64,000 nt of DNA from Novakomyces olei (taxonomy: Eukaryota; Ascomycota; Novakomycetes; Novakomycetales; Novakomycetaceae), in assembly GCA_016906335.1 (NCBI GenBank), contig JADEYG010000012.1, positions 1,302,501-1,366,500 on the forward strand, written 5' to 3'. Numbering within the stretch: position 1 is the first letter of the stretch; each line of letters opens with the position of its first letter. This document shows, piece after piece, positions 1 through 64,000 of the stretch. The translations under genes and the position numbers were made by a program. A model generated the notes under the pieces. It ran no database searches, was not told where the DNA came from, and saw only the letters and a list, made by a program, of their open reading frames with translations.

Positions 1-354
1 AGTTTGCCGACGTAGCGCTTTATTAAAGCCGATTGGCAAGGTGAAGCTAAATTTCAAAGCCACAAGAAAGTCTAGCAAAGGCGAATAAAAGTTGCGATAC
101 AGTGTCGGCCGAGGTCAAGTGGGGGCCAAAATAAGAGACAGTAATTATATTGCTAATAAAGCATATCAAATCTTGAATTGATCCAATTAATATCCGAATT
201 GAAATAAAACAGGTTTTTTATTATCTTAGTTCACTGATAAGATCTTGCAAAGTAATTCCTATTAGGGTAAAGAAGTTGATCAATGGGTGGGGGGTGTTCG
301 TACTCTAGTGCCCGAACCAGATGGCCATTATATATATATCAGGGCGTAGGTTGT
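1..354. promoter_or_regulatory. Upstream region of the UNC93-like permease
   Basis: No gene is seen here. A GATAAG site lies at 236-241 and a second GATAA core on the minus strand at 222-226; fungal GATA factors of nitrogen control bind such sites. A run of alternating T and A at 328-340 is a likely TATA element. It lies downstream of the first possible ATG (283), which favours a later start for the gene. Confidence 0.45.
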
Positions 355-1914
355 ATGGAAACGTATCGCGAACAACTAGTAATGGCGGACGTCAAACACG
401 AAAAGGTAGAAGAATCGCATTTAGGGTCAGGAGACGTTGAGAGCATCAATCTACCTGGCGAAAATGGCTTGTACGTGCCTCCGGCACCATACAAACTCGG
501 CTTTCTCAAGATCCCTCATTATCGATCAACATACACGCAAGTATTTTTGGCTGGTCTAACAAACTTGCTCGCAGTTGGTATGTAGCCGTGCTGAAGATGT
601 CCAGAAAGCTGGAGATACTCTATACGTCAAAAAAATATCAAATTTCCATTAATAAATGAAAACAACTTACTAATCTTATTAGGCATGTTTAATGTTCTTA
701 CAGGTCTAGGAGGCGCTGGACAGCTGGATCCGACCATTGCTGATGATGCAAATATAATTCTATACGCCATATTTGCCTTTTTCTCTCTGCTTTCCGGGCC
801 TTGTATAAACTATTTTGGACCTCGTTTAACGCTTTCCGTGGGGGCTATAGGGTATGCCCTTTATGGTGCTGCGTTTTGGTGTTATAATCATACACAAAAT
901 CGAGGCTTTGTTCTGTTTGCTGGTGCTGCCTGCGGAGTAGGCGCTGGTCTTTTGTGGGTCGCTTGCGGAACAATTATGATGTCTTACCCCACCGAATCGC
1001 AAAAAGGACGATTTGTTTCGGCTTTTTTCTTCCTATCGTTTTTAGGTGCAGTTATCGGTGGGATAATTCCGGTTGTGCAAAACGACAGCAATAATGCGGC
1101 CGGTAGTGTGAATGACGGAACGTACACAGCCTTGACAATTCTCATGATAGTAGCCTCTGTTGTTGCTCTTCTAGTCTGCGATCCAAATCATATTATAAGA
1201 ACTGATGGCACCAAAGTTGTTATTGAAAAGCATAATACTATGCAGCAGGAAATTATGAATGTTGGCCGCAGTTTCCAACGTGAACCTCTTATTGTATGCT
1301 TTCTTCCCTTCTCGTTTGCTGCTTTGTTCTACAGCTCGTACCAGTCAAACGATTTTAATGCGTATTATTTCAATGTTGAAGCCAGGTCCGTTAATGGGCT
1401 TTTGTATGCAATCTCACAAATGCTGGGAGCTCTCATATTTGGCATTTTGCTCGACTTCAATCGAATTGGACGTCGCAGAAGAGCTATTTGCGGTTGGATT
1501 ACAATTATTGTCGTTGTTGTTGCCATCAACACTTGTGGCTATTTTCCCATGAAACGCTCCAACCGCGCTGTAGCGTGGGATCCGCCAATGAGCATACATG
1601 GGTCCACTTCCGCAAAATATATGACTTTGTATTTCTTTTACGGCTGGCAAGATGGCATGTTTCAGACTTTTGCTTTCTGGTTGATGGGATGCTTATCAAA
1701 TGATCCCCTTGTTTTGTCCATGTACTCAGGGTTTTTTAAAGTCTTTGGAGCAGTCGGAGCTTGTGTGGCGTTTGCCATGGACTCCAAACACATTGCATAC
1801 GATGCCATGTTTGGATCATATTATGCGGTTTTGTTGTTTGGTGCATTGCTCCTTGGGCCGCTTATTTTGTTGCGTGTCAAGGACACTTTAAAGACAGAAG
1901 GTCAGCGTTATTAG
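355..1914 (+). CDS. UNC93-like (DUF895) MFS membrane transporter
   Basis: Two exons, 355-577 and 683-1914, join in frame within AVG|MFN. The intron (578-682) has a GTATGT donor, a TTACTAAT branch site and a TTAG acceptor. The product is about 484 residues with roughly 11-12 hydrophobic segments. Segments such as FLAGLTNLLAVGMFNVLTGL and GVGAGLLWVACGTIMMSYPT are typical of the fungal UNC93-like/DUF895 branch of the MFS, whose substrates are mostly unknown. The start is uncertain: ATGs at 283, 355 and 382 are in frame. 283 lies before the TATA-like run, so 355 or 382 is more likely. Nothing looks broken. The next gene converges on it. Confidence 0.85.
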
Positions 1915-2445
1915 TGAGAAAAATTTGCACGAGATATTGTTTTCAAAGCTTCTAGCTCGCTGCTCTAATGCGTTGAGCAATCTGTCTTTTTTCTTTCCAA
2001 AAATAATCAAATGATCAACTGCCTAGTTGGACTCGCTATTTCTGGTAGACCGTAAAAATTTAAAAATGATGAGAGGGTGATGTCACTTATCAATTTGTGT
2101 ATCACAGTTGTTGAGACGCTTTAAATTTACATTGCCATTTCAATTGAATTTTCAAACCTTAGCGTCCACTAAGCCAAGTTTCAGCTGCTACTTTAATCTC
2201 TTTAGTTCGCAATGGTATGCATCAATCATAAAAATCGGCTCTCAATGAGGCTCATTATCTGGCTGAAATGAATCTGGTAGCTCCTGCCTTCAAGACCCTT
2301 GTTCATAAAAGAAATTAAGTCATTAACCCTAACACGACATCCCACCTAAAAAGTTACGTATACAATTTTACAATCTTTGAGTCTAATTTGCGCAAAATAC
2401 TAGAATTCCACCGCGAAATAAATCACTGGCATTTTTTTAATTATT
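1915..2445. other. Convergent intergenic region, no gene seen
   Basis: This 0.5 kb separates two convergent genes and should hold both 3' untranslated regions. It is AT-rich. A single short telomere-like stretch (TTAACCCTAAC) lies near 2324. No RNA gene or repeat was recognised. Confidence 0.5.
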
Positions 2446-4188
2446 TTAAATTGCGTATCTAAACTCCTTGTTCTGGCGGTCTGTAAGATCAAGAAATTCG
2501 TGATTCTTTTCCACAACATAAGCATCTCCAAGAGCATCTCTCTCGCGGTCACGTTTTTTGTTTTCTCGGATAGCCAACCACCTAATAATGCACAGATCAA
2601 TGGTAATAAGTACATAAATAATGCAAATTGCAATTTTGGCCGGAAGATAACGAGGCGAATCTCTGGCTTGAAACGTTTGGGGCGAAATAATATTGCCCAC
2701 AGTGTAAGCAATAGTGTTTATACAAGTCATTGTAATCTTTTTTGTAGAACCGCCAACGTTACTACTCAACAGCCCCAGAATTACAGTCCAGCCAATGGGA
2801 ATACCGCCAGACAGGAAATAGCCTACGAGTGCGGGAGCATTGTTTGTGGTTGCCATGAGAATAGCACCGACAATAGATGGAATATGCCCCAAGATGCACC
2901 ATAGCAACCTTTGCTGCGTCTTGATACCGACCCAAGTCAGGGTAATAAGCACAATGGCTTCGTAAGCACCCAATGGTGTCACGAGCAAAAGACTTCGAGT
3001 AAAAGAAAATCCCATACCTGTAACAAGAATGTTTCCAAAACTCGTAGCAATAGAATTAGGAATATTTGCGGTAAAAGTCCAAAAGGCATAGAGCCAGGTA
3101 TTGGGGTCACGAAGTGCTTCGTAAAATTGATCCCATTTGAAAATGTTTGAACCAATTCCTTGCTCATTCGTGCGAATTCTTTCGGCGTGCAATGCTTTTT
3201 CTTCAGCAGATAAAAAGCGTGCATGCAAGGGTGAATCAGGTAGGAAAAAAAAGAAAGTAATTCCCACAACTATGGTCAAAAGACCTAAAAACAAGTAAAT
3301 AACCTGCCAGCCTTTCAGTTGTGCAGTTGGATCACGTCCGACATGAGTGGCAATTCCATACGCTACGTATCCACCGAACATCTAGGGAATTAGATTGGAA
3401 AGTAAAAAGAACGTTAAATATCTTAAAAGCTATTATTTTGTTATACGTATAACGTACTTGAGCAAATCCGCACATACTGAACCATATACCCGTTCTTGAG
3501 GATATTTCTTTGTCCTTGCGATACCATTGAGATGTGAAAAGCACCCATGCCGGTACTATGGCAGCTTCTGCGCAGCCAAGGAGCTAACGTTAGTTATACG
3601 TAATGATAAAAATTTCTAAAAAAGGTTAAAAAAAGAGGGAAAAAGCAAATTTTTAAATGAATAGCTTTTAAAACGTACAGCTCTGCAGACCATAAGTCCT
3701 GCAAAGTTATGACAGGCAGCCATGCATGTCAAAATGGCTCCCCAAATGACGATGTTGGTCGCAACATATTTGGCCAAAGGGAAAAGCTGAAGCAATCGCA
3801 TTGTTGGGAATGTGAAAGCAAGTTGACCAAAGAAAAATATACTCGCGACCCAGCTGAACTGGTTGCCCTTTAGATGAGTGGCTTGTCTCATCCCCATTAC
3901 GCTTCCGTAAGAAATAGCAATTTTGTCTAAGTATTGCAAGAAATACACAATGCAAATAAGCGGCATAATGTTAAAATCTATTTTCTGCACAAGTCTTTTA
4001 TTCTCAGCAGAGTCTAGGTTGACAGGTTTATCTGAAGCCTCCAAGAGTGCTAACGCACGATCACCTCTAGGGTCGTGTGCTGCATCGTGCACGCGCACTT
4101 TAGTCTTTTCTGCCGAGACATCGTCAGTGTCTGAACATGTCGGGCCTCTAGATACTTTGTATTGCAAAGATTCTTCGTCTTTTGCCAT
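2446..4188 (-). CDS. Allantoate permease-family (Dal5-like) MFS transporter
   Basis: Three exons on the minus strand, 4188-3679, 3583-3458 and 3381-2446, are joined by phase-0 introns with GTACGT donors and TTAG/CTAG acceptors. The product is about 523 residues. The order is a hydrophilic N-terminus (about 65 residues), then IDFNIMPLICIVYFLQYLDK (the typical first segment of the anion:cation symporter family), MVCRALLGCAEAAIVPAW, a central loop with LPDSPLHARFL, and six more membrane segments. This family contains the allantoate/ureidosuccinate permease Dal5 and nicotinate or vitamin carriers, so the substrate is probably a small organic anion. It is a plasma-membrane protein by family. All three exons are open and no damage is visible. 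Confidence 0.88.
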
Positions 4189-4940
4189 TGTGGCTAAAAT
4201 GTTCAGACAGATCGATTACCGGATCGCTTTGTTCATCATGTTTTTCATACTTGCCTTATATAATTATATTTTTTGAGCTTCAATCCCACGCAACAAAAAT
4301 GTTTACCCAAAAATAATTGATATAATGTAAGGCGATTTATTATTGCGATATATGACGCAAATTACTTGCATTATTAGCTAAAAGGGATTTTATTGCCGGA
4401 AGAAAATAAAGCAAGACTATGAAAATTGCTCGTTTAAGGCAAAGACCAATATTCGAGTAGGGTCTAGTAAGTCGGCTTTTCTTGCTCCTTGCTGGATATA
4501 ATTATTATACTGCAGAAATAGCCAATCATACTGTTTTAAGTATGGAATAATCCCGCTTTCATGAGTCAAGTTCGCGTCATTTTGCAATTTTGTCCCGCAA
4601 CATTTGTTTTGGTGTATTTTCAGGGAGATCTGTCATTGGCTTGAAGCTAGTGATCTTTTTTGGGGATTGAATAATAGCGATCTGTACCTTTTAGAATTGA
4701 GACACCAGGATCCGAGAATTTTGCTCGTTTATGCTATATATATGATCGAATCGTGTTGCAATGATGAACAGCATTTGGCTATCTTAAGTTTTGACCCATT
4801 CTATTATATTGCTTAGGCGCTCTATACAAAGACGGGACCGTTCCTTTACGTGGGACGTCTTTTCGTTCTATCAAAAGTCCATATGTCATCATGAGTATGA
4901 ATGATGAAACAATACGAAAACGAACATCAACAACCCAATC
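4189..4940. other. Gene-free interval upstream of the Dal5-like gene
   Basis: AT-rich DNA that should carry the promoter of the minus-strand permease and the 3' end of the aldehyde dehydrogenase gene. Short open frames here lack a family match or a convincing start. No CGGCTAT motif was seen. Confidence 0.4.
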
Positions 4941-6658
<1,718 letters not shown>

Positions 6659-7382
6659 TGTCGCTGTTACTAATTCCAAATGCCCTTTTTCCTCTTGCTC
6701 TGCAAGTCTCGTGTATTCATAGTAGGCGCAACCCTCAGCTCAAATACCGCGGTCGGTCACCTTCGGCTATTTCCCCCGCATCGGCTATTCGGCTATCTCC
6801 AAATAACCGATTTCAAGCGGAGATTTAGTTCATTCAAGGGCGCACGCAAAACTGACATTAGTTGAAAAAGAAATTATAAAATTGCGGGGATGCAAAACGT
6901 CTTGGCGGCAGGTCATTGTCTCAATCCGACTTTGTGTAACGCTAGTCGTAAAACACAGTTCATAGGTAGAATTGACCAATCAAGCGTTCTGCAAAGCTTG
7001 ACTCTGTTTCATTTGTAACCCAAAAAAATTTAACGCCCCATCTTATTAGTATTGAAATCTATCACCATCAAAAGATGTGACATTCGGATCCAATGCCGAT
7101 CGACTTATCGCAAAGTCATTTAAAGATGAGATTGCAACTCGAGAAATGTTGCTCTAAATATACTTGAGAACATCAACGCAGCAAGTGGGATTACATAAAT
7201 ATACCATTCAAGTAATATGTTTAGGAAAACAATGAGCGAATAATGTATACGATTAAAAGTGAAATACTGAAAGAAACCACAGTAATACGTGGAGGCATAG
7301 AGGAAAGTAAATTGATCCCCACTTTTGTTTTAATTGTTTTAAAAGATCGTCTTAATTAAAGGACAGAGTTTACCCCACAAGC
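6659..7382. promoter_or_regulatory. Divergent promoter with three CGGCTAT motifs
   Basis: This interval lies between the aldehyde dehydrogenase and the Zn2Cys6 regulator. CGGCTAT occurs at 6764-6770, 6782-6788 and 6790-6796 within 33 bases. The same heptamer is found upstream of the alcohol dehydrogenase/dioxygenase pair, the sugar-type permease and the SDR further right. A CGG triplet core is what Zn2Cys6 proteins usually contact. That the motif is a binding site is inferred. Confidence 0.55.
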
Positions 7383-9515
7383 ATGAAGAGCCGTGCGTCG
7401 GCCGCGTGCCGCCAATGCCGTTCATCAAAAGTCAAGTGTGACGTTGCGCGTATAGGCATACCATGTTCAAGGTGTCAGAGTCGGGGAGACCACCACTGCC
7501 AGCTGATACCTTCGAAGAGAGGAACGCGGTACCGTTACAGAACAGGATCTACAGCGAGCGAAAGTAGCAGGCCCAATCCTGATACAAGAGGCAGCGCGGA
7601 AGGATTGACGCCGTCTGTGGCTACTGGAGGATCTCGATCGTCTCCTCACACGAGCAGTATGGAAAGTTTGAGCCCATCGACCTCTCCACAAACAACGTTA
7701 CGGGAGGAAAATGGTGGTAGTACGAGCTCGTCAAATTTTAGCAAACGAGGAGCGGAACCGAGTACCGCTCAGAACGATATAGGAGCGCATAATATAGTAA
7801 CAAAACAGAACCGAGTACCCGATCACAACGAGTCGCCCGAGAATGAGCAGCGAGAACGAATCTATCGCAGAAATGGTGGCGATTCTGAGGACTTGTCTTG
7901 GGGTCCTGTGTTTGAAAGTTTTCTAAAATCTCGTGGGCAAGAAGGTTCTTTTGAAAATGCTTCGATAATTTTCCTAGGGGAGCCTTTCCCTCTCTTGCAG
8001 TCCTTTGGAGAGACTCAAAATTTCGATCGCATCAGGATGCATCAAATAGTTCCACAGAATCCTACAATTTCAGAAACATCATCAGAGAACCAACCTTCAC
8101 ATCTCTCACAGGACGAAATGCGGTTCATTGCTTCGCAAGGTTGTCTTTCACGTCCATCTGCGATGTGCTTAGATGCGCTTGTATCTCGATTCATCGATAG
8201 GGTATATCCTCTATATCCGATCGTTATCCTGCGCGACTTCATTGGAGAGCACAAGTCCGGATCATTGCCGCTAATTCTAATGTACGCTATTTGTTGCGCA
8301 ACGAGCAGTTTTTGCACTGCCGAGCAAATAAATAGCCTCGGATTTGCCTCCAAAGTAGAAGCCCGAGAGATGTTTTACAAGCGGGCGAAAACCCTGTTTG
8401 ACGTCGGCTATGAGACGAACAAAGTCACGCTATTGCAGACGATAATAATGTTAACCTTCCGACCGAGTGGGCCCAGGGACACATGGACTTTTTACAACTG
8501 GATCAGTTTTGGTGTTACCTTATCCGAATCTCTGGGTATACACCGGTCGACTGCTCAAGTCAATATGCCAAACAAAACGCGCAGTTTACTAAAACGGCTT
8601 TGGTGGGTTCTCGCTCTTAGGGACGCCTTTGGAGCTGCCTTGTTTGGCAGACCGCTTCGAATTGATCAAATGCAATGTGATGCAGACGCAGTAACGCTTG
8701 AAGACTTTGTCTATGACTATGAATCTATAACCGACACTGCTCATTCACATGCTCGAATATGTGCTCATTACTTTGTTTGTGCTACGAGTCTGACAACAAT
8801 TATTCGGCCCATCTACAGTATCCACTCGTGTCCCTTCACACAATGTGGCTCAGACACAGATCCTTTTGCCCCACAAAGGGAAAACCTAAAGACCTGGCGG
8901 TGTTCAGTGCCTCCAGAATTGGACTGGGACAATAATCCAAACACTGTGTACTCTAGGATATTGTCAATCTTATTTTGTAATGCATTAATATTGGCCTATT
9001 TGCCCAGTCCAATGGCTCGGGCGCGGAAGGATACGGGAATGGCAAAAGACGGTAACTTGAATGTTCCCTATGAAATTATTCGAGATGGAGCTGAGAGTAT
9101 TTTATCGGTCACAAGCGCTATCGTTACCAGAGACGAATTGACTTTTGTGCCTCACGAGCTATTTACTGGTGTATTTTTAGCACGGGTCATTGTTCATTCA
9201 TATCCGGTTATGGCTAATGCAGATGGATCTAAATTGGTTCAATCTCAAAAGGCAATGTTTGATTTAATATTCCATCAGGTCAAGCAGTTTTGGGAACCAG
9301 CAGCTTGGATTTCCTACTTGTTCACAATGTACCCATCCTCGAATGGTGATAAAGACGGGGCTACCGAATCACGAGCTCAAGGATTTGCGCAGCAATCAAA
9401 TAACCCTGGAGCGTTTGGCGACCTACAATCTTATGTTGGGGACCTGAGTATATTCGGCCAAGACTGGCCCAGTCAGTTAGTGCTGACAAGTCTCTTTGAA
9501 GATTTTGAACAATGA
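7383..9515 (+). CDS. Zn2Cys6 transcription factor with fungal middle homology region
   Basis: Intronless, 710 residues. The binuclear zinc cluster is at residues 9-41, spaced C-x2-C-x6-C-x8-C-x2-C-x7-C (CRQCRSSKVKCD then CSRCQSRGDHHC), followed by a basic stretch. Residues 50-160 are Ser/Thr/Asn-rich and disordered. From about residue 250 to 480 there is a fungal-specific transcription factor domain (PF04082 type), with LLKRLWWVLALRDAFGAALF and GRPLRI as its signature. It is nuclear by family. Its place between aldehyde dehydrogenase, dioxygenase and alcohol dehydrogenase genes, with CGGCTAT repeats in its own promoter, suggests a pathway-specific regulator. Neither target nor inducer can be read from the sequence. 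Confidence 0.9.
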   Translation: MKSRASAACRQCRSSKVKCDVARIGIPCSRCQSRGDHHCQLIPSKRGTRYRYRTGSTASESSRPNPDTRGSAEGLTPSVATGGSRSSPHTSSMESLSPSTSPQTTLREENGGSTSSSNFSKRGAEPSTAQNDIGAHNIVTKQNRVPDHNESPENEQRERIYRRNGGDSEDLSWGPVFESFLKSRGQEGSFENASIIFLGEPFPLLQSFGETQNFDRIRMHQIVPQNPTISETSSENQPSHLSQDEMRFIASQGCLSRPSAMCLDALVSRFIDRVYPLYPIVILRDFIGEHKSGSLPLILMYAICCATSSFCTAEQINSLGFASKVEAREMFYKRAKTLFDVGYETNKVTLLQTIIMLTFRPSGPRDTWTFYNWISFGVTLSESLGIHRSTAQVNMPNKTRSLLKRLWWVLALRDAFGAALFGRPLRIDQMQCDADAVTLEDFVYDYESITDTAHSHARICAHYFVCATSLTTIIRPIYSIHSCPFTQCGSDTDPFAPQRENLKTWRCSVPPELDWDNNPNTVYSRILSILFCNALILAYLPSPMARARKDTGMAKDGNLNVPYEIIRDGAESILSVTSAIVTRDELTFVPHELFTGVFLARVIVHSYPVMANADGSKLVQSQKAMFDLIFHQVKQFWEPAAWISYLFTMYPSSNGDKDGATESRAQGFAQQSNNPGAFGDLQSYVGDLSIFGQDWPSQLVLTSLFEDFEQ

Positions 9516-9970
9516 TGGCTTGTGTCTGTCTCCCAATTGTACTTTTAGTATGTATTCATTCTACATCATTTACCTGTATTTATATTGTGTGACTTTTAAC
9601 AAGTCTCTTTTAATTTTTATTTTTTAGAACTGGTGTACAGGTCTGTTTTCAAAATCCGTATAATAATTGAGCTTGATTAAAATTGAACTTGTTCGATGCA
9701 TACTATAAAATCCTTCTCATAAAAGTAGCCAAAACAGCATCTCATCAACAAAAGAATCTCTCTGTAACAGCAAATAAAATACGAAAAATCCATACAACTG
9801 GATTTAGTTTTCGTAGATCTAATTTAATCTATTATAATATATTATTAATTTCCTATATTTCCTATCATCAAACTATAATTAATAGCTCAAAACCCAGAAG
9901 AATACAAAAAGAATGAAAGGGTGTAATTTCATGGCTTTTACGGAATGTCTGATGGCCGAGCTTTCTCAGT
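9516..9970. other. Convergent intergenic region, no gene seen
   Basis: An AT-rich spacer between the 3' ends of the regulator and the dioxygenase. Only weak short frames are present. No RNA gene or repeat was recognised. Confidence 0.4.
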
Positions 9971-11040
9971 TTATGGCAGACCTTGTCGCTTGTCTGTTTT
10001 TTCATTAAGTCCCCAGGCTGCTGAGCTGCCATCGTGTACAGTTACACGTCGCATATCTCGACGATACTTTTTAACAAAGTCTCCACCAACAGCTCTGTGC
10101 ATAGTGCATGTATTATCCCATAAGACCAAGTCTCCGACGTCATTCCACTCAATCTCAACCAAGTACTTGGGCTGAGTAGCATGGCGGTACAAAGTATCAA
10201 TCAGTTCCTGTGATTCTGCTTCATCTATACCCTCAAGGTGATGTACGTGGGCGGCAATGTAAAGGTTCATTCGTTTTGAAGCCTCGTGTTCTTGCACCAA
10301 TCGGTGACGTCCAAACGCATAATTTTTCGGGTCAATATGGGCAAAGAAGTCAGGAGCAGCGAGCTTGCGAGAGTGCCACATTGAATGGTTGGCAATATAG
10401 TCTTTCTCCAAAAGTTTCTGCTTCAGTTCCTCGGGAAGTTCAGCATATGCTGTCCTGGTATCGGCAAAAGCTGTGTGGCCGCCGTGGCCTTTGGGAGGGA
10501 GCTCGTGAACCAAAAGTAGGGAAAAGCCAGCGCGTCTTGGGTTGAAACTCGAGTCAACATGGAAAAGGTTGTTTCCCTATAAAAGTAAGCATTAACTTAA
10601 TCAAATCAAGGGTTATTTAGGCATACCCTATTGGCCTGACCACGGGGTGAGTCAGGATCCAAGAGACTACCGTCAAGCTCAACATTACTGACGTCGAAAA
10701 GCTCGTCGTATTTCAAACGGTTCTTTCGACCAGCCCCCAGGTACGGTTTGATATCGTCCAGCTCACCGAGGGCTTTACCAAACTCGATATGCTTTTCATC
10801 ATCAAGTCCAGTTTGTCGGAAGACGATGACTCCGTACTAGAGAATGTTAGATGAATGCAACACGCAAGATCAAAATTAGAACTTGTGATATACCTTAGCA
10901 ATAGCATGCCGAATTTCATCCAAGACCTCAGGAGTGAGAGACTTGCTAAAGTCAACACCACCGACTTCTGCACCAAAAGTTGGGTGAAGTTCTTTGACTT
11001 CAAGAGTCTTGTAATTAGGGACGGCTACGCTAGGCGACAT
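9971..11040 (-). CDS. TauD/TfdA-family Fe(II)/2-oxoglutarate-dependent dioxygenase
   Basis: Three exons on the minus strand (11040-10894, 10836-10627, 10576-9971), with GTATAT and GTATGC donors, give 320 residues. The metal-binding facial triad is visible: H-V-D in NLFHVDSSFNPRRAGFSLL (His125, Asp127) and a distal His in DNTCTMHRAVGGDF (about His279), followed by the 2-oxoglutarate-binding Arg region YRRDMRRVTVHD. The family couples decarboxylation of 2-oxoglutarate to hydroxylation, often starting the cleavage of sulfonates or aryloxy-acids; the substrate here is unknown. The start MSPSVAVPNYKTLEVKELHPTFGAEV-type N-terminus is normal for the family. The gene is divergent from the alcohol dehydrogenase gene, and their shared promoter has CGGCTAT motifs. 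It appears intact. Confidence 0.92.
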
Positions 11041-11533
11041 GTTGTGTTCAAAGCAGTGTTGGGAAAGGTGTCAATAAAAGTATTTTTAAAATTTTGTTTT
11101 CAAAGATCGTTTCTTCTTGCAACTGAACTGTCAACTTGCTTATCCCCATCGGAACAATGCGCCGTATTTATGCCCTTTGAGTGTTTCCTAAAACGTAATA
11201 GTAGGTTGGGTTGTGTGGGGGAAGCGTGGGATGAATGGTTCAAATAATGTATGTATAGCCGAGATTACCGAATACCTCAGAGATTAGGTAATAACCGAAT
11301 CAATTGAACTGGTTTGCCGAATTTTAAGTAATCTTGCTCAATTGTGGGGTATGCATAGGAGCATTAAACTTTGAGTGGCCGACCGCTATCTAGAAGATAG
11401 CCGATGGCCGGTTAGCGTTCAGATTTGAGCCGCAAATTGTAAATATAAGAATGGTGTACCGTGCTCGCCGAGAAATACAACTCTCAGCTCTCGCTTGTCC
11501 ATTTTTGTATCACCACTTCCAAACACTTCAATC
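11041..11533. promoter_or_regulatory. Divergent promoter of dioxygenase and alcohol dehydrogenase with CGGCTAT motifs
   Basis: CGGCTAT occurs on the minus strand at 11255-11261 and, extended to CGGCTATC, at 11396-11403. A one-mismatch copy lies at 11383-11390. This is the heptamer also found upstream of the aldehyde dehydrogenase, the sugar-type permease and the SDR. A TATA-like AAATATAA lies about 90 bases before the alcohol dehydrogenase start. Function is inferred from the shared occurrence. Confidence 0.5.
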
Positions 11534-12842
11534 ATGACCAACGCAACAACCAACGGTAACTCACACACTCACAATGCTGTCGTCTACGACAAGCCAGGAC
11601 ACATTAGCACCAGTATCAGAACGATTCCAACCCCTCTACCTGGACCGGATGAAGTCCTTATCAAGATCACACATTCTGGCATTTGTCACTCGGACTTGGC
11701 CGTTATGACTAACGCATGGGGCAACATTGCCGATGACCAAATTGGCGGTCACGAAGGTGTAGGATCCATAGTGGCTGTCGGACCAAGCAGCAGTCCTGCC
11801 AAAGTTAAAAGCAGCGACCGTGTTGGTGGTGAGTAGAGACATGTGGAATTTTCAACTGTTATCATTCCCGTCTCGTTTCGATTGTTTGATCATTATATTT
11901 TCTATTCATTTATTAAAATACCAATATTCTTACAAATAGTAAAATGGCTTTCTAGCATCTGCACAGTATGTCCTTCTTGTTTGGAAGGTCGTGATGGCTG
12001 CTGCGTGGAGGCCAAGGTCTCTGGCTTTGGCACTCCTGGAACGTTCCAGGAGTACGTTATTGCTCCCGCAAATTATGTAACACCAATCCCGGACACTGTT
12101 CCAAGCGAAATTGCCGCTCCACTTTTGTGCGGTGGTGTAACTGTTCACGCAGCTTTGCGAAAGGCAAATACTCGCCGGGGTGACACAATTGTGATCATGG
12201 GCGCTGGAGGCGGACTTGGACATTTGGCAATTCAAGTAGCAGCAAAGGGGATGGGCTTGCGCGTTATTGTAAGTTCAATATGCGTTACGAACTCTAATTG
12301 ATTTTGGATCTTGTTTTTATTGCATGCATATTTAAACTCGCAACTAATCGTAATTTTAGGCAATCGATACTGCAGAAAAGGAAGAATTCTGCAAGTCTTG
12401 CGGCGCCAAGGCCTTTCTTAGCGTTGAGACTTATGCTGCAAATCCACTGCAGTTGGCCACTGATATCAAAAAACTGACGGCAAGTGGAGTCGGTGCTACA
12501 GCAGTAATTGTGTGTGCCTCAAACAATGCTGCCTATTCTCAAGCGCTTGCTTTGTTAAAACCTGGTGGCACTCTGGTTTGCGTGGGCGTACCTAAGACTG
12601 GCGGACAGCCTATCGGTGGATCCGATCCTGCGTCTATGGTATCAAAAGAGCTGAGAATTGTCGGAAACACGGTCGGAAACAGACAAGATGCTGATTCGGT
12701 TTTGGATATGGCTTCCAAAGGCTTAGTAACGCCAAAGATAACTTTGGTCACAACTGATAAGATTGACAGCACTTTTCAATCTCTTGCAAGCGGATTGCTT
12801 CATGGTCGTGCTGTCTTGGACTTGCGTAGTCTCGCCGTATAG
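11534..12842 (+). CDS. Zinc-dependent medium-chain alcohol dehydrogenase
   Basis: Three exons, 11534-11828, 11940-12268 and 12360-12842, give 368 residues. Exon 1 has the catalytic zinc ligands in GICHSDLAVM (Cys) and GGHEGVGSIV (His). Exon 2 opens with VKWLSSICTVCPSCLEGRDGCC, the four-cysteine structural zinc loop, then APLLCGG (third catalytic ligand) and the Rossmann motif GAGGGLGHLAIQVA. This matches the Adh1-like family that interconverts alcohols and aldehydes with NAD(H). Together with the aldehyde dehydrogenase it could carry an alcohol through to an acid. An upstream in-frame ATG at 11495 is possible, but MTNATTNG at 11534 fits better. It appears intact and shares a promoter with the dioxygenase gene. 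Confidence 0.94.
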
Positions 12843-13824
12843 TAATTACAGCCTATTTTGAGCATTTTTAAATTGCCTTGCGTAACATAATATAGTCGAA
12901 ACAAGTTTTTGCCAGAGATATCTGATTAAGCGGCCTTTAGTGTATGCTTTGAGTAGCCTATATCTATAAAATTCATCAAAAATTACTAGGCATTTTGTCT
13001 GTTTCACGAACAGAGGCATACAGATCTCCAAATTAACGCTTCATTTGCTACAGCGTCTATTTTACGAGTAAAACCTAGTCGTACCAACAGTGTGCACCTG
13101 TCCGTTCTTTGCTCTGCTTTGTGCGTTTAAATATTATACTGTCAAATATAAGCATCCTGAATACTTTAGTTTTACATAAAAATTTAATAATTAAGATAAA
13201 GCAATATTGATACTACATTATTTCCAGCGCATTACCAAATTGTATTGACGCATAAGCTGGGCATTGAGCGTTGGTTTGAGCCGAGAAGCTTTGCCAAGCC
13301 TAAACTGAGGTCGATAAACTTAATCCTTCAATTCAATACCAATCGAAAATGTTGACAGAGCCCTTAAACGTCAAGATTTGACATAACCGAATGGTTTCAC
13401 ACACAATGACAAGGCTGTTCAATTTGAAATACTTCAGTTACTTTTGAGACAGTTTCCAGATTCGAATCCAGGAAAGGGATTGATGTTATTGGCTCCTTCA
13501 GAAAATATGAGGGACTCATTCCGCCTCCACATTTCATTCAGGCTAGTCTTTTCAGGGGTTCTAATGCTAAACCCTAGATTTGTGGGGAAATTAGGATCGG
13601 CTATTGAAAGTCTCGGCTATCTCATACTATCCCGCAAAATAATTCTATGCCAAAGCATAAGATTGATATTTTCGAAATAGAGGAGGCTAGGTATAAAGCA
13701 CGACGGATCCCTTCGCAATGCAGTACTACTCGTCTCAGTCTTTCTCAGCCCTTAACTGTCTTTAGTTCTTCTTCTTTTTCTAAAGGAGGAGGTATCTTTG
13801 CGTCAAGGTCGATCTCAACTAAAA
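12843..13824. promoter_or_regulatory. Long upstream region of the sugar-type permease
   Basis: A 1 kb interval without a convincing gene. CGGCTAT occurs at 13598-13604 and, as CGGCTATC, at 13614-13621, about 200 bases before the permease start. The last 100 bases are pyrimidine-rich, as is common before fungal start codons. No tRNA was found. Confidence 0.45.
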
Positions 13825-15411
13825 ATGCTGACGGGAAAGAAATTGACCCTAGCAATTTCGCTGGGTTGCGGCTCAGGATTTACTCTATTTGGTTATGATC
13901 AAGGTGTATTTGGTGGTGTTCTCACCAATACGGCTTTCAAGGAAACTTTCAATGATCCAAGTGCCATTGTCCAGTCTCAAATGGTCTCAACTTATTATTT
14001 GGGAGCTGTTTTTGGAGGGTTGGCGTCTAATTATGTTGGAGACAAATTGGGAAGAAGAGCTTCCATCTTGTTTTCTTCAGTTTGGTTAACAATTGGAGGC
14101 ATTCTTCAGGGTACGGCTTTTGGCCTCCCACAAATGATCATTGGTCGGCTTACGTCTGGCGTGGGTCTCGGTATCATGACGACGCAAATCCCGGTTTATA
14201 CCACTGAAACAATGGAAAAGAACAAACGTGGACTCTTTATTGCCTTTGAACTTGTCCTAGTTGTCTTTGCCCAAGTTATTGCAGCCTTTATAAACTTTGG
14301 GTTTTCTTACATGGACAGTGCGCCCGTTTCTTGGCGGTTCCCTTTAGCCATGCAGTCTGTTTTTGCCATCGTTACTTTTGCCACGGTCTTCCCCTTACCG
14401 GAAAGTCCTCGTTACATGTTGATGAAGGATAAGAGAGACGAAGCCTTTGTCGTCTTTCAGCGTTTACGGCGCGACTTGTACAATGAAGAAGAGATTCGCC
14501 ATGAATTCAAGGAACTTTGTGAGACTTTAGAGATGGAGAGGCAAAGCCAAAAAGTCAGTTTGCGAGAGATTGTGAGCAACGGTCCATCGCAAACTCTACG
14601 TCGAATCCTTCTTGGCTGTGGAACTGCAGTTATGCAACAGGCCTCAGGGGTCAATGTTGTCACTAATTATCTGCCTATTATTCTCACTGCCTCTGTTGGA
14701 TTGGGAGAAAAGCTCTCTTTGGCTTTGACTGCAGTCAATTCTATAAACTTGACAGTATTTGGTATTGTGGCAATGTTTCTCGTGGACCGTGTTGGCCGTA
14801 CTAAGCTCATGATGTGGTGCGGTGGCTGCCAGTGTATTTGCTATATTATTATTACCATTGGTGTCCGCATCGGAAGTCGCCGGCTTTCCCCTATGACGAT
14901 CCTTGCGATATATTGCTTTGGCAGCTTTTATTCAAACGGATTTCTTTCTATCCCTTGGACTTATCCGGCAGAGATTAATTCGCAGCGTATGAGGAATCGT
15001 GGTGCTTCTATCTCCACTACTGTCAATTGGCTTTGTGTCTACATTGTTGTGCTCGTAACACCTATTGGATTGGAGAATCTTGGATGGGGATTTTTCTTGA
15101 TTTTTGCCGTCTTTAATGGTCTTTTTGTTCCTCTCGTATTCTTTTGCTACGTGGAAACCGCTAAACTGTCGCTAGAGCAAATTGATTACATCTTTGAGCT
15201 CAAGCACAAGGGTGGCCGGAAAATGTCTCTAAAGCAAGCAAGGCGTATTGCCATGCAGGAGCCTATTCCAGAGTACCATGAAGCTCATGATCTACCAAAG
15301 GCAGAGGTCGTTCAAGTTGAAAATGTCGGCAGTGAAAACAAGACCGTTATTGATCAAACTTATGCTGCTTCCCACAGCAGCCAGGGCTTGGAGAATAATC
15401 GTGCCGAGTAG
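13825..15411 (+). CDS. MFS sugar-type (hexose/quinate family) transporter
   Basis: Intronless. The first ATG in the frame is at 13825 (MLTGKKLTLAISLGCGSGF), giving 528 residues; upstream codons in the frame are not ATG. Family signatures are GYDQGVFGGVL in segment 1, GDKLGRRASIL in the 2-3 loop, the PESPR motif (FPLPESPRYMLMKDKRDEAF) before the central loop, QQASGVNVVTNYLP in segment 7 and a PETK-like ending (YVETAKLSLEQIDYIFE). The product is a plasma-membrane proton symporter or facilitator for a sugar or sugar-like polyol or acid. Upstream CGGCTAT motifs link it to the neighbouring oxidoreductase genes. The substrate could be the compound that the cluster degrades, but that is inference. 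The frame is intact. Confidence 0.92.
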   Translation: MLTGKKLTLAISLGCGSGFTLFGYDQGVFGGVLTNTAFKETFNDPSAIVQSQMVSTYYLGAVFGGLASNYVGDKLGRRASILFSSVWLTIGGILQGTAFGLPQMIIGRLTSGVGLGIMTTQIPVYTTETMEKNKRGLFIAFELVLVVFAQVIAAFINFGFSYMDSAPVSWRFPLAMQSVFAIVTFATVFPLPESPRYMLMKDKRDEAFVVFQRLRRDLYNEEEIRHEFKELCETLEMERQSQKVSLREIVSNGPSQTLRRILLGCGTAVMQQASGVNVVTNYLPIILTASVGLGEKLSLALTAVNSINLTVFGIVAMFLVDRVGRTKLMMWCGGCQCICYIIITIGVRIGSRRLSPMTILAIYCFGSFYSNGFLSIPWTYPAEINSQRMRNRGASISTTVNWLCVYIVVLVTPIGLENLGWGFFLIFAVFNGLFVPLVFFCYVETAKLSLEQIDYIFELKHKGGRKMSLKQARRIAMQEPIPEYHEAHDLPKAEVVQVENVGSENKTVIDQTYAASHSSQGLENNRAE

Positions 15412-16312
15412 TTTTCTGCTATTGAGATCTTATAAAAATTATATTATTTTCCTGAGCTGTTGCAGATTACAAAATTTGAGGTACGGGAGATTCAGTATGT
15501 GGTATTTATCGTTCTGGCGAAGTGTTCGACTTCACTCGTTATCATTTTAAATTTTTTATTCTTTTTTTCTGATTGCTGTTTTTAAGGTAGTAACAAACTC
15601 GGAAGGATAGTTTCAAGCCAAATTAAGCGTGATGTTTGCATAGTTTAAATAAATTGATTCAGCGGCTCGATAATCTGACCTGTACAAATTAAAATTAAAA
15701 TTTCACACTCAAACAAGAAGTGCGCTAACATCTCAGTCTGACTTTTACAATTAGATAGTATCTATGGACTAGTAAGTTTTCAGTCTGCGCAATAGAAGTA
15801 GATAATCTATTTGTTTAGGCCCTTTCAAGAGTCACACAAAGCTTTTCCTGATGGTTTTTAGACTTAGTTATTAATTAGTGCTGAATCAATATATTCGCCC
15901 TAAGGTTAGCCCTTTTCTATAAATATAAACCCTTTTTAGACTTAGTTATTAATTAGTGCTGAATCAATATATTCGCCCTAAGGTTAGCCCTTTTCTATAA
16001 ATATAAACCCGATAATGATGCCTAGACGGCGTATTTCTCAGCATTTTAATAATGTTATGCAAACCCGCTATATATCTTTTTTCGGCTTCCAAGTAAAAAT
16101 ACTATACTTGATTTATTGTTCCCGACCAGCCAGACACAAAGTTACGGCTATATCGGCAATGTCCCCAGATTTTCTGTGTTTCAAGCTTAAAACCAAATAA
16201 TAAAGGTTTCGAGAGATGACGTAATTGTTTTGCTTTCTCAGATTATATTTGGCAAGATTTTCGTTGCGGGTGTAAGAGTAAAGAGCAAGCATTGAGTTAT
16301 TGGTTATTGAAG
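15412..16312. promoter_or_regulatory. Intergenic region with a perfect 78-bp tandem duplication and a CGGCTAT motif
   Basis: The 3' end of the permease gene is followed by AT-rich DNA. A 78-bp unit at 15855-15932 is repeated without visible change at 15933-16010. A CGGCTAT motif lies at 16145-16151, about 160 bases before the SDR start. No separate gene was recognised. Confidence 0.5.
15855..16010. repeat. Perfect tandem duplication, two copies of 78 bp
   Basis: Copies at 15855-15932 and 15933-16010 appear identical base for base. Each starts with TTTTTAGACTTAG and ends with TATAAATATAAACCC, so each carries a TATA-like element. The lack of divergence points to a recent event. It lies upstream of the SDR gene at 16313 and may double part of its promoter. 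Confidence 0.92.
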
Positions 16313-17080
16313 ATGGCGCCCTCTGGTGTCGCTATAATTATTGGTGCTGGCCCTACTTCTGGAGCCGGAATTGCACGAGTCCTTGCTGATCCAGCTCAGG
16401 GCAATTTAGCAGTCGCTCTTCTAGCACGGAATGCTGATAGACTGAGTGCATTAGCAACGGATCTAACAAAATCTTCTAACGGTGGCGTTCTTCATCCGTT
16501 TCCTACTGACACAGAACCGTCGAATCTCCGCTCAACGTTTGCTAATATTGCGGCTCATCCCGAATTTAAGGGCCTCAAACTTTCATTGGCTATTTACCAT
16601 ATAAAATACAGTAGCAAAAAGCCGTTTTTGGAAGAGACTGCTGAAGCATTCGGAGACAGTTTGCAGGTTTATACTACGGGAGCGTTTACTTTTACACAAG
16701 AGGCTTTGAAGCTTATATACGGTCAAAATGGAGGACAAACTTTACTTTCCGAAACGGGTGGAGCGAAAAAGGGAACAATCATTCTAACAGGAACGATGGG
16801 AGCCTTGCGAACGAATGTGGGATACGCAGCATATGGAGCTACTCGAGCAGCCGCACGATCAATTGCTCAGGCAGTAGCAAAAGAACACAGCAAGTATGGA
16901 GTCCAGTGTGTTCATGCTATTGCAAATGGTGCTATCAAAGACGAGGACAGTGAGGAAACAAGAACCGGGAGAAAAATGAGTGCAGAAGAGGTCGGAAGGA
17001 CATATTTGTGGTTGTCCAGGCAGCCTAGTACTTTGTGGATTCATGAGCTTGATCTTAGACCTGCCCAAGAGCCGTTTTAG
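16313..17080 (+). CDS. Short-chain dehydrogenase-like protein with YxxxR in place of YxxxK
   Basis: Intronless, 255 residues from the ATG at 16313; the frame upstream has no ATG. The N-terminus shows a Rossmann dinucleotide motif, IIGAGPTSGAGIARVLA, followed by LLARNADRLSALATDL. The active-site region reads TGTMGALRTNVGYAAYGATRAAARSIAQAVAKE: Tyr is followed four residues later by Arg where classical SDRs have the catalytic Lys. It resembles fungal SDR proteins of unknown substrate. Either activity is altered or the Arg substitutes. A CGGCTAT motif and the 78-bp duplication lie upstream. It forms the right edge of the motif-linked gene set. Confidence 0.82.
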   Translation: MAPSGVAIIIGAGPTSGAGIARVLADPAQGNLAVALLARNADRLSALATDLTKSSNGGVLHPFPTDTEPSNLRSTFANIAAHPEFKGLKLSLAIYHIKYSSKKPFLEETAEAFGDSLQVYTTGAFTFTQEALKLIYGQNGGQTLLSETGGAKKGTIILTGTMGALRTNVGYAAYGATRAAARSIAQAVAKEHSKYGVQCVHAIANGAIKDEDSEETRTGRKMSAEEVGRTYLWLSRQPSTLWIHELDLRPAQEPF

Positions 17081-17823
17081 GAAAGTTTGGAAGAAGAAAC
17101 TGGGTTCGAGAGTGCTACGAAGATAGACTTTATTAAAAGCGCAACCAATAGCTTTTGGGAAAATTAATGGTAGCCTCATGGTGTGTTACCTCTAGGCATT
17201 GCCAAAATATATTCTCATCTTTGTAAAAATTTCATTGCTGAACTATGCAAGCACATTTCCTTAGGCCCAATATGGGTATGTGATGGATAGACAGCAACAA
17301 TCGTATTTAATAAAACTGTTTCAATTATTGATAGGTGGCACGAAGCATAAAACTAACTGAATTGAATCAATAATATTACTTAGGAGGTACAGATTATTAT
17401 CAAAAGTGTAAGGCCCTTAAAATTGTTGGGTTTTTGTCTTTCTTTAAAAATAATCGGTTTCAACTTGACTTGGTAAACATAAGAATTATGGTGTATCAAG
17501 AAAGCCAGACTCTTTTTGTTCTCATTGATAACAAATTGCTTAAATTTTGCAATCTAGTTTTTATTATGAAGCTATACTTTTCTGGGGAGCGCAAAGGTTG
17601 GAGCATTTTAGCACAACCCCATTGCGCCCGTAGTAGCTAGTTTGAAAATATTGAGTATGTTTTGAAGGTATTTTCAGAATAGGGTTAGGGCCATGTCAAT
17701 CAAAAAATTGCACCGTAAATTACTTGAGGAATGAAAGGTATAAGCGAGGGGTAAGCGAGTGTGAGCGAACTAAGGCTTTGCAAATTGCATGAACCAACAA
17801 CGTGTGGGGACCAAATATCAATA
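17081..17823. other. Gene-free interval
   Basis: AT-rich DNA between two plus-strand genes. A short telomere-like stretch, TAGGGTTAGGG, lies near 17680. Only unsupported short frames were seen. Confidence 0.4.
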
Positions 17824-18447
17824 ATGTCTCCAGCATCTGTAGAAACTTATAAAATAGCCGTTAGCGTTGCTCTTAGGTCACTACAGCTCTTGGTGGCTGC
17901 TTGCAACGTCTTTATTTCTATCATTTACTTTATTTCCGTTGGCTTTCTTGGGTGGGGCCGTCTCGGATATTACATGGGGGTTTCTTGCATTTATTTTCTC
18001 TACTTAATAGCACTTTTTATTCCGCAGTGTGATCGTCTTTTCCCACCGCTGCTGATCTTGACTACTGATATAATTTGGACGGGTCTGTGGTTGGCTGCAG
18101 CAATTGCTGTTACCATTCTTATCGCTCCTTATGATTGCAATTATTGGGGCGCAGGAACTTTGGACTCGGGCCTTGAATGGTGCGAAATGGGGCGTGGAGG
18201 TGCCGCTATTGGATACGTCGCTGCACTATTCAGCCTAATCTCTACTTGCCTAGTGTTCTTTTGGTCGGTGAAGCCGTTTAATCTGTCGGAGGTGCAAAAT
18301 TGCAATGTTTTTGCCCTTTGTGCTATTGCGCCTGAACAAAGAAAACAACTGACAAAGCTAAAGTTAATTGAAATAATAGGAAATTCTCACGCAACTCGGC
18401 AATCTAGCAAAGCCAATGGCTCAAAAGTTTTGCTCACTACAGTCTGA
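17824..18447 (+). CDS. Four-segment membrane protein, MARVEL-domain-like
   Basis: 207 residues from the first ATG of the frame (17824). There are four hydrophobic segments, at about residues 8-35, 42-65, 75-100 and 130-155, with a Cys/Trp-containing loop (YDCNYWGAGTLDSGLEWCEMG) between the third and fourth and a hydrophilic tail. This layout and the conserved cysteines resemble fungal MARVEL-domain proteins (Nce102-like), which sit in the plasma membrane or secretory vesicles. The family call rests on topology and loop pattern and is moderate. The frame is intact, and no functional link to neighbours is visible. Confidence 0.65.
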   Translation: MSPASVETYKIAVSVALRSLQLLVAACNVFISIIYFISVGFLGWGRLGYYMGVSCIYFLYLIALFIPQCDRLFPPLLILTTDIIWTGLWLAAAIAVTILIAPYDCNYWGAGTLDSGLEWCEMGRGGAAIGYVAALFSLISTCLVFFWSVKPFNLSEVQNCNVFALCAIAPEQRKQLTKLKLIEIIGNSHATRQSSKANGSKVLLTTV

Positions 18448-19227
18448 AATATACATAGCATTTCCGGCAACAAAGCCTTCAAGCGTCGAAAACAATGAAT
18501 ATTTTGTAAATATGTGTATTTTGCCATTCATATAGATTTGATGAACGTGACAAATGGAAAGACGTATTTTAGTGATGAAAATTTTGTTTCTAAATTCTTT
18601 CTGGATTCAAATCAATGTGGCATCAAACGAAATACCCGTATCTCGATTGCTTATGTGTTGCAGTCCAAATTATGGTCACTACCTAAACAATTGTCCACTC
18701 AAGGATTGGGCGTGCAAAATAATCCTGATATAGACTTTATAAGAATGTGAGAATATCTAGACTGATAAGTAAAAAACCCCCGATTTAATGTCCACTTCAT
18801 CCCCAGTGCGCTACCAATAATTCAAGCTAATGCGTCATCCGATTTGTCTACGCTGTTGTCGAATTTTTTCTGAGCAAATTTTATGCGTCCTGGCAAAATA
18901 GCCCACGTATGGTCCAACTCAGAAACAAGTACAAGTTAACGCATATTAGATGTGTTATTCTGTCGCCACTTTGCGTTTGGGTAATGATCCGGGTAACTTA
19001 GACAAAGTTTCCACTCTGTCAATTACATTAAAATAAAACTTGCTTAATAAAGAGATTATTTTACTTCGCGGCTCAATTTTTTACTCGATCTACCATCGAT
19101 CGAAAGACCAAAATTGCTCAGAATGATATTAATCTTCTACAGCGCTATCTAAGATGCTTGACTCATGAGCATTGAATGCGGAAAAAGGAAAGCGAAAATA
19201 GGATTGATAAGCTCAGACACTGAATTA
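18448..19227. other. Convergent gene-free interval
   Basis: AT-rich spacer between the membrane protein and the minus-strand monooxygenase. One 78-codon frame (18514-18750) starts at a non-ATG codon and has no recognisable features. No RNA gene was found. Confidence 0.4.
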
Positions 19228-20716
19228 TTAATACACTTCATCTTCATCATCCCCTCCTTCCCAAAATATTTTTTTTCTCTCTCCTGCCTCTTTAATAATT
19301 TCATCCCAGTCACTGCCATACGGCAAAAGCTCTGCCCCTCGACCATTACTTGGGCCTGCTAGATGATACAAAAAGCCAAAATATGACTCAAATTCGGGAG
19401 CAACATGATGAAATTTATAAATATCTGGTTTTTGTTCAAGTCTACTTCTTTCCCAATCAATCTGATCTTGCCTTGAAGGCAAAATCGATCGCTCTGCAAA
19501 AACCCTGGCAATAGCAACAGCTTGATACTCAAAAACCCTGAACGAAATAGCAGATTTGGCTATACCAATAAATGTTAATGAAGGGTCATTTATTGTGAAA
19601 ACGTGCTGGTAAAGCCCAGGTATCATATGCCCTGGCAATGTGTGCTTCAAAAAGGGGAAGCAAATCACATAGCCAGTAGCAAAAATAATTTTATCAAATC
19701 CGCTCAGCTCAGTTCCGTTTGTAAAATGGAACGTTCCCCCGTTTTCAGTGGTAATATGTTTTATTTCCGGTATTTTCGCAATTTTGCTTCCATGAATATG
19801 TTTTGTTTGTCCAGAATCTGATTTTCTGAGTGAAATATAAAGCGGAGAATTCACAACTCCTTTGATATCATGCATAATATCTGCTCCCGATATATTTGCA
19901 CCAACTTGTAGCACTTTTCTGCCCTCGAACTCTGCCGGTCCCCGATATGATTTAGAATGAATAAGTTTTTCCGGATACAGCTTTTGAAAATCTGCTAGGC
20001 CTCTAATTTCTGGAATGTATGGTATATCATAGCTACCTGCAGCTACAATTAGCCCATCAAATTTTTCCGTGTACATTTTGATTTTATCGGTATTTTGACC
20101 TAGTTTTTCATGCAATTCGAGGATCCATTTTCCATTAATCTTTTCGGCACGGTGAACTAAAACATTGAGTCGGAGGTAGTTAAGGTAAGGCTCCCATAAT
20201 TCATTCAAGTATTTCAATACTGATTTGTGCGGCCTGAAAGAATGATTTTCACCATAATGCTTGATTGACTGCTCACTCCGTATTTCCGGTAAAGGCTTCC
20301 AACTGAATGACATTAACTCGGCCGGGACGTTTGTATAGAGATCGGAATAAATTGGTGATTTATTGTAAAACCGTTCCTTTTGTGGTGTTGAAAGACTGGG
20401 AAAGCTATCCCTTTCTTCGTCATAAATCCTTATCACAGCATGGTCAGTAATGTTAAAATCATTTTGCTGTTTTGATGTGATTCGATAGAGAACATCCAAC
20501 CACGAAAAGCGCTTTAGTTGCAAAACAGCTGAATTCGCGAAAGGAAAACTGCATTTTCATTATGCGAACTTACCATGTTCCTCCCGGCTGATCTCGACGC
20601 TCAAATACCACTATTCTTTCAAATACGTTCTCCTCAACTAAAGCCCTGACAGCACTCAGTCCAGAAGCACCACCGCCTACAATGGCCACTGTCTTTGTCA
20701 AAGGGCCTGCGGTCAT
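19228..20716 (-). CDS. Flavin-containing monooxygenase (FMO), doubtful exon junction
   Basis: Exon 1 (20716-20574) encodes 47 residues with the FAD-binding motif VAIVGGGASGLSAVRAL and ends in FERRDQPGGT, exactly the family start up to the GGTW position. The main exon (to 19228, about 430 residues) continues with SPIYSDLYTNVPAELMSFSW, the NADPH motif VLQVGANISGADI and the FATGY motif (IIFATGYVICFPFL), all typical of fungal FMOs that oxygenate N or S atoms. The join is odd. A good GTAAGT donor closes exon 1, but the only acceptor that keeps frame makes an intron of 25 nt, and a 45-nt intron misses the frame by one base. This could be a frame error in the gene, a sequencing error, or unusual splicing. 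Confidence 0.78.
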
Positions 20717-21575
20717 TCTTTCATAATCTAAATTCGAACGTATAGAATAAATATAAATGAACAGATGGTGGTCGAGCCTGAAACTTTTGGACTAAATTGC
20801 ATAGTAAGCCATAAAAACCTTTGGCTTTTGTTATATAACGAACTTATTGTTCAAACTCTGCTTTCCAACACTCTTCTGGAGACTCAAGCAAGCGAATATA
20901 TGAAAAGGCGGAATTCGGACGTTCTCCCGAAGTGACAAAAGATCACATGATTCAAAGTTCTTTGTTATCTACCCTTAATCAAATTCATTATAATCGTAAA
21001 CAATTCTTCATAAATTGATAAATCAAATCTATTATTGCTGTTATCATCGCTAGATGTCATGTCATACTTGGTAAATATGGCTTACAATTTATGGGAGTCA
21101 CCTGCACGAGGGATTCACTTCTTATACAGCCGCCATGGAGAGCTAGTAGCATTGCTTGTGTGGCTGGGTAAATTCTGCAATTGAAACATAAAAAATCTAA
21201 TATGACAGCAGGCTAAAGCCTCGCTTTGAACACGCTGCGGTTTAAACGAGCACGTGACCAGTTATCGCTTAAGTGTGCACAAACAGATGCATGATTATGT
21301 AATGAAATATACTAAATATATACGAAGCGAGCAAATCAAGCGTCGGCTCGAGAAAGCTTAAGAAATGCATGTCTCAAACGATAAACGTTGAAATTCTAGC
21401 ACTGCAAATGTCAATATGTCTAGCATTAGACTTCATTATTCTTGCAGGTCGTCGTATGGCCTTGTAGGTTTAATTCCCAACCATATAAATGGACACCCAC
21501 AGCAATAAAGCGTACTAATCAAAATATAAATATTGGATAAGCTTAATCTTAGCCGCCGTTGTTGGCAGACCCTCA
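20717..21575. promoter_or_regulatory. Divergent promoter region of the FMO gene and a Zn2Cys6 regulator
   Basis: 860 bases without a gene. Both flanking genes read outward, so it must hold two promoters. No CGGCTAT motif was found here, which sets these genes apart from the set on the left. Confidence 0.45.
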
Positions 21576-23330
21576 ATGCCTCTTGATTTGAACTATACTT
21601 CGGACGAGGTACCGTTGGTCGTGCGGCGGCTCAAGCGGGCGCAAGAAGGCAAAGCATACCGGGCGTGCAATGAATGCAGAAACAGAAAAATAAAATGTGA
21701 CGAGTTGCGTCCTACCTGCTTGACCTGCGCAAAACATCAACGGTGCTGTGTTTATAATGATCGAGCTTCTAGAGAAACCGATCGCATACTGTCTTTTATA
21801 CTCTCAAAACTGAACCATTTGGAAGAAAAGATCCAGGAAAGAAATTCGCCTTTAAACTCAGTCGTCAGTCCCGCATCAACAGGATCAATTAAAGGCACAA
21901 CACAAGGCGAGCAAAATGCATTAAGCTTACAATGTCCCGATTCTAAATATTCAGCAAATGCATATCGCAATCTTGATCCGTATCATATTAGCTACGTAAA
22001 GTTATTCGCAGATTTCCACGATCCGTGTTCACATTCAGTCTTGAACTGGCCGGGACTTTTTAATACAAAATTGAGAGATTTTCATATCGACACGTCCAGT
22101 TCCAACCTGAAATCTACTTCTGCTACTGCAAACAATACTTTGCATGCCCCCGAAATTTATAAATCAGTTTCATTGTTTTTATCAGAAGTTTTCCCCCTTT
22201 ATCCTTTATTGTGTGATACAGTGTTGCAAGAGTATACGAACAATTTGCCACAACATTCACATGATTTTCCGGAATCAATTGCAACAACCATTGTTCTTCT
22301 TTGTGCAGCTCTGGGCTGTATTTCTACCACTCAAAATATTGAAGATTTACTGGGTGACGATCCTCCGGGCTTAAACTATTTTTGTAAAGCCCTGCTCATG
22401 TACAATTTTTTGGCGGAGCCTCGAGATTTGGAGCACGTTCAAATTCAGGTGCTAATTTGTCTGTATTATCGATACGCCGGTAAAATTAACCCAATGGTGA
22501 ATTGGCTATTCATGGCTGCTCAGAGTTTAAAAGCTATTGTTCAAAGCAACACCGGTTTTTGTTCGAATGTATTTCGCGCAAATACTTTTAGCCGCCTTTA
22601 CTGGGTCGCAAACTACCTTGAGCGCGACTGTTTTCGCGAATTAGGGTTAAACAGCGAACTGAAAAATTTGGAGAGTATGGTCGAATTACCCTTAGGATGC
22701 GATAGTGACTCTTCCGAGTATCTTTTAAACATATGGTTTCATTTTCTTGCTGACACTTCGCTCAACCAAATATCGCGCCGAGTCTCTGCAGTTAGTCATC
22801 AATTTGAAACTAATTTTCACACGGCAGATACGGTTGATATTTGCAGACTGCTTTTTACAACTGAGGAATTTTTGGTTCAGCTTAAGCAATGGGAAAGTCA
22901 TTTACCGGTCGTTGTGAAATGGGACACGAAAATGTTAAGCTTTCCAAACGCTGGATTACAAAAAATTACTATAGATTATTGGTACTGCCGGTATTTGCTC
23001 TATCGACCTTATCTGGCTGTGTCACTTACCCGTCAAGTCTCCGGGATTTCGACTACGGGACCAAGCAGTTTCACCTCTGATTTTCACACAAATGTGCAAC
23101 TATGTCTTATTGCGGCTTTAAATTTTGCTCAAGCTGTGCTGAATATTCAAACTTATACAGGAGACACGATAACTTGTTTGCATCGTCTTTTTTCTGTGGT
23201 TCTTGTCCTTAAGTCATTCCAGAGATCGATGTCTCCGCATGATATTTCCATTATCAGCCGATCGGAGACGTTATTGAGAGGAAACAAGCATCCTTGGATT
23301 TGTTCGGCGCTAGACCAATGCATTTACTAA
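21576..23330 (+). CDS. Zn2Cys6 transcription factor
   Basis: Intronless, 584 residues. The zinc cluster is at residues 31-58 (CNECRNRKIKCDELRPTCLTC then C-C after AKHQR), followed by a linker and a likely dimerising helix (RILSFILSKLNHLEEKIQE, residues 68-88). The rest is an all-alpha middle region with SRLYWVANYLERDCFRELGL, the equivalent of the family RxFW signature, so the fungal transcription factor domain is present but divergent. It is nuclear by family. It sits between a monooxygenase and a sugar-type permease and could regulate either; no binding site for it is evident. The frame is intact. Confidence 0.88.
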   Translation: MPLDLNYTSDEVPLVVRRLKRAQEGKAYRACNECRNRKIKCDELRPTCLTCAKHQRCCVYNDRASRETDRILSFILSKLNHLEEKIQERNSPLNSVVSPASTGSIKGTTQGEQNALSLQCPDSKYSANAYRNLDPYHISYVKLFADFHDPCSHSVLNWPGLFNTKLRDFHIDTSSSNLKSTSATANNTLHAPEIYKSVSLFLSEVFPLYPLLCDTVLQEYTNNLPQHSHDFPESIATTIVLLCAALGCISTTQNIEDLLGDDPPGLNYFCKALLMYNFLAEPRDLEHVQIQVLICLYYRYAGKINPMVNWLFMAAQSLKAIVQSNTGFCSNVFRANTFSRLYWVANYLERDCFRELGLNSELKNLESMVELPLGCDSDSSEYLLNIWFHFLADTSLNQISRRVSAVSHQFETNFHTADTVDICRLLFTTEEFLVQLKQWESHLPVVVKWDTKMLSFPNAGLQKITIDYWYCRYLLYRPYLAVSLTRQVSGISTTGPSSFTSDFHTNVQLCLIAALNFAQAVLNIQTYTGDTITCLHRLFSVVLVLKSFQRSMSPHDISIISRSETLLRGNKHPWICSALDQCIY

Positions 23331-24648
23331 ATTTATCTACTAAATTATATAGGCTGGCTATAGTTTAATTTTCACCTTCATCGGCGTTTAGACTCAAAAG
23401 ATCCAAGTAAAAAATAATAAATTTACATTAAATTATTCTGAATTGGAATGAATTAGCTTATACGAGTCTAGATTGAACATGAAACAACTCGATGGGTTCA
23501 TTAGTTTTAGATTGACAATGTTTTGTCAAAGTCAGAGGCATGATAAATAATAACAAACTCCACGTGGCGTCTGGTTTGACCTTGAAGCAGTGCGGGCTCG
23601 TAATTCGTAAAAACACCAAAGATCAAGAACCCTTTTATTAGAAGCACAAAGCCTTGGATAAGGTAGCGCTGTCACTTGCTCAAAGGTTTGAGACAAAAAG
23701 ATGGTCAAATTTGTTTCGACATCCAATATGCACAGAATAATTGCAGATCCCCGTTTCAAAACGTTGTTACTTTCTTATTTTGGAATGTATAAGATTTGGA
23801 CCATAACCTTATGGCATAACTTACACGGGTGTTGTAAAATATTAAGTGACCTGAATGTCTCAATCGCCTCGTGTTTACGGTCAAACTACCAGGATATAAC
23901 ATAAATATTTACGCGAAAATGTGAAGTTAGCTTGAAATCATCTTTTCTCTTGCAACATCGTGATTTGACACTTGCTTGCACTCATTCGTCTTTTAGTTGA
24001 TTATTATTCCCCCTATTTCCAATCCTATTTTGGATCCTCGTGTTACTGCGAATGTTTTTTAATTCTTCCTACTTTCTCTTCGACCTGTGGGGTTGATCAG
24101 ACAATCTTGCAGAGCATAACCGTATTAATCATCTTTGATAATGAACTCTAATTTAGAGTCATTCTTTAAATATACGGTATTTGGGCCAACATCCGAGATC
24201 TTTTCGGCATCGTGACCACGGCTCGTCAACGAGCTAAGAAACCTTGTTTATGAGAAAATGATGCCTTTCGTCTTGACACGGGAATGAGATTAATATTTAA
24301 GCAAGGTGCTGATCCGATAATGAAGTCGGGTAATCTTGGCTTTTATCCTCGAAGCCTAACTTAAGGTCGTTAAATCGAGGAGACTTTACATTATACCTAA
24401 CGGACAAGGTCGGACAGTCAGTCTTGACGACTTTATTTGATATGCTCATACATCCTAGTATTTAATTCCGATTGTCTGAGAGCAAAATTCTTAGATTTGA
24501 TTATTGGTCAGCAGTGGGGCGGAAGGCTTTTTTAATTTGAAAGTGGTCTCACAAGTGATCTAGTATTGAATTCAAAGTTAAACGGACACCAGGTTGCACA
24601 ATAAATACATATATATATTGGCCCTCTGAATATTGATTTTGCGTAGCA
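23331..24648. promoter_or_regulatory. Long gene-free region before the Lac12-like permease
   Basis: 1.3 kb with no supported gene. A clear TATA-like run (ACATATATATAT) lies at about 24607-24620, some 30 bases before the permease ATG. Small frames at 23532-23904 have no family features. Confidence 0.4.
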
Positions 24649-26202
24649 ATGTCTGTTACGGAGGCCCTAAGGGTCTATCCACACAAGAAATGGTACTATA
24701 ACCGGAATTTGCGCCGGCTATATGTTCTCGTCGTATTTTCGGTTATTTTCGTTCACACCAGCGTCGGCTTCGATTCCTCCATTGCAGGAAGCGTTCAAAT
24801 GGTCGATTCGTGGCAAGAAGATTTTTGTCATCCCAAGGGAGGCATTTTGGGTCTTTTTACAGCGTCATACTCTATTGGATCCATCGTTTGTTTGCCACTG
24901 GCTGCCTACGTATCTAATCGATTTGGTAGACGCTGGGGGATTTTTATCGGTGCTGGAATTACTCTTGTCGGTGTGATTTTGCAAACCGCTGCTTCTACCG
25001 TTACGCAATACGTCATCGGTAGAATTGTTATTGGCTTTGGCGACGGATTTTCAATGGCTTCAGCCCCCGCTTTTGTAGCTGAACTAGCTCATCCTGCCGA
25101 TAGACCGCAACTCAATACATTTTTTAGCAGTTTTTGGAACTTTGGCTCCGTTGTAGCTGCTTGGACGACCTTTGGAAGTTACAGAATTACGGGTGGGTGG
25201 GCCTGGCGTCTTCCATGTCTACTTCAAGGCTTTTGGACAGTTTGTGCGTTCGGACTAGTTTGGTTTCTACCGGAGAGCCCACGCTGGCTAATTGGTCATG
25301 GCAAATTTGAACAGGCCCGCCAGATTCTTATAAAGTATCATGGTGATGGAGATGCTTCCGATCCTATTGTTGACGTGGAGTATAAAGAGATTCGAGCTTA
25401 TATACAGAGGGAAAAGGATGCGGCAGACACACGCAAATGGTACGAATTGTTAAGTACGAAGGGCAATCAAAGACGGTTTTTGATTCTGTTTTTCCTCGGA
25501 ATATTTCAGCAATGGTCGGGTGTTACGCTGGTACACGCTTACCTGAATTCTTCTCTAACCACTATTGGCGTGACGTCCCCTAATTCGAAGAACTTGATCG
25601 GTGGAATCCTCTCTATTTGGGCTTGGGTCTGCTCACTATTTGCTTCGCTTAATATTGAGAGAATCCAAAGAAAAAAACTTTTTCTAATAGGCACTTTTGG
25701 ACTTTGGGCAGTGTTCGTTTCGTGGACGGCTACCTCTGCTATTTATGTTGAACGTAGCATTGGGTCGGCTGCAAATGGTGTAATTGCTATGATCGTCTTA
25801 TACGTCACTGTGTTCAACTTATCTTGGAATCCACTGCCATTTTTGCACGCGGACGAAATTTTGACTTACCAGCTTAGATCAAGGGGATCTTCATTTTACC
25901 TTGGCGTTCAGCAATCTGCGTTGATTTTTAATCTTTTCGTGAATGCAATTGCTATTGAACATATCAGTTGGCGGTATTATATTGTCTATGATGTTTGGTT
26001 GCTGGTCGTTGCTCTTATTATCTATGTTTTATTCGTGGAAACGAGAGGCCTTTCACTCGAGCAAATTGGTGATTTATTTGATAGTCCGGAAAACGAAAAG
26101 ATTTTCGGTAAAGCGAAGCTTCCCGATCGTCATGGGAATGGTAATGATGTTGTGGACGGAACAAAGGTTGATGGCACTACGGTTGTCAAGGAAGTTTATT
26201 AG
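24649..26202 (+). CDS. MFS sugar/lactose permease-like transporter
   Basis: Intronless, 517 residues, about 12 membrane segments. Family landmarks are VGFDSSIAGSVQM in segment 1, YVSNRFGRRWGIFIG in the 2-3 loop, GRIVIGFGDG in segment 4, VWFLPESPRWLIGHGKFEQA before the central loop, LGIFQQWSGV in segment 7 and VETRGLSLEQIGDLFD at the end. The pattern places it in the sugar porter family near the fungal Lac12/alpha-glucoside/pentose branches. It should act at the plasma membrane. The hydrophilic C-terminus is typical. Its neighbours, a Zn2Cys6 regulator and an SDR, would suit a carbohydrate uptake module, but this is inference. Confidence 0.92.
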   Translation: MSVTEALRVYPHKKWYYNRNLRRLYVLVVFSVIFVHTSVGFDSSIAGSVQMVDSWQEDFCHPKGGILGLFTASYSIGSIVCLPLAAYVSNRFGRRWGIFIGAGITLVGVILQTAASTVTQYVIGRIVIGFGDGFSMASAPAFVAELAHPADRPQLNTFFSSFWNFGSVVAAWTTFGSYRITGGWAWRLPCLLQGFWTVCAFGLVWFLPESPRWLIGHGKFEQARQILIKYHGDGDASDPIVDVEYKEIRAYIQREKDAADTRKWYELLSTKGNQRRFLILFFLGIFQQWSGVTLVHAYLNSSLTTIGVTSPNSKNLIGGILSIWAWVCSLFASLNIERIQRKKLFLIGTFGLWAVFVSWTATSAIYVERSIGSAANGVIAMIVLYVTVFNLSWNPLPFLHADEILTYQLRSRGSSFYLGVQQSALIFNLFVNAIAIEHISWRYYIVYDVWLLVVALIIYVLFVETRGLSLEQIGDLFDSPENEKIFGKAKLPDRHGNGNDVVDGTKVDGTTVVKEVY

Positions 26203-27117
26203 CGTATTTGTTGACATGAAAATCGAGTTATAGTTGCTTGTTAAAGTATATAGTTTAACGTTAAAGTACTTCTAGGGATCCCATTTCTTCAATTGTTAGC
26301 TATATTATATGAAATTGAGGGTTTAAAAGCAATAGTGCTTTATACCGTAATCTGAGTAGTGTTTGAGTGTAATCTTAAGTGAAAGAGAAAGAATTAGTTA
26401 CTTTATCTGGGTAGCGTTTTAACAGGAGGAAACCTATAATAGCATGTCAAAGGAACTAGCAGGCAAATCCTTTAATGATTGGTTCGAATGTCATATTCTT
26501 TTTCACAACAGAACATAGTGCAACTGGCATTGCTATTCAGAAAACACGCAAAAATAAAAATTTGATAATACTATTAGATGAGATTTCGTCTGAATACCAT
26601 AGCCAGCCATAAAGGGCTACTATCATAGCTTTGAGCGTGGACAAAGTCCATATGCGTCATAAAGTAAAAGAGATGACAATAGGAAGGCTTCCGAACCTTT
26701 GCAGTCAGTCTACCCGATATTATTAATATAATTACTAATAGCGATTTACTAATGGCACGTTACTAATATTGCTTCACTAATACCGCTTACTTAATACCGC
26801 TTTGTTTGGTATTAGGAATGATATTAATAATATGCCCAAAAATTAATATGGCAAATTCGAAAAGAAAGCGTAATTTCAATATCACCATTGGCCCATTTCG
26901 ACAATCCCGGAAAGATTTGCACAATTACAGTAGTGTAGATACCCTGATATCGTCATCTTCTTACCAGACGGAGGATTTTGATCTACTTTAGCCGAAAAGC
27001 ATTACAAATATGAATTCCCCGTTTCCATAGCTTGCGAGATCGTATAAAGGGAAGGCAAAGAACGAGGACGAGCCTTTCAATATCGACTAACGATCCCAAT
27101 TCAACTTCAATTTGAAT
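26203..27117. other. Gene-free interval upstream of an SDR
   Basis: AT-rich DNA. A run of short imperfect repeats (ATTACTAATA and variants) lies at about 26718-26795, just upstream of the SDR promoter. No gene or RNA was recognised. Confidence 0.4.
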
Positions 27118-27858
27118 ATGACTCAAGGCACTGTTTATCTCGTTACTGGCGGCAACCGCGGAATCGGCCTGGGACTTGTCCAGGAATTGGCCAAAAGACC
27201 GAATGCCACTGTTTACGTGGGCATACGAGACTTGTCGAAACCTTCGGCTGCGTTGCACAAGTTGGCGACGGCTGCAGACAACGTAATCCTCCTCAAGATT
27301 GAGTCTACCGATTATGAAGATCCTGCCAAAGCTGCAAAGATTATCGAAGAAAAATCCGGGAAACTGGATGTTGTCATTGCCAATGCCGGGATCGCCAAGA
27401 CAGGGCTGTCGCCATTTGAAAGTATTACTCCTGAATCAATTGTCGAGCATAACGCGGTCAATGTCATCGGCCCTGTGAAACTTATTCAGGCCGTCGTTCC
27501 CTTGCTCGAGAAAAGTAGACAGCCAAAGTTTATCGGTATCAGCACTTTGGCCGCGTCAATTAAAGATCTAAATTTCCCTACAACGGCTTATGGTGCCTCT
27601 AAAGCGGAGCTCAATTTCTTTCTGAAGCACGCTCACTTTAGTTATCATGAAAAGTTTGGTCTTGTTGTTTACCCGATTCATCCTGGATACGTTGAGACGG
27701 ACATGTCTGCTCCGTTTAAAGAGCTGGGTGCATCTGTTGGATTGACGCCGATAACGGTTGCCGAAAGTGTGAGTGATATGCTCAAATTGGTCGATAACCC
27801 AGATCCTTCCTTGAGCGGCCGCTTCTGGAGTTACACGGGAGAAGAACTTGCTTACTAG
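27118..27858 (+). CDS. Classical short-chain dehydrogenase/reductase
   Basis: Intronless, 246 residues from the ATG at 27118. It shows the cofactor motif VTGGNRGIGLGLVQELAK (TGxxxGIG), NAG in VIANAGIA, the catalytic Ser in IGISTLAAS and YxxxK in YGASKAELNF. The ending (IHPGYVETDMS) fits the fungal norsolorinic-acid-ketoreductase-like or sniffer-like SDRs, small cytosolic NADP(H) enzymes for carbonyl groups. The substrate is not deducible. The gene is intact and close in size to the family norm. Confidence 0.92.
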   Translation: MTQGTVYLVTGGNRGIGLGLVQELAKRPNATVYVGIRDLSKPSAALHKLATAADNVILLKIESTDYEDPAKAAKIIEEKSGKLDVVIANAGIAKTGLSPFESITPESIVEHNAVNVIGPVKLIQAVVPLLEKSRQPKFIGISTLAASIKDLNFPTTAYGASKAELNFFLKHAHFSYHEKFGLVVYPIHPGYVETDMSAPFKELGASVGLTPITVAESVSDMLKLVDNPDPSLSGRFWSYTGEELAY

Positions 27859-28927
27859 TCTAAAGGAGGCTATTGAGGACTGTTTTGCAGGACTAGAATG
27901 CTTATAGCATCTTTTAAGTTTATTTTTAATTAACTGTTTATGACATGTACTGAACAGTATTATTTGAATGCAGTTTAGAGCAAGTTCAGTATTTTTATAA
28001 TATGTTGATCCAAAATCCTGGATATTATGAACACTCAACGGCGTGCTAGTGGATAAACCAACTTTACAACAATTCATTATTATGTTCTCTTATCGTGTGT
28101 TCTAATTATTTTCATAGATTTTTTGATGATGATTCGAATAATTGTGCTTCCTAATGCTTAAACTTGCAACCCTTGTCACTTCCTGTAGTATAACATAATC
28201 CCCTCCTTGTCCGGTTTAGTGAATTAGAGCCACGAACGCAGCTCGAATACTACGCCAAGCATCAATTTGTGTTATACGCCTTGCCTTGGAAGTTCTAGCT
28301 ATGACTATAAATGTTAGTTGATCTGTTTATTTGACTTTAAATAACAGTTTTCAATTCCTTGGCCCTATTGCTTTTACCTAGAGAACTCGGACCAAGATAA
28401 CTCGGAATAATTCAATAGGACTAATAACAATCAAATAAACCACGATAATCCATGAGTATCTGTTAAATAAAATGCGTTGTCATAGGCTACTGACAAGACA
28501 AAAGATGCGCCTCGAATCTAGCTTTATAAGTGCAGATGCGCAAAGGCATCAAAAGTGACATCTAAAAGGGAGGGTAGATGATACCTAAAAGTGTAAATAT
28601 TAATCGTAGTTTACGCGGTCTAGCAGAGTCAGTAACCCCCGAATAACAGGTTATGATAATCTCCTTCGGATTATGCAATAGGGTGGTGCCATAACGTATA
28701 AGTATCATTTGCTACTCGATAAACAATTTAAAATTGTTAGAAGTCGCCCTAACACTAAAAGAGCACATTAATTGAAGCGAAAAGTAGATGTTTTGCCTGC
28801 GCTAGTCTGAGCTTTGTTTCCGCTACGGCAGCAAAAGCAAGTACACCTGGTGCTCGACTACGGCAGAAGATTCAAGCCTTTATGTTGCTTACCATAAGAC
28901 TTGGCCGGTTTATGTCCAAGATCGAAT
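27859..28927. other. Gene-free interval before the HNH-family region
   Basis: 1.07 kb of AT-rich DNA with no supported gene, RNA or strong repeat. It marks the left edge of the region where HNH-family copies occur. Confidence 0.4.
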
Positions 28928-29752
28928 ATGCCCTGCGACATATTCTATGAGACAACATACAAGACTGCGGTGGAAAGCTGGCTCGAACCTGCGATCGTGA
29001 CAGTTGTCGACTCGCAAAAAAACAGATTGATCACATTTCCTTTTAAATTTTGCCATACTGCCGGTACGCCCAGCGTCAAGAAAGTCGGATACCTGCTCCA
29101 AGTTATCTCGGCGTCTATCACTAACGATCTTGCGACGATTGTGCTGCAATGCGATGAAAGAGCGTGCGACAAGGACGAATTTATAGCTCCGACTACTTAC
29201 ATAATAACATGCCCGCCTGCTGACGAAATATGCTTTCGACCAGGCCCGCAGTGTAAATCTCGAATGCGTCTTTTTTCGGCGTCAATGTCCTCGTCTACTG
29301 TGAGCAATTCTTCAAGGAGCTCTATACGACAAACGAGATTTTGGCTCGAGTGTTTTGCGCGTGATAACGGCCGTTGTATAATATCTGGTAGCCGTGCCTT
29401 GGATTCGAATGAAGCATGCCATATTATTCCATACAGTCTTGGCCAAAACATTTTGTTTGAGCTTACAGGCGGTCTAATTGGCCAATACAGTGTTCAGAAT
29501 GGGTTGACGCTCGAGGTTGGCCTGCACAAGGCTTACGATCAATATAGAATTGGCGTATGGTTTGAAGATGGCCGGTATTATGTTCATGCTTTCTTTCATG
29601 AATTATCGTGTTATCACGGAAACGAAGTTAAATTTGTAGAAATAATACCTGACTCTGAGAAGCCATTTCCTGCTCTGCTTCTCTGGCATTATAGGCAGTG
29701 TGTCATGACGCGTTTCAGAGGCTTTGCTGTCCCCGTTTCAAACATTGGCTGA
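28928..29752 (+). CDS. HNH-nuclease-like protein, family copy A
   Basis: Intronless, 274 residues from the ATG at 28928 (MPCDIFYETTYKTAVESW). Residues 1-105 form an uncharacterised N-terminal domain ending in FRPGPQCKS. Residues 112-140 are a Ser-rich linker (STVSNSSRSSIRQ). Residues 145-210 are the HNH domain: RDNGRCIISG, EACHIIPYSLG (His165), QNGLTL (Asn191) and LHKAYDQY (His200), all three positions intact. The C-terminus has LLLWHYRQCVMTRFRGFAV. This resembles fungal HNH_2 (PF13391-type) proteins, whose role is largely unknown. Nuclease activity is inferred. A degraded copy of its own 3' part follows directly. Six further full or partial relatives lie within 20 kb. Confidence 0.85.
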   Translation: MPCDIFYETTYKTAVESWLEPAIVTVVDSQKNRLITFPFKFCHTAGTPSVKKVGYLLQVISASITNDLATIVLQCDERACDKDEFIAPTTYIITCPPADEICFRPGPQCKSRMRLFSASMSSSTVSNSSRSSIRQTRFWLECFARDNGRCIISGSRALDSNEACHIIPYSLGQNILFELTGGLIGQYSVQNGLTLEVGLHKAYDQYRIGVWFEDGRYYVHAFFHELSCYHGNEVKFVEIIPDSEKPFPALLLWHYRQCVMTRFRGFAVPVSNIG

Positions 29753-30022
29753 CGCTCGATTCGGTCTGCACAAGGCTTATGTTCCGTTTAGAACTGGCAT
29801 ATGGTCTGAAAATGAACGGTAATAGGTTTACGCTTGTTTTCATGAGTTATCGTGCTATCGCGGAAATGAGACCAAAGTTTTACAAATAAATGCCTGAAAT
29901 AAATGCCTGAAATAAATGCCTGAATTGGAGAAGTTTTTTTTCCCGCCTCTACTTCCATATCAGCATTGTGCCACTACGTGTTTCAGAGACGTTCCAATAC
30001 CTGGCTCAAATCGATGTCAATT
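29753..30022 (+). pseudogene. Degraded tandem copy of the 3' part of HNH copy A
   Basis: Immediately after copy A, sequence resembling its HNH C-terminal half appears again: GGTCTGCACAAGGCTTA, then CTGGCATATGGTCTGAAAA, TTTTCATGAGTTATCGTGCT and finally CGTGTTTCAGAGACG match the parent in order, with changes and losses. It no longer codes for an open product. A 15-bp unit (ATAAATGCCTGAA and flanks) has also been repeated three times inside it at about 29884-29924. It looks like a partial tandem duplication that has decayed. Confidence 0.7.
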
Positions 30023-32405
30023 GAATGGGTTTTTTAATTTGATTTAATCGGTCTAGAAATACTTCAATTATCGTTGACAATGCAAATGCCGCCAAGTGTA
30101 CTGACCTTTCTTGAACGTGTTCCGTGTATTATTATTTCAGTGTTGGTTATTGTTTCTCAATGTAATGTATGCCGCTTTGCAAGATATTCCTGCCTACGTC
30201 GCGTGTCTTTTCCGCGAAGGGCAGCACGAGTCTCAGTGTTTTTTTAATGACTAATATCGCCGATGCAAGTACGCTACGCAGTTGGAGACTGGCCCTTCAT
30301 CTGTACATCTACAGTCACAGTTTATACTGGCTCCGATATTGGCCGTTCCCTGCTTGATCCACCTGGCGCTTGATACATGGGTATTGGGCGATATTACTGT
30401 CGTTGCCCGCATCAACTTTAAATGCTGCAATTTTATGGGTCTTGAGCGTAGAGGATAGAGCTCTATTTCTATCGAATAAAAAAAGAAAACCAACATTAAA
30501 GAAGTTTCTCGAGGGAATGATGGAGAAATAGTGTTAAAATTCAGAATAATCTGATTTAACGATGTTGAAAAAGGCGTTTACTCCCGCAATTTCGCTTGTC
30601 AATGCAGAGATAGTTGGCCATCTGCAATTAAAAGACGGAAATTTAAAAAAAGATCGAAACACGCGGCTTTCGCAGAAACAGAAGCAAAGGCTTTCTAAAT
30701 CTTTTAGATCCATATTAAGCTGATCCGATCCGCGTTCTTTTATTGATGTACTTTGATTTGGATTCCATCGATATTCTATTGGTTTCCGTCAGATTCAAAC
30801 CGATTATCGTCATCTCTATCTCCTTGGACAGTCGGCCAATAGCACATTGATCTCTTTTTGTTTTTGATGTGGGGCAGTTGCCTTGTTTGCTGAATGGGAA
30901 AGATTTTCTGCTCATTTCCCGCTGTTTTACTCTTCTTAAGTCCCTACTGGTGGTCCACGCAATGGGATTTGTTGAGTTTATTTCTTATGCTGCTTTAATG
31001 GCAATATCCTTCTCTTTTATTCAAGTGGCCCATAATCAGTTTCCAGCATCGGCAACGCGTATTGATAACTCGCTACGCCTTCCTACGCTATTCCTTTGCC
31101 GTTGACTGGGACATTCATGGGGTAAGATTGGGAAGCAAAGCCTGACGCAGTATTCAGAGTCCCATTTACTATCATCGGATTTGGACAGTAAGTATTGCAT
31201 CGTAATTGGAGACAGTGGCCAACTAAAACATTGCTCCTTGTTACGAAAGTGCTTGGCAATACAGGCCGAGGGATCGGGAGACGCGTCCGCCAAAGCGGCT
31301 CGTACCGTGGACGCAATAAGCACCGACGCGGTAAAGGATAATTCGGCCACAGCGACTTCAGTAAAACCAACCAATGTGAGACGTATGTGTTGTTTACAAG
31401 TTAGCCAGTTCTTTTCACGTTTAAAAATTCCCTACTTGCACGTGAGCCTCAATCGGTTTAAGAAACAATATAGTGGGTATTCAGCATATTCTTGGTCATT
31501 TTCTGGTCCATTAGAGTCTGGACACATCTCTGAGTCTCCTTAATGAGCATTTGTTTCAATCTTAAGCAGTATTATTACCGAAAATGCGGGGTAATAATAG
31601 GGTGACGGATTTTAAGGGCGTAAAAAGTACAGTAATATTAACCACGATGATTCATTTAATTATACATAGATATTTTGTTTACTAAACAGCAATTAAACTT
31701 AAAAGTTTGCTAACATCAAGGTGTATTACAAGGGTAAGAACCAAATAAGCAAGACCCCTTAATGTAATGACAATTTGGAATCTGAACGATGGTAGGCTTT
31801 ACTCTTAAACATCGAGCGCCTAAATGCAATAAAGCTGTAATGATAACATATCACTTACAACTGACATTAATGTCATAAATTTATACTCCTGTCAGCTTTA
31901 TATTGGCTGCCATGTGATTAATTCGTAAGACGACGATATTTTTTCAGTTCCACGGCATATTGCTAACGATTTTTCTGCAAATAAGTCGGAAATTTTTAGT
32001 CGGGCGAAACGTTGATTGATTGTTTAGAATCTGCATATCAAATAGCTCTGAGAATCTCCCTGTCAAGGGATAGTTGCTGCAAGTAATTGCCATCATTAAC
32101 CCTAATGCTCCATCTAAAACCCACCTAAAAATAGGGTTTTCTGTAGATAAGCTATCCTTGAGTCAGAGCCCACGTAAGATAAGCGATAAATATTGGCAAA
32201 AGCTTGCGAAAAAACCCTGTATCTCTTCCAAAGGGAGGACACAGCCGATTGCAACTAATTGACATTTGAACGAAGTGCTTATTTGAAAAGTCAACAGAGC
32301 CCTTTTATTTCTTCTATTAGATCTGGAGGGTTTCAGCATAACGGCAGTACAGTAAGAACCAGTAACAAGAGTCAGCCAACAAGAACAATATCTGTTCAGT
32401 GCAAA
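30023..32405. other. Long gene-free region
   Basis: 2.4 kb without a confident gene. A 112-codon minus-strand frame at 31036-31374, with a hydrophobic start and several Cys, might be a small secreted protein, but an overlapping plus-strand frame of similar length exists and neither has a family signature. A TTAACCCTAA stretch lies near 32097. Its latter part carries the promoter of the oxidase gene. Confidence 0.4.
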
Positions 32406-33762
32406 ATGAACGGCCATGATTACCTATCAGAGAGTATTTTGATTATTGGAGCCGGCGCTTTTGGTAGTTCAACAGCGCTGCATCTTGCCAGACGCGGATT
32501 TAAAAACATTAAAGTTGTCGATCGATTTCCTGTACCTTCGTTTGAAGCCGCTTCGAACGATTACAACAAGGTTATTCGTGCAGATTACGCGTGTCCGTTA
32601 TATACAAATTTAGGCCGTGAAACACTAGACGCATGGACGGATCCCGACAATATTTTGTACGGGCTTTTTCATCGCTCTAAATACGTCCTTTCGGCAGAAA
32701 ACGAATGCAAGCCGTTTTTGCAGCAGTCGATTCAAAACAGTCAAAATGTTGGTATATCCAACATTTCTATTGTTAAAAGCAGTGAAATTGCAGAGCTATT
32801 TCCTGGAGTCTCGAAAAATATTCCTTCTTCGTGGTTTAATTTAGTCAATCCTAACGCAGGATGGGCATTTGCGTCCGAGGCTTTGAAACGGATGGTTGAA
32901 GCTGGTAAAGCGTTAGGTGTCGACTTTGTTACAGGTGATGATGGATATATAAAGCAATTACTTTACGATGAAAACAAGGCTTGTATTGGTGCAATTTCAA
33001 ACAGTGGAATTGCTCACGTTGCTGATAAGACAATCGTTGCAGCAGGCTGTGGTATTTCTAAACTATTGAACGCGGAAAAGCAACTTGTGTCTAAAGCTCA
33101 TTGTTCGGCACATATTCAACTAGACGACGAGGAAGCCAAACATTATGAAAATTTGCCCATATTTTGCAATCTTGAGCAAGGTAACAATTTATGTTTGTTT
33201 TAAATAGGCTGCGTGCTTGTTGTCTAGTTTAATTTGTTATTTATCTTAATTTCTACCCTGTTTTGTTCACTAATTAACCAAAGGTCTTGTATTTCCCCCA
33301 AATGGCGATAATTTGGTAAAAGTGTCTACCTCGCGGCTTATTACAAACTTCAATGGCAACTCTGAATCACACGCAATTTCCAGGTGGGATCATCCAGAGC
33401 TTGGGATTCCGGATATCGTAGAGCATGAGATGCGGGATTTCGTAAGATGCATTCTACCTGAATTGGCTGATCGAGAATGGGCCAGCATAAGAATTTGCTG
33501 GGACGCAGACACTGCCGATGAGCATTTTCTTATCGGACCTCATCCCAATCACAGCAATTTGCACTTGGCTGGCGGAGGCAGTGCGCACGGGTTTAAATTC
33601 CTTCCAATATTGGGTAAATATATTGCTGATTCTTTTGAAGGGATTCTTGACCCGAAAATAGCTAATGTTTGGAAATGGCGCCCGGGAGTAGAAGCAGATG
33701 ATTCGTATCATATTAGCTTGTCCGCTATTCGCCGAGACTTTTCTGATTTTCCTTTGAACTAA
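32406..33762 (+). CDS. FAD-dependent amine oxidase, fructosyl amino acid/sarcosine oxidase-like
   Basis: Two exons, 32406-33180 and 33284-33762, join as LEQG|LVFPPNGD to 417 residues. The N-terminus has the FAD motif ILIIGAGAFGSSTALHLARRG. The following ASNDYNKVIRADYACPLYTNL is characteristic of fungal fructosyl amine oxidases and related sarcosine oxidases, where the Arg-Ala-Asp-Tyr segment lies near the flavin. The second exon holds RICWDADTADEHFLIGPHPNHSNLHLAGGGSAHGFKFLPILGK-type sequence, the family C-terminus. It would oxidise a secondary amine of an amino acid derivative to release peroxide. No peroxisomal SKL ending is present. The intron (103 nt) has a CTAATTAACC branch region. It is intact and convergent with a Zn2Cys6 gene. 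Confidence 0.9.
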
Positions 33763-34280
33763 ACAATCAAGTAGAATGTTTGTCTACTGCCATTTGAATA
33801 GTCGGTGGTTATACATGTTTGGTATATAGAACTGTTGGATTTTAATTTCGAATTTTAAATGTATGGTGATTTCCTGAAAAGTTTCATAATTTGACATACC
33901 GCTCTTTAGAAAGATTTTAAAGTCAATCCGAAACAAGTGCCAGCGCTTAGTCTATTTGGCACTAGTCCATATTATTGGAATTTATGTCGGAAACTAAGAC
34001 TTATATGTAAATTAAATTGTTTAATAATAGATATATCCAAAGGCAAACAGTCTGATAGCCCACGTATATGAGAACCGTTTAATCGTCCAAATCCCCCATC
34101 GTTGCTATTATACGCATAAACCCCTTCATAGACACTTTCTCTACCACTGATTCAATCATGTACAAATTGTAAACTTCAAAATGCCAAAACTTCTAAATTA
34201 TACGCAAGAAATCAAAAAAGGGACCAAAATATCCGGGCACAGTTCTAAATATCTACAGCAGGCAATTGCTTGTTCTGAGT
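33763..34280. other. Convergent intergenic region
   Basis: AT-rich 3' flanks of the oxidase and the minus-strand regulator. Nothing else was recognised. Confidence 0.4.
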
Positions 34281-35857
34281 CTAGACAAGAGACAAGTTCC
34301 AGTGCTGAATACACTTGTCCCAAATGAAGGCGCTAGACCCAGGACCCCGTGGAAGCATATCGCATAAAGATAAATCGCTCCGTTTCCAAACAGTCTCTAT
34401 CGCCTTTCCAGCAGTTTGAACATTTGATGAGGGAAACCATAAAGCTGCCACTGCCTCTATATGCTCCAATACAAAGGCTCTGTCGACTTCAGCGCAAAGG
34501 CAGCCTACAACGAAAATAGCCCATAACGGATAAGGTCGGGCTTTTCCTTCAACCTTAATTTTGCGAAATTCGAGTAAGCAATCACGCACATATCCACTCA
34601 ACCTCGCCGAGTTGAGCTCTTCGCCAAAGAGACCATGAAGGCATAATACTATAGAGGCCTTAAGACTGATTTTTCCGCAAAGCTCTATATATGGATCCCC
34701 GTATGGCTCTATCTGCTGCATTGAACAAAGCCTTTTGTACAAGACTAGGGGAGAAAAAGACGAGCGATCTTTCTGCACAATCCCCCGACATTCAAGAAGT
34801 ATTTCGTGTAGAGTATCAATTAAACTGAACGAGCAAAGCCAACGTACATCAATTATAGAATTTTGAGTAAATTGCTCTTGAGGGAAAGGCCTCCAAGCAG
34901 CGACTGCTTCATCACAAAAGTCAGGTCTCTGCAGCGTCATCCCAACCACCTTACAGAAAAACATGAATCGTTCTATCAACGGTACCGATAGTCGAGCGTG
35001 CTGCATTACGGCCAATGCTCCACGGAAATGAGCAACCCAATCCAAAAGACCATGATCTGCAATTTCGAGCGACATTAATGACGAAATTGCAACGAGCGTC
35101 ATATTACCGGCGCTACCACTTATTATAGAGTGTTCAACTGCCCGAATTGCCTCCTGTTTATACAAATAAAACTCTGGTACATATACTCGCCGTCTTTTTC
35201 CAAACTCGTGTGCTGCTAAAGCAAGCGAGGCATAAAGCACAGTCCGGTCCCCAGAACGTACCATCTCACGATGCTCACGCAGCGCAGAATAATCATTTTC
35301 GTACTTTCTCGGTAAATACTCTTCGCAATAGTATTGTAGTAAGATCTCTTCATTTTGTAACGTGGTGCAGTTAGGATTTGATTCTGTTGATAAAAGGCTT
35401 GGAATTGTGGATGTCCTTCTTGATGAAGAATCGTTGCCATCATTCAGACATGTAGGATTATATACTGGACCATCCAATGGAAAGTCCTTTTTTGAGAGAG
35501 GAATTGGTGCATTATCAGCAAAATCACTTGGATTGATGTTGATGAAAGCCCAGCAAACGGTGGTCGATTTCGAAGAGACAACTGGACAACTTCCTATGGT
35601 TTTTTGTTTCCATACCACAGATTGCTCATATTGGCAAACCGTTGATCGTTTGGAACAAACATCGCACGGATAGCAGCCTGAATTGTAAGAAATAACAAGA
35701 ACAAAATGAGAAATAGGACCAATAAGCTTCAAAATAGAGCTGGACCTAATTAACGACACAATTTACCATTACAACGAATCTTGCGCGAACGACAAGATTT
35801 GCATCGGATTCGCAGTCGAGGTCCTTTACTGCTGGATGATTTCAGTAGTAGAGCCAT
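34281..35857 (-). CDS. Zn2Cys6 transcription factor
   Basis: Two exons on the minus strand, 35857-35767 and 35677-34281, give 495 residues. The intron splits the zinc cluster: exon 1 ends in CKSCRSRKIRCN and exon 2 begins GCYPCDVCSKRSTVC, together C-x2-C-x6-C-x5-C-x2-C-x6-C with one extra Cys. The rest (NEEILLQYYCEEYLPRKYENDYSALREHREM, then HSIISGSAGNMTLVAISSLMSLEIADHG) is the fungal-specific transcription factor domain of the second common type (PF11951-like). It is nuclear by family. It lies 0.5 kb from the amine oxidase, tail to tail, and might regulate it; no site is visible to support that. It is intact. Confidence 0.88.
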
Positions 35858-37169
35858 ATGCTAAAAATATGACAGTTGTAGTCTATTCACGTCGAAGAGC
35901 ATTTGCCTGTCTAAACATACTGGCTTTGGTGAGTCATCAAGGTATTCGAACGTCTGGCTTTCACTTATTTGGATCTGTCACGCAAAGATTGTAAGTAACG
36001 CTAAATGCGTTGTTTATAGATAAGGCGCCCAAACCCTGACTAACCCTGGTCCTGAACAAAAATAATATTAACCCTAACTGACCTTTTTCAAAAAATATTT
36101 TTATTCCATTTTACAGGCATGCTTTATGACTTGCGTGTGAGCTTTGGAAAGCCTTATGGCATTCTGAATTCTATTTGTAAATAATTGCTACTGCACCCGC
36201 TGAGAAAGCAAAAGAAAATAAAGCAAAAGACACGACTTCCTTGTGACTGTTGAAAGGTTGGCTATCATAGTCAGTCAGTCCTGAAGCAATATTTGTGATG
36301 CCGCGACTAGATTCTTTGAAATCTGATCTTGGTCATTTTAAAATGTCGAGTCTGGAATACTAAAGTTGAGAACTAAATTGAAATTGCTTGCCGAAATTCC
36401 GTTAACTTTCTGTTTTATACAAATAATTGTAACCAATTAAGTCCAATGATTGTACGAGGAAGACTAGAATCAGATAACCCTCTTTAAGCCTGACCGAATT
36501 CTTTGTGAAACCGTAATATCAATCTGGACTTTACGATATGGTTCCAGTTCGTGTGGAAATAATTGAAATTTCCCGTACTTCCAATTTTTTGATATTGAAC
36601 AAGAATTTGGCATCTAAGCTTTGATAAATTCGGTGATAAGCACATCATCGCAATAAGCAGGCTAACTAAGCCAGCCATTTCAGTGAGCCAAAGAAACTGT
36701 GTGGTAAAGGAATGCCCTGAGTTGAATAGAGTAAACTATTGTATAGACCGACATAAATCGCCATAAGCAGAACTGATTAAATCAGCTAATTAAAGCTTTT
36801 AATGTTAAATCAGATACGTTTGTAGAGCTCCACCACGAGAACGACTTGTCTCGCAACGCATCGATAGACAATACGACTTCAGCTGCACCTTCAAGCGTAG
36901 GAACTTTGTGACTTACCAAGTGCAGTAAGCGATACCGCTCATAACCCCAGTCACACAATATAGCGCTTGCTCTTTGCAGGCCAGTAACTCAAAACAAGAG
37001 CGAAACAAGTTGACAAAAAAGACGCATGAGAGGAAAATCAGAACATTAGACGCCTTTGACTATTAAGAGCAGTCAGCGGTAACCCGGGGTTTTTTAAAGC
37101 AAACTGCTTTTATGCCTACAAATATCCGTAGCGTAAAACTTATGACAAGTCTAATTCGAACATAAAAGT
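35858..37169. other. Gene-free region with telomere-like motifs
   Basis: 1.3 kb without a supported gene. AACCCTGACTAACCCTGG at 36031-36048 and TTAACCCTAAC at 36068-36078 are short degenerate telomere-like tracts. The left end holds the promoter of the minus-strand regulator. Confidence 0.4.
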
Positions 37170-37991
37170 TTACGAAAGCTCATGCAAGGGTACAGCAAAA
37201 CCCCGTAGCCTCGACATGACACACTGGCTATAATGCCATCGCAGCAGTATTGGGCTAGGCTTCTCATCGTCAGGAATGACAGGTGCAAACTGTATTTCAT
37301 GGCCATGAAACCGGGCATAGCTGCGTAGAAAGCTGTGAATAAAATATCGTCCGTCTTCAACCCATATACCCATCTCGAACCTATCAAATCCCTTATGGGA
37401 GCTGCTATCAAGAGTTAAGCCATTGATTAGATCGTAGAGTGAGATACGGAGTCCCGTGCGCTCAAAGTCGGTTAGTTCGTCAAGAAAAGACTGGCCTAGG
37501 CTAAATGGCACTATATGGCAAGCCTCCACATCAGTCCGCGAGAGTGTCAGCATGCTTCGGCCAGTGTCTCGCGAAAAACACTCAAGGCGGAATAAAGACT
37601 GCAATTCCGAACTCCTTGAAGACCTGCTGGTCGTAGATGCACTATCGCTTATTGGTAAGGTTTTGAATCGAGATTTTCCCTGAGGCCCAGGCCGAAATTT
37701 GATGTCCTCCGCCTTGGGAAATAATAAACTGTACGTAGCGGCAACCAGCTTGTCATCAGAATTGCATGGTGAATCGCCGAGACGCAAATCAAATTCGTCC
37801 TGGTGATTCTCAATGCTTGCGGTCAAAGCGCTTTTCAAGTACGCGACGGTAGAAACTCTTGGTGATCCCGCCTCTGTGCAAAATGCCAAAGGAATAGCAA
37901 GAATAAGTTCTGAGCTAGTATTCACGACGCGCACAATAGGTGGGCGTTTCCAATCGACAATTGTTGTTTTGTAAATCACATTTCCAGGCAT
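37170..37991 (-). CDS. HNH-nuclease-like protein, family copy B
   Basis: Intronless, 273 residues, ATG at 37991 (MPGNVIYKTTIVDW, clearly alike to copy A). N-terminal domain to residue 98, then FRPGPQGKS (99-107), Ser-rich linker (SASTTSRSSRSS, 117-128), HNH domain with EACHIVPFSLG (His159), INGLTL (Asn190) and SSHKGFDRF (His199), and C-terminal LLRWHYSQCVMSRLRGFAV. The triad is intact. The Cys found after RDxG in the other copies is Ser here (RDTGRSML), so if that Cys binds metal this copy has lost it. It is oriented head to head with copy C. Function is unknown. Confidence 0.85.
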   Translation of the reverse strand: MPGNVIYKTTIVDWKRPPIVRVVNTSSELILAIPLAFCTEAGSPRVSTVAYLKSALTASIENHQDEFDLRLGDSPCNSDDKLVAATYSLLFPKAEDIKFRPGPQGKSRFKTLPISDSASTTSRSSRSSELQSLFRLECFSRDTGRSMLTLSRTDVEACHIVPFSLGQSFLDELTDFERTGLRISLYDLINGLTLDSSSHKGFDRFEMGIWVEDGRYFIHSFLRSYARFHGHEIQFAPVIPDDEKPSPILLRWHYSQCVMSRLRGFAVPLHELS

Positions 37992-38761
37992 ATCGCTGTG
38001 CTACTGCTAGGTAAATGGATCTCTGTCTAATCCGTACAGACAAACCTCCTTCTGGAGGATGCTTACTGCACGTAAAGGTGCAAAGTATGAGATCTACTCA
38101 TTGTTGGAATATCGCTGCAATTTCAAGCATTTGCATTTTGGAGTACTATAGTATAAAATCGTGAAATACACTTAATACTATGAACAATTTTTTTGGCATT
38201 GTATTGTGGAGAGCAAAACATGTGCCGTATTTGTGTTTACGTGTTTACAATAGTATTATGGCTCTGTACCGAGCGTGAAATGTGCCGCTAAAGTCATGCG
38301 GCACTTGAAACATTTATGACGAATTTTCAAATACAATTTGAAACTTACCTATTTTTTTCTGTTTGCACTGGTTGCCACCTCACCCAATCTCTCGCTACCT
38401 ACATTTTACTTGACAACAACTAGGACAGCAGCGTTTTCTGCCGTCTGTGATCAGATGCTTCAACCAGAAATACTTGGTGGACGTCTATTATTTGAAACTT
38501 TATTGAAATTTCAAATTTGATATTGAACGTATTTTCGGCCACATTCAAATTAGTGCGGTATCGTACCAGCGTAGAAGCCGTAACCTTTTGGTGAATTATC
38601 CGATAACAAGAATATATGGCCGGCTGACTATCGAAATGCTTCTTCCCTATTTTTACTGCTGTACCGCAGTCTTTTTGTTATTATTAGTAGGAAAAATATA
38701 TGTGATATAATCGATATATATGAACTGGGGAGGTCACTTTGAGAATCGCGAATAATAACAA
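37992..38761. promoter_or_regulatory. Divergent region between HNH copies B and C
   Basis: Both neighbours read outward, so this 0.77 kb holds two promoters. It is AT-rich. A frame at 38338-38520 starts at a non-ATG codon and was not accepted as a gene. Confidence 0.4.
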
Positions 38762-39935
38762 ATGAGACGGAAAAGCTTGAAGCGGGCCAGAAAAGCCGAA
38801 CATCGAGAGACACTGGATACAGAAGAAACCAAAGCAAAACAAAGCAATGACTTATACTCTACAGGGCAGAACTCGGTTGCTGCTGCATGTTCGTTTAAGC
38901 CTGAATCATTTGCTACTGCGGTAATTGCATGGCTTCGCTCAACAACATCAGAGTCTGTCTCTGTTGTATCTAATTCAGGTGTGACTATTTGCGCAATCCC
39001 AGCAGCCTTTATACAGGACATTGATCATGCTGATTGCCAATATCTAATATTTGTTGTTTCTTCGATTGTGAAGAACAAAGGGACATTAGAATTGAACGGC
39101 GTGAAATGTGGACTTCAGGAAAAATTACAAATCGCGTCTTACACTTATAACATTAAGGGTATCTTCGTTTTACCTTTCATCCCCTTTAATGCTTTAGATG
39201 ACTGCGGTATTCAGCTACACGAAGGCCCAGAGTCCAAAAACCCTGCATTGCCTTTCAAACGGCCCAATATCGACGAATATTCGTCCACATATAGCAAATC
39301 TTCTCGAGATTCTTCTACTCAAGTAAGGTTTCATTTACCTTGATAATGGCAGTGTTCTCCTAATACGTATTTTGCTTAGAACCGATTCCGAAATTTGCTT
39401 GGATATAGAGATGGTGGTTGCCTCATATCGGGCCTTTCCATGATCAAAGACGGATGTGAAGCCTGCCATATTATCCCAAAAAGCAGAGGCAATGAAGTAG
39501 GTTTGGTCTTTCGTAAATCTTCTTTACCATTTATGCTTTAATTCATTTTCTTTAATAAATTGGGGCTTTATGTTTCAGCTTACCGAGTTTCTGTAGCTTC
39601 TTAGGCGACTGTTCCAAGACGCTATCGCATTAATGGTGGATATTGACGACATCCGGAATGGACTCATATTGGAATCTGGACTGCATAAGCAGTTCGACAA
39701 ATACAAAATTGGGATATATTATAGGGTACTCCTAGCAAAATGTTTCTAAATGCTAAATTCTTTGAAGGATGGCGATTACGAGATACATTGTTTTGAGTAT
39801 TTTCCTCAGTATCATGGGCAAAAGTTAAGACTTAATACAAATTACCGTGAATACTGGCCTTGGAAGGAATGCTTAGATTGGCATTACAGGCAATGCGTAA
39901 TGGCGCGACTTCGTGTTCATTCTTCTTTTATTTAG
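38762..39935 (+). CDS. HNH-nuclease-like protein, divergent four-exon copy C
   Basis: Four exons fit: 38762-39322, 39380-39496, 39597-39725 and 39768-39935, with introns of 57, 100 and 42 nt, all phase 0, giving 324 residues. Exon 1 encodes the N-terminal domain plus a longer basic N-terminus (MRRKSLKRARKAEHRE) and a degenerate linker (HEGPESKN in place of RPGPQGKS). Intron 1 falls at the linker/nuclease border (SSTQ|NRFRN). Exon 2 holds GYRDGGCLISG and EACHIIP (His217); exon 3 holds RNGLIL (Asn247) and LHKQFDKY (His256); exon 4 holds DGDYEIHCFEY and LDWHYRQCVMARLR. The exon 3 acceptor is the least certain: one 18 nt earlier would match the sister copies better but does not leave the frame open. 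The gene may therefore be functional or recently lost. Confidence 0.65.
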
Positions 39936-40340
39936 CGGGGATACTTGGTATCGCATATGAGGGGTCTACATGAACTTTTGGCATGTCATATTGTGCCATA
40001 CAGCTTGGGAGGGTCTTTCCTCGATAAGGTTACCGGTTATGGCGATGGAGGACGTCAGATCAGCTTATCTAGTGTTAATAATGGCTTAACGCCGAGTAGA
40101 AACTTGCTTTCAGTGTTTGACCGGTACCAATTAAGTATTTGGGTGGAAGATGGGGAGTCTTATGTTCACCCATTTTTCGCTCGCCAGGCCGAGTTTCACG
40201 GGGAGCGGCTTAAATGATTCGAGGATGGGTCTGCCAGCGAAAAGCCTGATCCGCAACTGTTACAATGGCATTACTAGCAATGTGTCATGGCGCGGATTCG
40301 AGGTTTCAAAGTTTCTATGCCGGCTGACGATCCCTCCTAA
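39936..40340 (+). pseudogene. HNH-family C-terminal fragment, copy D
   Basis: Directly behind the stop of copy C comes a fragment of another family member: GYLVSHMRG, ACHIVPYSLGGSFLDKVTGY, NNGLTPSRNLLSVFDRY, IWVEDGESYVHPFF, then EKPDPQLLQWHY and MARIRGFKVSM. It is most like copy E (shared LVSH and PDP..L segments) and covers only the HNH domain and C-terminus, with no N-terminal domain or start of its own. The frame is interrupted. It is probably the remnant of a duplication inserted against copy C. Confidence 0.75.
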
Positions 40341-41484
40341 ACCGCGAGTGTTCTACTGAAAGGATCCTATCAGAATGCTTTTTGCAGTCCTACCTCGGTT
40401 TAATTATTTTTTTATACAATGTATTATAATGAGGCGAGAAAATATCACAGGACTTTAATGTTCATATTGATTTTACTTTTTGATGCCCTTCTAAAAGGTT
40501 TCTTATATTTCTTCTTATAGTTCATTTAATCTATTTTGAATATTGCCATATTGTTTTGATTCATAAGGATATTTTCTATCTCTGCAGACTGAATAGTATG
40601 AATTCTGGTTCAAAGCCATAATGAAAATTGTATCTTGGACCATTTGGCTTGGTACCAAGATCTACCTCTACATAGCGTTTAAAAGGGAGAGTAAGTCTGG
40701 GCTGGTAAGACAATTTTTTTTTGAATATTCAAATCATCTCCCGTGAGGCAATACAGTTTCGAACACTAATCTTTGCTTTTTGGTATGGACGTTTTTGTAG
40801 TAAGCTGCTATGCAGAAAGTGAACACTTTTGATATAAAGACTTAAATTTTAGAATAATCTCAATACCTTTTTTGTCACTTTTGTTTCAGGTATTTTAACT
40901 TTATCAAATCCGGATAGTAACCAGGTCCAAAAACAGACATGCTGAAGCGAGAGCATTACAAGCGTGCTCGAAACAACGAAAACTTTCTATAAACTCCAGG
41001 ACAAACTTTTCACATCTCTATACATTATTTCCCTCTATAGACGTATGCATTTGCCTATACATAAATTTACGCGAAACCACAATGGAATCGAACTGGAGCA
41101 TGCAAAATGGCCATTTCGGCTTGAACATCCAGCGGCGAGAACTGGTGGTGGGTTAGTAACCATGGATGAAATGGAGCACACAAAAAAATTTTCAGTGCCA
41201 CTAAACGAGAGCGAAACAAAACCGTTGGAGAAAAACAATATATAATAGGGCATCAAAAAAAATAGTAAAAGAATGAAGAAAATTCAATGCTGCTAAAGCA
41301 CTAGAATCAGAAGCCTATGCCCAGTCCGCTCGCCAGCGCACTTTTTTCATTGTCCGCAAGTGAATGCTCCAAAAACACTTTTTGCAAGTAAAAAAAAATG
41401 TCATGCGTGTATAGAGCTTTCCGCCCAACACCCAGCGGTCGCTTATCAAGCCCATATCGCCCAAATACTCCAGGCAAGCACCTC
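40341..41484. other. Gene-free interval between HNH copies
   Basis: 1.1 kb AT-rich. A 93-codon frame at 40964-41245 has no recognisable features. No terminal repeats or target duplications were seen around the HNH copies here. Confidence 0.4.
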
Positions 41485-42321
41485 CTAGAATGGAGCACGA
41501 TTAATCATGGAAACCTTAAACCCCCTAAACCGCGCCATTATGCACTGCTGGTAATGCCATCTCAGTAGAACTGGGTCGGGCTTTTCCGTGGCCTGGACAT
41601 CAACAAACCATCTGAGCCGCTTCCCGTGATAACGGATTTGACCACTGAGAAAGGAATGCACATAATATTCGTCTCCTTCGACCCATATGCCAAACTCATA
41701 ACGATCAAAAACAGAGTGTAATCCTTTGCTTAAACACAAGCCATCTTTGACACTGTAGAGGCCTATTCTGGGCCCATTGTTCTCATAGTCGGTCACACGA
41801 TCCAGGAAAGACTGTCCCAGGCTGTAGGGCACGATATGGCAAGCCTCGAGTTCCGAAATATTTCTAATGTGCGAAACCAAGCATCCCCCAGAATCACGGC
41901 CAAAAGTGGCCAAGCGGAACGTCGATTGCCGAGCCGAGCTTCGTGAAGATCTACTCACTGTCGACTGAGAGGGTACGGTCGAAAGGTTCTTTGAGAGCGA
42001 TTTTCCTTGCGGCCCGCTTCGAAATTGCATTTCGCGCGCCACTGGGCGATCTAAAACATACGTCGCAGCTTCAAGCTCATCACTGGGACTGCAGAGTTTG
42101 TTCCTTATGGAGATTTGCAGCTGTTCGCGATCGCCGTCGGTCACGATCACGCTGTCCACAATAAAGTAAAGAAATTGCACAGTTCCGACAGAACTGCAAC
42201 GGGCCTTTTCAATAAATAGAAAAGGCACAGAGGCAAACTCCACTCCATCAGAATCCACCAGCTTGATAGAATTTCCTCCCCATGCCTCTACGCTAGTTTC
42301 ATAGTCAAGCGAATGTGCCAT
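41485..42321 (-). CDS. HNH-nuclease-like protein, family copy E (Asn replaced by Asp)
   Basis: Intronless, 278 residues from the ATG at 42321 (MAHSLDYETSVEAWGG); the frame upstream offers only a GTG. N-terminal domain, then QFRSGPQGKSLSKN (about 99-112), linker QSTVSRSSRSSARQ, HNH domain with GRDSGGCLVS, EACHIVPYSLG (His162), KDGLCL (Asp193, where other copies have Asn) and LHSVFDRY (His202), and C-terminal LLRWHYQQCIMARFRGFKV. The Asn-to-Asp change at the middle HNH position may alter activity. Copy F has the same change, so it could also be a subfamily trait. The frame is intact. Confidence 0.84.
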   Translation of the reverse strand: MAHSLDYETSVEAWGGNSIKLVDSDGVEFASVPFLFIEKARCSSVGTVQFLYFIVDSVIVTDGDREQLQISIRNKLCSPSDELEAATYVLDRPVAREMQFRSGPQGKSLSKNLSTVPSQSTVSRSSRSSARQSTFRLATFGRDSGGCLVSHIRNISELEACHIVPYSLGQSFLDRVTDYENNGPRIGLYSVKDGLCLSKGLHSVFDRYEFGIWVEGDEYYVHSFLSGQIRYHGKRLRWFVDVQATEKPDPVLLRWHYQQCIMARFRGFKVSMINRAPF

Positions 42322-43314
42322 AGCACATTGGGGAGAGAGGGCACCTGCCGACTCAAAGATACGCACCCATGTATTACTTGTAATATATAAATTATGTACA
42401 CTAAGATTTGGCCCTGATTAGGTTAGGCAGAAATTACAGCTAAATATAAAACTTAATTTGGGAATATGGAGAGACGTAAGAATATATTCCATTCAAGACG
42501 GACGGAATCATGGCAAACCTCCATTTAGGCGCAACATGATGATTTTCTCACAGGTCAAAATGATCTGCAGGTCAAAATGATCTGAATTTAAAAGCAGTTA
42601 CGCGAACTTGGACAGCTATTTGACAGCGTCCGCAAAGAGTGAGGACTGGGGGAAAGACGTACGCGTTTGGTACTAATACATCGGTGCTGGTTGCGACAGT
42701 GTGCTTGCTTTTGTGAACGTGCAGCAAGGTTTTTGGGTGACGTTTTGTTATCAATGGTCTGATTGCGTCTAATCTTGTGGCGATTCGCCAGATAGGTTAT
42801 AAGCTCATATAACGAGAAGTGGAACGATGCACAGGGCCGCCCTATAATTTCAGTACGCACTAAGAATGCGCGCGTTAATCACAGACGCGTAATGTCCAAC
42901 AGCAGCTCTTGCACAATCAGCCGTATGAATGTTCATCTCGGCGGTAATACGGATTGAGATTGCTGGAGGGCCACAGTATTTTGCAGATCAGTTTTCAGTA
43001 TAGTCCACCCGTTCTTTGGCGGATTATAGTGTCAAGTCTGCTAGGTCAAGCTCACGATTTGAAGCGTTAGCTATACATCCACTAGCCGAAATAATTAAGG
43101 ATTAGGTAATCCAGCTTAAATTGAGTTTTGATTATTTTCGTCTCGGATTCTTTTAACAAAGTACTCAATCCTGAGACTCACGGCTCTTGTAAGACTTGGT
43201 GCAGAAGCAAACTTTTGATGCTATTTGCTCCTGGCTGATTGTTTTGAATTTTCAAAGTAGTTTATTATTGCGCTAAAAAACTATGGAAATCTACATAAAA
43301 AAGACCTCAATACT

Positions 43315-43422
43315 CACCGGCACATCTCATATGACACTGATGAATTAGATTCACCGCGTGTCAGTATAAGAGGTGTCGGTCAGAGGGATCTCTAAGGCAC
43401 TGACGTGTCATATGCGCCGGTG
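43315..43422. repeat. Imperfect inverted repeat
   Basis: The left arm from 43315 (CACCGGCA, a short insertion, then CATATGACACTG) pairs with the right arm ending at 43422 (TGTCATATGCGCCGGTG). The arms enclose about 70 bases. Outer ends match over CACCGGC/GCCGGTG. It lies at the left edge of a GC-richer island, so it might be one end of an element or a hairpin. Confidence 0.5.
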
Positions 43423-44135
43423 GACGTTGTGACTCTATTATTGAACGAATACACACAAGAACGGTGCAAATAGCAATCAGAACAATAAGAGTGGGTCACC
43501 AGCGGTAAGGTCCTGCTGTGAGCACTAGGCCAGCGGTGTCCCTCCAAGATCAACTTTCAAATCCATAGTGCTCCAGCTCAATACAAACAAGATCAAGCCT
43601 GAGAGCACCCCCAGCTGGCTATACAGCACAGAAACTGATGAAGCTCGATCTTGCTGTACAAGCGGAATGGAAATCAGGCCAATTCATGGAAAACCGTGTT
43701 CCAACGCATACAACTGCCAAATACCAAATCAACTAGCCCAAAGCCACCCCTCTATGCCTAGCGGAAATCTGCCCAGTCCTAAAGCCACAGTCGGCGATAG
43801 CGGTAGTCCTTGTCCGGGCCTGAGACATAGAGGGGCCCCGAACGTGCCGTCTCCAAAGTCAATGCAGGGCCAAAAAATCACCGAAAAACCTGGAAAGACT
43901 CCAAAAAAGGGAGAAAAGGCCACGCCGGTATCGAACACCCATTACCGAGCGGAAAACAAGCCCTGAAACCACAGGTTTGAGCGGACAGAGTCCGTACCCC
44001 GGCTAAAGGTGATTTACCAGGTAACAAACAAGTGCGGGAAATAGCGTCCGGACCTCGGGATCCCGAAGGATGGAGAACTGGGGGAGCGAAACCACCTGGC
44101 TTTATACCCTGGGCAAAAGGCCTCTGGCAAATTAG

Positions 44136-44266
44136 CAATCACAGAAACGTTCTAATGTCCTCAATTATGGTTGCGAAAACGTGTAAAATACTCAAAAAAT
44201 TCGACGACAATCACAGAAACGTTCTAATTCCCTCAATATTTATTCCGAAAAAGTGTAAATTTGCAT
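44136..44266. repeat. Diverged 72-bp direct tandem repeat
   Basis: CAATCACAGAAACGTTCTAAT occurs in near-identical form from 44136 and again from 44208, each followed by a CCTCAAT stretch and an AAAACGTGTAAA/AAAAAGTGTAAA segment. The period is 72 bp. The copies have diverged, so the duplication is older than the 78-bp one at 15.9 kb. Confidence 0.7.
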
Positions 44267-46102
44267 GAAAGAGTCGCGCAGATCCTGTTTCTGTGTTCAT
44301 ATTTATCTATCCCGACACGTGAAATTGAGGCAGATTATGTTTTCATGACGATTAGCCTGTTTCGGGTTATAAATCAATTTTTGGGCCGTATATGATTGGT
44401 CAGTCTATTGTATTTAGCACGCTTTCGTTCTCTGTGTTCCAAATAAGTAATAGCCCTAATCGCGTTTCCGTGATTTTAATTTCGGCTCGCTTTAATTCAT
44501 ATTAGCAAGTAATACGTTCTAATTAAAATGTTGGTAAATAGCTCATACTTGATTTATTATTGGCATCGAGACATATAAGTAATCCAAAAACATACACAAT
44601 AAACGCGCCTTAAATACTAGAATATTTATGTAACTGAGGGGTAAAGATACTTGAAATTAATAGACATGCTCGATAACGTTTAATAGTTTACGAATCTCCA
44701 CAGCTGTAAATTCGAGCACGCGCAAGCACGCGATTGCAGATTTTATGCGAACTAGAAAAGCTTTAGACTGATTGATTGATGGACTGATTGACTAACTGCG
44801 TTTTGCCTTTGGCCAAATCAAAAATTAAGTTATACTTTAAATTATAACGTGCTTATTTGATTTTTTACCAAGCCCACGTACAACGCTATAACATGTCAGA
44901 AAAATCTCCCGCGGGCTTATCTGACTTCTTATGGGACGCGAACGTAATGGAAATTGACAATAGTAGGCTATTGGAGGATTCTAGGAGATTTTTTTAAAAA
45001 ATATTTTGCATGTAAGCCTCAGGATTTATTGTGTATCGCTCTTAAATTCATATGTCAATGGCTTACTTCGGCTAAGGTTATCCTGGACGATACGCACGAA
45101 TTATCCGTATTTAAAATAATCAAGTGGATCATTTGGAGATTTGATTGATACAGTGAAAAAGAATTTATGAAGTAGTAAATAAAATAGGCTTCATGTGCCA
45201 GCCTCGATTTCAAGTTCTTTTGCAGCAATTGCGTCAATTAGAAGATCAGCGAAACATCGGTCAAACACAATTCCGTAAACTATTCTAGCGCCTTCTCAGC
45301 ATTGCCAGACATTGGCCCGTTTTGATATTCGATGTAGGTATTCTGTCGTCACCTCCGTTTATACAAATATCACCGGCGACATTGAGGCACTTCATACTTC
45401 CTCCGTGACCTGGTCTGAGTTCACGGCTCCCGGCGACTGTTCAGATTCCAGACGCAGAGTCCACCTTGCTAGGAGCTCGGAATAGCCATTATTTAATCCT
45501 TCATATTGACTAAAAAGATTTGGGATGTATGTGCATACATCACATGGCGGCTATTTCCCGTATCAAGGTTCCAGGCACCAATGTTTTGCTTGGCGCTATG
45601 CGCATAGGAATCGGGTATCAGATAAGAGTTGCCTTCCTGGTCCCAGCCTCATGAATCAGCCAGTACACCTGAACAGTGGCAGGTCAAAACGACGGGCGCA
45701 AGCCGGCACTCGAACGCAGCCCACTCATACTTATTTCTTTCGTCTAAAGCCACATTCCAGCTAACACGCCATTCCAACAAATAACGCTGTATCAGTCGCG
45801 ACTACCCCTCACTTTGGATATATTTCTTGAGAGCACTTGTCGCGATATCACCGCCACTGCCATTGCCATCTCCATATAACCCCAGCGCTCGTACAGCCCC
45901 TTCATCACCGGCACTGCCAGGTGACAGAGTTGGAATCGCCAGCAGTAGCTGCAATCGTGGAGGCCGCGACTCCGCCAAAAACACATTTCAAAAAGACACA
46001 AAGTCCTAGTCGTGTTGTGCTGAAATACGCAAGTGACAGGATTAAAATTAAAACCCATACGGAGATCAGTAGGCTAGCTATCAAAAAACTTGAGTAAGTA
46101 AC

Positions 46103-46921
46103 TCATATGTTGAATCCCCGAAATCGTGCCATAAGACATTGATCATAATGCCAGTTGATAAGACGAGAATCGGGCTGGCGCGACTTATCCTCAAAATTTC
46201 TCAAATATGCAAACCTGCCATGAAATTGCTTGGCCTCTCTGCCAAAAGAATGAATAATCAAGCGCTCCCCATACACATAAAAGCCCAGTTTGTATCTATC
46301 ATATAAGCTGTGGATGCGCTTTTCAAGTACAATTCCATCTCGCTCACTGTACAGTGTAACCGATACTCGCTCTCCGGTGATTCTGTCCAAATATTGCTGT
46401 CCCAAGCTATACGGCACAATATGAGCAGCTGTTAATTCATCAGCATCGTATGCACCAGTCACAATGCACATTCCATCCCGAAGGAAAAGTTTCTCACGGA
46501 ATGCAGACTGGCGGCTAGAAGATCTTGAAGACCGGCTGACTGTTGACATGCCATCAGTATCGTGATATTTCTTCGATATTGATTTTCCCTGTGGCCCTGG
46601 GCGAAATTGAAGCAACTCATGTGGTGGTTCTTTCAAAACGTAAGTGGCAGCAATTAAAGACTCTTCCGGCCCTACAGGCCGACCACTTTTCGTGAATAGT
46701 TCAATGTGCGGTGGCAAGTTAGAAACAATCCCCCTGAGAACACGATGCAAATAGGCCACTGTATCGACCGGGTTTGATCCCGTAGTCACGAATGCAAGCG
46801 GTACCGACGCGAACGAAGAACCCCGTGATGTCTCCACATATGCGAAACCTTTATCGGGCCAGAATTCAGAGCTGATGTCGTAATCAATATCTTTGATCCA
46901 TCCTTCTTCCTCTCCTGTCAT
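46103..46921 (-). CDS. HNH-nuclease-like protein, family copy F
   Basis: Intronless, 272 residues, ATG at 46921 (MTGEEEGWIKDIDYDISSEFW, the most divergent N-terminus among the intronless copies). LQFRPGPQGKSISKK at 104-118, linker MSTVSRSSRSSSRQ at 125-138, then LRDGMCIVTG, TAAHIVPYSLG (His167), ERDGIVLEKRIHSLYDRY (Asp195 in place of Asn, His204) and LINWHYDQCLMARFRGFNI as the exact C-terminus. In place of the Cys before the first HNH His it has Ala (TAAHI versus EACHI). The frame is open. Nuclease function is inferred from family resemblance only. Confidence 0.84.
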   Translation of the reverse strand: MTGEEEGWIKDIDYDISSEFWPDKGFAYVETSRGSSFASVPLAFVTTGSNPVDTVAYLHRVLRGIVSNLPPHIELFTKSGRPVGPEESLIAATYVLKEPPHELLQFRPGPQGKSISKKYHDTDGMSTVSRSSRSSSRQSAFREKLFLRDGMCIVTGAYDADELTAAHIVPYSLGQQYLDRITGERVSVTLYSERDGIVLEKRIHSLYDRYKLGFYVYGERLIIHSFGREAKQFHGRFAYLRNFEDKSRQPDSRLINWHYDQCLMARFRGFNI

Positions 46922-47940
46922 GTTTGCGAAAAAGACGTCCAGATCGTGGTATCTATTATATAAATCAAATAGTGTATTTATTTATATGCATGTCCGTACG
47001 CAAGGCTAGATATATTAAGACGAAATTATGGCGAAATTCTACATATGTGTAATGTGATTCTTATTATGTGGAAGTTTAGTCAGGGTTTTTGTGTTTCCTT
47101 TACCATAATTTTATATTGGAAAATCATTAATATATGAGAGCGGGGCCAGGGTTAGGGTTATTAAGTCTGAAATAAAGGTAGGGTCAAGCAAAAACGCGTT
47201 TCAGGCGGCGGGAATAACTCTAGCGTTCGCTATTGCTTCAGCTAACGCGACATGGTAAATTATTATTCTTATATTTTCAACACTTTCTTGATATGATACT
47301 TAATAAAAAAATATACGAAGATGCTCGTCAGCCAACCAAAACACAAAGGCATATTGCATAAACATACAAATGTACAAATGTACAATGCCTTTGATTTTTA
47401 CTTGAACTCTTATGCGGAACTGGCAGATTCCAATCGTTGAAATCATTTTGATCGAAATCTATACAATGCACTAATTGAAACAAATACACTTAAACAGTAA
47501 AACAAAGTGTCACGTGACCATGTATTAATTTCGTTTACTTCACAAAGTCAAAACGCGAATTAATAATAAAATGTATGCTAGATGCAATATCATTAATTCG
47601 CTGATAACGCGAATGCGCTTGTTTCTACAACGAACAGCACAACTAAAGGGCACAGAACTATGGGTTTGTATATTGTATAGGATAAAGACTAACAAAAGAT
47701 TGTCGTTGACTTTTGTATGGCTATTTCTTTCCCTGGTTCGAAATTGCCATAGAGTAATAATTGAGTAAATTTAGTGAATTTGTTTCCAATCATTTGCGTT
47801 CGATTATATCATATTATATCATATTATATTACAAAAAAATAGATCTCACAAAGAAGCGACTAGCCAAGGCTAAGAGCACACCAAGTTTTACTCAAAATAC
47901 AAATATATTTTCGCCCAAGCGCCAGGTCAAAATTTTCATT
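46922..47940. promoter_or_regulatory. Divergent region between HNH copies F and G, with telomere-like motif
   Basis: 1.0 kb AT-rich. AGGGTTAGGGTTATT at 47148-47162 is a two-unit TTAGGG tract. Copies F and G read outward from here, so two promoters should be present. No gene was seen. Confidence 0.45.
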
Positions 47941-48781
47941 ATGGAGGAGCACGAGCTAGACTATCGGACAAGTACAATGGGATGGGGCCCACCAATAGCG
48001 AGAGTACTTGACTCGGAAGGCGTTCAGTTTGTGACTATTCCTCTTGATTTGGTCGGCAAGGCTGGTAGTGAGGGAGTTACGGTGGTGCGTTACGGTGGTG
48101 CGTTACCTCTAGTTTGTGGTAGAAAGCACTATTGAAAACGGTAAGCAAGATATTGAGTTAGTCCGTGCAGGTACAATTTGCAAAAGTACCGATCAATTGC
48201 TTTCGGGGGATACCCTGACACGTCCAAGCGCAGACAATCTCAAGTTTCGGTGTGGCCCACAAGGTAAATCATTATCGCGAAATTTCACGCCTTCAGGGTC
48301 AGATTCAACTGTGAGCCGATCATCTCGAAGCTCCACTCGACAATCGCAGTTTCGCATCGAGACAATCAGTCGCGATTCGGGTTCTTGCTTAATCACAAAA
48401 GAGCGAATGCGTTCGAGGCTTGTTACATGCCACATTGTACCATATAGCCTTGGGCAGTCCTTTCTTAATTCAGTAACTAATTTTGTCAATACTGGCCTAC
48501 AAATTGGCCTGTACGATGTCCATAATGGGCTCACTTTACGCAGGGACCTGCATTTCAATTTTGATCATTATGAAATAGGTATTTGGACGGAGAATGGGGA
48601 GTATTTCGTACACTCTTTTCTCGGAGACGCAGATTACCATGGCAAAAAGCTGATATGGTTCTCTGAGATACCGGAAAGTGAGAAGCCTTTGCCTTTACTG
48701 CTTCAATGGCATTATCAACAGTGTATAATGACGCGCTACCGAGGGTTTAAGGTGTCTATGAGTTTTCATGATGCTCATTAG
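47941..48781 (+). pseudogene. HNH-family copy G, interrupted
   Basis: Family sequence runs from the ATG at 47941 (MEEHELDYRTSTMGWGPPIARVLDS) to 48781, the same length as the intact copies, but the frame is interrupted, with one or two breaks. The later part is well preserved: FRCGPQGKSLSRN, STVSRSSRSSTRQSQF, SRDSGSCLIT, TCHIVPYSLG, HNGLTLRRDLHFNFDHY and LLQWHYQQCIMTRYRGFKV, so the H, N and H positions all remain. The good state of the HNH half suggests recent loss. An undetected intron is a less likely explanation since the other compact copies have none. Confidence 0.75.
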
Positions 48782-50226
48782 TACTTATGGCATTAGCATT
48801 TACGGCGTTTATCAAACTGGGGTTCGCAATGGATTGAGTTCGTGTGGTAGCTGCTTAAAGTATAAATTATGAATACGCTTTGGACTGCAAATATTGTTTA
48901 GTAATTCGAATTTACGGTCTATTGGCTAAGAGTATGGTGGGAAAACAATGTTACATAGTATGATTATGGCCCAACAGAATTTATGAGTTCAAATTTTAAT
49001 GGCTAAATGTTTTCCCTTTGTTAGGATTTTCTTCGGCCTTATTCTGCTGGCATTACGACGCGTTTATGAGCTATATTTCAGTACTCTTCATGCTTTTCCC
49101 ACGATAATTTGGAATTTGCATCAACGATTACTTATTCATAACAAAATGATGCTACTGACAGATATGGCGGCTACTGACTGGCTTGGGCGTTTTTGAATCT
49201 ATGATATGGCATGTAAAAACTTCACAAAATTTCAGCAACTCGAAGCAAGCACAAACTTTTGTGCGTCCTGGCATTAATTTTATAATACGAGAAGGCTTGG
49301 CGCACATATTGCGGCATTTTGAGGTTCATGCACAGACTGAATACCAAAATGCATTCCAGAACTAAGTGAATAACTGGCTTGACTTATGTATCTTTTATTC
49401 CTTCTGATAGATAACGGTCGGTTGATCTCGAAGTTGTGACCATATAGTTGACGTGAGAACTCGGATCAAAATCTATAGGTACCATTGATCAAGCTTGTTC
49501 TGCGAGCATGTCAATGTTATATAGCTAATTGCTATTTAGATAATGAAAATAGAGATTTAGAAGCTCGGAAAGTCACAGCGTTCATATCTTGTTATAGCTT
49601 GAAAATATTATCCACTTATTAAAATAATTTGTTACAATTACTGCAGCAAGTGCTGTTCAGAAGGTTTTATTATCTAACTGATGGTAATAGAGAAAGATTA
49701 GTGCGATTTCCCTGAGGGCAGAGGGATTTTATCAAGCATATTTAAACTATACCCTTTAAACCGGAATAGTGACAAAATGATAATGAAAGTTTTGTCATAA
49801 TTATATTTTAATTTCAGCTGTACGGAACAGAACTAAGAGCCATGAATTACATAGAATCAACTTTCAATGTCTAGGTGGTACACTATATCACAAAGAGAAC
49901 AAAGCCATGAGCATTATCTGAAGAGAACGCGTTTAGTTCAAGTCAGAGTCTAAATAGACCAATACATGCGCTATTTGAAGAAACATAAACCAAAATTGGA
50001 GATGGAACTGTATATAGATTGAACAAAAAAAGAAAATTTTAACAAAAATGGCCAGCTAGGGACAAACGGCTTTAGAAGCTTACAGGTTGAAATATGTTGA
50101 GCAGACATTTACGTCATCGCCTAGGAGCTCTCAATTTGGTAATACTTGACGCGCCATGCTATTTTTATAATTAATCAAGCCCCTATCAAGTATACCATAT
50201 TCGCAACGTTCTATATAATAAATAAT
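48782..50226. other. Gene-free interval between HNH region and nitrogen block
   Basis: 1.4 kb of AT-rich DNA. Short frames near 49000-49370 carry no family features. No RNA gene was recognised. It marks the right border of the HNH-family region. Confidence 0.4.
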
Positions 50227-52570
50227 CTACTTAATAGGCACATGACTCGCCTGGTCTTCCTTTGGAGGCACTGGACTCATTTCTACAATACTAGTTTCAC
50301 TAGCATCAATTGCTTCGAGGGTTTTGCTGTTCCCGGTGATGTCAGCATAAATTCGCTTGGCCATTCCGAAAATTTGCTTATGGCCATCATATATCGGTAG
50401 CAAAATGATGATTGAAGCAGCAAAAAACGCCCATATAAATGCCACTACTATCCAACCACGGAAGAAAGCTTTGCTAAAAATGCTGTTTGGTTAGCTTGTT
50501 TGTTTGCCTGATTGAGCACAAATAGACGACTCAATGAAAACCGAAAACAGAAATAGTAACATTATCAAATACAAAAACGACAAGAGCACATACTATTTTG
50601 AACCGTATAGAGGAAGCGGGAAGAGCACGAGATAAAACAAGACAAAAAGCACAGAAAGGCCAATGCCAATATTTCGGGCCCTTATCATCCTTTTGTTGTA
50701 CTCAAGCTCATGAGCAGCATCAATTTCATGTGTTACCGCCATGTGTGCGTGCTTTGCTATCATGTCCGTGTCTTGCACCAATTCGATCTCCTTGAACTTG
50801 CTGAAATCGAAATTGCTAGGCTTAATGAAAATGATAATGGGTACATAAATCAGCGGCACGCCTATTGCTACTGTGTTTCCCGCAGCTAGAGCCTCATACG
50901 TAGAGAGTGACGTCAGAGTAACCGTGCCCGATTGACTATAGGCATAACCAATCCACACAGCTATAGAAGTCAAGCTGCTGATAATGGTGCCGAATATAAA
51001 TGCGTACTTGCTCATGCGTCGGCTTGTGAGAGACAAAAACATGCTGACGATAGCAGAGTCTACGACAATACCGCTAACTGTCGTGATAAAGGAAACATCA
51101 AATCCCGCATTTGCGAGTCCGATGGCTAGTCCAATAATTACACATCCAACACACACGACAGCGACATGGCTAGTGACCCGCAATTGCCTCCCAGTCGCGT
51201 TAGGTCTGAGATACGCTTTAAATACGTCGTAGGTGAATAACGCAGACATTGCAACAATTTCTGAGCTGTAGGCAGCAGTCACTGCCATAAAAAGCATAAG
51301 TAGAACCATTACTGCACCAGACCTGCCTGCAACAGCGTAAGCACCAAAGGGCATTACAAGTCCTGCGTTGATCTGCTCCGTGGTCATTGGATTTGGATAA
51401 GTGGGAAAGCTCGGTAGAACTTCGGAAGCAGCGCATGCAAGTCCGAGTGTAGTCGCAAGGCAAAAAGGTATGGTAAACCAGCAGAGCCCACCTATGCAGT
51501 AAGAAAATATACTCTAAAAGCAAACAAATATGGAAATGCCAAAGAAAACAATGAAGCTTATACCTAGCACGTAGCCAGCGAGAGTAGACGCAGGGTCAGC
51601 ACTCAATGCTTTTTGAAATAATTGACTATCGACCGACGCAGCCCATCCCTGTCGCATAAGCATTAGAAAAATGTGAGCTACTTACGGCTCCAAACAGTAC
51701 AAGACCGAAAAGGCCTCCACTCCGTGAAGTCATTGTTAAAAATGATCCCAGGTAGTTTCCCTCAATCGGGCGACGAGTAGCAGCTTCTTGAAGCAAATCA
51801 TACATCCGGTCTGGACTGCCAATGACATTTCCAGTTGCATAAGTGATGAAAAGAGAGGTGAGCATGATTGTGTAAATGACAATTGTATGCATTCCATCAG
51901 AGATGAATGCTGCTTTGATGCCACCAGCTAGGGTATAAACAGTTACACCAATGGGAAATAATACAATGGCTGCTTCGCGATTCATTCCTGTCATTGCAGC
52001 AAACACAGAGCTACCGTTGATTAACAAGTTAGCAGAGTATGTAATCTGCTGAATCAAAGAGTAGATGCACATGACAATATGTGCACCGTTTCCATAACGC
52101 AAACGAATCACTTCTTGAAACCTGACAAAGTTAAAAATCACAATAGTCATAAACAAAAGCATAATCGCATACGTATGGGCGTTGGGAGCTTTCCGCTTAA
52201 GCTCAATTGCAACTGTCGCAAAGATAATGATTTGCACACAAGCACCTGCGCCATACCACCACGGCCCTGCTACGCCGAGATTGTATGCTGAAGTGGCACT
52301 TTAAATTTTTGTTAGCTCAGTCAAACGGAATCAAGAGTTATCTTACCTCAAAAGCAGTGTGCTTCCAATGGTCCAGGATGACACAACGGCGGAGCATATT
52401 AGTCCAGTGTGAATTGAACGATTGGCTGTCATGCTCATTTCAGAAGTTTGATACTCGTTCATGTAACGACTAAGTAAGAACGATAAGACGACCATTACTG
52501 CAGCGAAGCCAAAGCCAAGCCCAACAACGAGGCCGTAGCCCATAGATTGCGAAAAAAAAGTGCCATCCAT
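50227..52570 (-). CDS. DUR3: Dur3-like urea/polyamine sodium-solute-symporter-family transporter
   Basis: Five exons on the minus strand (52570-52347, 52298-51686, 51648-51564, 51491-50594, 50473-50227) give 688 residues; introns are 48, 37, 72 and 120 nt. The protein has about 15 membrane segments. Family marks are GYGLVVGLGFGFAAVMVVLS at the start, SATSAYNLGVAGPWWYGAGA, AHTYAIMLLFMTIVIFNFVRFQEVI, LAGGIKAAFISDGMHTIVIY and VTAAYSSEIVAMSALFTYDVFKAYLRP, as in fungal Dur3 urea permeases of the SSS family. A cytoplasmic tail rich in Pro, Glu and Lys ends it. The symbol is by family; related members carry polyamines, so the substrate may differ. It is divergent from the YcsF-like gene and close to a urea carboxylase homologue, which supports a role in nitrogen uptake. 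Confidence 0.92.
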
Positions 52571-52956
52571 TCTTTGCGACTGCTATGAATCAGACTTGGA
52601 TAAGTTTGAGGAGCTGCGAGCTTTATGCAGACAAGGCGCTATGAATTTATTACGCTTTTTGGATTGCTCTTGAATGCATATCGATTTATGGAGTCGTGTT
52701 TGTTATCTTGCAGTAAGTTGGGGTAGGGTCCCAAAAAGGAAGGTCTAGTGACGCTATCGATAGAACATCGGCAATTCTTGTATAGGAACAGTGGAGTATT
52801 TGGGGTAATTATGATCTTTCCTTCTATAGATGGAAATAAGTTGATAGATAGGCGGCAAAGCGATGTCTGATGCTGCTATACGTGGGATGCCGTGAAATTA
52901 AAAGAGCAATGAGAATTCCACCTCAAGAATCGTAAATTCAACATTGTCTACAAACC
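52571..52956. promoter_or_regulatory. Divergent Dur3-like/YcsF-like promoter with GATA cores
   Basis: GATA cores occur at 52703-52707 (minus strand GATAA), around 52754-52763 (a CTATCGATAG palindrome) and at 52843-52850 (two GATA in tandem). Fungal nitrogen-control GATA factors bind paired sites of this kind. Both flanking genes fit nitrogen catabolite control. The regulation is inferred. Confidence 0.45.
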
Positions 52957-53854
52957 ATGGGTCTTCGCAAGATTGAGATTAACTGCGATATGGGCGAGGG
53001 CTACGGCAAGTGGAAGATGGGTCCGGACGAAGAGCTCATGCCTCTCATCGATTCTGCAAACGTAGCTTGTGGGTTTCATGCGTATGTTTTTCAGTGGCAA
53101 AACAGTGAGAAAATAAAAGAGAAGCTAAAACATCACATAACCGAAAACATTGAAGTATAATTCTCATTTTTAATCTAGTGGCGACTACAATATAATGCCG
53201 CGTATGGTGAAACTTGCAAAGCAGCACAACGTCCGTGTTGGATCGCATCCTGGTCTACCCGACATGATAGGATTTGGCCGAAGAGCCATTGCAATATCTC
53301 CGGAAGAAATTTATAATATCGTGATGTATCAAACCGGAGCGCTTAAAGCATTTTTAGACGCTCAAAATTGGCCTTGTAAGTTGGACAGCTTCAAAAAGGC
53401 GGCTAACATGAATACAGTGTGTTACATTAAACCTCATGGACAGCTGTATTTCTATGTGGCCGAGAACGATGATATAATGCGTGCTGTGCTGCGCGCAGCT
53501 AAAGATTTCAAGGTCCCTGTGATGGGCGCCAAAAATGATCATTACAAAACAATGGCAACAGAAATGGGGGTGGAGCTAATTGAAGAGTTTTATGTCGATA
53601 TAGACTGGAACAAGGACCGAAAACTAGTTCCTGTCAAGCCCGGTTCGTACAAAGCACCAGAGACAATTTATACAAATATTCTGTCGTGCGGTCTAGAGGA
53701 CACTACAGTTGACAATGAGGGGAACAGACTGAAAATGGGATTTGATAGGGTACCCTTCACCGTGTGTTTACACAGCGATATGCCATCGGCGTTGGAGAAC
53801 GTCAAAGCCGCTCGAGAAGCGGTAAACCGCATTAATGAGCAACGATTTAGTTAG
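52957..53854 (+). CDS. LamB/YcsF-family protein, PxpA-like (5-oxoprolinase subunit A homologue)
   Basis: Two exons, 52957-53081 and 53179-53854, join as CGFHA|GDYN to 266 residues, the usual family length. Signature segments are [13 protein letters not shown] at the N-terminus, [45 protein letters not shown] and [21 protein letters not shown] at the end. In bacteria YcsF/PxpA acts with PxpB and PxpC (KipI and KipA) to open 5-oxoproline with ATP. Here homologues of PxpB and PxpC are domains of the carboxylase encoded 0.6 kb downstream on the same strand. That proximity suggests the two proteins work on the same substrate. The 97-nt intron has a GTATGT donor and CTAG acceptor. It is intact and probably cytosolic. 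Confidence 0.92.
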
Positions 53855-54470
53855 CAAGTAAATTAGTTTATTTCTCTACTCCTCCTAATTTGGAGTTCTA
53901 CTTTTCTAAGTATCTTCATTAGAAATATAATATAGATCTCAGTAGATTCGAAGCTTCGTAGAAACGTAAACACGTAACAATAAAATAATCGTGCCGCAAA
54001 GCCAACAAAAAACAGGCATCAATCGAAGTGAGTGTGCGTAATGATTTTGGCTGAATGGGTTGAAATATTATTTGGAGACTAAATAATTCAATGACCCCCT
54101 TCATCAACAGTTATAGTTGGGGTAAGTCCCAGATAAAGCCGCGGTCATTCTTCTCCATTCATCAGAAATGGCGCGTATCTTGAACGAATTCTGAAAGAAA
54201 TGACGCTTAATCTCAGCGGATATTAGATACAATAGTGTCTTATCTATATGGATGGGTGAGGAGTGTCTTGGAGATGCAACATTGTGAAGGCGCTTCTAGG
54301 TTTGTTATATACCCCAAGCCACAAGCAATGGGGATAAACAACTTTATTGTTAGTCTCATATTTTTGCATTCGAACCGAGTTTGCGCTTGCTATAGCCGTC
54401 ATCCCACGTAACGAATTTGACAAATTTGAGCCTTGAGCTGCGGCTACTGACCTTTACACAAAACAAAAAG
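53855..54470. promoter_or_regulatory. Upstream region of the carboxylase with GATAAG site
   Basis: A GATAAG site on the minus strand at 54239-54244 lies about 230 bases before the carboxylase ATG. No gene is seen in this interval, which also holds the 3' flank of the YcsF-like gene. It fits, but does not prove, GATA-factor control. Confidence 0.4.
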
Positions 54471-57400
54471 ATGCACTCGATCAGAAAAGTGTTGGTAGCG
54501 AACCGAGGTGAAATTGCAGTTCGACTTTTGCGAGCTTGCCGAGAATGTGGAATTGCGACTGTGGCGATTTACAGCGAAGCGGACATGGCATCAGCACATG
54601 TCGCGCTTGCGGATGAGCGAGAGCAACTGCCGGGAGACAACAGTTCCGCGTATTTGAATGGAGATGCAATTGTGGATATCTGTATTCGGCACAAAGTGGA
54701 CGCGATCCTACCGGGTTACGGTTTTCTGAGTGAAAACACAGAATTTTGTGAAGCCGCTACCGCCGCGGGAGTAACGTTTGTTGGACCCCAGCCCTCTGTA
54801 ATTACAAAGTTTGGTCTTAAACATCTCGCACGGCAGCTGGCGATTGATGCTGGCGTTCCTGTTTGTGAGGGCACAGAACTCCTTGAGGAGGAAGAGGAGG
54901 CAGTAGCTGCAGCAAGCCGTATTGGCTATCCTGTAAGTCAAATTATCAATAAAACAATATGCTTAAGGAGTCTAAACATTTAGGTTATTTTGAAAGCAAC
55001 TTCGGGTGGTGGAGGCATGGGCTTACAAGCATGCTTTACGGAAGATGAAACACGCAAATACTTTGCCGTCGTCAAAAGTCGGGGTGCGGCTCTATTTAAA
55101 AACAGTGGCGTGTTTATCGAAAAGTTCTTCCAGTCGGCACGACACATTGAAGTTCAAGTCTTTGGCAACGGAAAAGGCTGTGCAATCCATTTTGGAGAGC
55201 GCGAGTGTAGTTTGCAGCGCAGACACCAAAAAATAATTGAGGAGTGCCCGTCGCCGTTTGTCACACCAGAGCTGCGTCGCCAATTGACCCAGGCTGCAAC
55301 AGCGCTAGCGGCTTCTGTAAACTACGCGTCAGCTGGAACTGTTGAATTTTTGGTGAATGATAAAGATGGCAGCTTTTTCTTTCTCGAAATGAACACGAGG
55401 CTTCAAGTCGAACATGGCATAACTGAGCAATGCTACGGAGTCAACCTTGTAAAGCTCATGCTTATGCAGGCTGATGCAGAACGCAGCAATCATGCGCTTG
55501 AGGCAGAGTACTTATTGTCCCTACAAAAGTCGGAGCCCCTTGGTGCAAGCATAGAATGCCGTTTGTATGCTGAAAATCCGTCAAACAATTTCAGTCCCTC
55601 GCCTGGAGTACTGCAGCATGTTGAGTGGGCAGACGGTGATGGAGTTCGGGTTGATACGTGGGTAAAGCGTGGGACTCACGTAACTCCGTATTATGGTAAT
55701 TCAGACTGTGATTAAAACCTTTTTGCTAAATTGTATAATTAGACCCTTTGTTGGCGAAAATAATGGTTCATGCAGACGATCGGGAAGCTGCAAGGAAGCA
55801 GATGCTGCATGTTCTCGACCGGTCACGTGTATGCGGGCCGCCCAACAACAAGCATTTTATGTCCTGCATTTTGAAGAACGCAGACTTTGTCGCTGGGAGG
55901 ACGCTGACAAGCTTTTTGGAGAAATCGTTTGATTATGAGCCGCTAGTAATGAGCATTGTTGAGCCTGGTGCCTACACCACAGTACAAGATCTTCCAGGAC
56001 GATTCAACATAGGGCACGGCGTACCCAAGAGCGGACCCATGGATGAACTGGCATTTAAGAGTAACGGTCTTTGTCCTTTAGTTCCTTTTTTCTTTGACTT
56101 TCTTATTTTATATTTTATATTTTTTAATTTTTAATTTTGAACCTAACCTCAAAAGTCGCAAATATTGTCGTAGGCAATGATGTCAACACGGAAGCGCTCG
56201 AGGTCACAATCCGTGGGCCGGTGATTAAATTCCATGCACAAGCTATAGTTGCTGTGTGTGGTGCACCAATGCAGGTTACGATAGACTGTATCCCGAGGCC
56301 AATGTGGCAGCGATTGCGTGTCGACCGAGGCCAGACGTTAAGTATTGGAACCGCTGAAGCGGGAGGTTGTCGATGCTATTTAGCGGTGCTTGGGGGTTTT
56401 CCAGAAATTCCAAAGTATCTCGGCTCAAAGTCGACATCTCCATCTGTCAAGTGGGGCGGTTTCCAGGGCCGCCAGCTTTTGGCGGGCGATTCTATCGCCA
56501 TTTCCGACCAGTCGAAAACGGTGTGGGAGCCGTTCGCTATCCCTCAATCATTGCAGCCCGCTTATCCGTCGCACTCCGAGGTATGGTGCATGTCTGGGCC
56601 TCACGACTCGGACGACTTTTTAACAGCAAAGGATCGCGAGACGCTCTACTCGGCTTCGTGGAAGATTAGCCACAATGCGAATCGTGTCGGTATCCGACTC
56701 ATTGGCCCACGTCTTGAGTGGGCGCGTAAAAGTGGGGGTGAAGGAGGCAGCCATCCAAGTAATGTGTGCGATTATGGCTACCCGAGCCCGGGTGCGCTTA
56801 ATTGGGGCGGCGATTCGTGTGTCGTGTTTGCTGTTGACAGCCCGGATCTCGGTGGACTCTTGTCTTCGACAACAATTGTCTCGGGCGATTTGTGGCGCGT
56901 GGGCCAGTTAAAGCCGGGTGACACGGTTCGATTCAAGCGTACTACTTTTGAAAATGCTATAACACTAAGGAAAAACCTTGATTCGTTTATTTCCGCACTA
57001 CAATCTCACGAGCTTGAGTGTGGCCCGCTGGACTTGACTCTTCCTGACGATGCAACAGGGGCGATTTTGTACAGCACAGGTAGTGGTGAAGGCTGCAGCG
57101 ACAGCCGACCAGGGTTCACTATACGGCAAGGCGGAGACTCGTTTCTCTTTGCTGAGTTTGGTCCGATGAAGTTTGATCTGCTGCTCCGCTGCCGCGTTCA
57201 AGTTCTTCTAAGCAGGATGGAAGAGCTGCGGCTCCCTGGTATTCTTAAAATGCTGCCCCATGTGCGATGTCTGACGATTGTGTTCAATGGCTCAGAGCTG
57301 GAGCAAAGCCGGCTAATCGATCTATTGGTTCGTATTGAGCGAGAAATGCCCAACAAAATCACGATGGAGCTCGACTGCCGACGGATCCGAATGCCGATTG

Positions 57401-58338
57401 TCATGGACGACGAAGCCCTTACCGAATCGATAAACCGATATACGGAGACCCAACGGCCTACTGCGTCTTATCTTCCGGATAATCTCGAGTTTCTGGCCAA
57501 AAGCAACGGACTCTCAAGCCGACGCGAGGCATTTGAGTACGCACTCAAGTGTCCAATGCTCGTTGTCGGCTGCGGGTTTCTCGGTGGGACTCCGACGGCT
57601 TTGCCGCTCGATCCCCGGTATGCATTGCTGGCACAAAAGTATAATCCCACACGAACATCGACGCCAGCAGGGGCAGTGGGTGTGGGAGGAAAGCTTGTGT
57701 CTATCTATCCCGCAGAGCAGCCAGGTGGTTATATTCTCTGGGGTCGGACGTTACCAGCATGGGACACATATGGATCACGGCGGTCCTTTTCACCAGAGAC
57801 ACCTTGGCTCTTTGTGGATTTTGATATTATCGAGTTTTACGAGGTTACGCAGTCCGAATTTCGCGAGGCCCTGATTGCCTTCGAAGCAGGGCAATACTTG
57901 TTCTCGGTAAAGCCAAGCGCGCTTGATATAGCAAGAGTAGTGGACCAAACAGAGGCAGTGAAGCAGGAAATTGAAGCGTTTGAAAAGCAGCAAGTGCGTG
58001 CATCAGAAGAAATGGCTACCGTAGAACGCGATATGCTTTCGTCTTGGGAACAGAGTCTAGTAGCAGAGGCAAAAGCAGATAAGCTCAGAGCCAGCGAGCT
58101 TTTACAAAGCCAGGACGCTATCAGAGCCGTTTCTGGCATGAATGCAAATGTCTGGAAATTGGTTGTCCAACCAGGAGAAACCGTAAAATCGGGGCAGTTG
58201 GTGGCTATCTTGGAAGCAATGAAGATGGAGATTAACGTCTATGCACCAACAGACGCTAACAACAAACATGTTGCACAGATCGTGGTAAAGCCGGGCTCAA
58301 TTGTCAATCCTGGAGACACAATCATCATTTTCAAATAA
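54471..58338 (+). CDS. Biotin-dependent urea carboxylase homologue without allophanate hydrolase domain
   Basis: Four exons, 54471-54932, 54984-55695, 55743-56060 and 56156-58338, give 1224 residues, the size of a stand-alone urea carboxylase. Residues 1-450 are a biotin carboxylase: VLVANRGEIAVRLLRACRE, LPGYGFLSENTEF, the ATP-grasp KATSGGGGMGL, GERECSLQRRHQK and EMNTRLQVEHGITE. Residues from about 500 form a KipA/AHS2-like domain (GAYTTVQDLPGRFNIGHGVP, SGPMDELAFKIAN). A KipI/AHS1-like domain follows (FAEFGPMKFDLLLR, CGFLGGTPTALPLDPRYALL). A biotinyl domain ends it, with LEAMKMEINVYAP and biotinyl Lys at about 1187. In Dur1,2 this module is fused behind an amidase, which is absent here. It would carboxylate urea or a related amide with ATP and bicarbonate. 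Its YcsF-like and Dur3-like neighbours support a role in nitrogen assimilation. Confidence 0.93.
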
Positions 58339-58637
58339 CGAATCACCTTGCGGGAATTGTTTCGAGGAAGATTTCAATACCATTCTTGTTTGAAATTTGA
58401 GACAGGCACCGGGAAAAGGTTTAATAATAATTAATATTATTATAATGGTTTCAATAAAGCCTTTTTATGCAACAGTTTATAGAAACATAGCAGCAGGCTT
58501 TCTCATGTTAGAGGAGCATGAAAGCTGAATGCGGATTAATTATTCCAATTGTATTATTCTTTATAACTTTCAACTCAACTATTTGAAATTGTCGGGATAT
58601 AGTTCGTCTGGTCGTAGCAATAGTAAGCCAGAATAAG

Positions 58638-58668
58638 TTAGGGTTAGGGTTAGTTATATAACCCTAAC
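58638..58668. repeat. Interstitial telomere-like repeat with inverted unit
   Basis: TTAGGGTTAGGGTTAG at 58638-58653 is followed after seven bases by ACCCTAAC at 58661-58668, the same unit on the other strand. This gives a short head-to-head arrangement of TTAGGG units. It could mark an old end-joining event or a telomere-repeat protein site. Confidence 0.75.
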
Positions 58669-58806
58669 ACTAACTGTTATAAATGCTGGCAGAAATAATT
58701 TTTAATATATCTTTTCACAAAACAAGAAGCATTCTACTCAATAGGTTATGAGCCTGGCTGACTAGAAAGCAAAGAGTTGAATTGAAAACCTATACATATT
58801 CCAGCG

Positions 58807-58899
58807 CGCATTACGCCGCAAAATCAATAATTTGTTATGTGATTATTATAGCATTGAAAATTGGACAGGGTTTTCGGTTTGATTTTGCGGCGTAATGCG
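58807..58899. repeat. Perfect 21-bp inverted repeat with 51-bp loop
   Basis: CGCATTACGCCGCAAAATC with its next two bases (58807-58827) is matched exactly in inverse by 58879-58899. The loop is AT-rich. The core GCGGCGTAATGC also recurs in variant form nearby (about 58959-58976 and 59033-59044), so the motif is a local family. Confidence 0.85.
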
Positions 58900-58939
58900 G
58901 TCCAAAAAATAAATTAATGTATGAGGGGGGGGTCATGCT

Positions 58940-59083
58940 AATTACCTTAACATACGCGCGAATTACGGCGTAATGTAAATAAGAAATGCAGTAGAACTTT
59001 GTAGGGAGGGTTTTCAGAGACGGATTTTACTGCATAATGCGCCGTCAATGTATGGGAAAAAGCGCGGGTATGTTAAGGTAATT
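58940..59083. repeat. Perfect 16-bp inverted repeat
   Basis: AATTACCTTAACATAC at 58940-58955 is repeated in inverse at 59068-59083. Both arms are bordered inward by GC-rich CGCG stretches and the interior contains further CGTAATG-like motifs. With the repeat at 58807-58899 it may form a fold-back or a short non-autonomous element. Confidence 0.8.
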
Positions 59084-59508
59084 CACAGTGGAGGCTATAA
59101 AAAGAGCGTCAGATTGAAACAGGATTACAGCATAATGTCAGGGCAGAGAATGGCGGCAAGGGTAGGGTTGTTGTATTTATATAATATATTTATTATACAA
59201 GATGTGCTACACATATTATAGTTATCTGATAATATAATATAAATATTATAGAGAGGGCAACATAGTAATAGAAGTAAATAAGAAAAACGTCAGAAAAATA
59301 AGAAAAATTAAGAGTGTGTAGTCCATGTGTAGAGGTGACAAAACGTCGAATGAACAAGTGTTTTTACAAAAAGTGTATGGTTGGATAGAGGGAAGCAATA
59401 GGAGTGTAAATATATGTTTGTTTATAAGATTGGATTATTAGTTATAAAGATATATGGGTTTAAAGATTTATAAAAAGCTCATGTATGGGCCAGGATGCAT
59501 TTTATGTG

Positions 59509-59726
59509 GCAATATTATAATAATGTATAATAATGTATGGTATAATAATATATTGTATTATAATGTATGGAGAAATAATGTATGGTATAGTAATATATGG
59601 TATTATAATGTATTGTAAAGTAGTGTATGGATAATAATGTATGGTATAATAATATATTGTATTATAATGTATTGTAAAGTAGTATGTATAATAATGTATG
59701 GTATAATAATATATTGTATTATAATG
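59509..59726. repeat. AT-rich minisatellite
   Basis: Repeating variants of AATGTATGGTATAATAATA, TATTGTATTATAATGTAT and GTAAAGTAGT fill this stretch with a higher-order period of about 70 bp. It ends exactly where the LTR begins, so the retrotransposon may have inserted into it. Confidence 0.75.
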
Positions 59727-59941
59727 TGTTGAATATAGAAGGTTGGAATTTGCTCTTATGGTAGATTAAATGAATTAGATACTCTAGATTGCTTCAGCTG
59801 AATCCCCCCCGAGGGTGTGAGGGTTCGCTTGAGCTATATATATGTAACTATGTATTTTTGAGTGAGTATTCTGTAAAGCTAAAAGTCAAACAACTGACAC
59901 TCATGGTTGAGTTGTCTTAGCCGGTCAGTGAGTCGGCGAGT

Positions 59942-60033
<92 letters not shown>

Positions 60034-60060
60034 AGGGGATAATAGATTCATATTTCAACA
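59727..60060 (-). repeat. Long terminal repeat of a Ty1/copia element
   Basis: In element orientation it starts TGTTGAAATA at 60060 and ends TATTCAACA at 59727: the ends are short inverted repeats with the canonical TG...CA. Directly inside lies a polypurine tract (AAGGGGAG, about 60061-60068 minus strand). Length is 334 bp. It contains an ATT microsatellite of about 30 units (about 59944-60032). The adjoining 59722-59726 (TAATG) would be one half of a target duplication; the other half lies outside the window. Confidence 0.82.
59944..60032. repeat. (ATT)n microsatellite inside the LTR
   Basis: About 30 uninterrupted ATT units lie within the long terminal repeat. Whether the other LTR carries it at the same length cannot be seen here. 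Confidence 0.95.
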
Positions 60061-63000
60061 CTCCCCTTGAATCTTTTATTTCCTTTTTGTATTCTTGTAT
60101 TTATTTTTTTTTGTTATTCTTCATTGTATAGCATTTTTGTAAATTTAGTGAATTTGTTTCCAAGTAGGTTCTTGGTCAATCCATCTGCCTTCATGTTTCG
60201 TGAGGGGCATCTCTGTATGCTTATCAGTCCATTTCTCACAATATCCATCACATAGTAGCGGGTGTTACTTAGATGTTTTGAACCCTGGTAGTTTCCACCA
60301 TTAGTTGCAAGTAATATGCAGGCGTTGTTATCGCGGTAGACGATTGGGATGTTATCGGGCCCTTTATTAATTTCGTCCATTAGATATTTGTAGTACAAGG
60401 CTTGATTGACTGTTAGTTTCATAGCTTCGAACTCCGCCATCATTGTACTTGGTGTTACAATTTTTTGCTTTTGCGAGTTCCAGGCTATTGGGCCGTTATT
60501 TTTTCCTAGTGAGACAACGTATCCTGATCGGGATTTTCTGTCGCAAGTGTCTCCGGCGAAATCAGAGTCGCCCCACGAGTGTATCTGTAGATCATTTTCT
60601 CTAGTGTAGGTGATACATGTGTCCAGTGTAGCGTTTAGATATCTCATAGTGTGTTTTAAGGCCTGTATTTGTTCTTCATTTTGTCTTTTTGTATGTTTGC
60701 TTAACATACTTATTGCAAATCTGAGGTCTGGTCTTGTCCATTCGGTCAAATATATTAATTTTCCTATAATAGTTGGATAGATTTCCAGACAATCATAATT
60801 TTCATCCGCGGGATGATAGAGTGAATTGATGTTTGTGATGGGCTGACTTATGTATTTTAGGTTAGTGTCTCCGTAAGTGCGTATAATTGACTTAGCAAAT
60901 TGTGACTGTGACAATTTGAGTATTCCTTTGTCGCGATCATATGTAATGTCCATACCAAGATATCTCTTTATTTTTCCAAGTGACTTGATGGAGTAAAATG
61001 TTTTCAAAAAGGATTCAAATTCAAGTCTCTTTCCTTTCTGTTTTTCGACGATCATGAGGTCATCTACGTAGACAGCAATAATTAAAGAGTCATTGTAATA
61101 TATGGCAGAATCTTTGTTTGATTTTGTTAGACCGTATTTTGTCAATGTAGAATCCAGTTCACTGTTCCACGATCTTGGTGCCTGTTTGAGACCATAGAGA
61201 CTTTTGTTTAATTTTAGGACAAGGCCGGGTTTAATTTTCACTCCATCGGGTTTTTTCATGTACACTGACTCCTTTAGTGTACCATATAGGAAGGCTGTAT
61301 CCACGTCGATTTGATAGATTTCATAATTTTTAATTACGCTGTAAGCTAATAACCACCGTATGCTGTCAGGACGAGCGACTGGGGCGTATGTATCTTCATA
61401 GTCTTTTCCAAAAATCTGTGAGTACCCTTGTGCTACTAGTCTTGCTTTTCTAATTATTTCATTCGACTGTTCTCCTTGTTTCAGTTTAAACACCCATCTG
61501 CATCCAACTGTACGTATATTTTGTGATTGGGGAACGACTTTCCATACTTCATTTCTTTCCATTGCTTTTAGTTCTTTATTTATTGCTTCTTTCCACTGAT
61601 TCCCAAATGGCCCAGTGATTGCTTCATTGTAATTTTGAGGCTCAATGTCAGGAGCTTCAATGTGATTAACGCCTCCTTTGGGTCTGTTTAATATTTTCCT
61701 TTGACCATTTTTAAGGAAAAGGGGGGAAAGGATTTTCTTCAATTTTTCTTTGGAGATCCCTTCAAGATTTAATTTTCTTTCACCAGAAAGGATTTCCTGC
61801 AGCGGGTCTATTTTTCTGAATTTTTCGTCTCCTAGTTGCTCTGATGACGTTTTTCTTTTTCGCGCAGGTTGATTTCCTGGGCTGATAAGCTCTAGGCTTG
61901 GTTCCTCTTCTATTTCAATTATAGAATTATTTTTTGATTCAATGTTCTTTAAATTATTGTCAATTTCCATGTTTGATTGAGGGTCGTCACTTTCCTCATC
62001 GTCTGTATTTGATTTATTTCCACTTGGCTCTGTTGAGTCTTCGATCGAGTCCTTTAGGTTGTCAGATGACTGATTTTCCTCAGAATTGGCTTGCGTGGGA
62101 TTTTCAGAATTTTTGTTAATATTTAACGTATCATCAGGCGGAGTTTGGGGCGTTTCGAGAGTATTTGATAGACTATTTGGCGATTTGATTTGTTCAGGTA
62201 CCTTGTTTGACAGTTCACTACTTAGCTTTGGTAGATTGTCAATTATAGTTGTGTTGATCCCTTGCGTGGGATGAGTTGTGTCGTGGTCCCTTTTATTCTC
62301 CGTATCGGCTTCAGTATTATTTTTGTATGTAAGTTCGCTGTATATTTGATTTTCATTATAATCAGTAGCAGTGGAATTATTAATCTGTTCGTTTTCAAGG
62401 AATTTGACATTTCGAGATACGACTCTTTTCCCATTTTTGAGATTGGACAGTATGTAGCCTTTCTGTGTTTCAGAGTAGCCGATAAAAATGTATTCATCTC
62501 CTCTTTGTTCCAGCTTGGTTTTGTTATTGGCGTGCTTGTCCAGTGCTATTGCCAAGCAACCAAACACTTTCAGATTGTCCAGATTCGGAGGTCTTTTGTA
62601 GATTGTTTCGTACGGAGTCTTTGGTGCTATTCTAGTTGGTAGTCGATTTTTCAGGTAGCAACTAGTGACCACAGCATCACTCCAGAATTTTATCGGGACT
62701 TTGCGTGCTAGTAGTAGGCTTCGTGCCTTCGATAATATTGTTCGATTTGCGCGTTCCGCTACTCCATTTTGCTGTGGAGTGTAAGCGGTGCTAGTTTGGT
62801 GTATAATGCCATGTTTTTTGCACAGTTCATGCATTTCGGCATTGATGTATTCCAGACCGTTGTCTGTTCTTAATGTTTTTATCATTTTTCCAAATTGTGT
62901 TTTAACAAATGGAATTAACTCTGCGAAGATTTGGGTGACTTCATTTTTATTCTTCATCAATTTTATGAACGTGAAGCCCGACAGGTCTTCTATAAATGTA

Positions 63001-64000
63001 ACGAAGTATTTGTAATTAAATTCAGAATTTAGATTGATAGGCCCGCACACGTCGCTGTGCACCAGGTCAAATAGACCTGTTGGTCTGCTTCTCCCCGTAT
63101 TTGGGAAGGGTTCCCGAGTTATATTTGCTGTTGTACATGTATGACATGGTTCAATATCGTTGATTTTAATTAATTGTATTTTCCCTGTGGCTTTTCCGTT
63201 TATCAGCTCTAGCAGGTACTGTTTATTTGTGTGGCCTAGCCTTTCGTGCCACAGTTTTGCCTTTTCGGCACTATCTTCAGTAACAGAATTTGAAATGTAT
63301 TCGTTATGATAGATTGGTTTTGCAGTGAAATAAAATATATTATTATTTTTCTTGAGTCGCATAATTGGTTTTGCGTTGCTCATTAACGTTAACTTAGATT
63401 CGGCAATTGTCATGGAATTTTTTCCACTGAATGCCTGTAGAATGAGCGGATTGAATAAATTTGTGCCGTACTTAGGGGCATATAAGACGTTTGATAGGAT
63501 CAGCGTTGATCCCAGGTCATCCCTAACTTTTAAAATTATTGTTCCAATTCCTGATACGGGAGAGCAATTGTCCTTCCCTGTTTGAATAGTAGATCTGATG
63601 TAATTTATTTTATTAAAGTATTTGATATCTGAGCATATGTGACTAGTGGCCCCTGTATCGAGAATCCACTCAGTGATATCTCCAGGTGTCCCTTTGTTAC
63701 CTAGTCACAGGATAGGCTCAGTATTGTTAATCTTTACGTTATACACCGATTGTTTTTTTGAATTTTTGTATTCATGTTTTCTGCAATCTTTTGTCAAATG
63801 TCCATATATTCTGCAATTGTTACAGTATCTTGCGTTTTTCCCATTAGGATTCTTAAAGCAGTCATTTGTTTTGTGGCCATTCTTATCGCAGTAACCGCAT
63901 TTGTTAACAGACTTTTTAGACTGTCTCTCAGCCTTATCGCTATATCCATTGTTTCCACTTTTGAAATTTTGATTTGATCTGTTGATATGATAGGTAGATT

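Follow-up and report, generated by a model that had tools for sequence, protein, structure and literature searches.

The window, a stretch of 64,000 nucleotides of the Novakomyces olei genome, lies on a 1.39-Mb contig of an assembly comprising 14.34 Mb in 15 contigs, and all strain-level statements made here refer to this one genome. It harbors a family of genes coding for proteins with an HNH_2 nuclease domain, present as open, interrupted and decayed copies. These features are listed below, where Ubl stands for the N-terminal domain that models as ubiquitin-like.

28928..29752, plus strand: copy A, open Ubl-HNH_2 gene, 274 aa (ATG frame and HNH_2 match)
29763..29889, plus strand: decayed direct repeat covering some of the 3' portion of A, 127 nt long and 77% identical
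37170..37991, minus strand: copy B, open Ubl-HNH_2 gene, 273 aa (ATG frame and HNH_2 match)
38762..39322, plus strand: copy C, probable exon 1, encoding the Ubl domain and the Ser-rich linker (matches the window profile weakly, E 1.7e-9)
39323-39379, plus strand: copy C, predicted intron 1
39380..39496, plus strand: copy C, probable exon 2, encoding the N-terminal part of HNH with ACHIIP
39497-39596 or 39497-39578, plus strand: copy C, predicted intron 2
39597..39725, plus strand: copy C, probable exon 3, encoding the remainder of HNH, NGLIL..LH (or from 39579, should the first AG serve as splice site)
39726-39767, plus strand: copy C, predicted intron 3
39768..39935, plus strand: copy C, probable exon 4, encoding the WHYRQCVMAR tail
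39936..40340, plus strand: fragment D, decayed HNH copy, 5'-truncated, with in-frame TGA and TAG
41485..42321, minus strand: copy E, open Ubl-HNH_2 gene, 278 aa (ATG frame and HNH_2 match; Ubl domain modelled)
46103..46921, minus strand: copy F, open Ubl-HNH_2 gene, 272 aa (ATG frame and HNH_2 match; full length modelled)
47941..48781, plus strand: copy G, interrupted, Ubl half to 48135 and remainder in another frame, 48116-48781

The local HNH family that had been proposed in the preliminary description of this DNA is confirmed, with copies A, B, E and F open at the coordinates listed and all four exceeding the curated cut-off (21 bits) of Pfam HNH_2, PF13391 (A, 37 bits, E-value 3.1e-9; B, 28.9 bits, 1.1e-6; E, 37.1 bits, 2.9e-9; F, 37.5 bits, 2.1e-9). 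The same cut-off is exceeded by fragment D (25.5 bits) and by the second of the two G frames (36.4 bits), and also by 17 of 17 open loci in the genome, with a match in 16/16 of the distinct open proteins. The common architecture is borne out as well: the GPQGKS linker, the STVSRSSRSS tract, the HNH domain and the WHYxQCxMxRxRGF tail align in A, B, E, F and G, with small variation such as GPQCKS in copy A. In the numbering of copy E, His162 and His202 are each retained in all 16 distinct open proteins and the central Asn in 14 of them, and we take these three to be the catalytic residues of the HNH motif. Copies E and F carry Asp in place of this Asn, which makes their activity less sure.

Several searches beyond Pfam added little with regard to the nuclease. 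Beyond the N-terminal domain, the full-length AlphaFold model of F (mean pLDDT 53) is of low quality and uninformative on the HNH fold, with no HNH entry among its 50 listed Foldseek matches in the PDB, and sequence searches of solved structures with family profiles of 5 and 16 rows returned 0 matches. In PHROGs there were weak matches only, HNH endonucleases among them. Scans for relatives that relied on short conserved peptides only gave 37 pattern matches in viral contigs and 45 in prokaryote genomes, of which 0 were confirmed in either case.

The mixture of open and decaying copies described earlier holds for D, for G, where a 13-bp tandem duplication (48076-48106) sits at the frame break, and for the decayed 3' repeat behind A, which had likewise been recognized. 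Copy C (38762-39935), on the other hand, looks better read as an intron-bearing gene than as a wreck. The family profile recognizes all four of its pieces, which follow one another in the expected order (E 1.7e-9, 2.3e-5, 4.7e-8 and 1.8e-10), although the first has no Pfam match, and three predicted GT...AG introns, of phase 0 by manual count on the sequence, would account for the breaks. The better-looking 3' splice site of the second intron is at 39578, and its use would leave one in-frame TAG. The surrounding DNA had been called gene-poor, which is partly right; between A and B there is a gene for an FAD oxidoreductase (DAO match at 32406-33203, probably continuing to 33762), as well as a gene with a fungal transcription-factor domain at 34281-35759.

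Going beyond the earlier claims, the N-terminal domain, previously unnamed, models as a ubiquitin-like (beta-grasp) fold. The AlphaFold model of this domain from copy E (120 aa) reached a mean pLDDT of 79.5, with 50 residues at or above 90. In Foldseek comparison with the PDB, 47 of its 50 listed matches were titled ubiquitin, NEDD8, ISG15, SUMO or Ubl (the exceptions being 9fn4_B, 7l97_B and 6px3_C), mostly with probability > 0.9 and E-values of 0.008-0.026, and for the full-length F model all 50 listed titles were of the ubiquitin type (E 0.03-0.17); these E-values all lie above 0.001, come without a decoy control, and belong to models built from 5-6 sequences. The Ubl part has no Pfam match in any of the 16 distinct open proteins. 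A genome search with the N-terminal domain of E gave 21 matches, including a Ubl-only stretch that contains a stop (C5:33286-33522) and one within an open 161-aa frame that is followed by decayed HNH pieces (C15:11190-11429).

The cluster in the window is one among many, with copies on both strands and on several chromosomes. On the nine large contigs, to which the locus counts apply (loci on the small contigs C8 and C14, and a weak 19-aa row at C9:1642k, being set aside), we found 17 full-length open loci that encode 16 distinct proteins and need no intron, together with 12 loci that are partial, spliced or decayed. Five of the partial loci are known from match rows alone (C1:24k, C3:1674k, C9:132k, C15:11.6k and C15:21.7k), and C7:43k, whose open frame starts no earlier than the end of the Ubl domain, was not counted as full-length. 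The chromosome-end location suggested earlier is borne out, with 16 of the 17 open loci lying no more than 65 kb from a contig end (binomial p ~8e-17 if loci are independent) and an open copy present at 9 of the 18 large-contig ends. A word search of the main text of the species paper (PMC7912804) gave no word starting with 'nuclease' or 'telomer'.

Open, spliced and decayed copies stand side by side throughout the genome, which supports birth-and-death turnover, as had been supposed from the window. One coding sequence is identical between contigs C1 and C7, with flanks that are 99% alike, which points to recent exchange and shows segmental duplication directly. When the ~1.5-kb flanks of 18 loci were compared, no flank or neighbor was common to all, and there is therefore no sign of a tightly linked antidote; matches between some of the flanks were found, including the C1/C7 twin, a stretch upstream of F and of C5:34k (319 nt at 69%) and one between C1:1744k and C2:5k (648 nt at 68%). 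Among the damaged loci, C15:15.4k, which has a twin on contig C14, is broken by a nonsense codon and a shift of frame, and C8:20k, which closely resembles C1:1754k but has frame breaks and lies on a contig of 30 kb, may be an artefact of assembly. The interior locus C2:1284k was considered as a single-copy ancestor and rejected, as it has stops, frame changes and no intron model that convinced by eye.

The copies are strongly diverged from each other, as described before, with a median pairwise protein identity of 0.40. Positive selection, which had been named as a mark of a conflict role, was not borne out: selection on the open copies is purifying, with dN/dS of 0.09-0.15 in the closest measurable non-identical pairs and of ~0.21 for the fastest-evolving domain in its best pair. 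The neutral subtelomeric expansion that had been offered as an alternative fits the chromosome-end location, but a purely neutral process is disfavored for the open copies, because their frames are open at near-saturated synonymous divergence; in neutral simulations at 0.3, 0.5 and 1.0 substitutions per site, the open frame survived in 0/400 sequences at every one of these distances.

Divergence is uneven along the protein, mean identity being 0.28 in the Ubl domain, 0.57 in the linker, 0.47 in the HNH domain and 0.45 in the tail. At four-fold sites the difference is about equal in all parts (0.70-0.74), which argues against gene conversion of the HNH part as the source of the contrast between Ubl and HNH; the higher divergence of the Ubl domain could be mere relaxed constraint. 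A number of supported groups appear in both the Ubl and the HNH-side tree (the C5 pair; F with C4:1475k; C4:1356k with C5:40k and C4:1465k; and C1:1754k with C7:41k). The HNH-side tree also pairs E with C15:62k (0.91), whereas the Ubl tree does not, so that support comes from one side only; identity between these two is 0.69 on the HNH side versus 0.35 in the Ubl domain, and the difference may reflect a domain swap or fast divergence.

To our minds there is an even chance that these genes form a lineage-specific chromosome-end family of intracellular DNases, in which a diversifying Ubl module is joined to a nuclease executor and serves in genetic conflict. The proteins would be built in the order Ubl, highly conserved GPQGKS/STVSRSSRSS linker, HNH_2 and WHYxQCxMxRxRGF tail, and the C-terminal HNH_2 domain, of the beta-beta-alpha metal type, would most likely cut DNA, while the fast-diverging Ubl surface would set where or when this happens, through target recognition or through binding of an inhibitor or activator. 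Copies would then be retained, duplicated and discarded near telomeres because they serve in such conflict, whether by fending off foreign or selfish DNA or by recognizing non-self. We infer catalysis and the role of the Ubl domain, as well as the conflict or defense role. The family is called intracellular because no clear hydrophobic N-terminus is seen: the best 10-residue mean is at most 1.6 in 14 of the 16 proteins, and two reach 2.2. Purifying rather than positive selection is counted against a conflict nuclease. A more specific version, which we consider unlikely, is an immune or allorecognition repertoire in which every Ubl surface senses its own partner, self or foreign, and sets free the common HNH DNase to destroy invading DNA or the genome of the cell itself; if true, an early-diverging ascomycete yeast would keep a set of suicide or restriction nucleases at its chromosome ends. 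A search of the genome for the HET domain, run without a positive control, gave no match.

A possible, if doubtful, alternative to a family used in genetic conflict is that the proteins have an ordinary job, such as repair, recombination or RNA/DNA turnover, and that copies are amplified and lost neutrally by chromosome-end exchange. Position at chromosome ends can by itself drive duplication, the identical copies at the C1 and C7 ends are in keeping with such exchange, and purifying selection agrees with it. Against this stand 16 distinct proteins with mostly saturated synonymous distances that have kept HNH_2 and the catalytic histidines, which exceeds the need of a dosage family, and the fact that divergence is fastest in a domain of interaction type. 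It is improbable, in our estimate, that the genes are free-standing homing or selfish endonucleases that copy themselves into the sites they cut. A presence/absence table for Botrytis and Sclerotinia in PMC6525431 places HNH_2 under 'intronic endonuclease', and the spread of copies over both strands and several chromosomes would suit such elements. However, only some pairs of copies share flanking sequence (a short target site would escape this comparison), and the clustering at contig ends fits segmental duplication of the kind seen for C1 and C7. Moreover, a Ubl domain is not a usual part of homing endonucleases.

Two other rivals take the Ubl domain as their starting point. A Crinkler (CRN or CR)-type effector, with the Ubl domain as delivery header and HNH as a toxin acting in the nucleus of another cell, appears equally improbable. 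The ubiquitin-like N-terminal fold predicted here speaks for it, as do precedents in oomycetes, where ubiquitin-like headers are described for CRNs and HNH is found among CR C-termini (PMC5289972), HNH_2 PF13391 occurs in 2 of the 27 Plasmopara CRNs described in PMC8044898, both with a DBE C-terminus, and AeCRN13, with an HNH-like motif, is reported to bind and damage DNA (PMC5289972, PMC7748000). Yet the profile PF20147 matches 0/16 proteins at E<=10 and is absent from the genome search (no control genome gave a match either), and the L.LFLAK and HVLV patterns are found in 0/16. In addition, CRNs are described with a constant N-terminus and a variable C-terminus, the reverse of the identities of 0.28 (Ubl) and 0.47 (HNH) seen here, and 14 of the 16 proteins lack a strongly hydrophobic N-terminus, although most CRNs likewise have no classical secretion signal according to PMC8044898. 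We consider it highly improbable that the family is a suicide nuclease of the CAD/DFF40 kind, in which a ubiquitin-fold N-terminal domain binds its like in an inhibitor, and release frees HNH to shred the genome. The order of parts is the same, a ubiquitin-like domain followed by an HNH-type nuclease, given that CIDE domains are structurally near ubiquitin (PMC6292858) and that DFF40 is an HNH-type nuclease of a clade named HNH-CIDE (PMC3482391). Still, as the absence of any Pfam match on the Ubl part implies, CIDE-N matches 0/16 proteins; it is also missing from the 50 listed PDB matches of the N-terminal domain, and the genome search with that domain gave no clear Ubl-only inhibitor gene: the stretch at C5:33286-33522 has a stop, and the match at C15:11190-11429 lies in the open 161-aa frame with decayed HNH pieces behind it.

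HNH_2 proteins appear little studied in fungi, and a variable Ubl domain before a constant nuclease suggests a specific mode of action for them that lends itself to testing. If the conflict role is true, the family would represent a DNA-cutting defense or incompatibility repertoire in Taphrinomycotina, and might be a non-pathogenic equivalent of oomycete Crinklers with their Ubl-HNH layout.

The layout resembles that of Crinkler-type and CAD/DFF40 nucleases, yet the family lacks the sequence marks of either. With Crinklers that end in HNH_2 (DBE), the family has in common a predicted Ubl-fold N-terminal domain before HNH_2, a multigene organization and, mostly, no obvious secretion signal; it differs in lacking the Crinkler profile and the LxLFLAK and HVLV motifs, and in that the N-terminal domain varies and the nuclease is constant. 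CAD/DFF40 has its HNH in the HNH-CIDE clade, whereas the proteins here match HNH_2 and have no CIDE-N. Weak similarity of the HNH part was found to the bacterial MAG4270 family of putative restriction endonucleases and to the PADLOC 'HNH' model (best E 0.0024 in 4/5 members and 0.0023 in 2/5), but the MAG4270 score of F (12.9 bits) is far below the curated cut-off of 53 bits, and the N-terminal domain is not common to both. A further comparison is with the uncharacterized fungal HNH_2 (PF13391) proteins, with which the catalytic domain of the open loci belongs by its cut-off. Many Pezizomycotina HNH_2 proteins have an N-terminal domain of ~100 aa and an LLRWH-type tail; what sets the present family apart is that it has radiated widely at the chromosome ends of a Taphrinomycotina yeast, and that its N-terminal domain is ubiquitin-like by modelling.

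The family copies in the window comprise four open genes, one probable intron-bearing gene and two damaged ones:

28928-29752 (+), copy A, open
37170-37991 (-), copy B, open
38762-39935 (+), copy C, probable intron-bearing copy
39936-40340 (+), copy D, 5'-truncated and decayed
41485-42321 (-), copy E, open
46103-46921 (-), copy F, open
47941-48781 (+), copy G, interrupted

A, B, E and F have open frames; in all four the HNH_2 nuclease domain (PF13391) scores above the Pfam cut-off, and the motifs listed for the family in the preliminary description occur with small variation. G is broken near a 13-bp tandem duplication, D carries stops, and the decayed repeat 3' of A is a 127-nt piece. In copy C the pieces are collinear, and the gaps between them match three probable GT...AG introns, 57, 100 (or 82) and 42 nt long and in phase 0 by manual count; its intactness depends on the 3' splice site of intron 2, because the alternative site leaves one TAG in frame. 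Apparent introns, judged by eye, also break the neighbouring FAD oxidoreductase and MFS transporter genes. Each of the other 17 full-length copies reads as one uninterrupted exon, in a genome for which PMC7912804 reports an average of 5.7 exons per gene.

The window also contains the following features:

15855-16010, perfect tandem duplication, 2 x 78 bp
51626-52162, SSF transporter piece, found with the genes at 53195-58338
53195-58338, LamB/YcsF gene, then biotin-carboxylase, carboxyltransferase A-B/C-D and biotin-lipoyl domains
59516-60032, (TAT)30 run and 15-bp tandem array, adjoining the Copia-type frame
60114-63413, Copia-type retroelement polyprotein frame (RVT_2, integrase core)

The gene set at 53195-58338 is 5-oxoprolinase-like, and the genes of this stretch are possibly of bacterial origin by acquisition. 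GC content reaches 0.51 at 56-58 kb, as against ~0.41 in most of the window.

Searching the genome (14,339,745 bases in 15 contigs) returned at least 36 matches with F and at least 30 with PF13391. After merging by hand, the large contigs hold 17 full-length open loci, encoding 16 distinct proteins, and 12 more that are partial, spliced or decayed; neither figure includes loci on the small contigs C8 and C14. When the loci are mapped to chromosome ends, as had been proposed, a contig end is no more than 65 kb away for 16 of the 17 open loci and for 26 of all 29. Of the combined length of the nine large contigs, such end zones make up 8.3% (binomial p ~8e-17 for 16 of 17), a value obtained with a cut-off picked post hoc, non-independent tandem copies and some contig ends without telomere repeat, and the safer statement is therefore that 9 of the 18 large-contig ends have an open copy within 65 kb. 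The window spans bases 1,302,501-1,366,500 of contig C12, which is 1,388,407 bases long, so its copies are ~38-57 kb from the right end. A GGGTTAGTTA-type repeat terminates several contigs, marking those termini as chromosome ends; none was seen at the left end of C12, and reading of its right end stopped 12 kb short. Rather than plain TTAGGG, the telomeres carry a GGGTTAGTTA-like repeat with variants; the one paper that matched by exact text is about the Werner helicase and not fungi.

Two loci, C1:1754k and C7:2611k (contig and kb position), have identical coding sequences. There has been recent exchange between these chromosome ends, and the segments C1:1752-1756k and C7:2609-2613k, which include this identical HNH gene, are ~99% identical. 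The 30-kb contig C8 carries an HNH copy nearly equal to C1:1754k with frame breaks, which could be uncorrected reads instead of decay. At C15:11190-11429 a Ubl-type (ubiquitin-like) match lies inside an open frame of 161 aa; decayed HNH pieces come next, at 11645-12146, and the frame may be a remnant gene with only the Ubl part.

Pfam detects HNH_2 in all 16 distinct proteins, and beyond it only two families, each once and weakly; the N-terminal 100 residues of these proteins receive no Pfam family name. A model of this N-domain, made from six window sequences, has two strands, two helices and at least two strands (mean pLDDT 79.5), and among the 50 PDB matches listed by Foldseek (E 0.008-0.026, no decoy control) 47 titles name ubiquitin, NEDD8, ISG15, SUMO or UBL, the other three being Parachlamydia DUB, STAMBPL1 and Set2-nucleosome entries. 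With an independent model of full-length F, poor outside the N-domain, ubiquitin-type titles filled 50 of the 50 PDB matches listed, and in a viral library many best matches were ubiquitin-like, alongside pestivirus polyprotein fragments. The N-terminal domain models as a ubiquitin-like fold, and this predicted fold together with the HNH_2 match yields the layout Ubl, linker (GPQGKS, STVSRSSRSS), HNH_2 and WHYxQCxMxRxRGF tail. All 16 proteins keep both HNH histidines; only E and F replace the central Asn, by Asp.

Median pairwise identity is 0.40 over 153 pairs, which take in the identical C1:1754k/C7:2611k twin and the truncated copy C7:43k. The closest usable non-identical pairs have dN/dS of 0.12, 0.09 (a pair including C7:43k, 181 codons) and 0.15, at dS 1.2-2.7, and dS was not computable in most pairs listed beyond these three. 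Positive selection, put forward earlier as support for a conflict role, was not seen in these pairwise averages, which would miss single sites. Mean identity is 0.28 in the Ubl, 0.57 in the linker, 0.47 in the HNH and 0.45 in the tail, whereas the difference at four-fold sites stays at 0.70-0.74 throughout, so that the identity contrast reflects protein constraint and not homogenisation. Within the C5 pair the Ubl has a dN/dS of ~0.21 and the rest one of 0.07. Random substitution of E left 5% of frames open at 0.1 per site and 0 of 400 at 0.3. Selection therefore acts, or acted until recently, on the open copies.

As a putative mechanism, the HNH nuclease would be the executor and the variable Ubl module would steer or restrain it. 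Judged from sequence, a conflict or defence role appears to fit better than a dosage family, because the executor is constant, the binding module variable, the open copies many and diverged, and turnover is seen at chromosome ends. Pezizomycotina have many uncharacterised HNH_2 proteins, which may share this architecture. The literature searched, with most subscription journals outside it, contained no description of a Ubl-HNH_2 family in a yeast or of its chromosome-end expansion. The order of parts is that of Crinkler-type effectors with HNH_2, and also of the apoptotic nuclease CAD/DFF40 (PMC6292858 and PMC3482391); two Plasmopara CRNs carry HNH_2 (PMC8044898), and the account of CR proteins by Zhang et al. 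2016, retold in PMC5289972, orders the parts as in our family. The family fails the sequence tests for both Crinklers and CAD/DFF40, and its variable N-terminal and constant C-terminal parts reverse the Crinkler pattern, and we therefore describe it as working somewhat like these systems rather than as being one of them.
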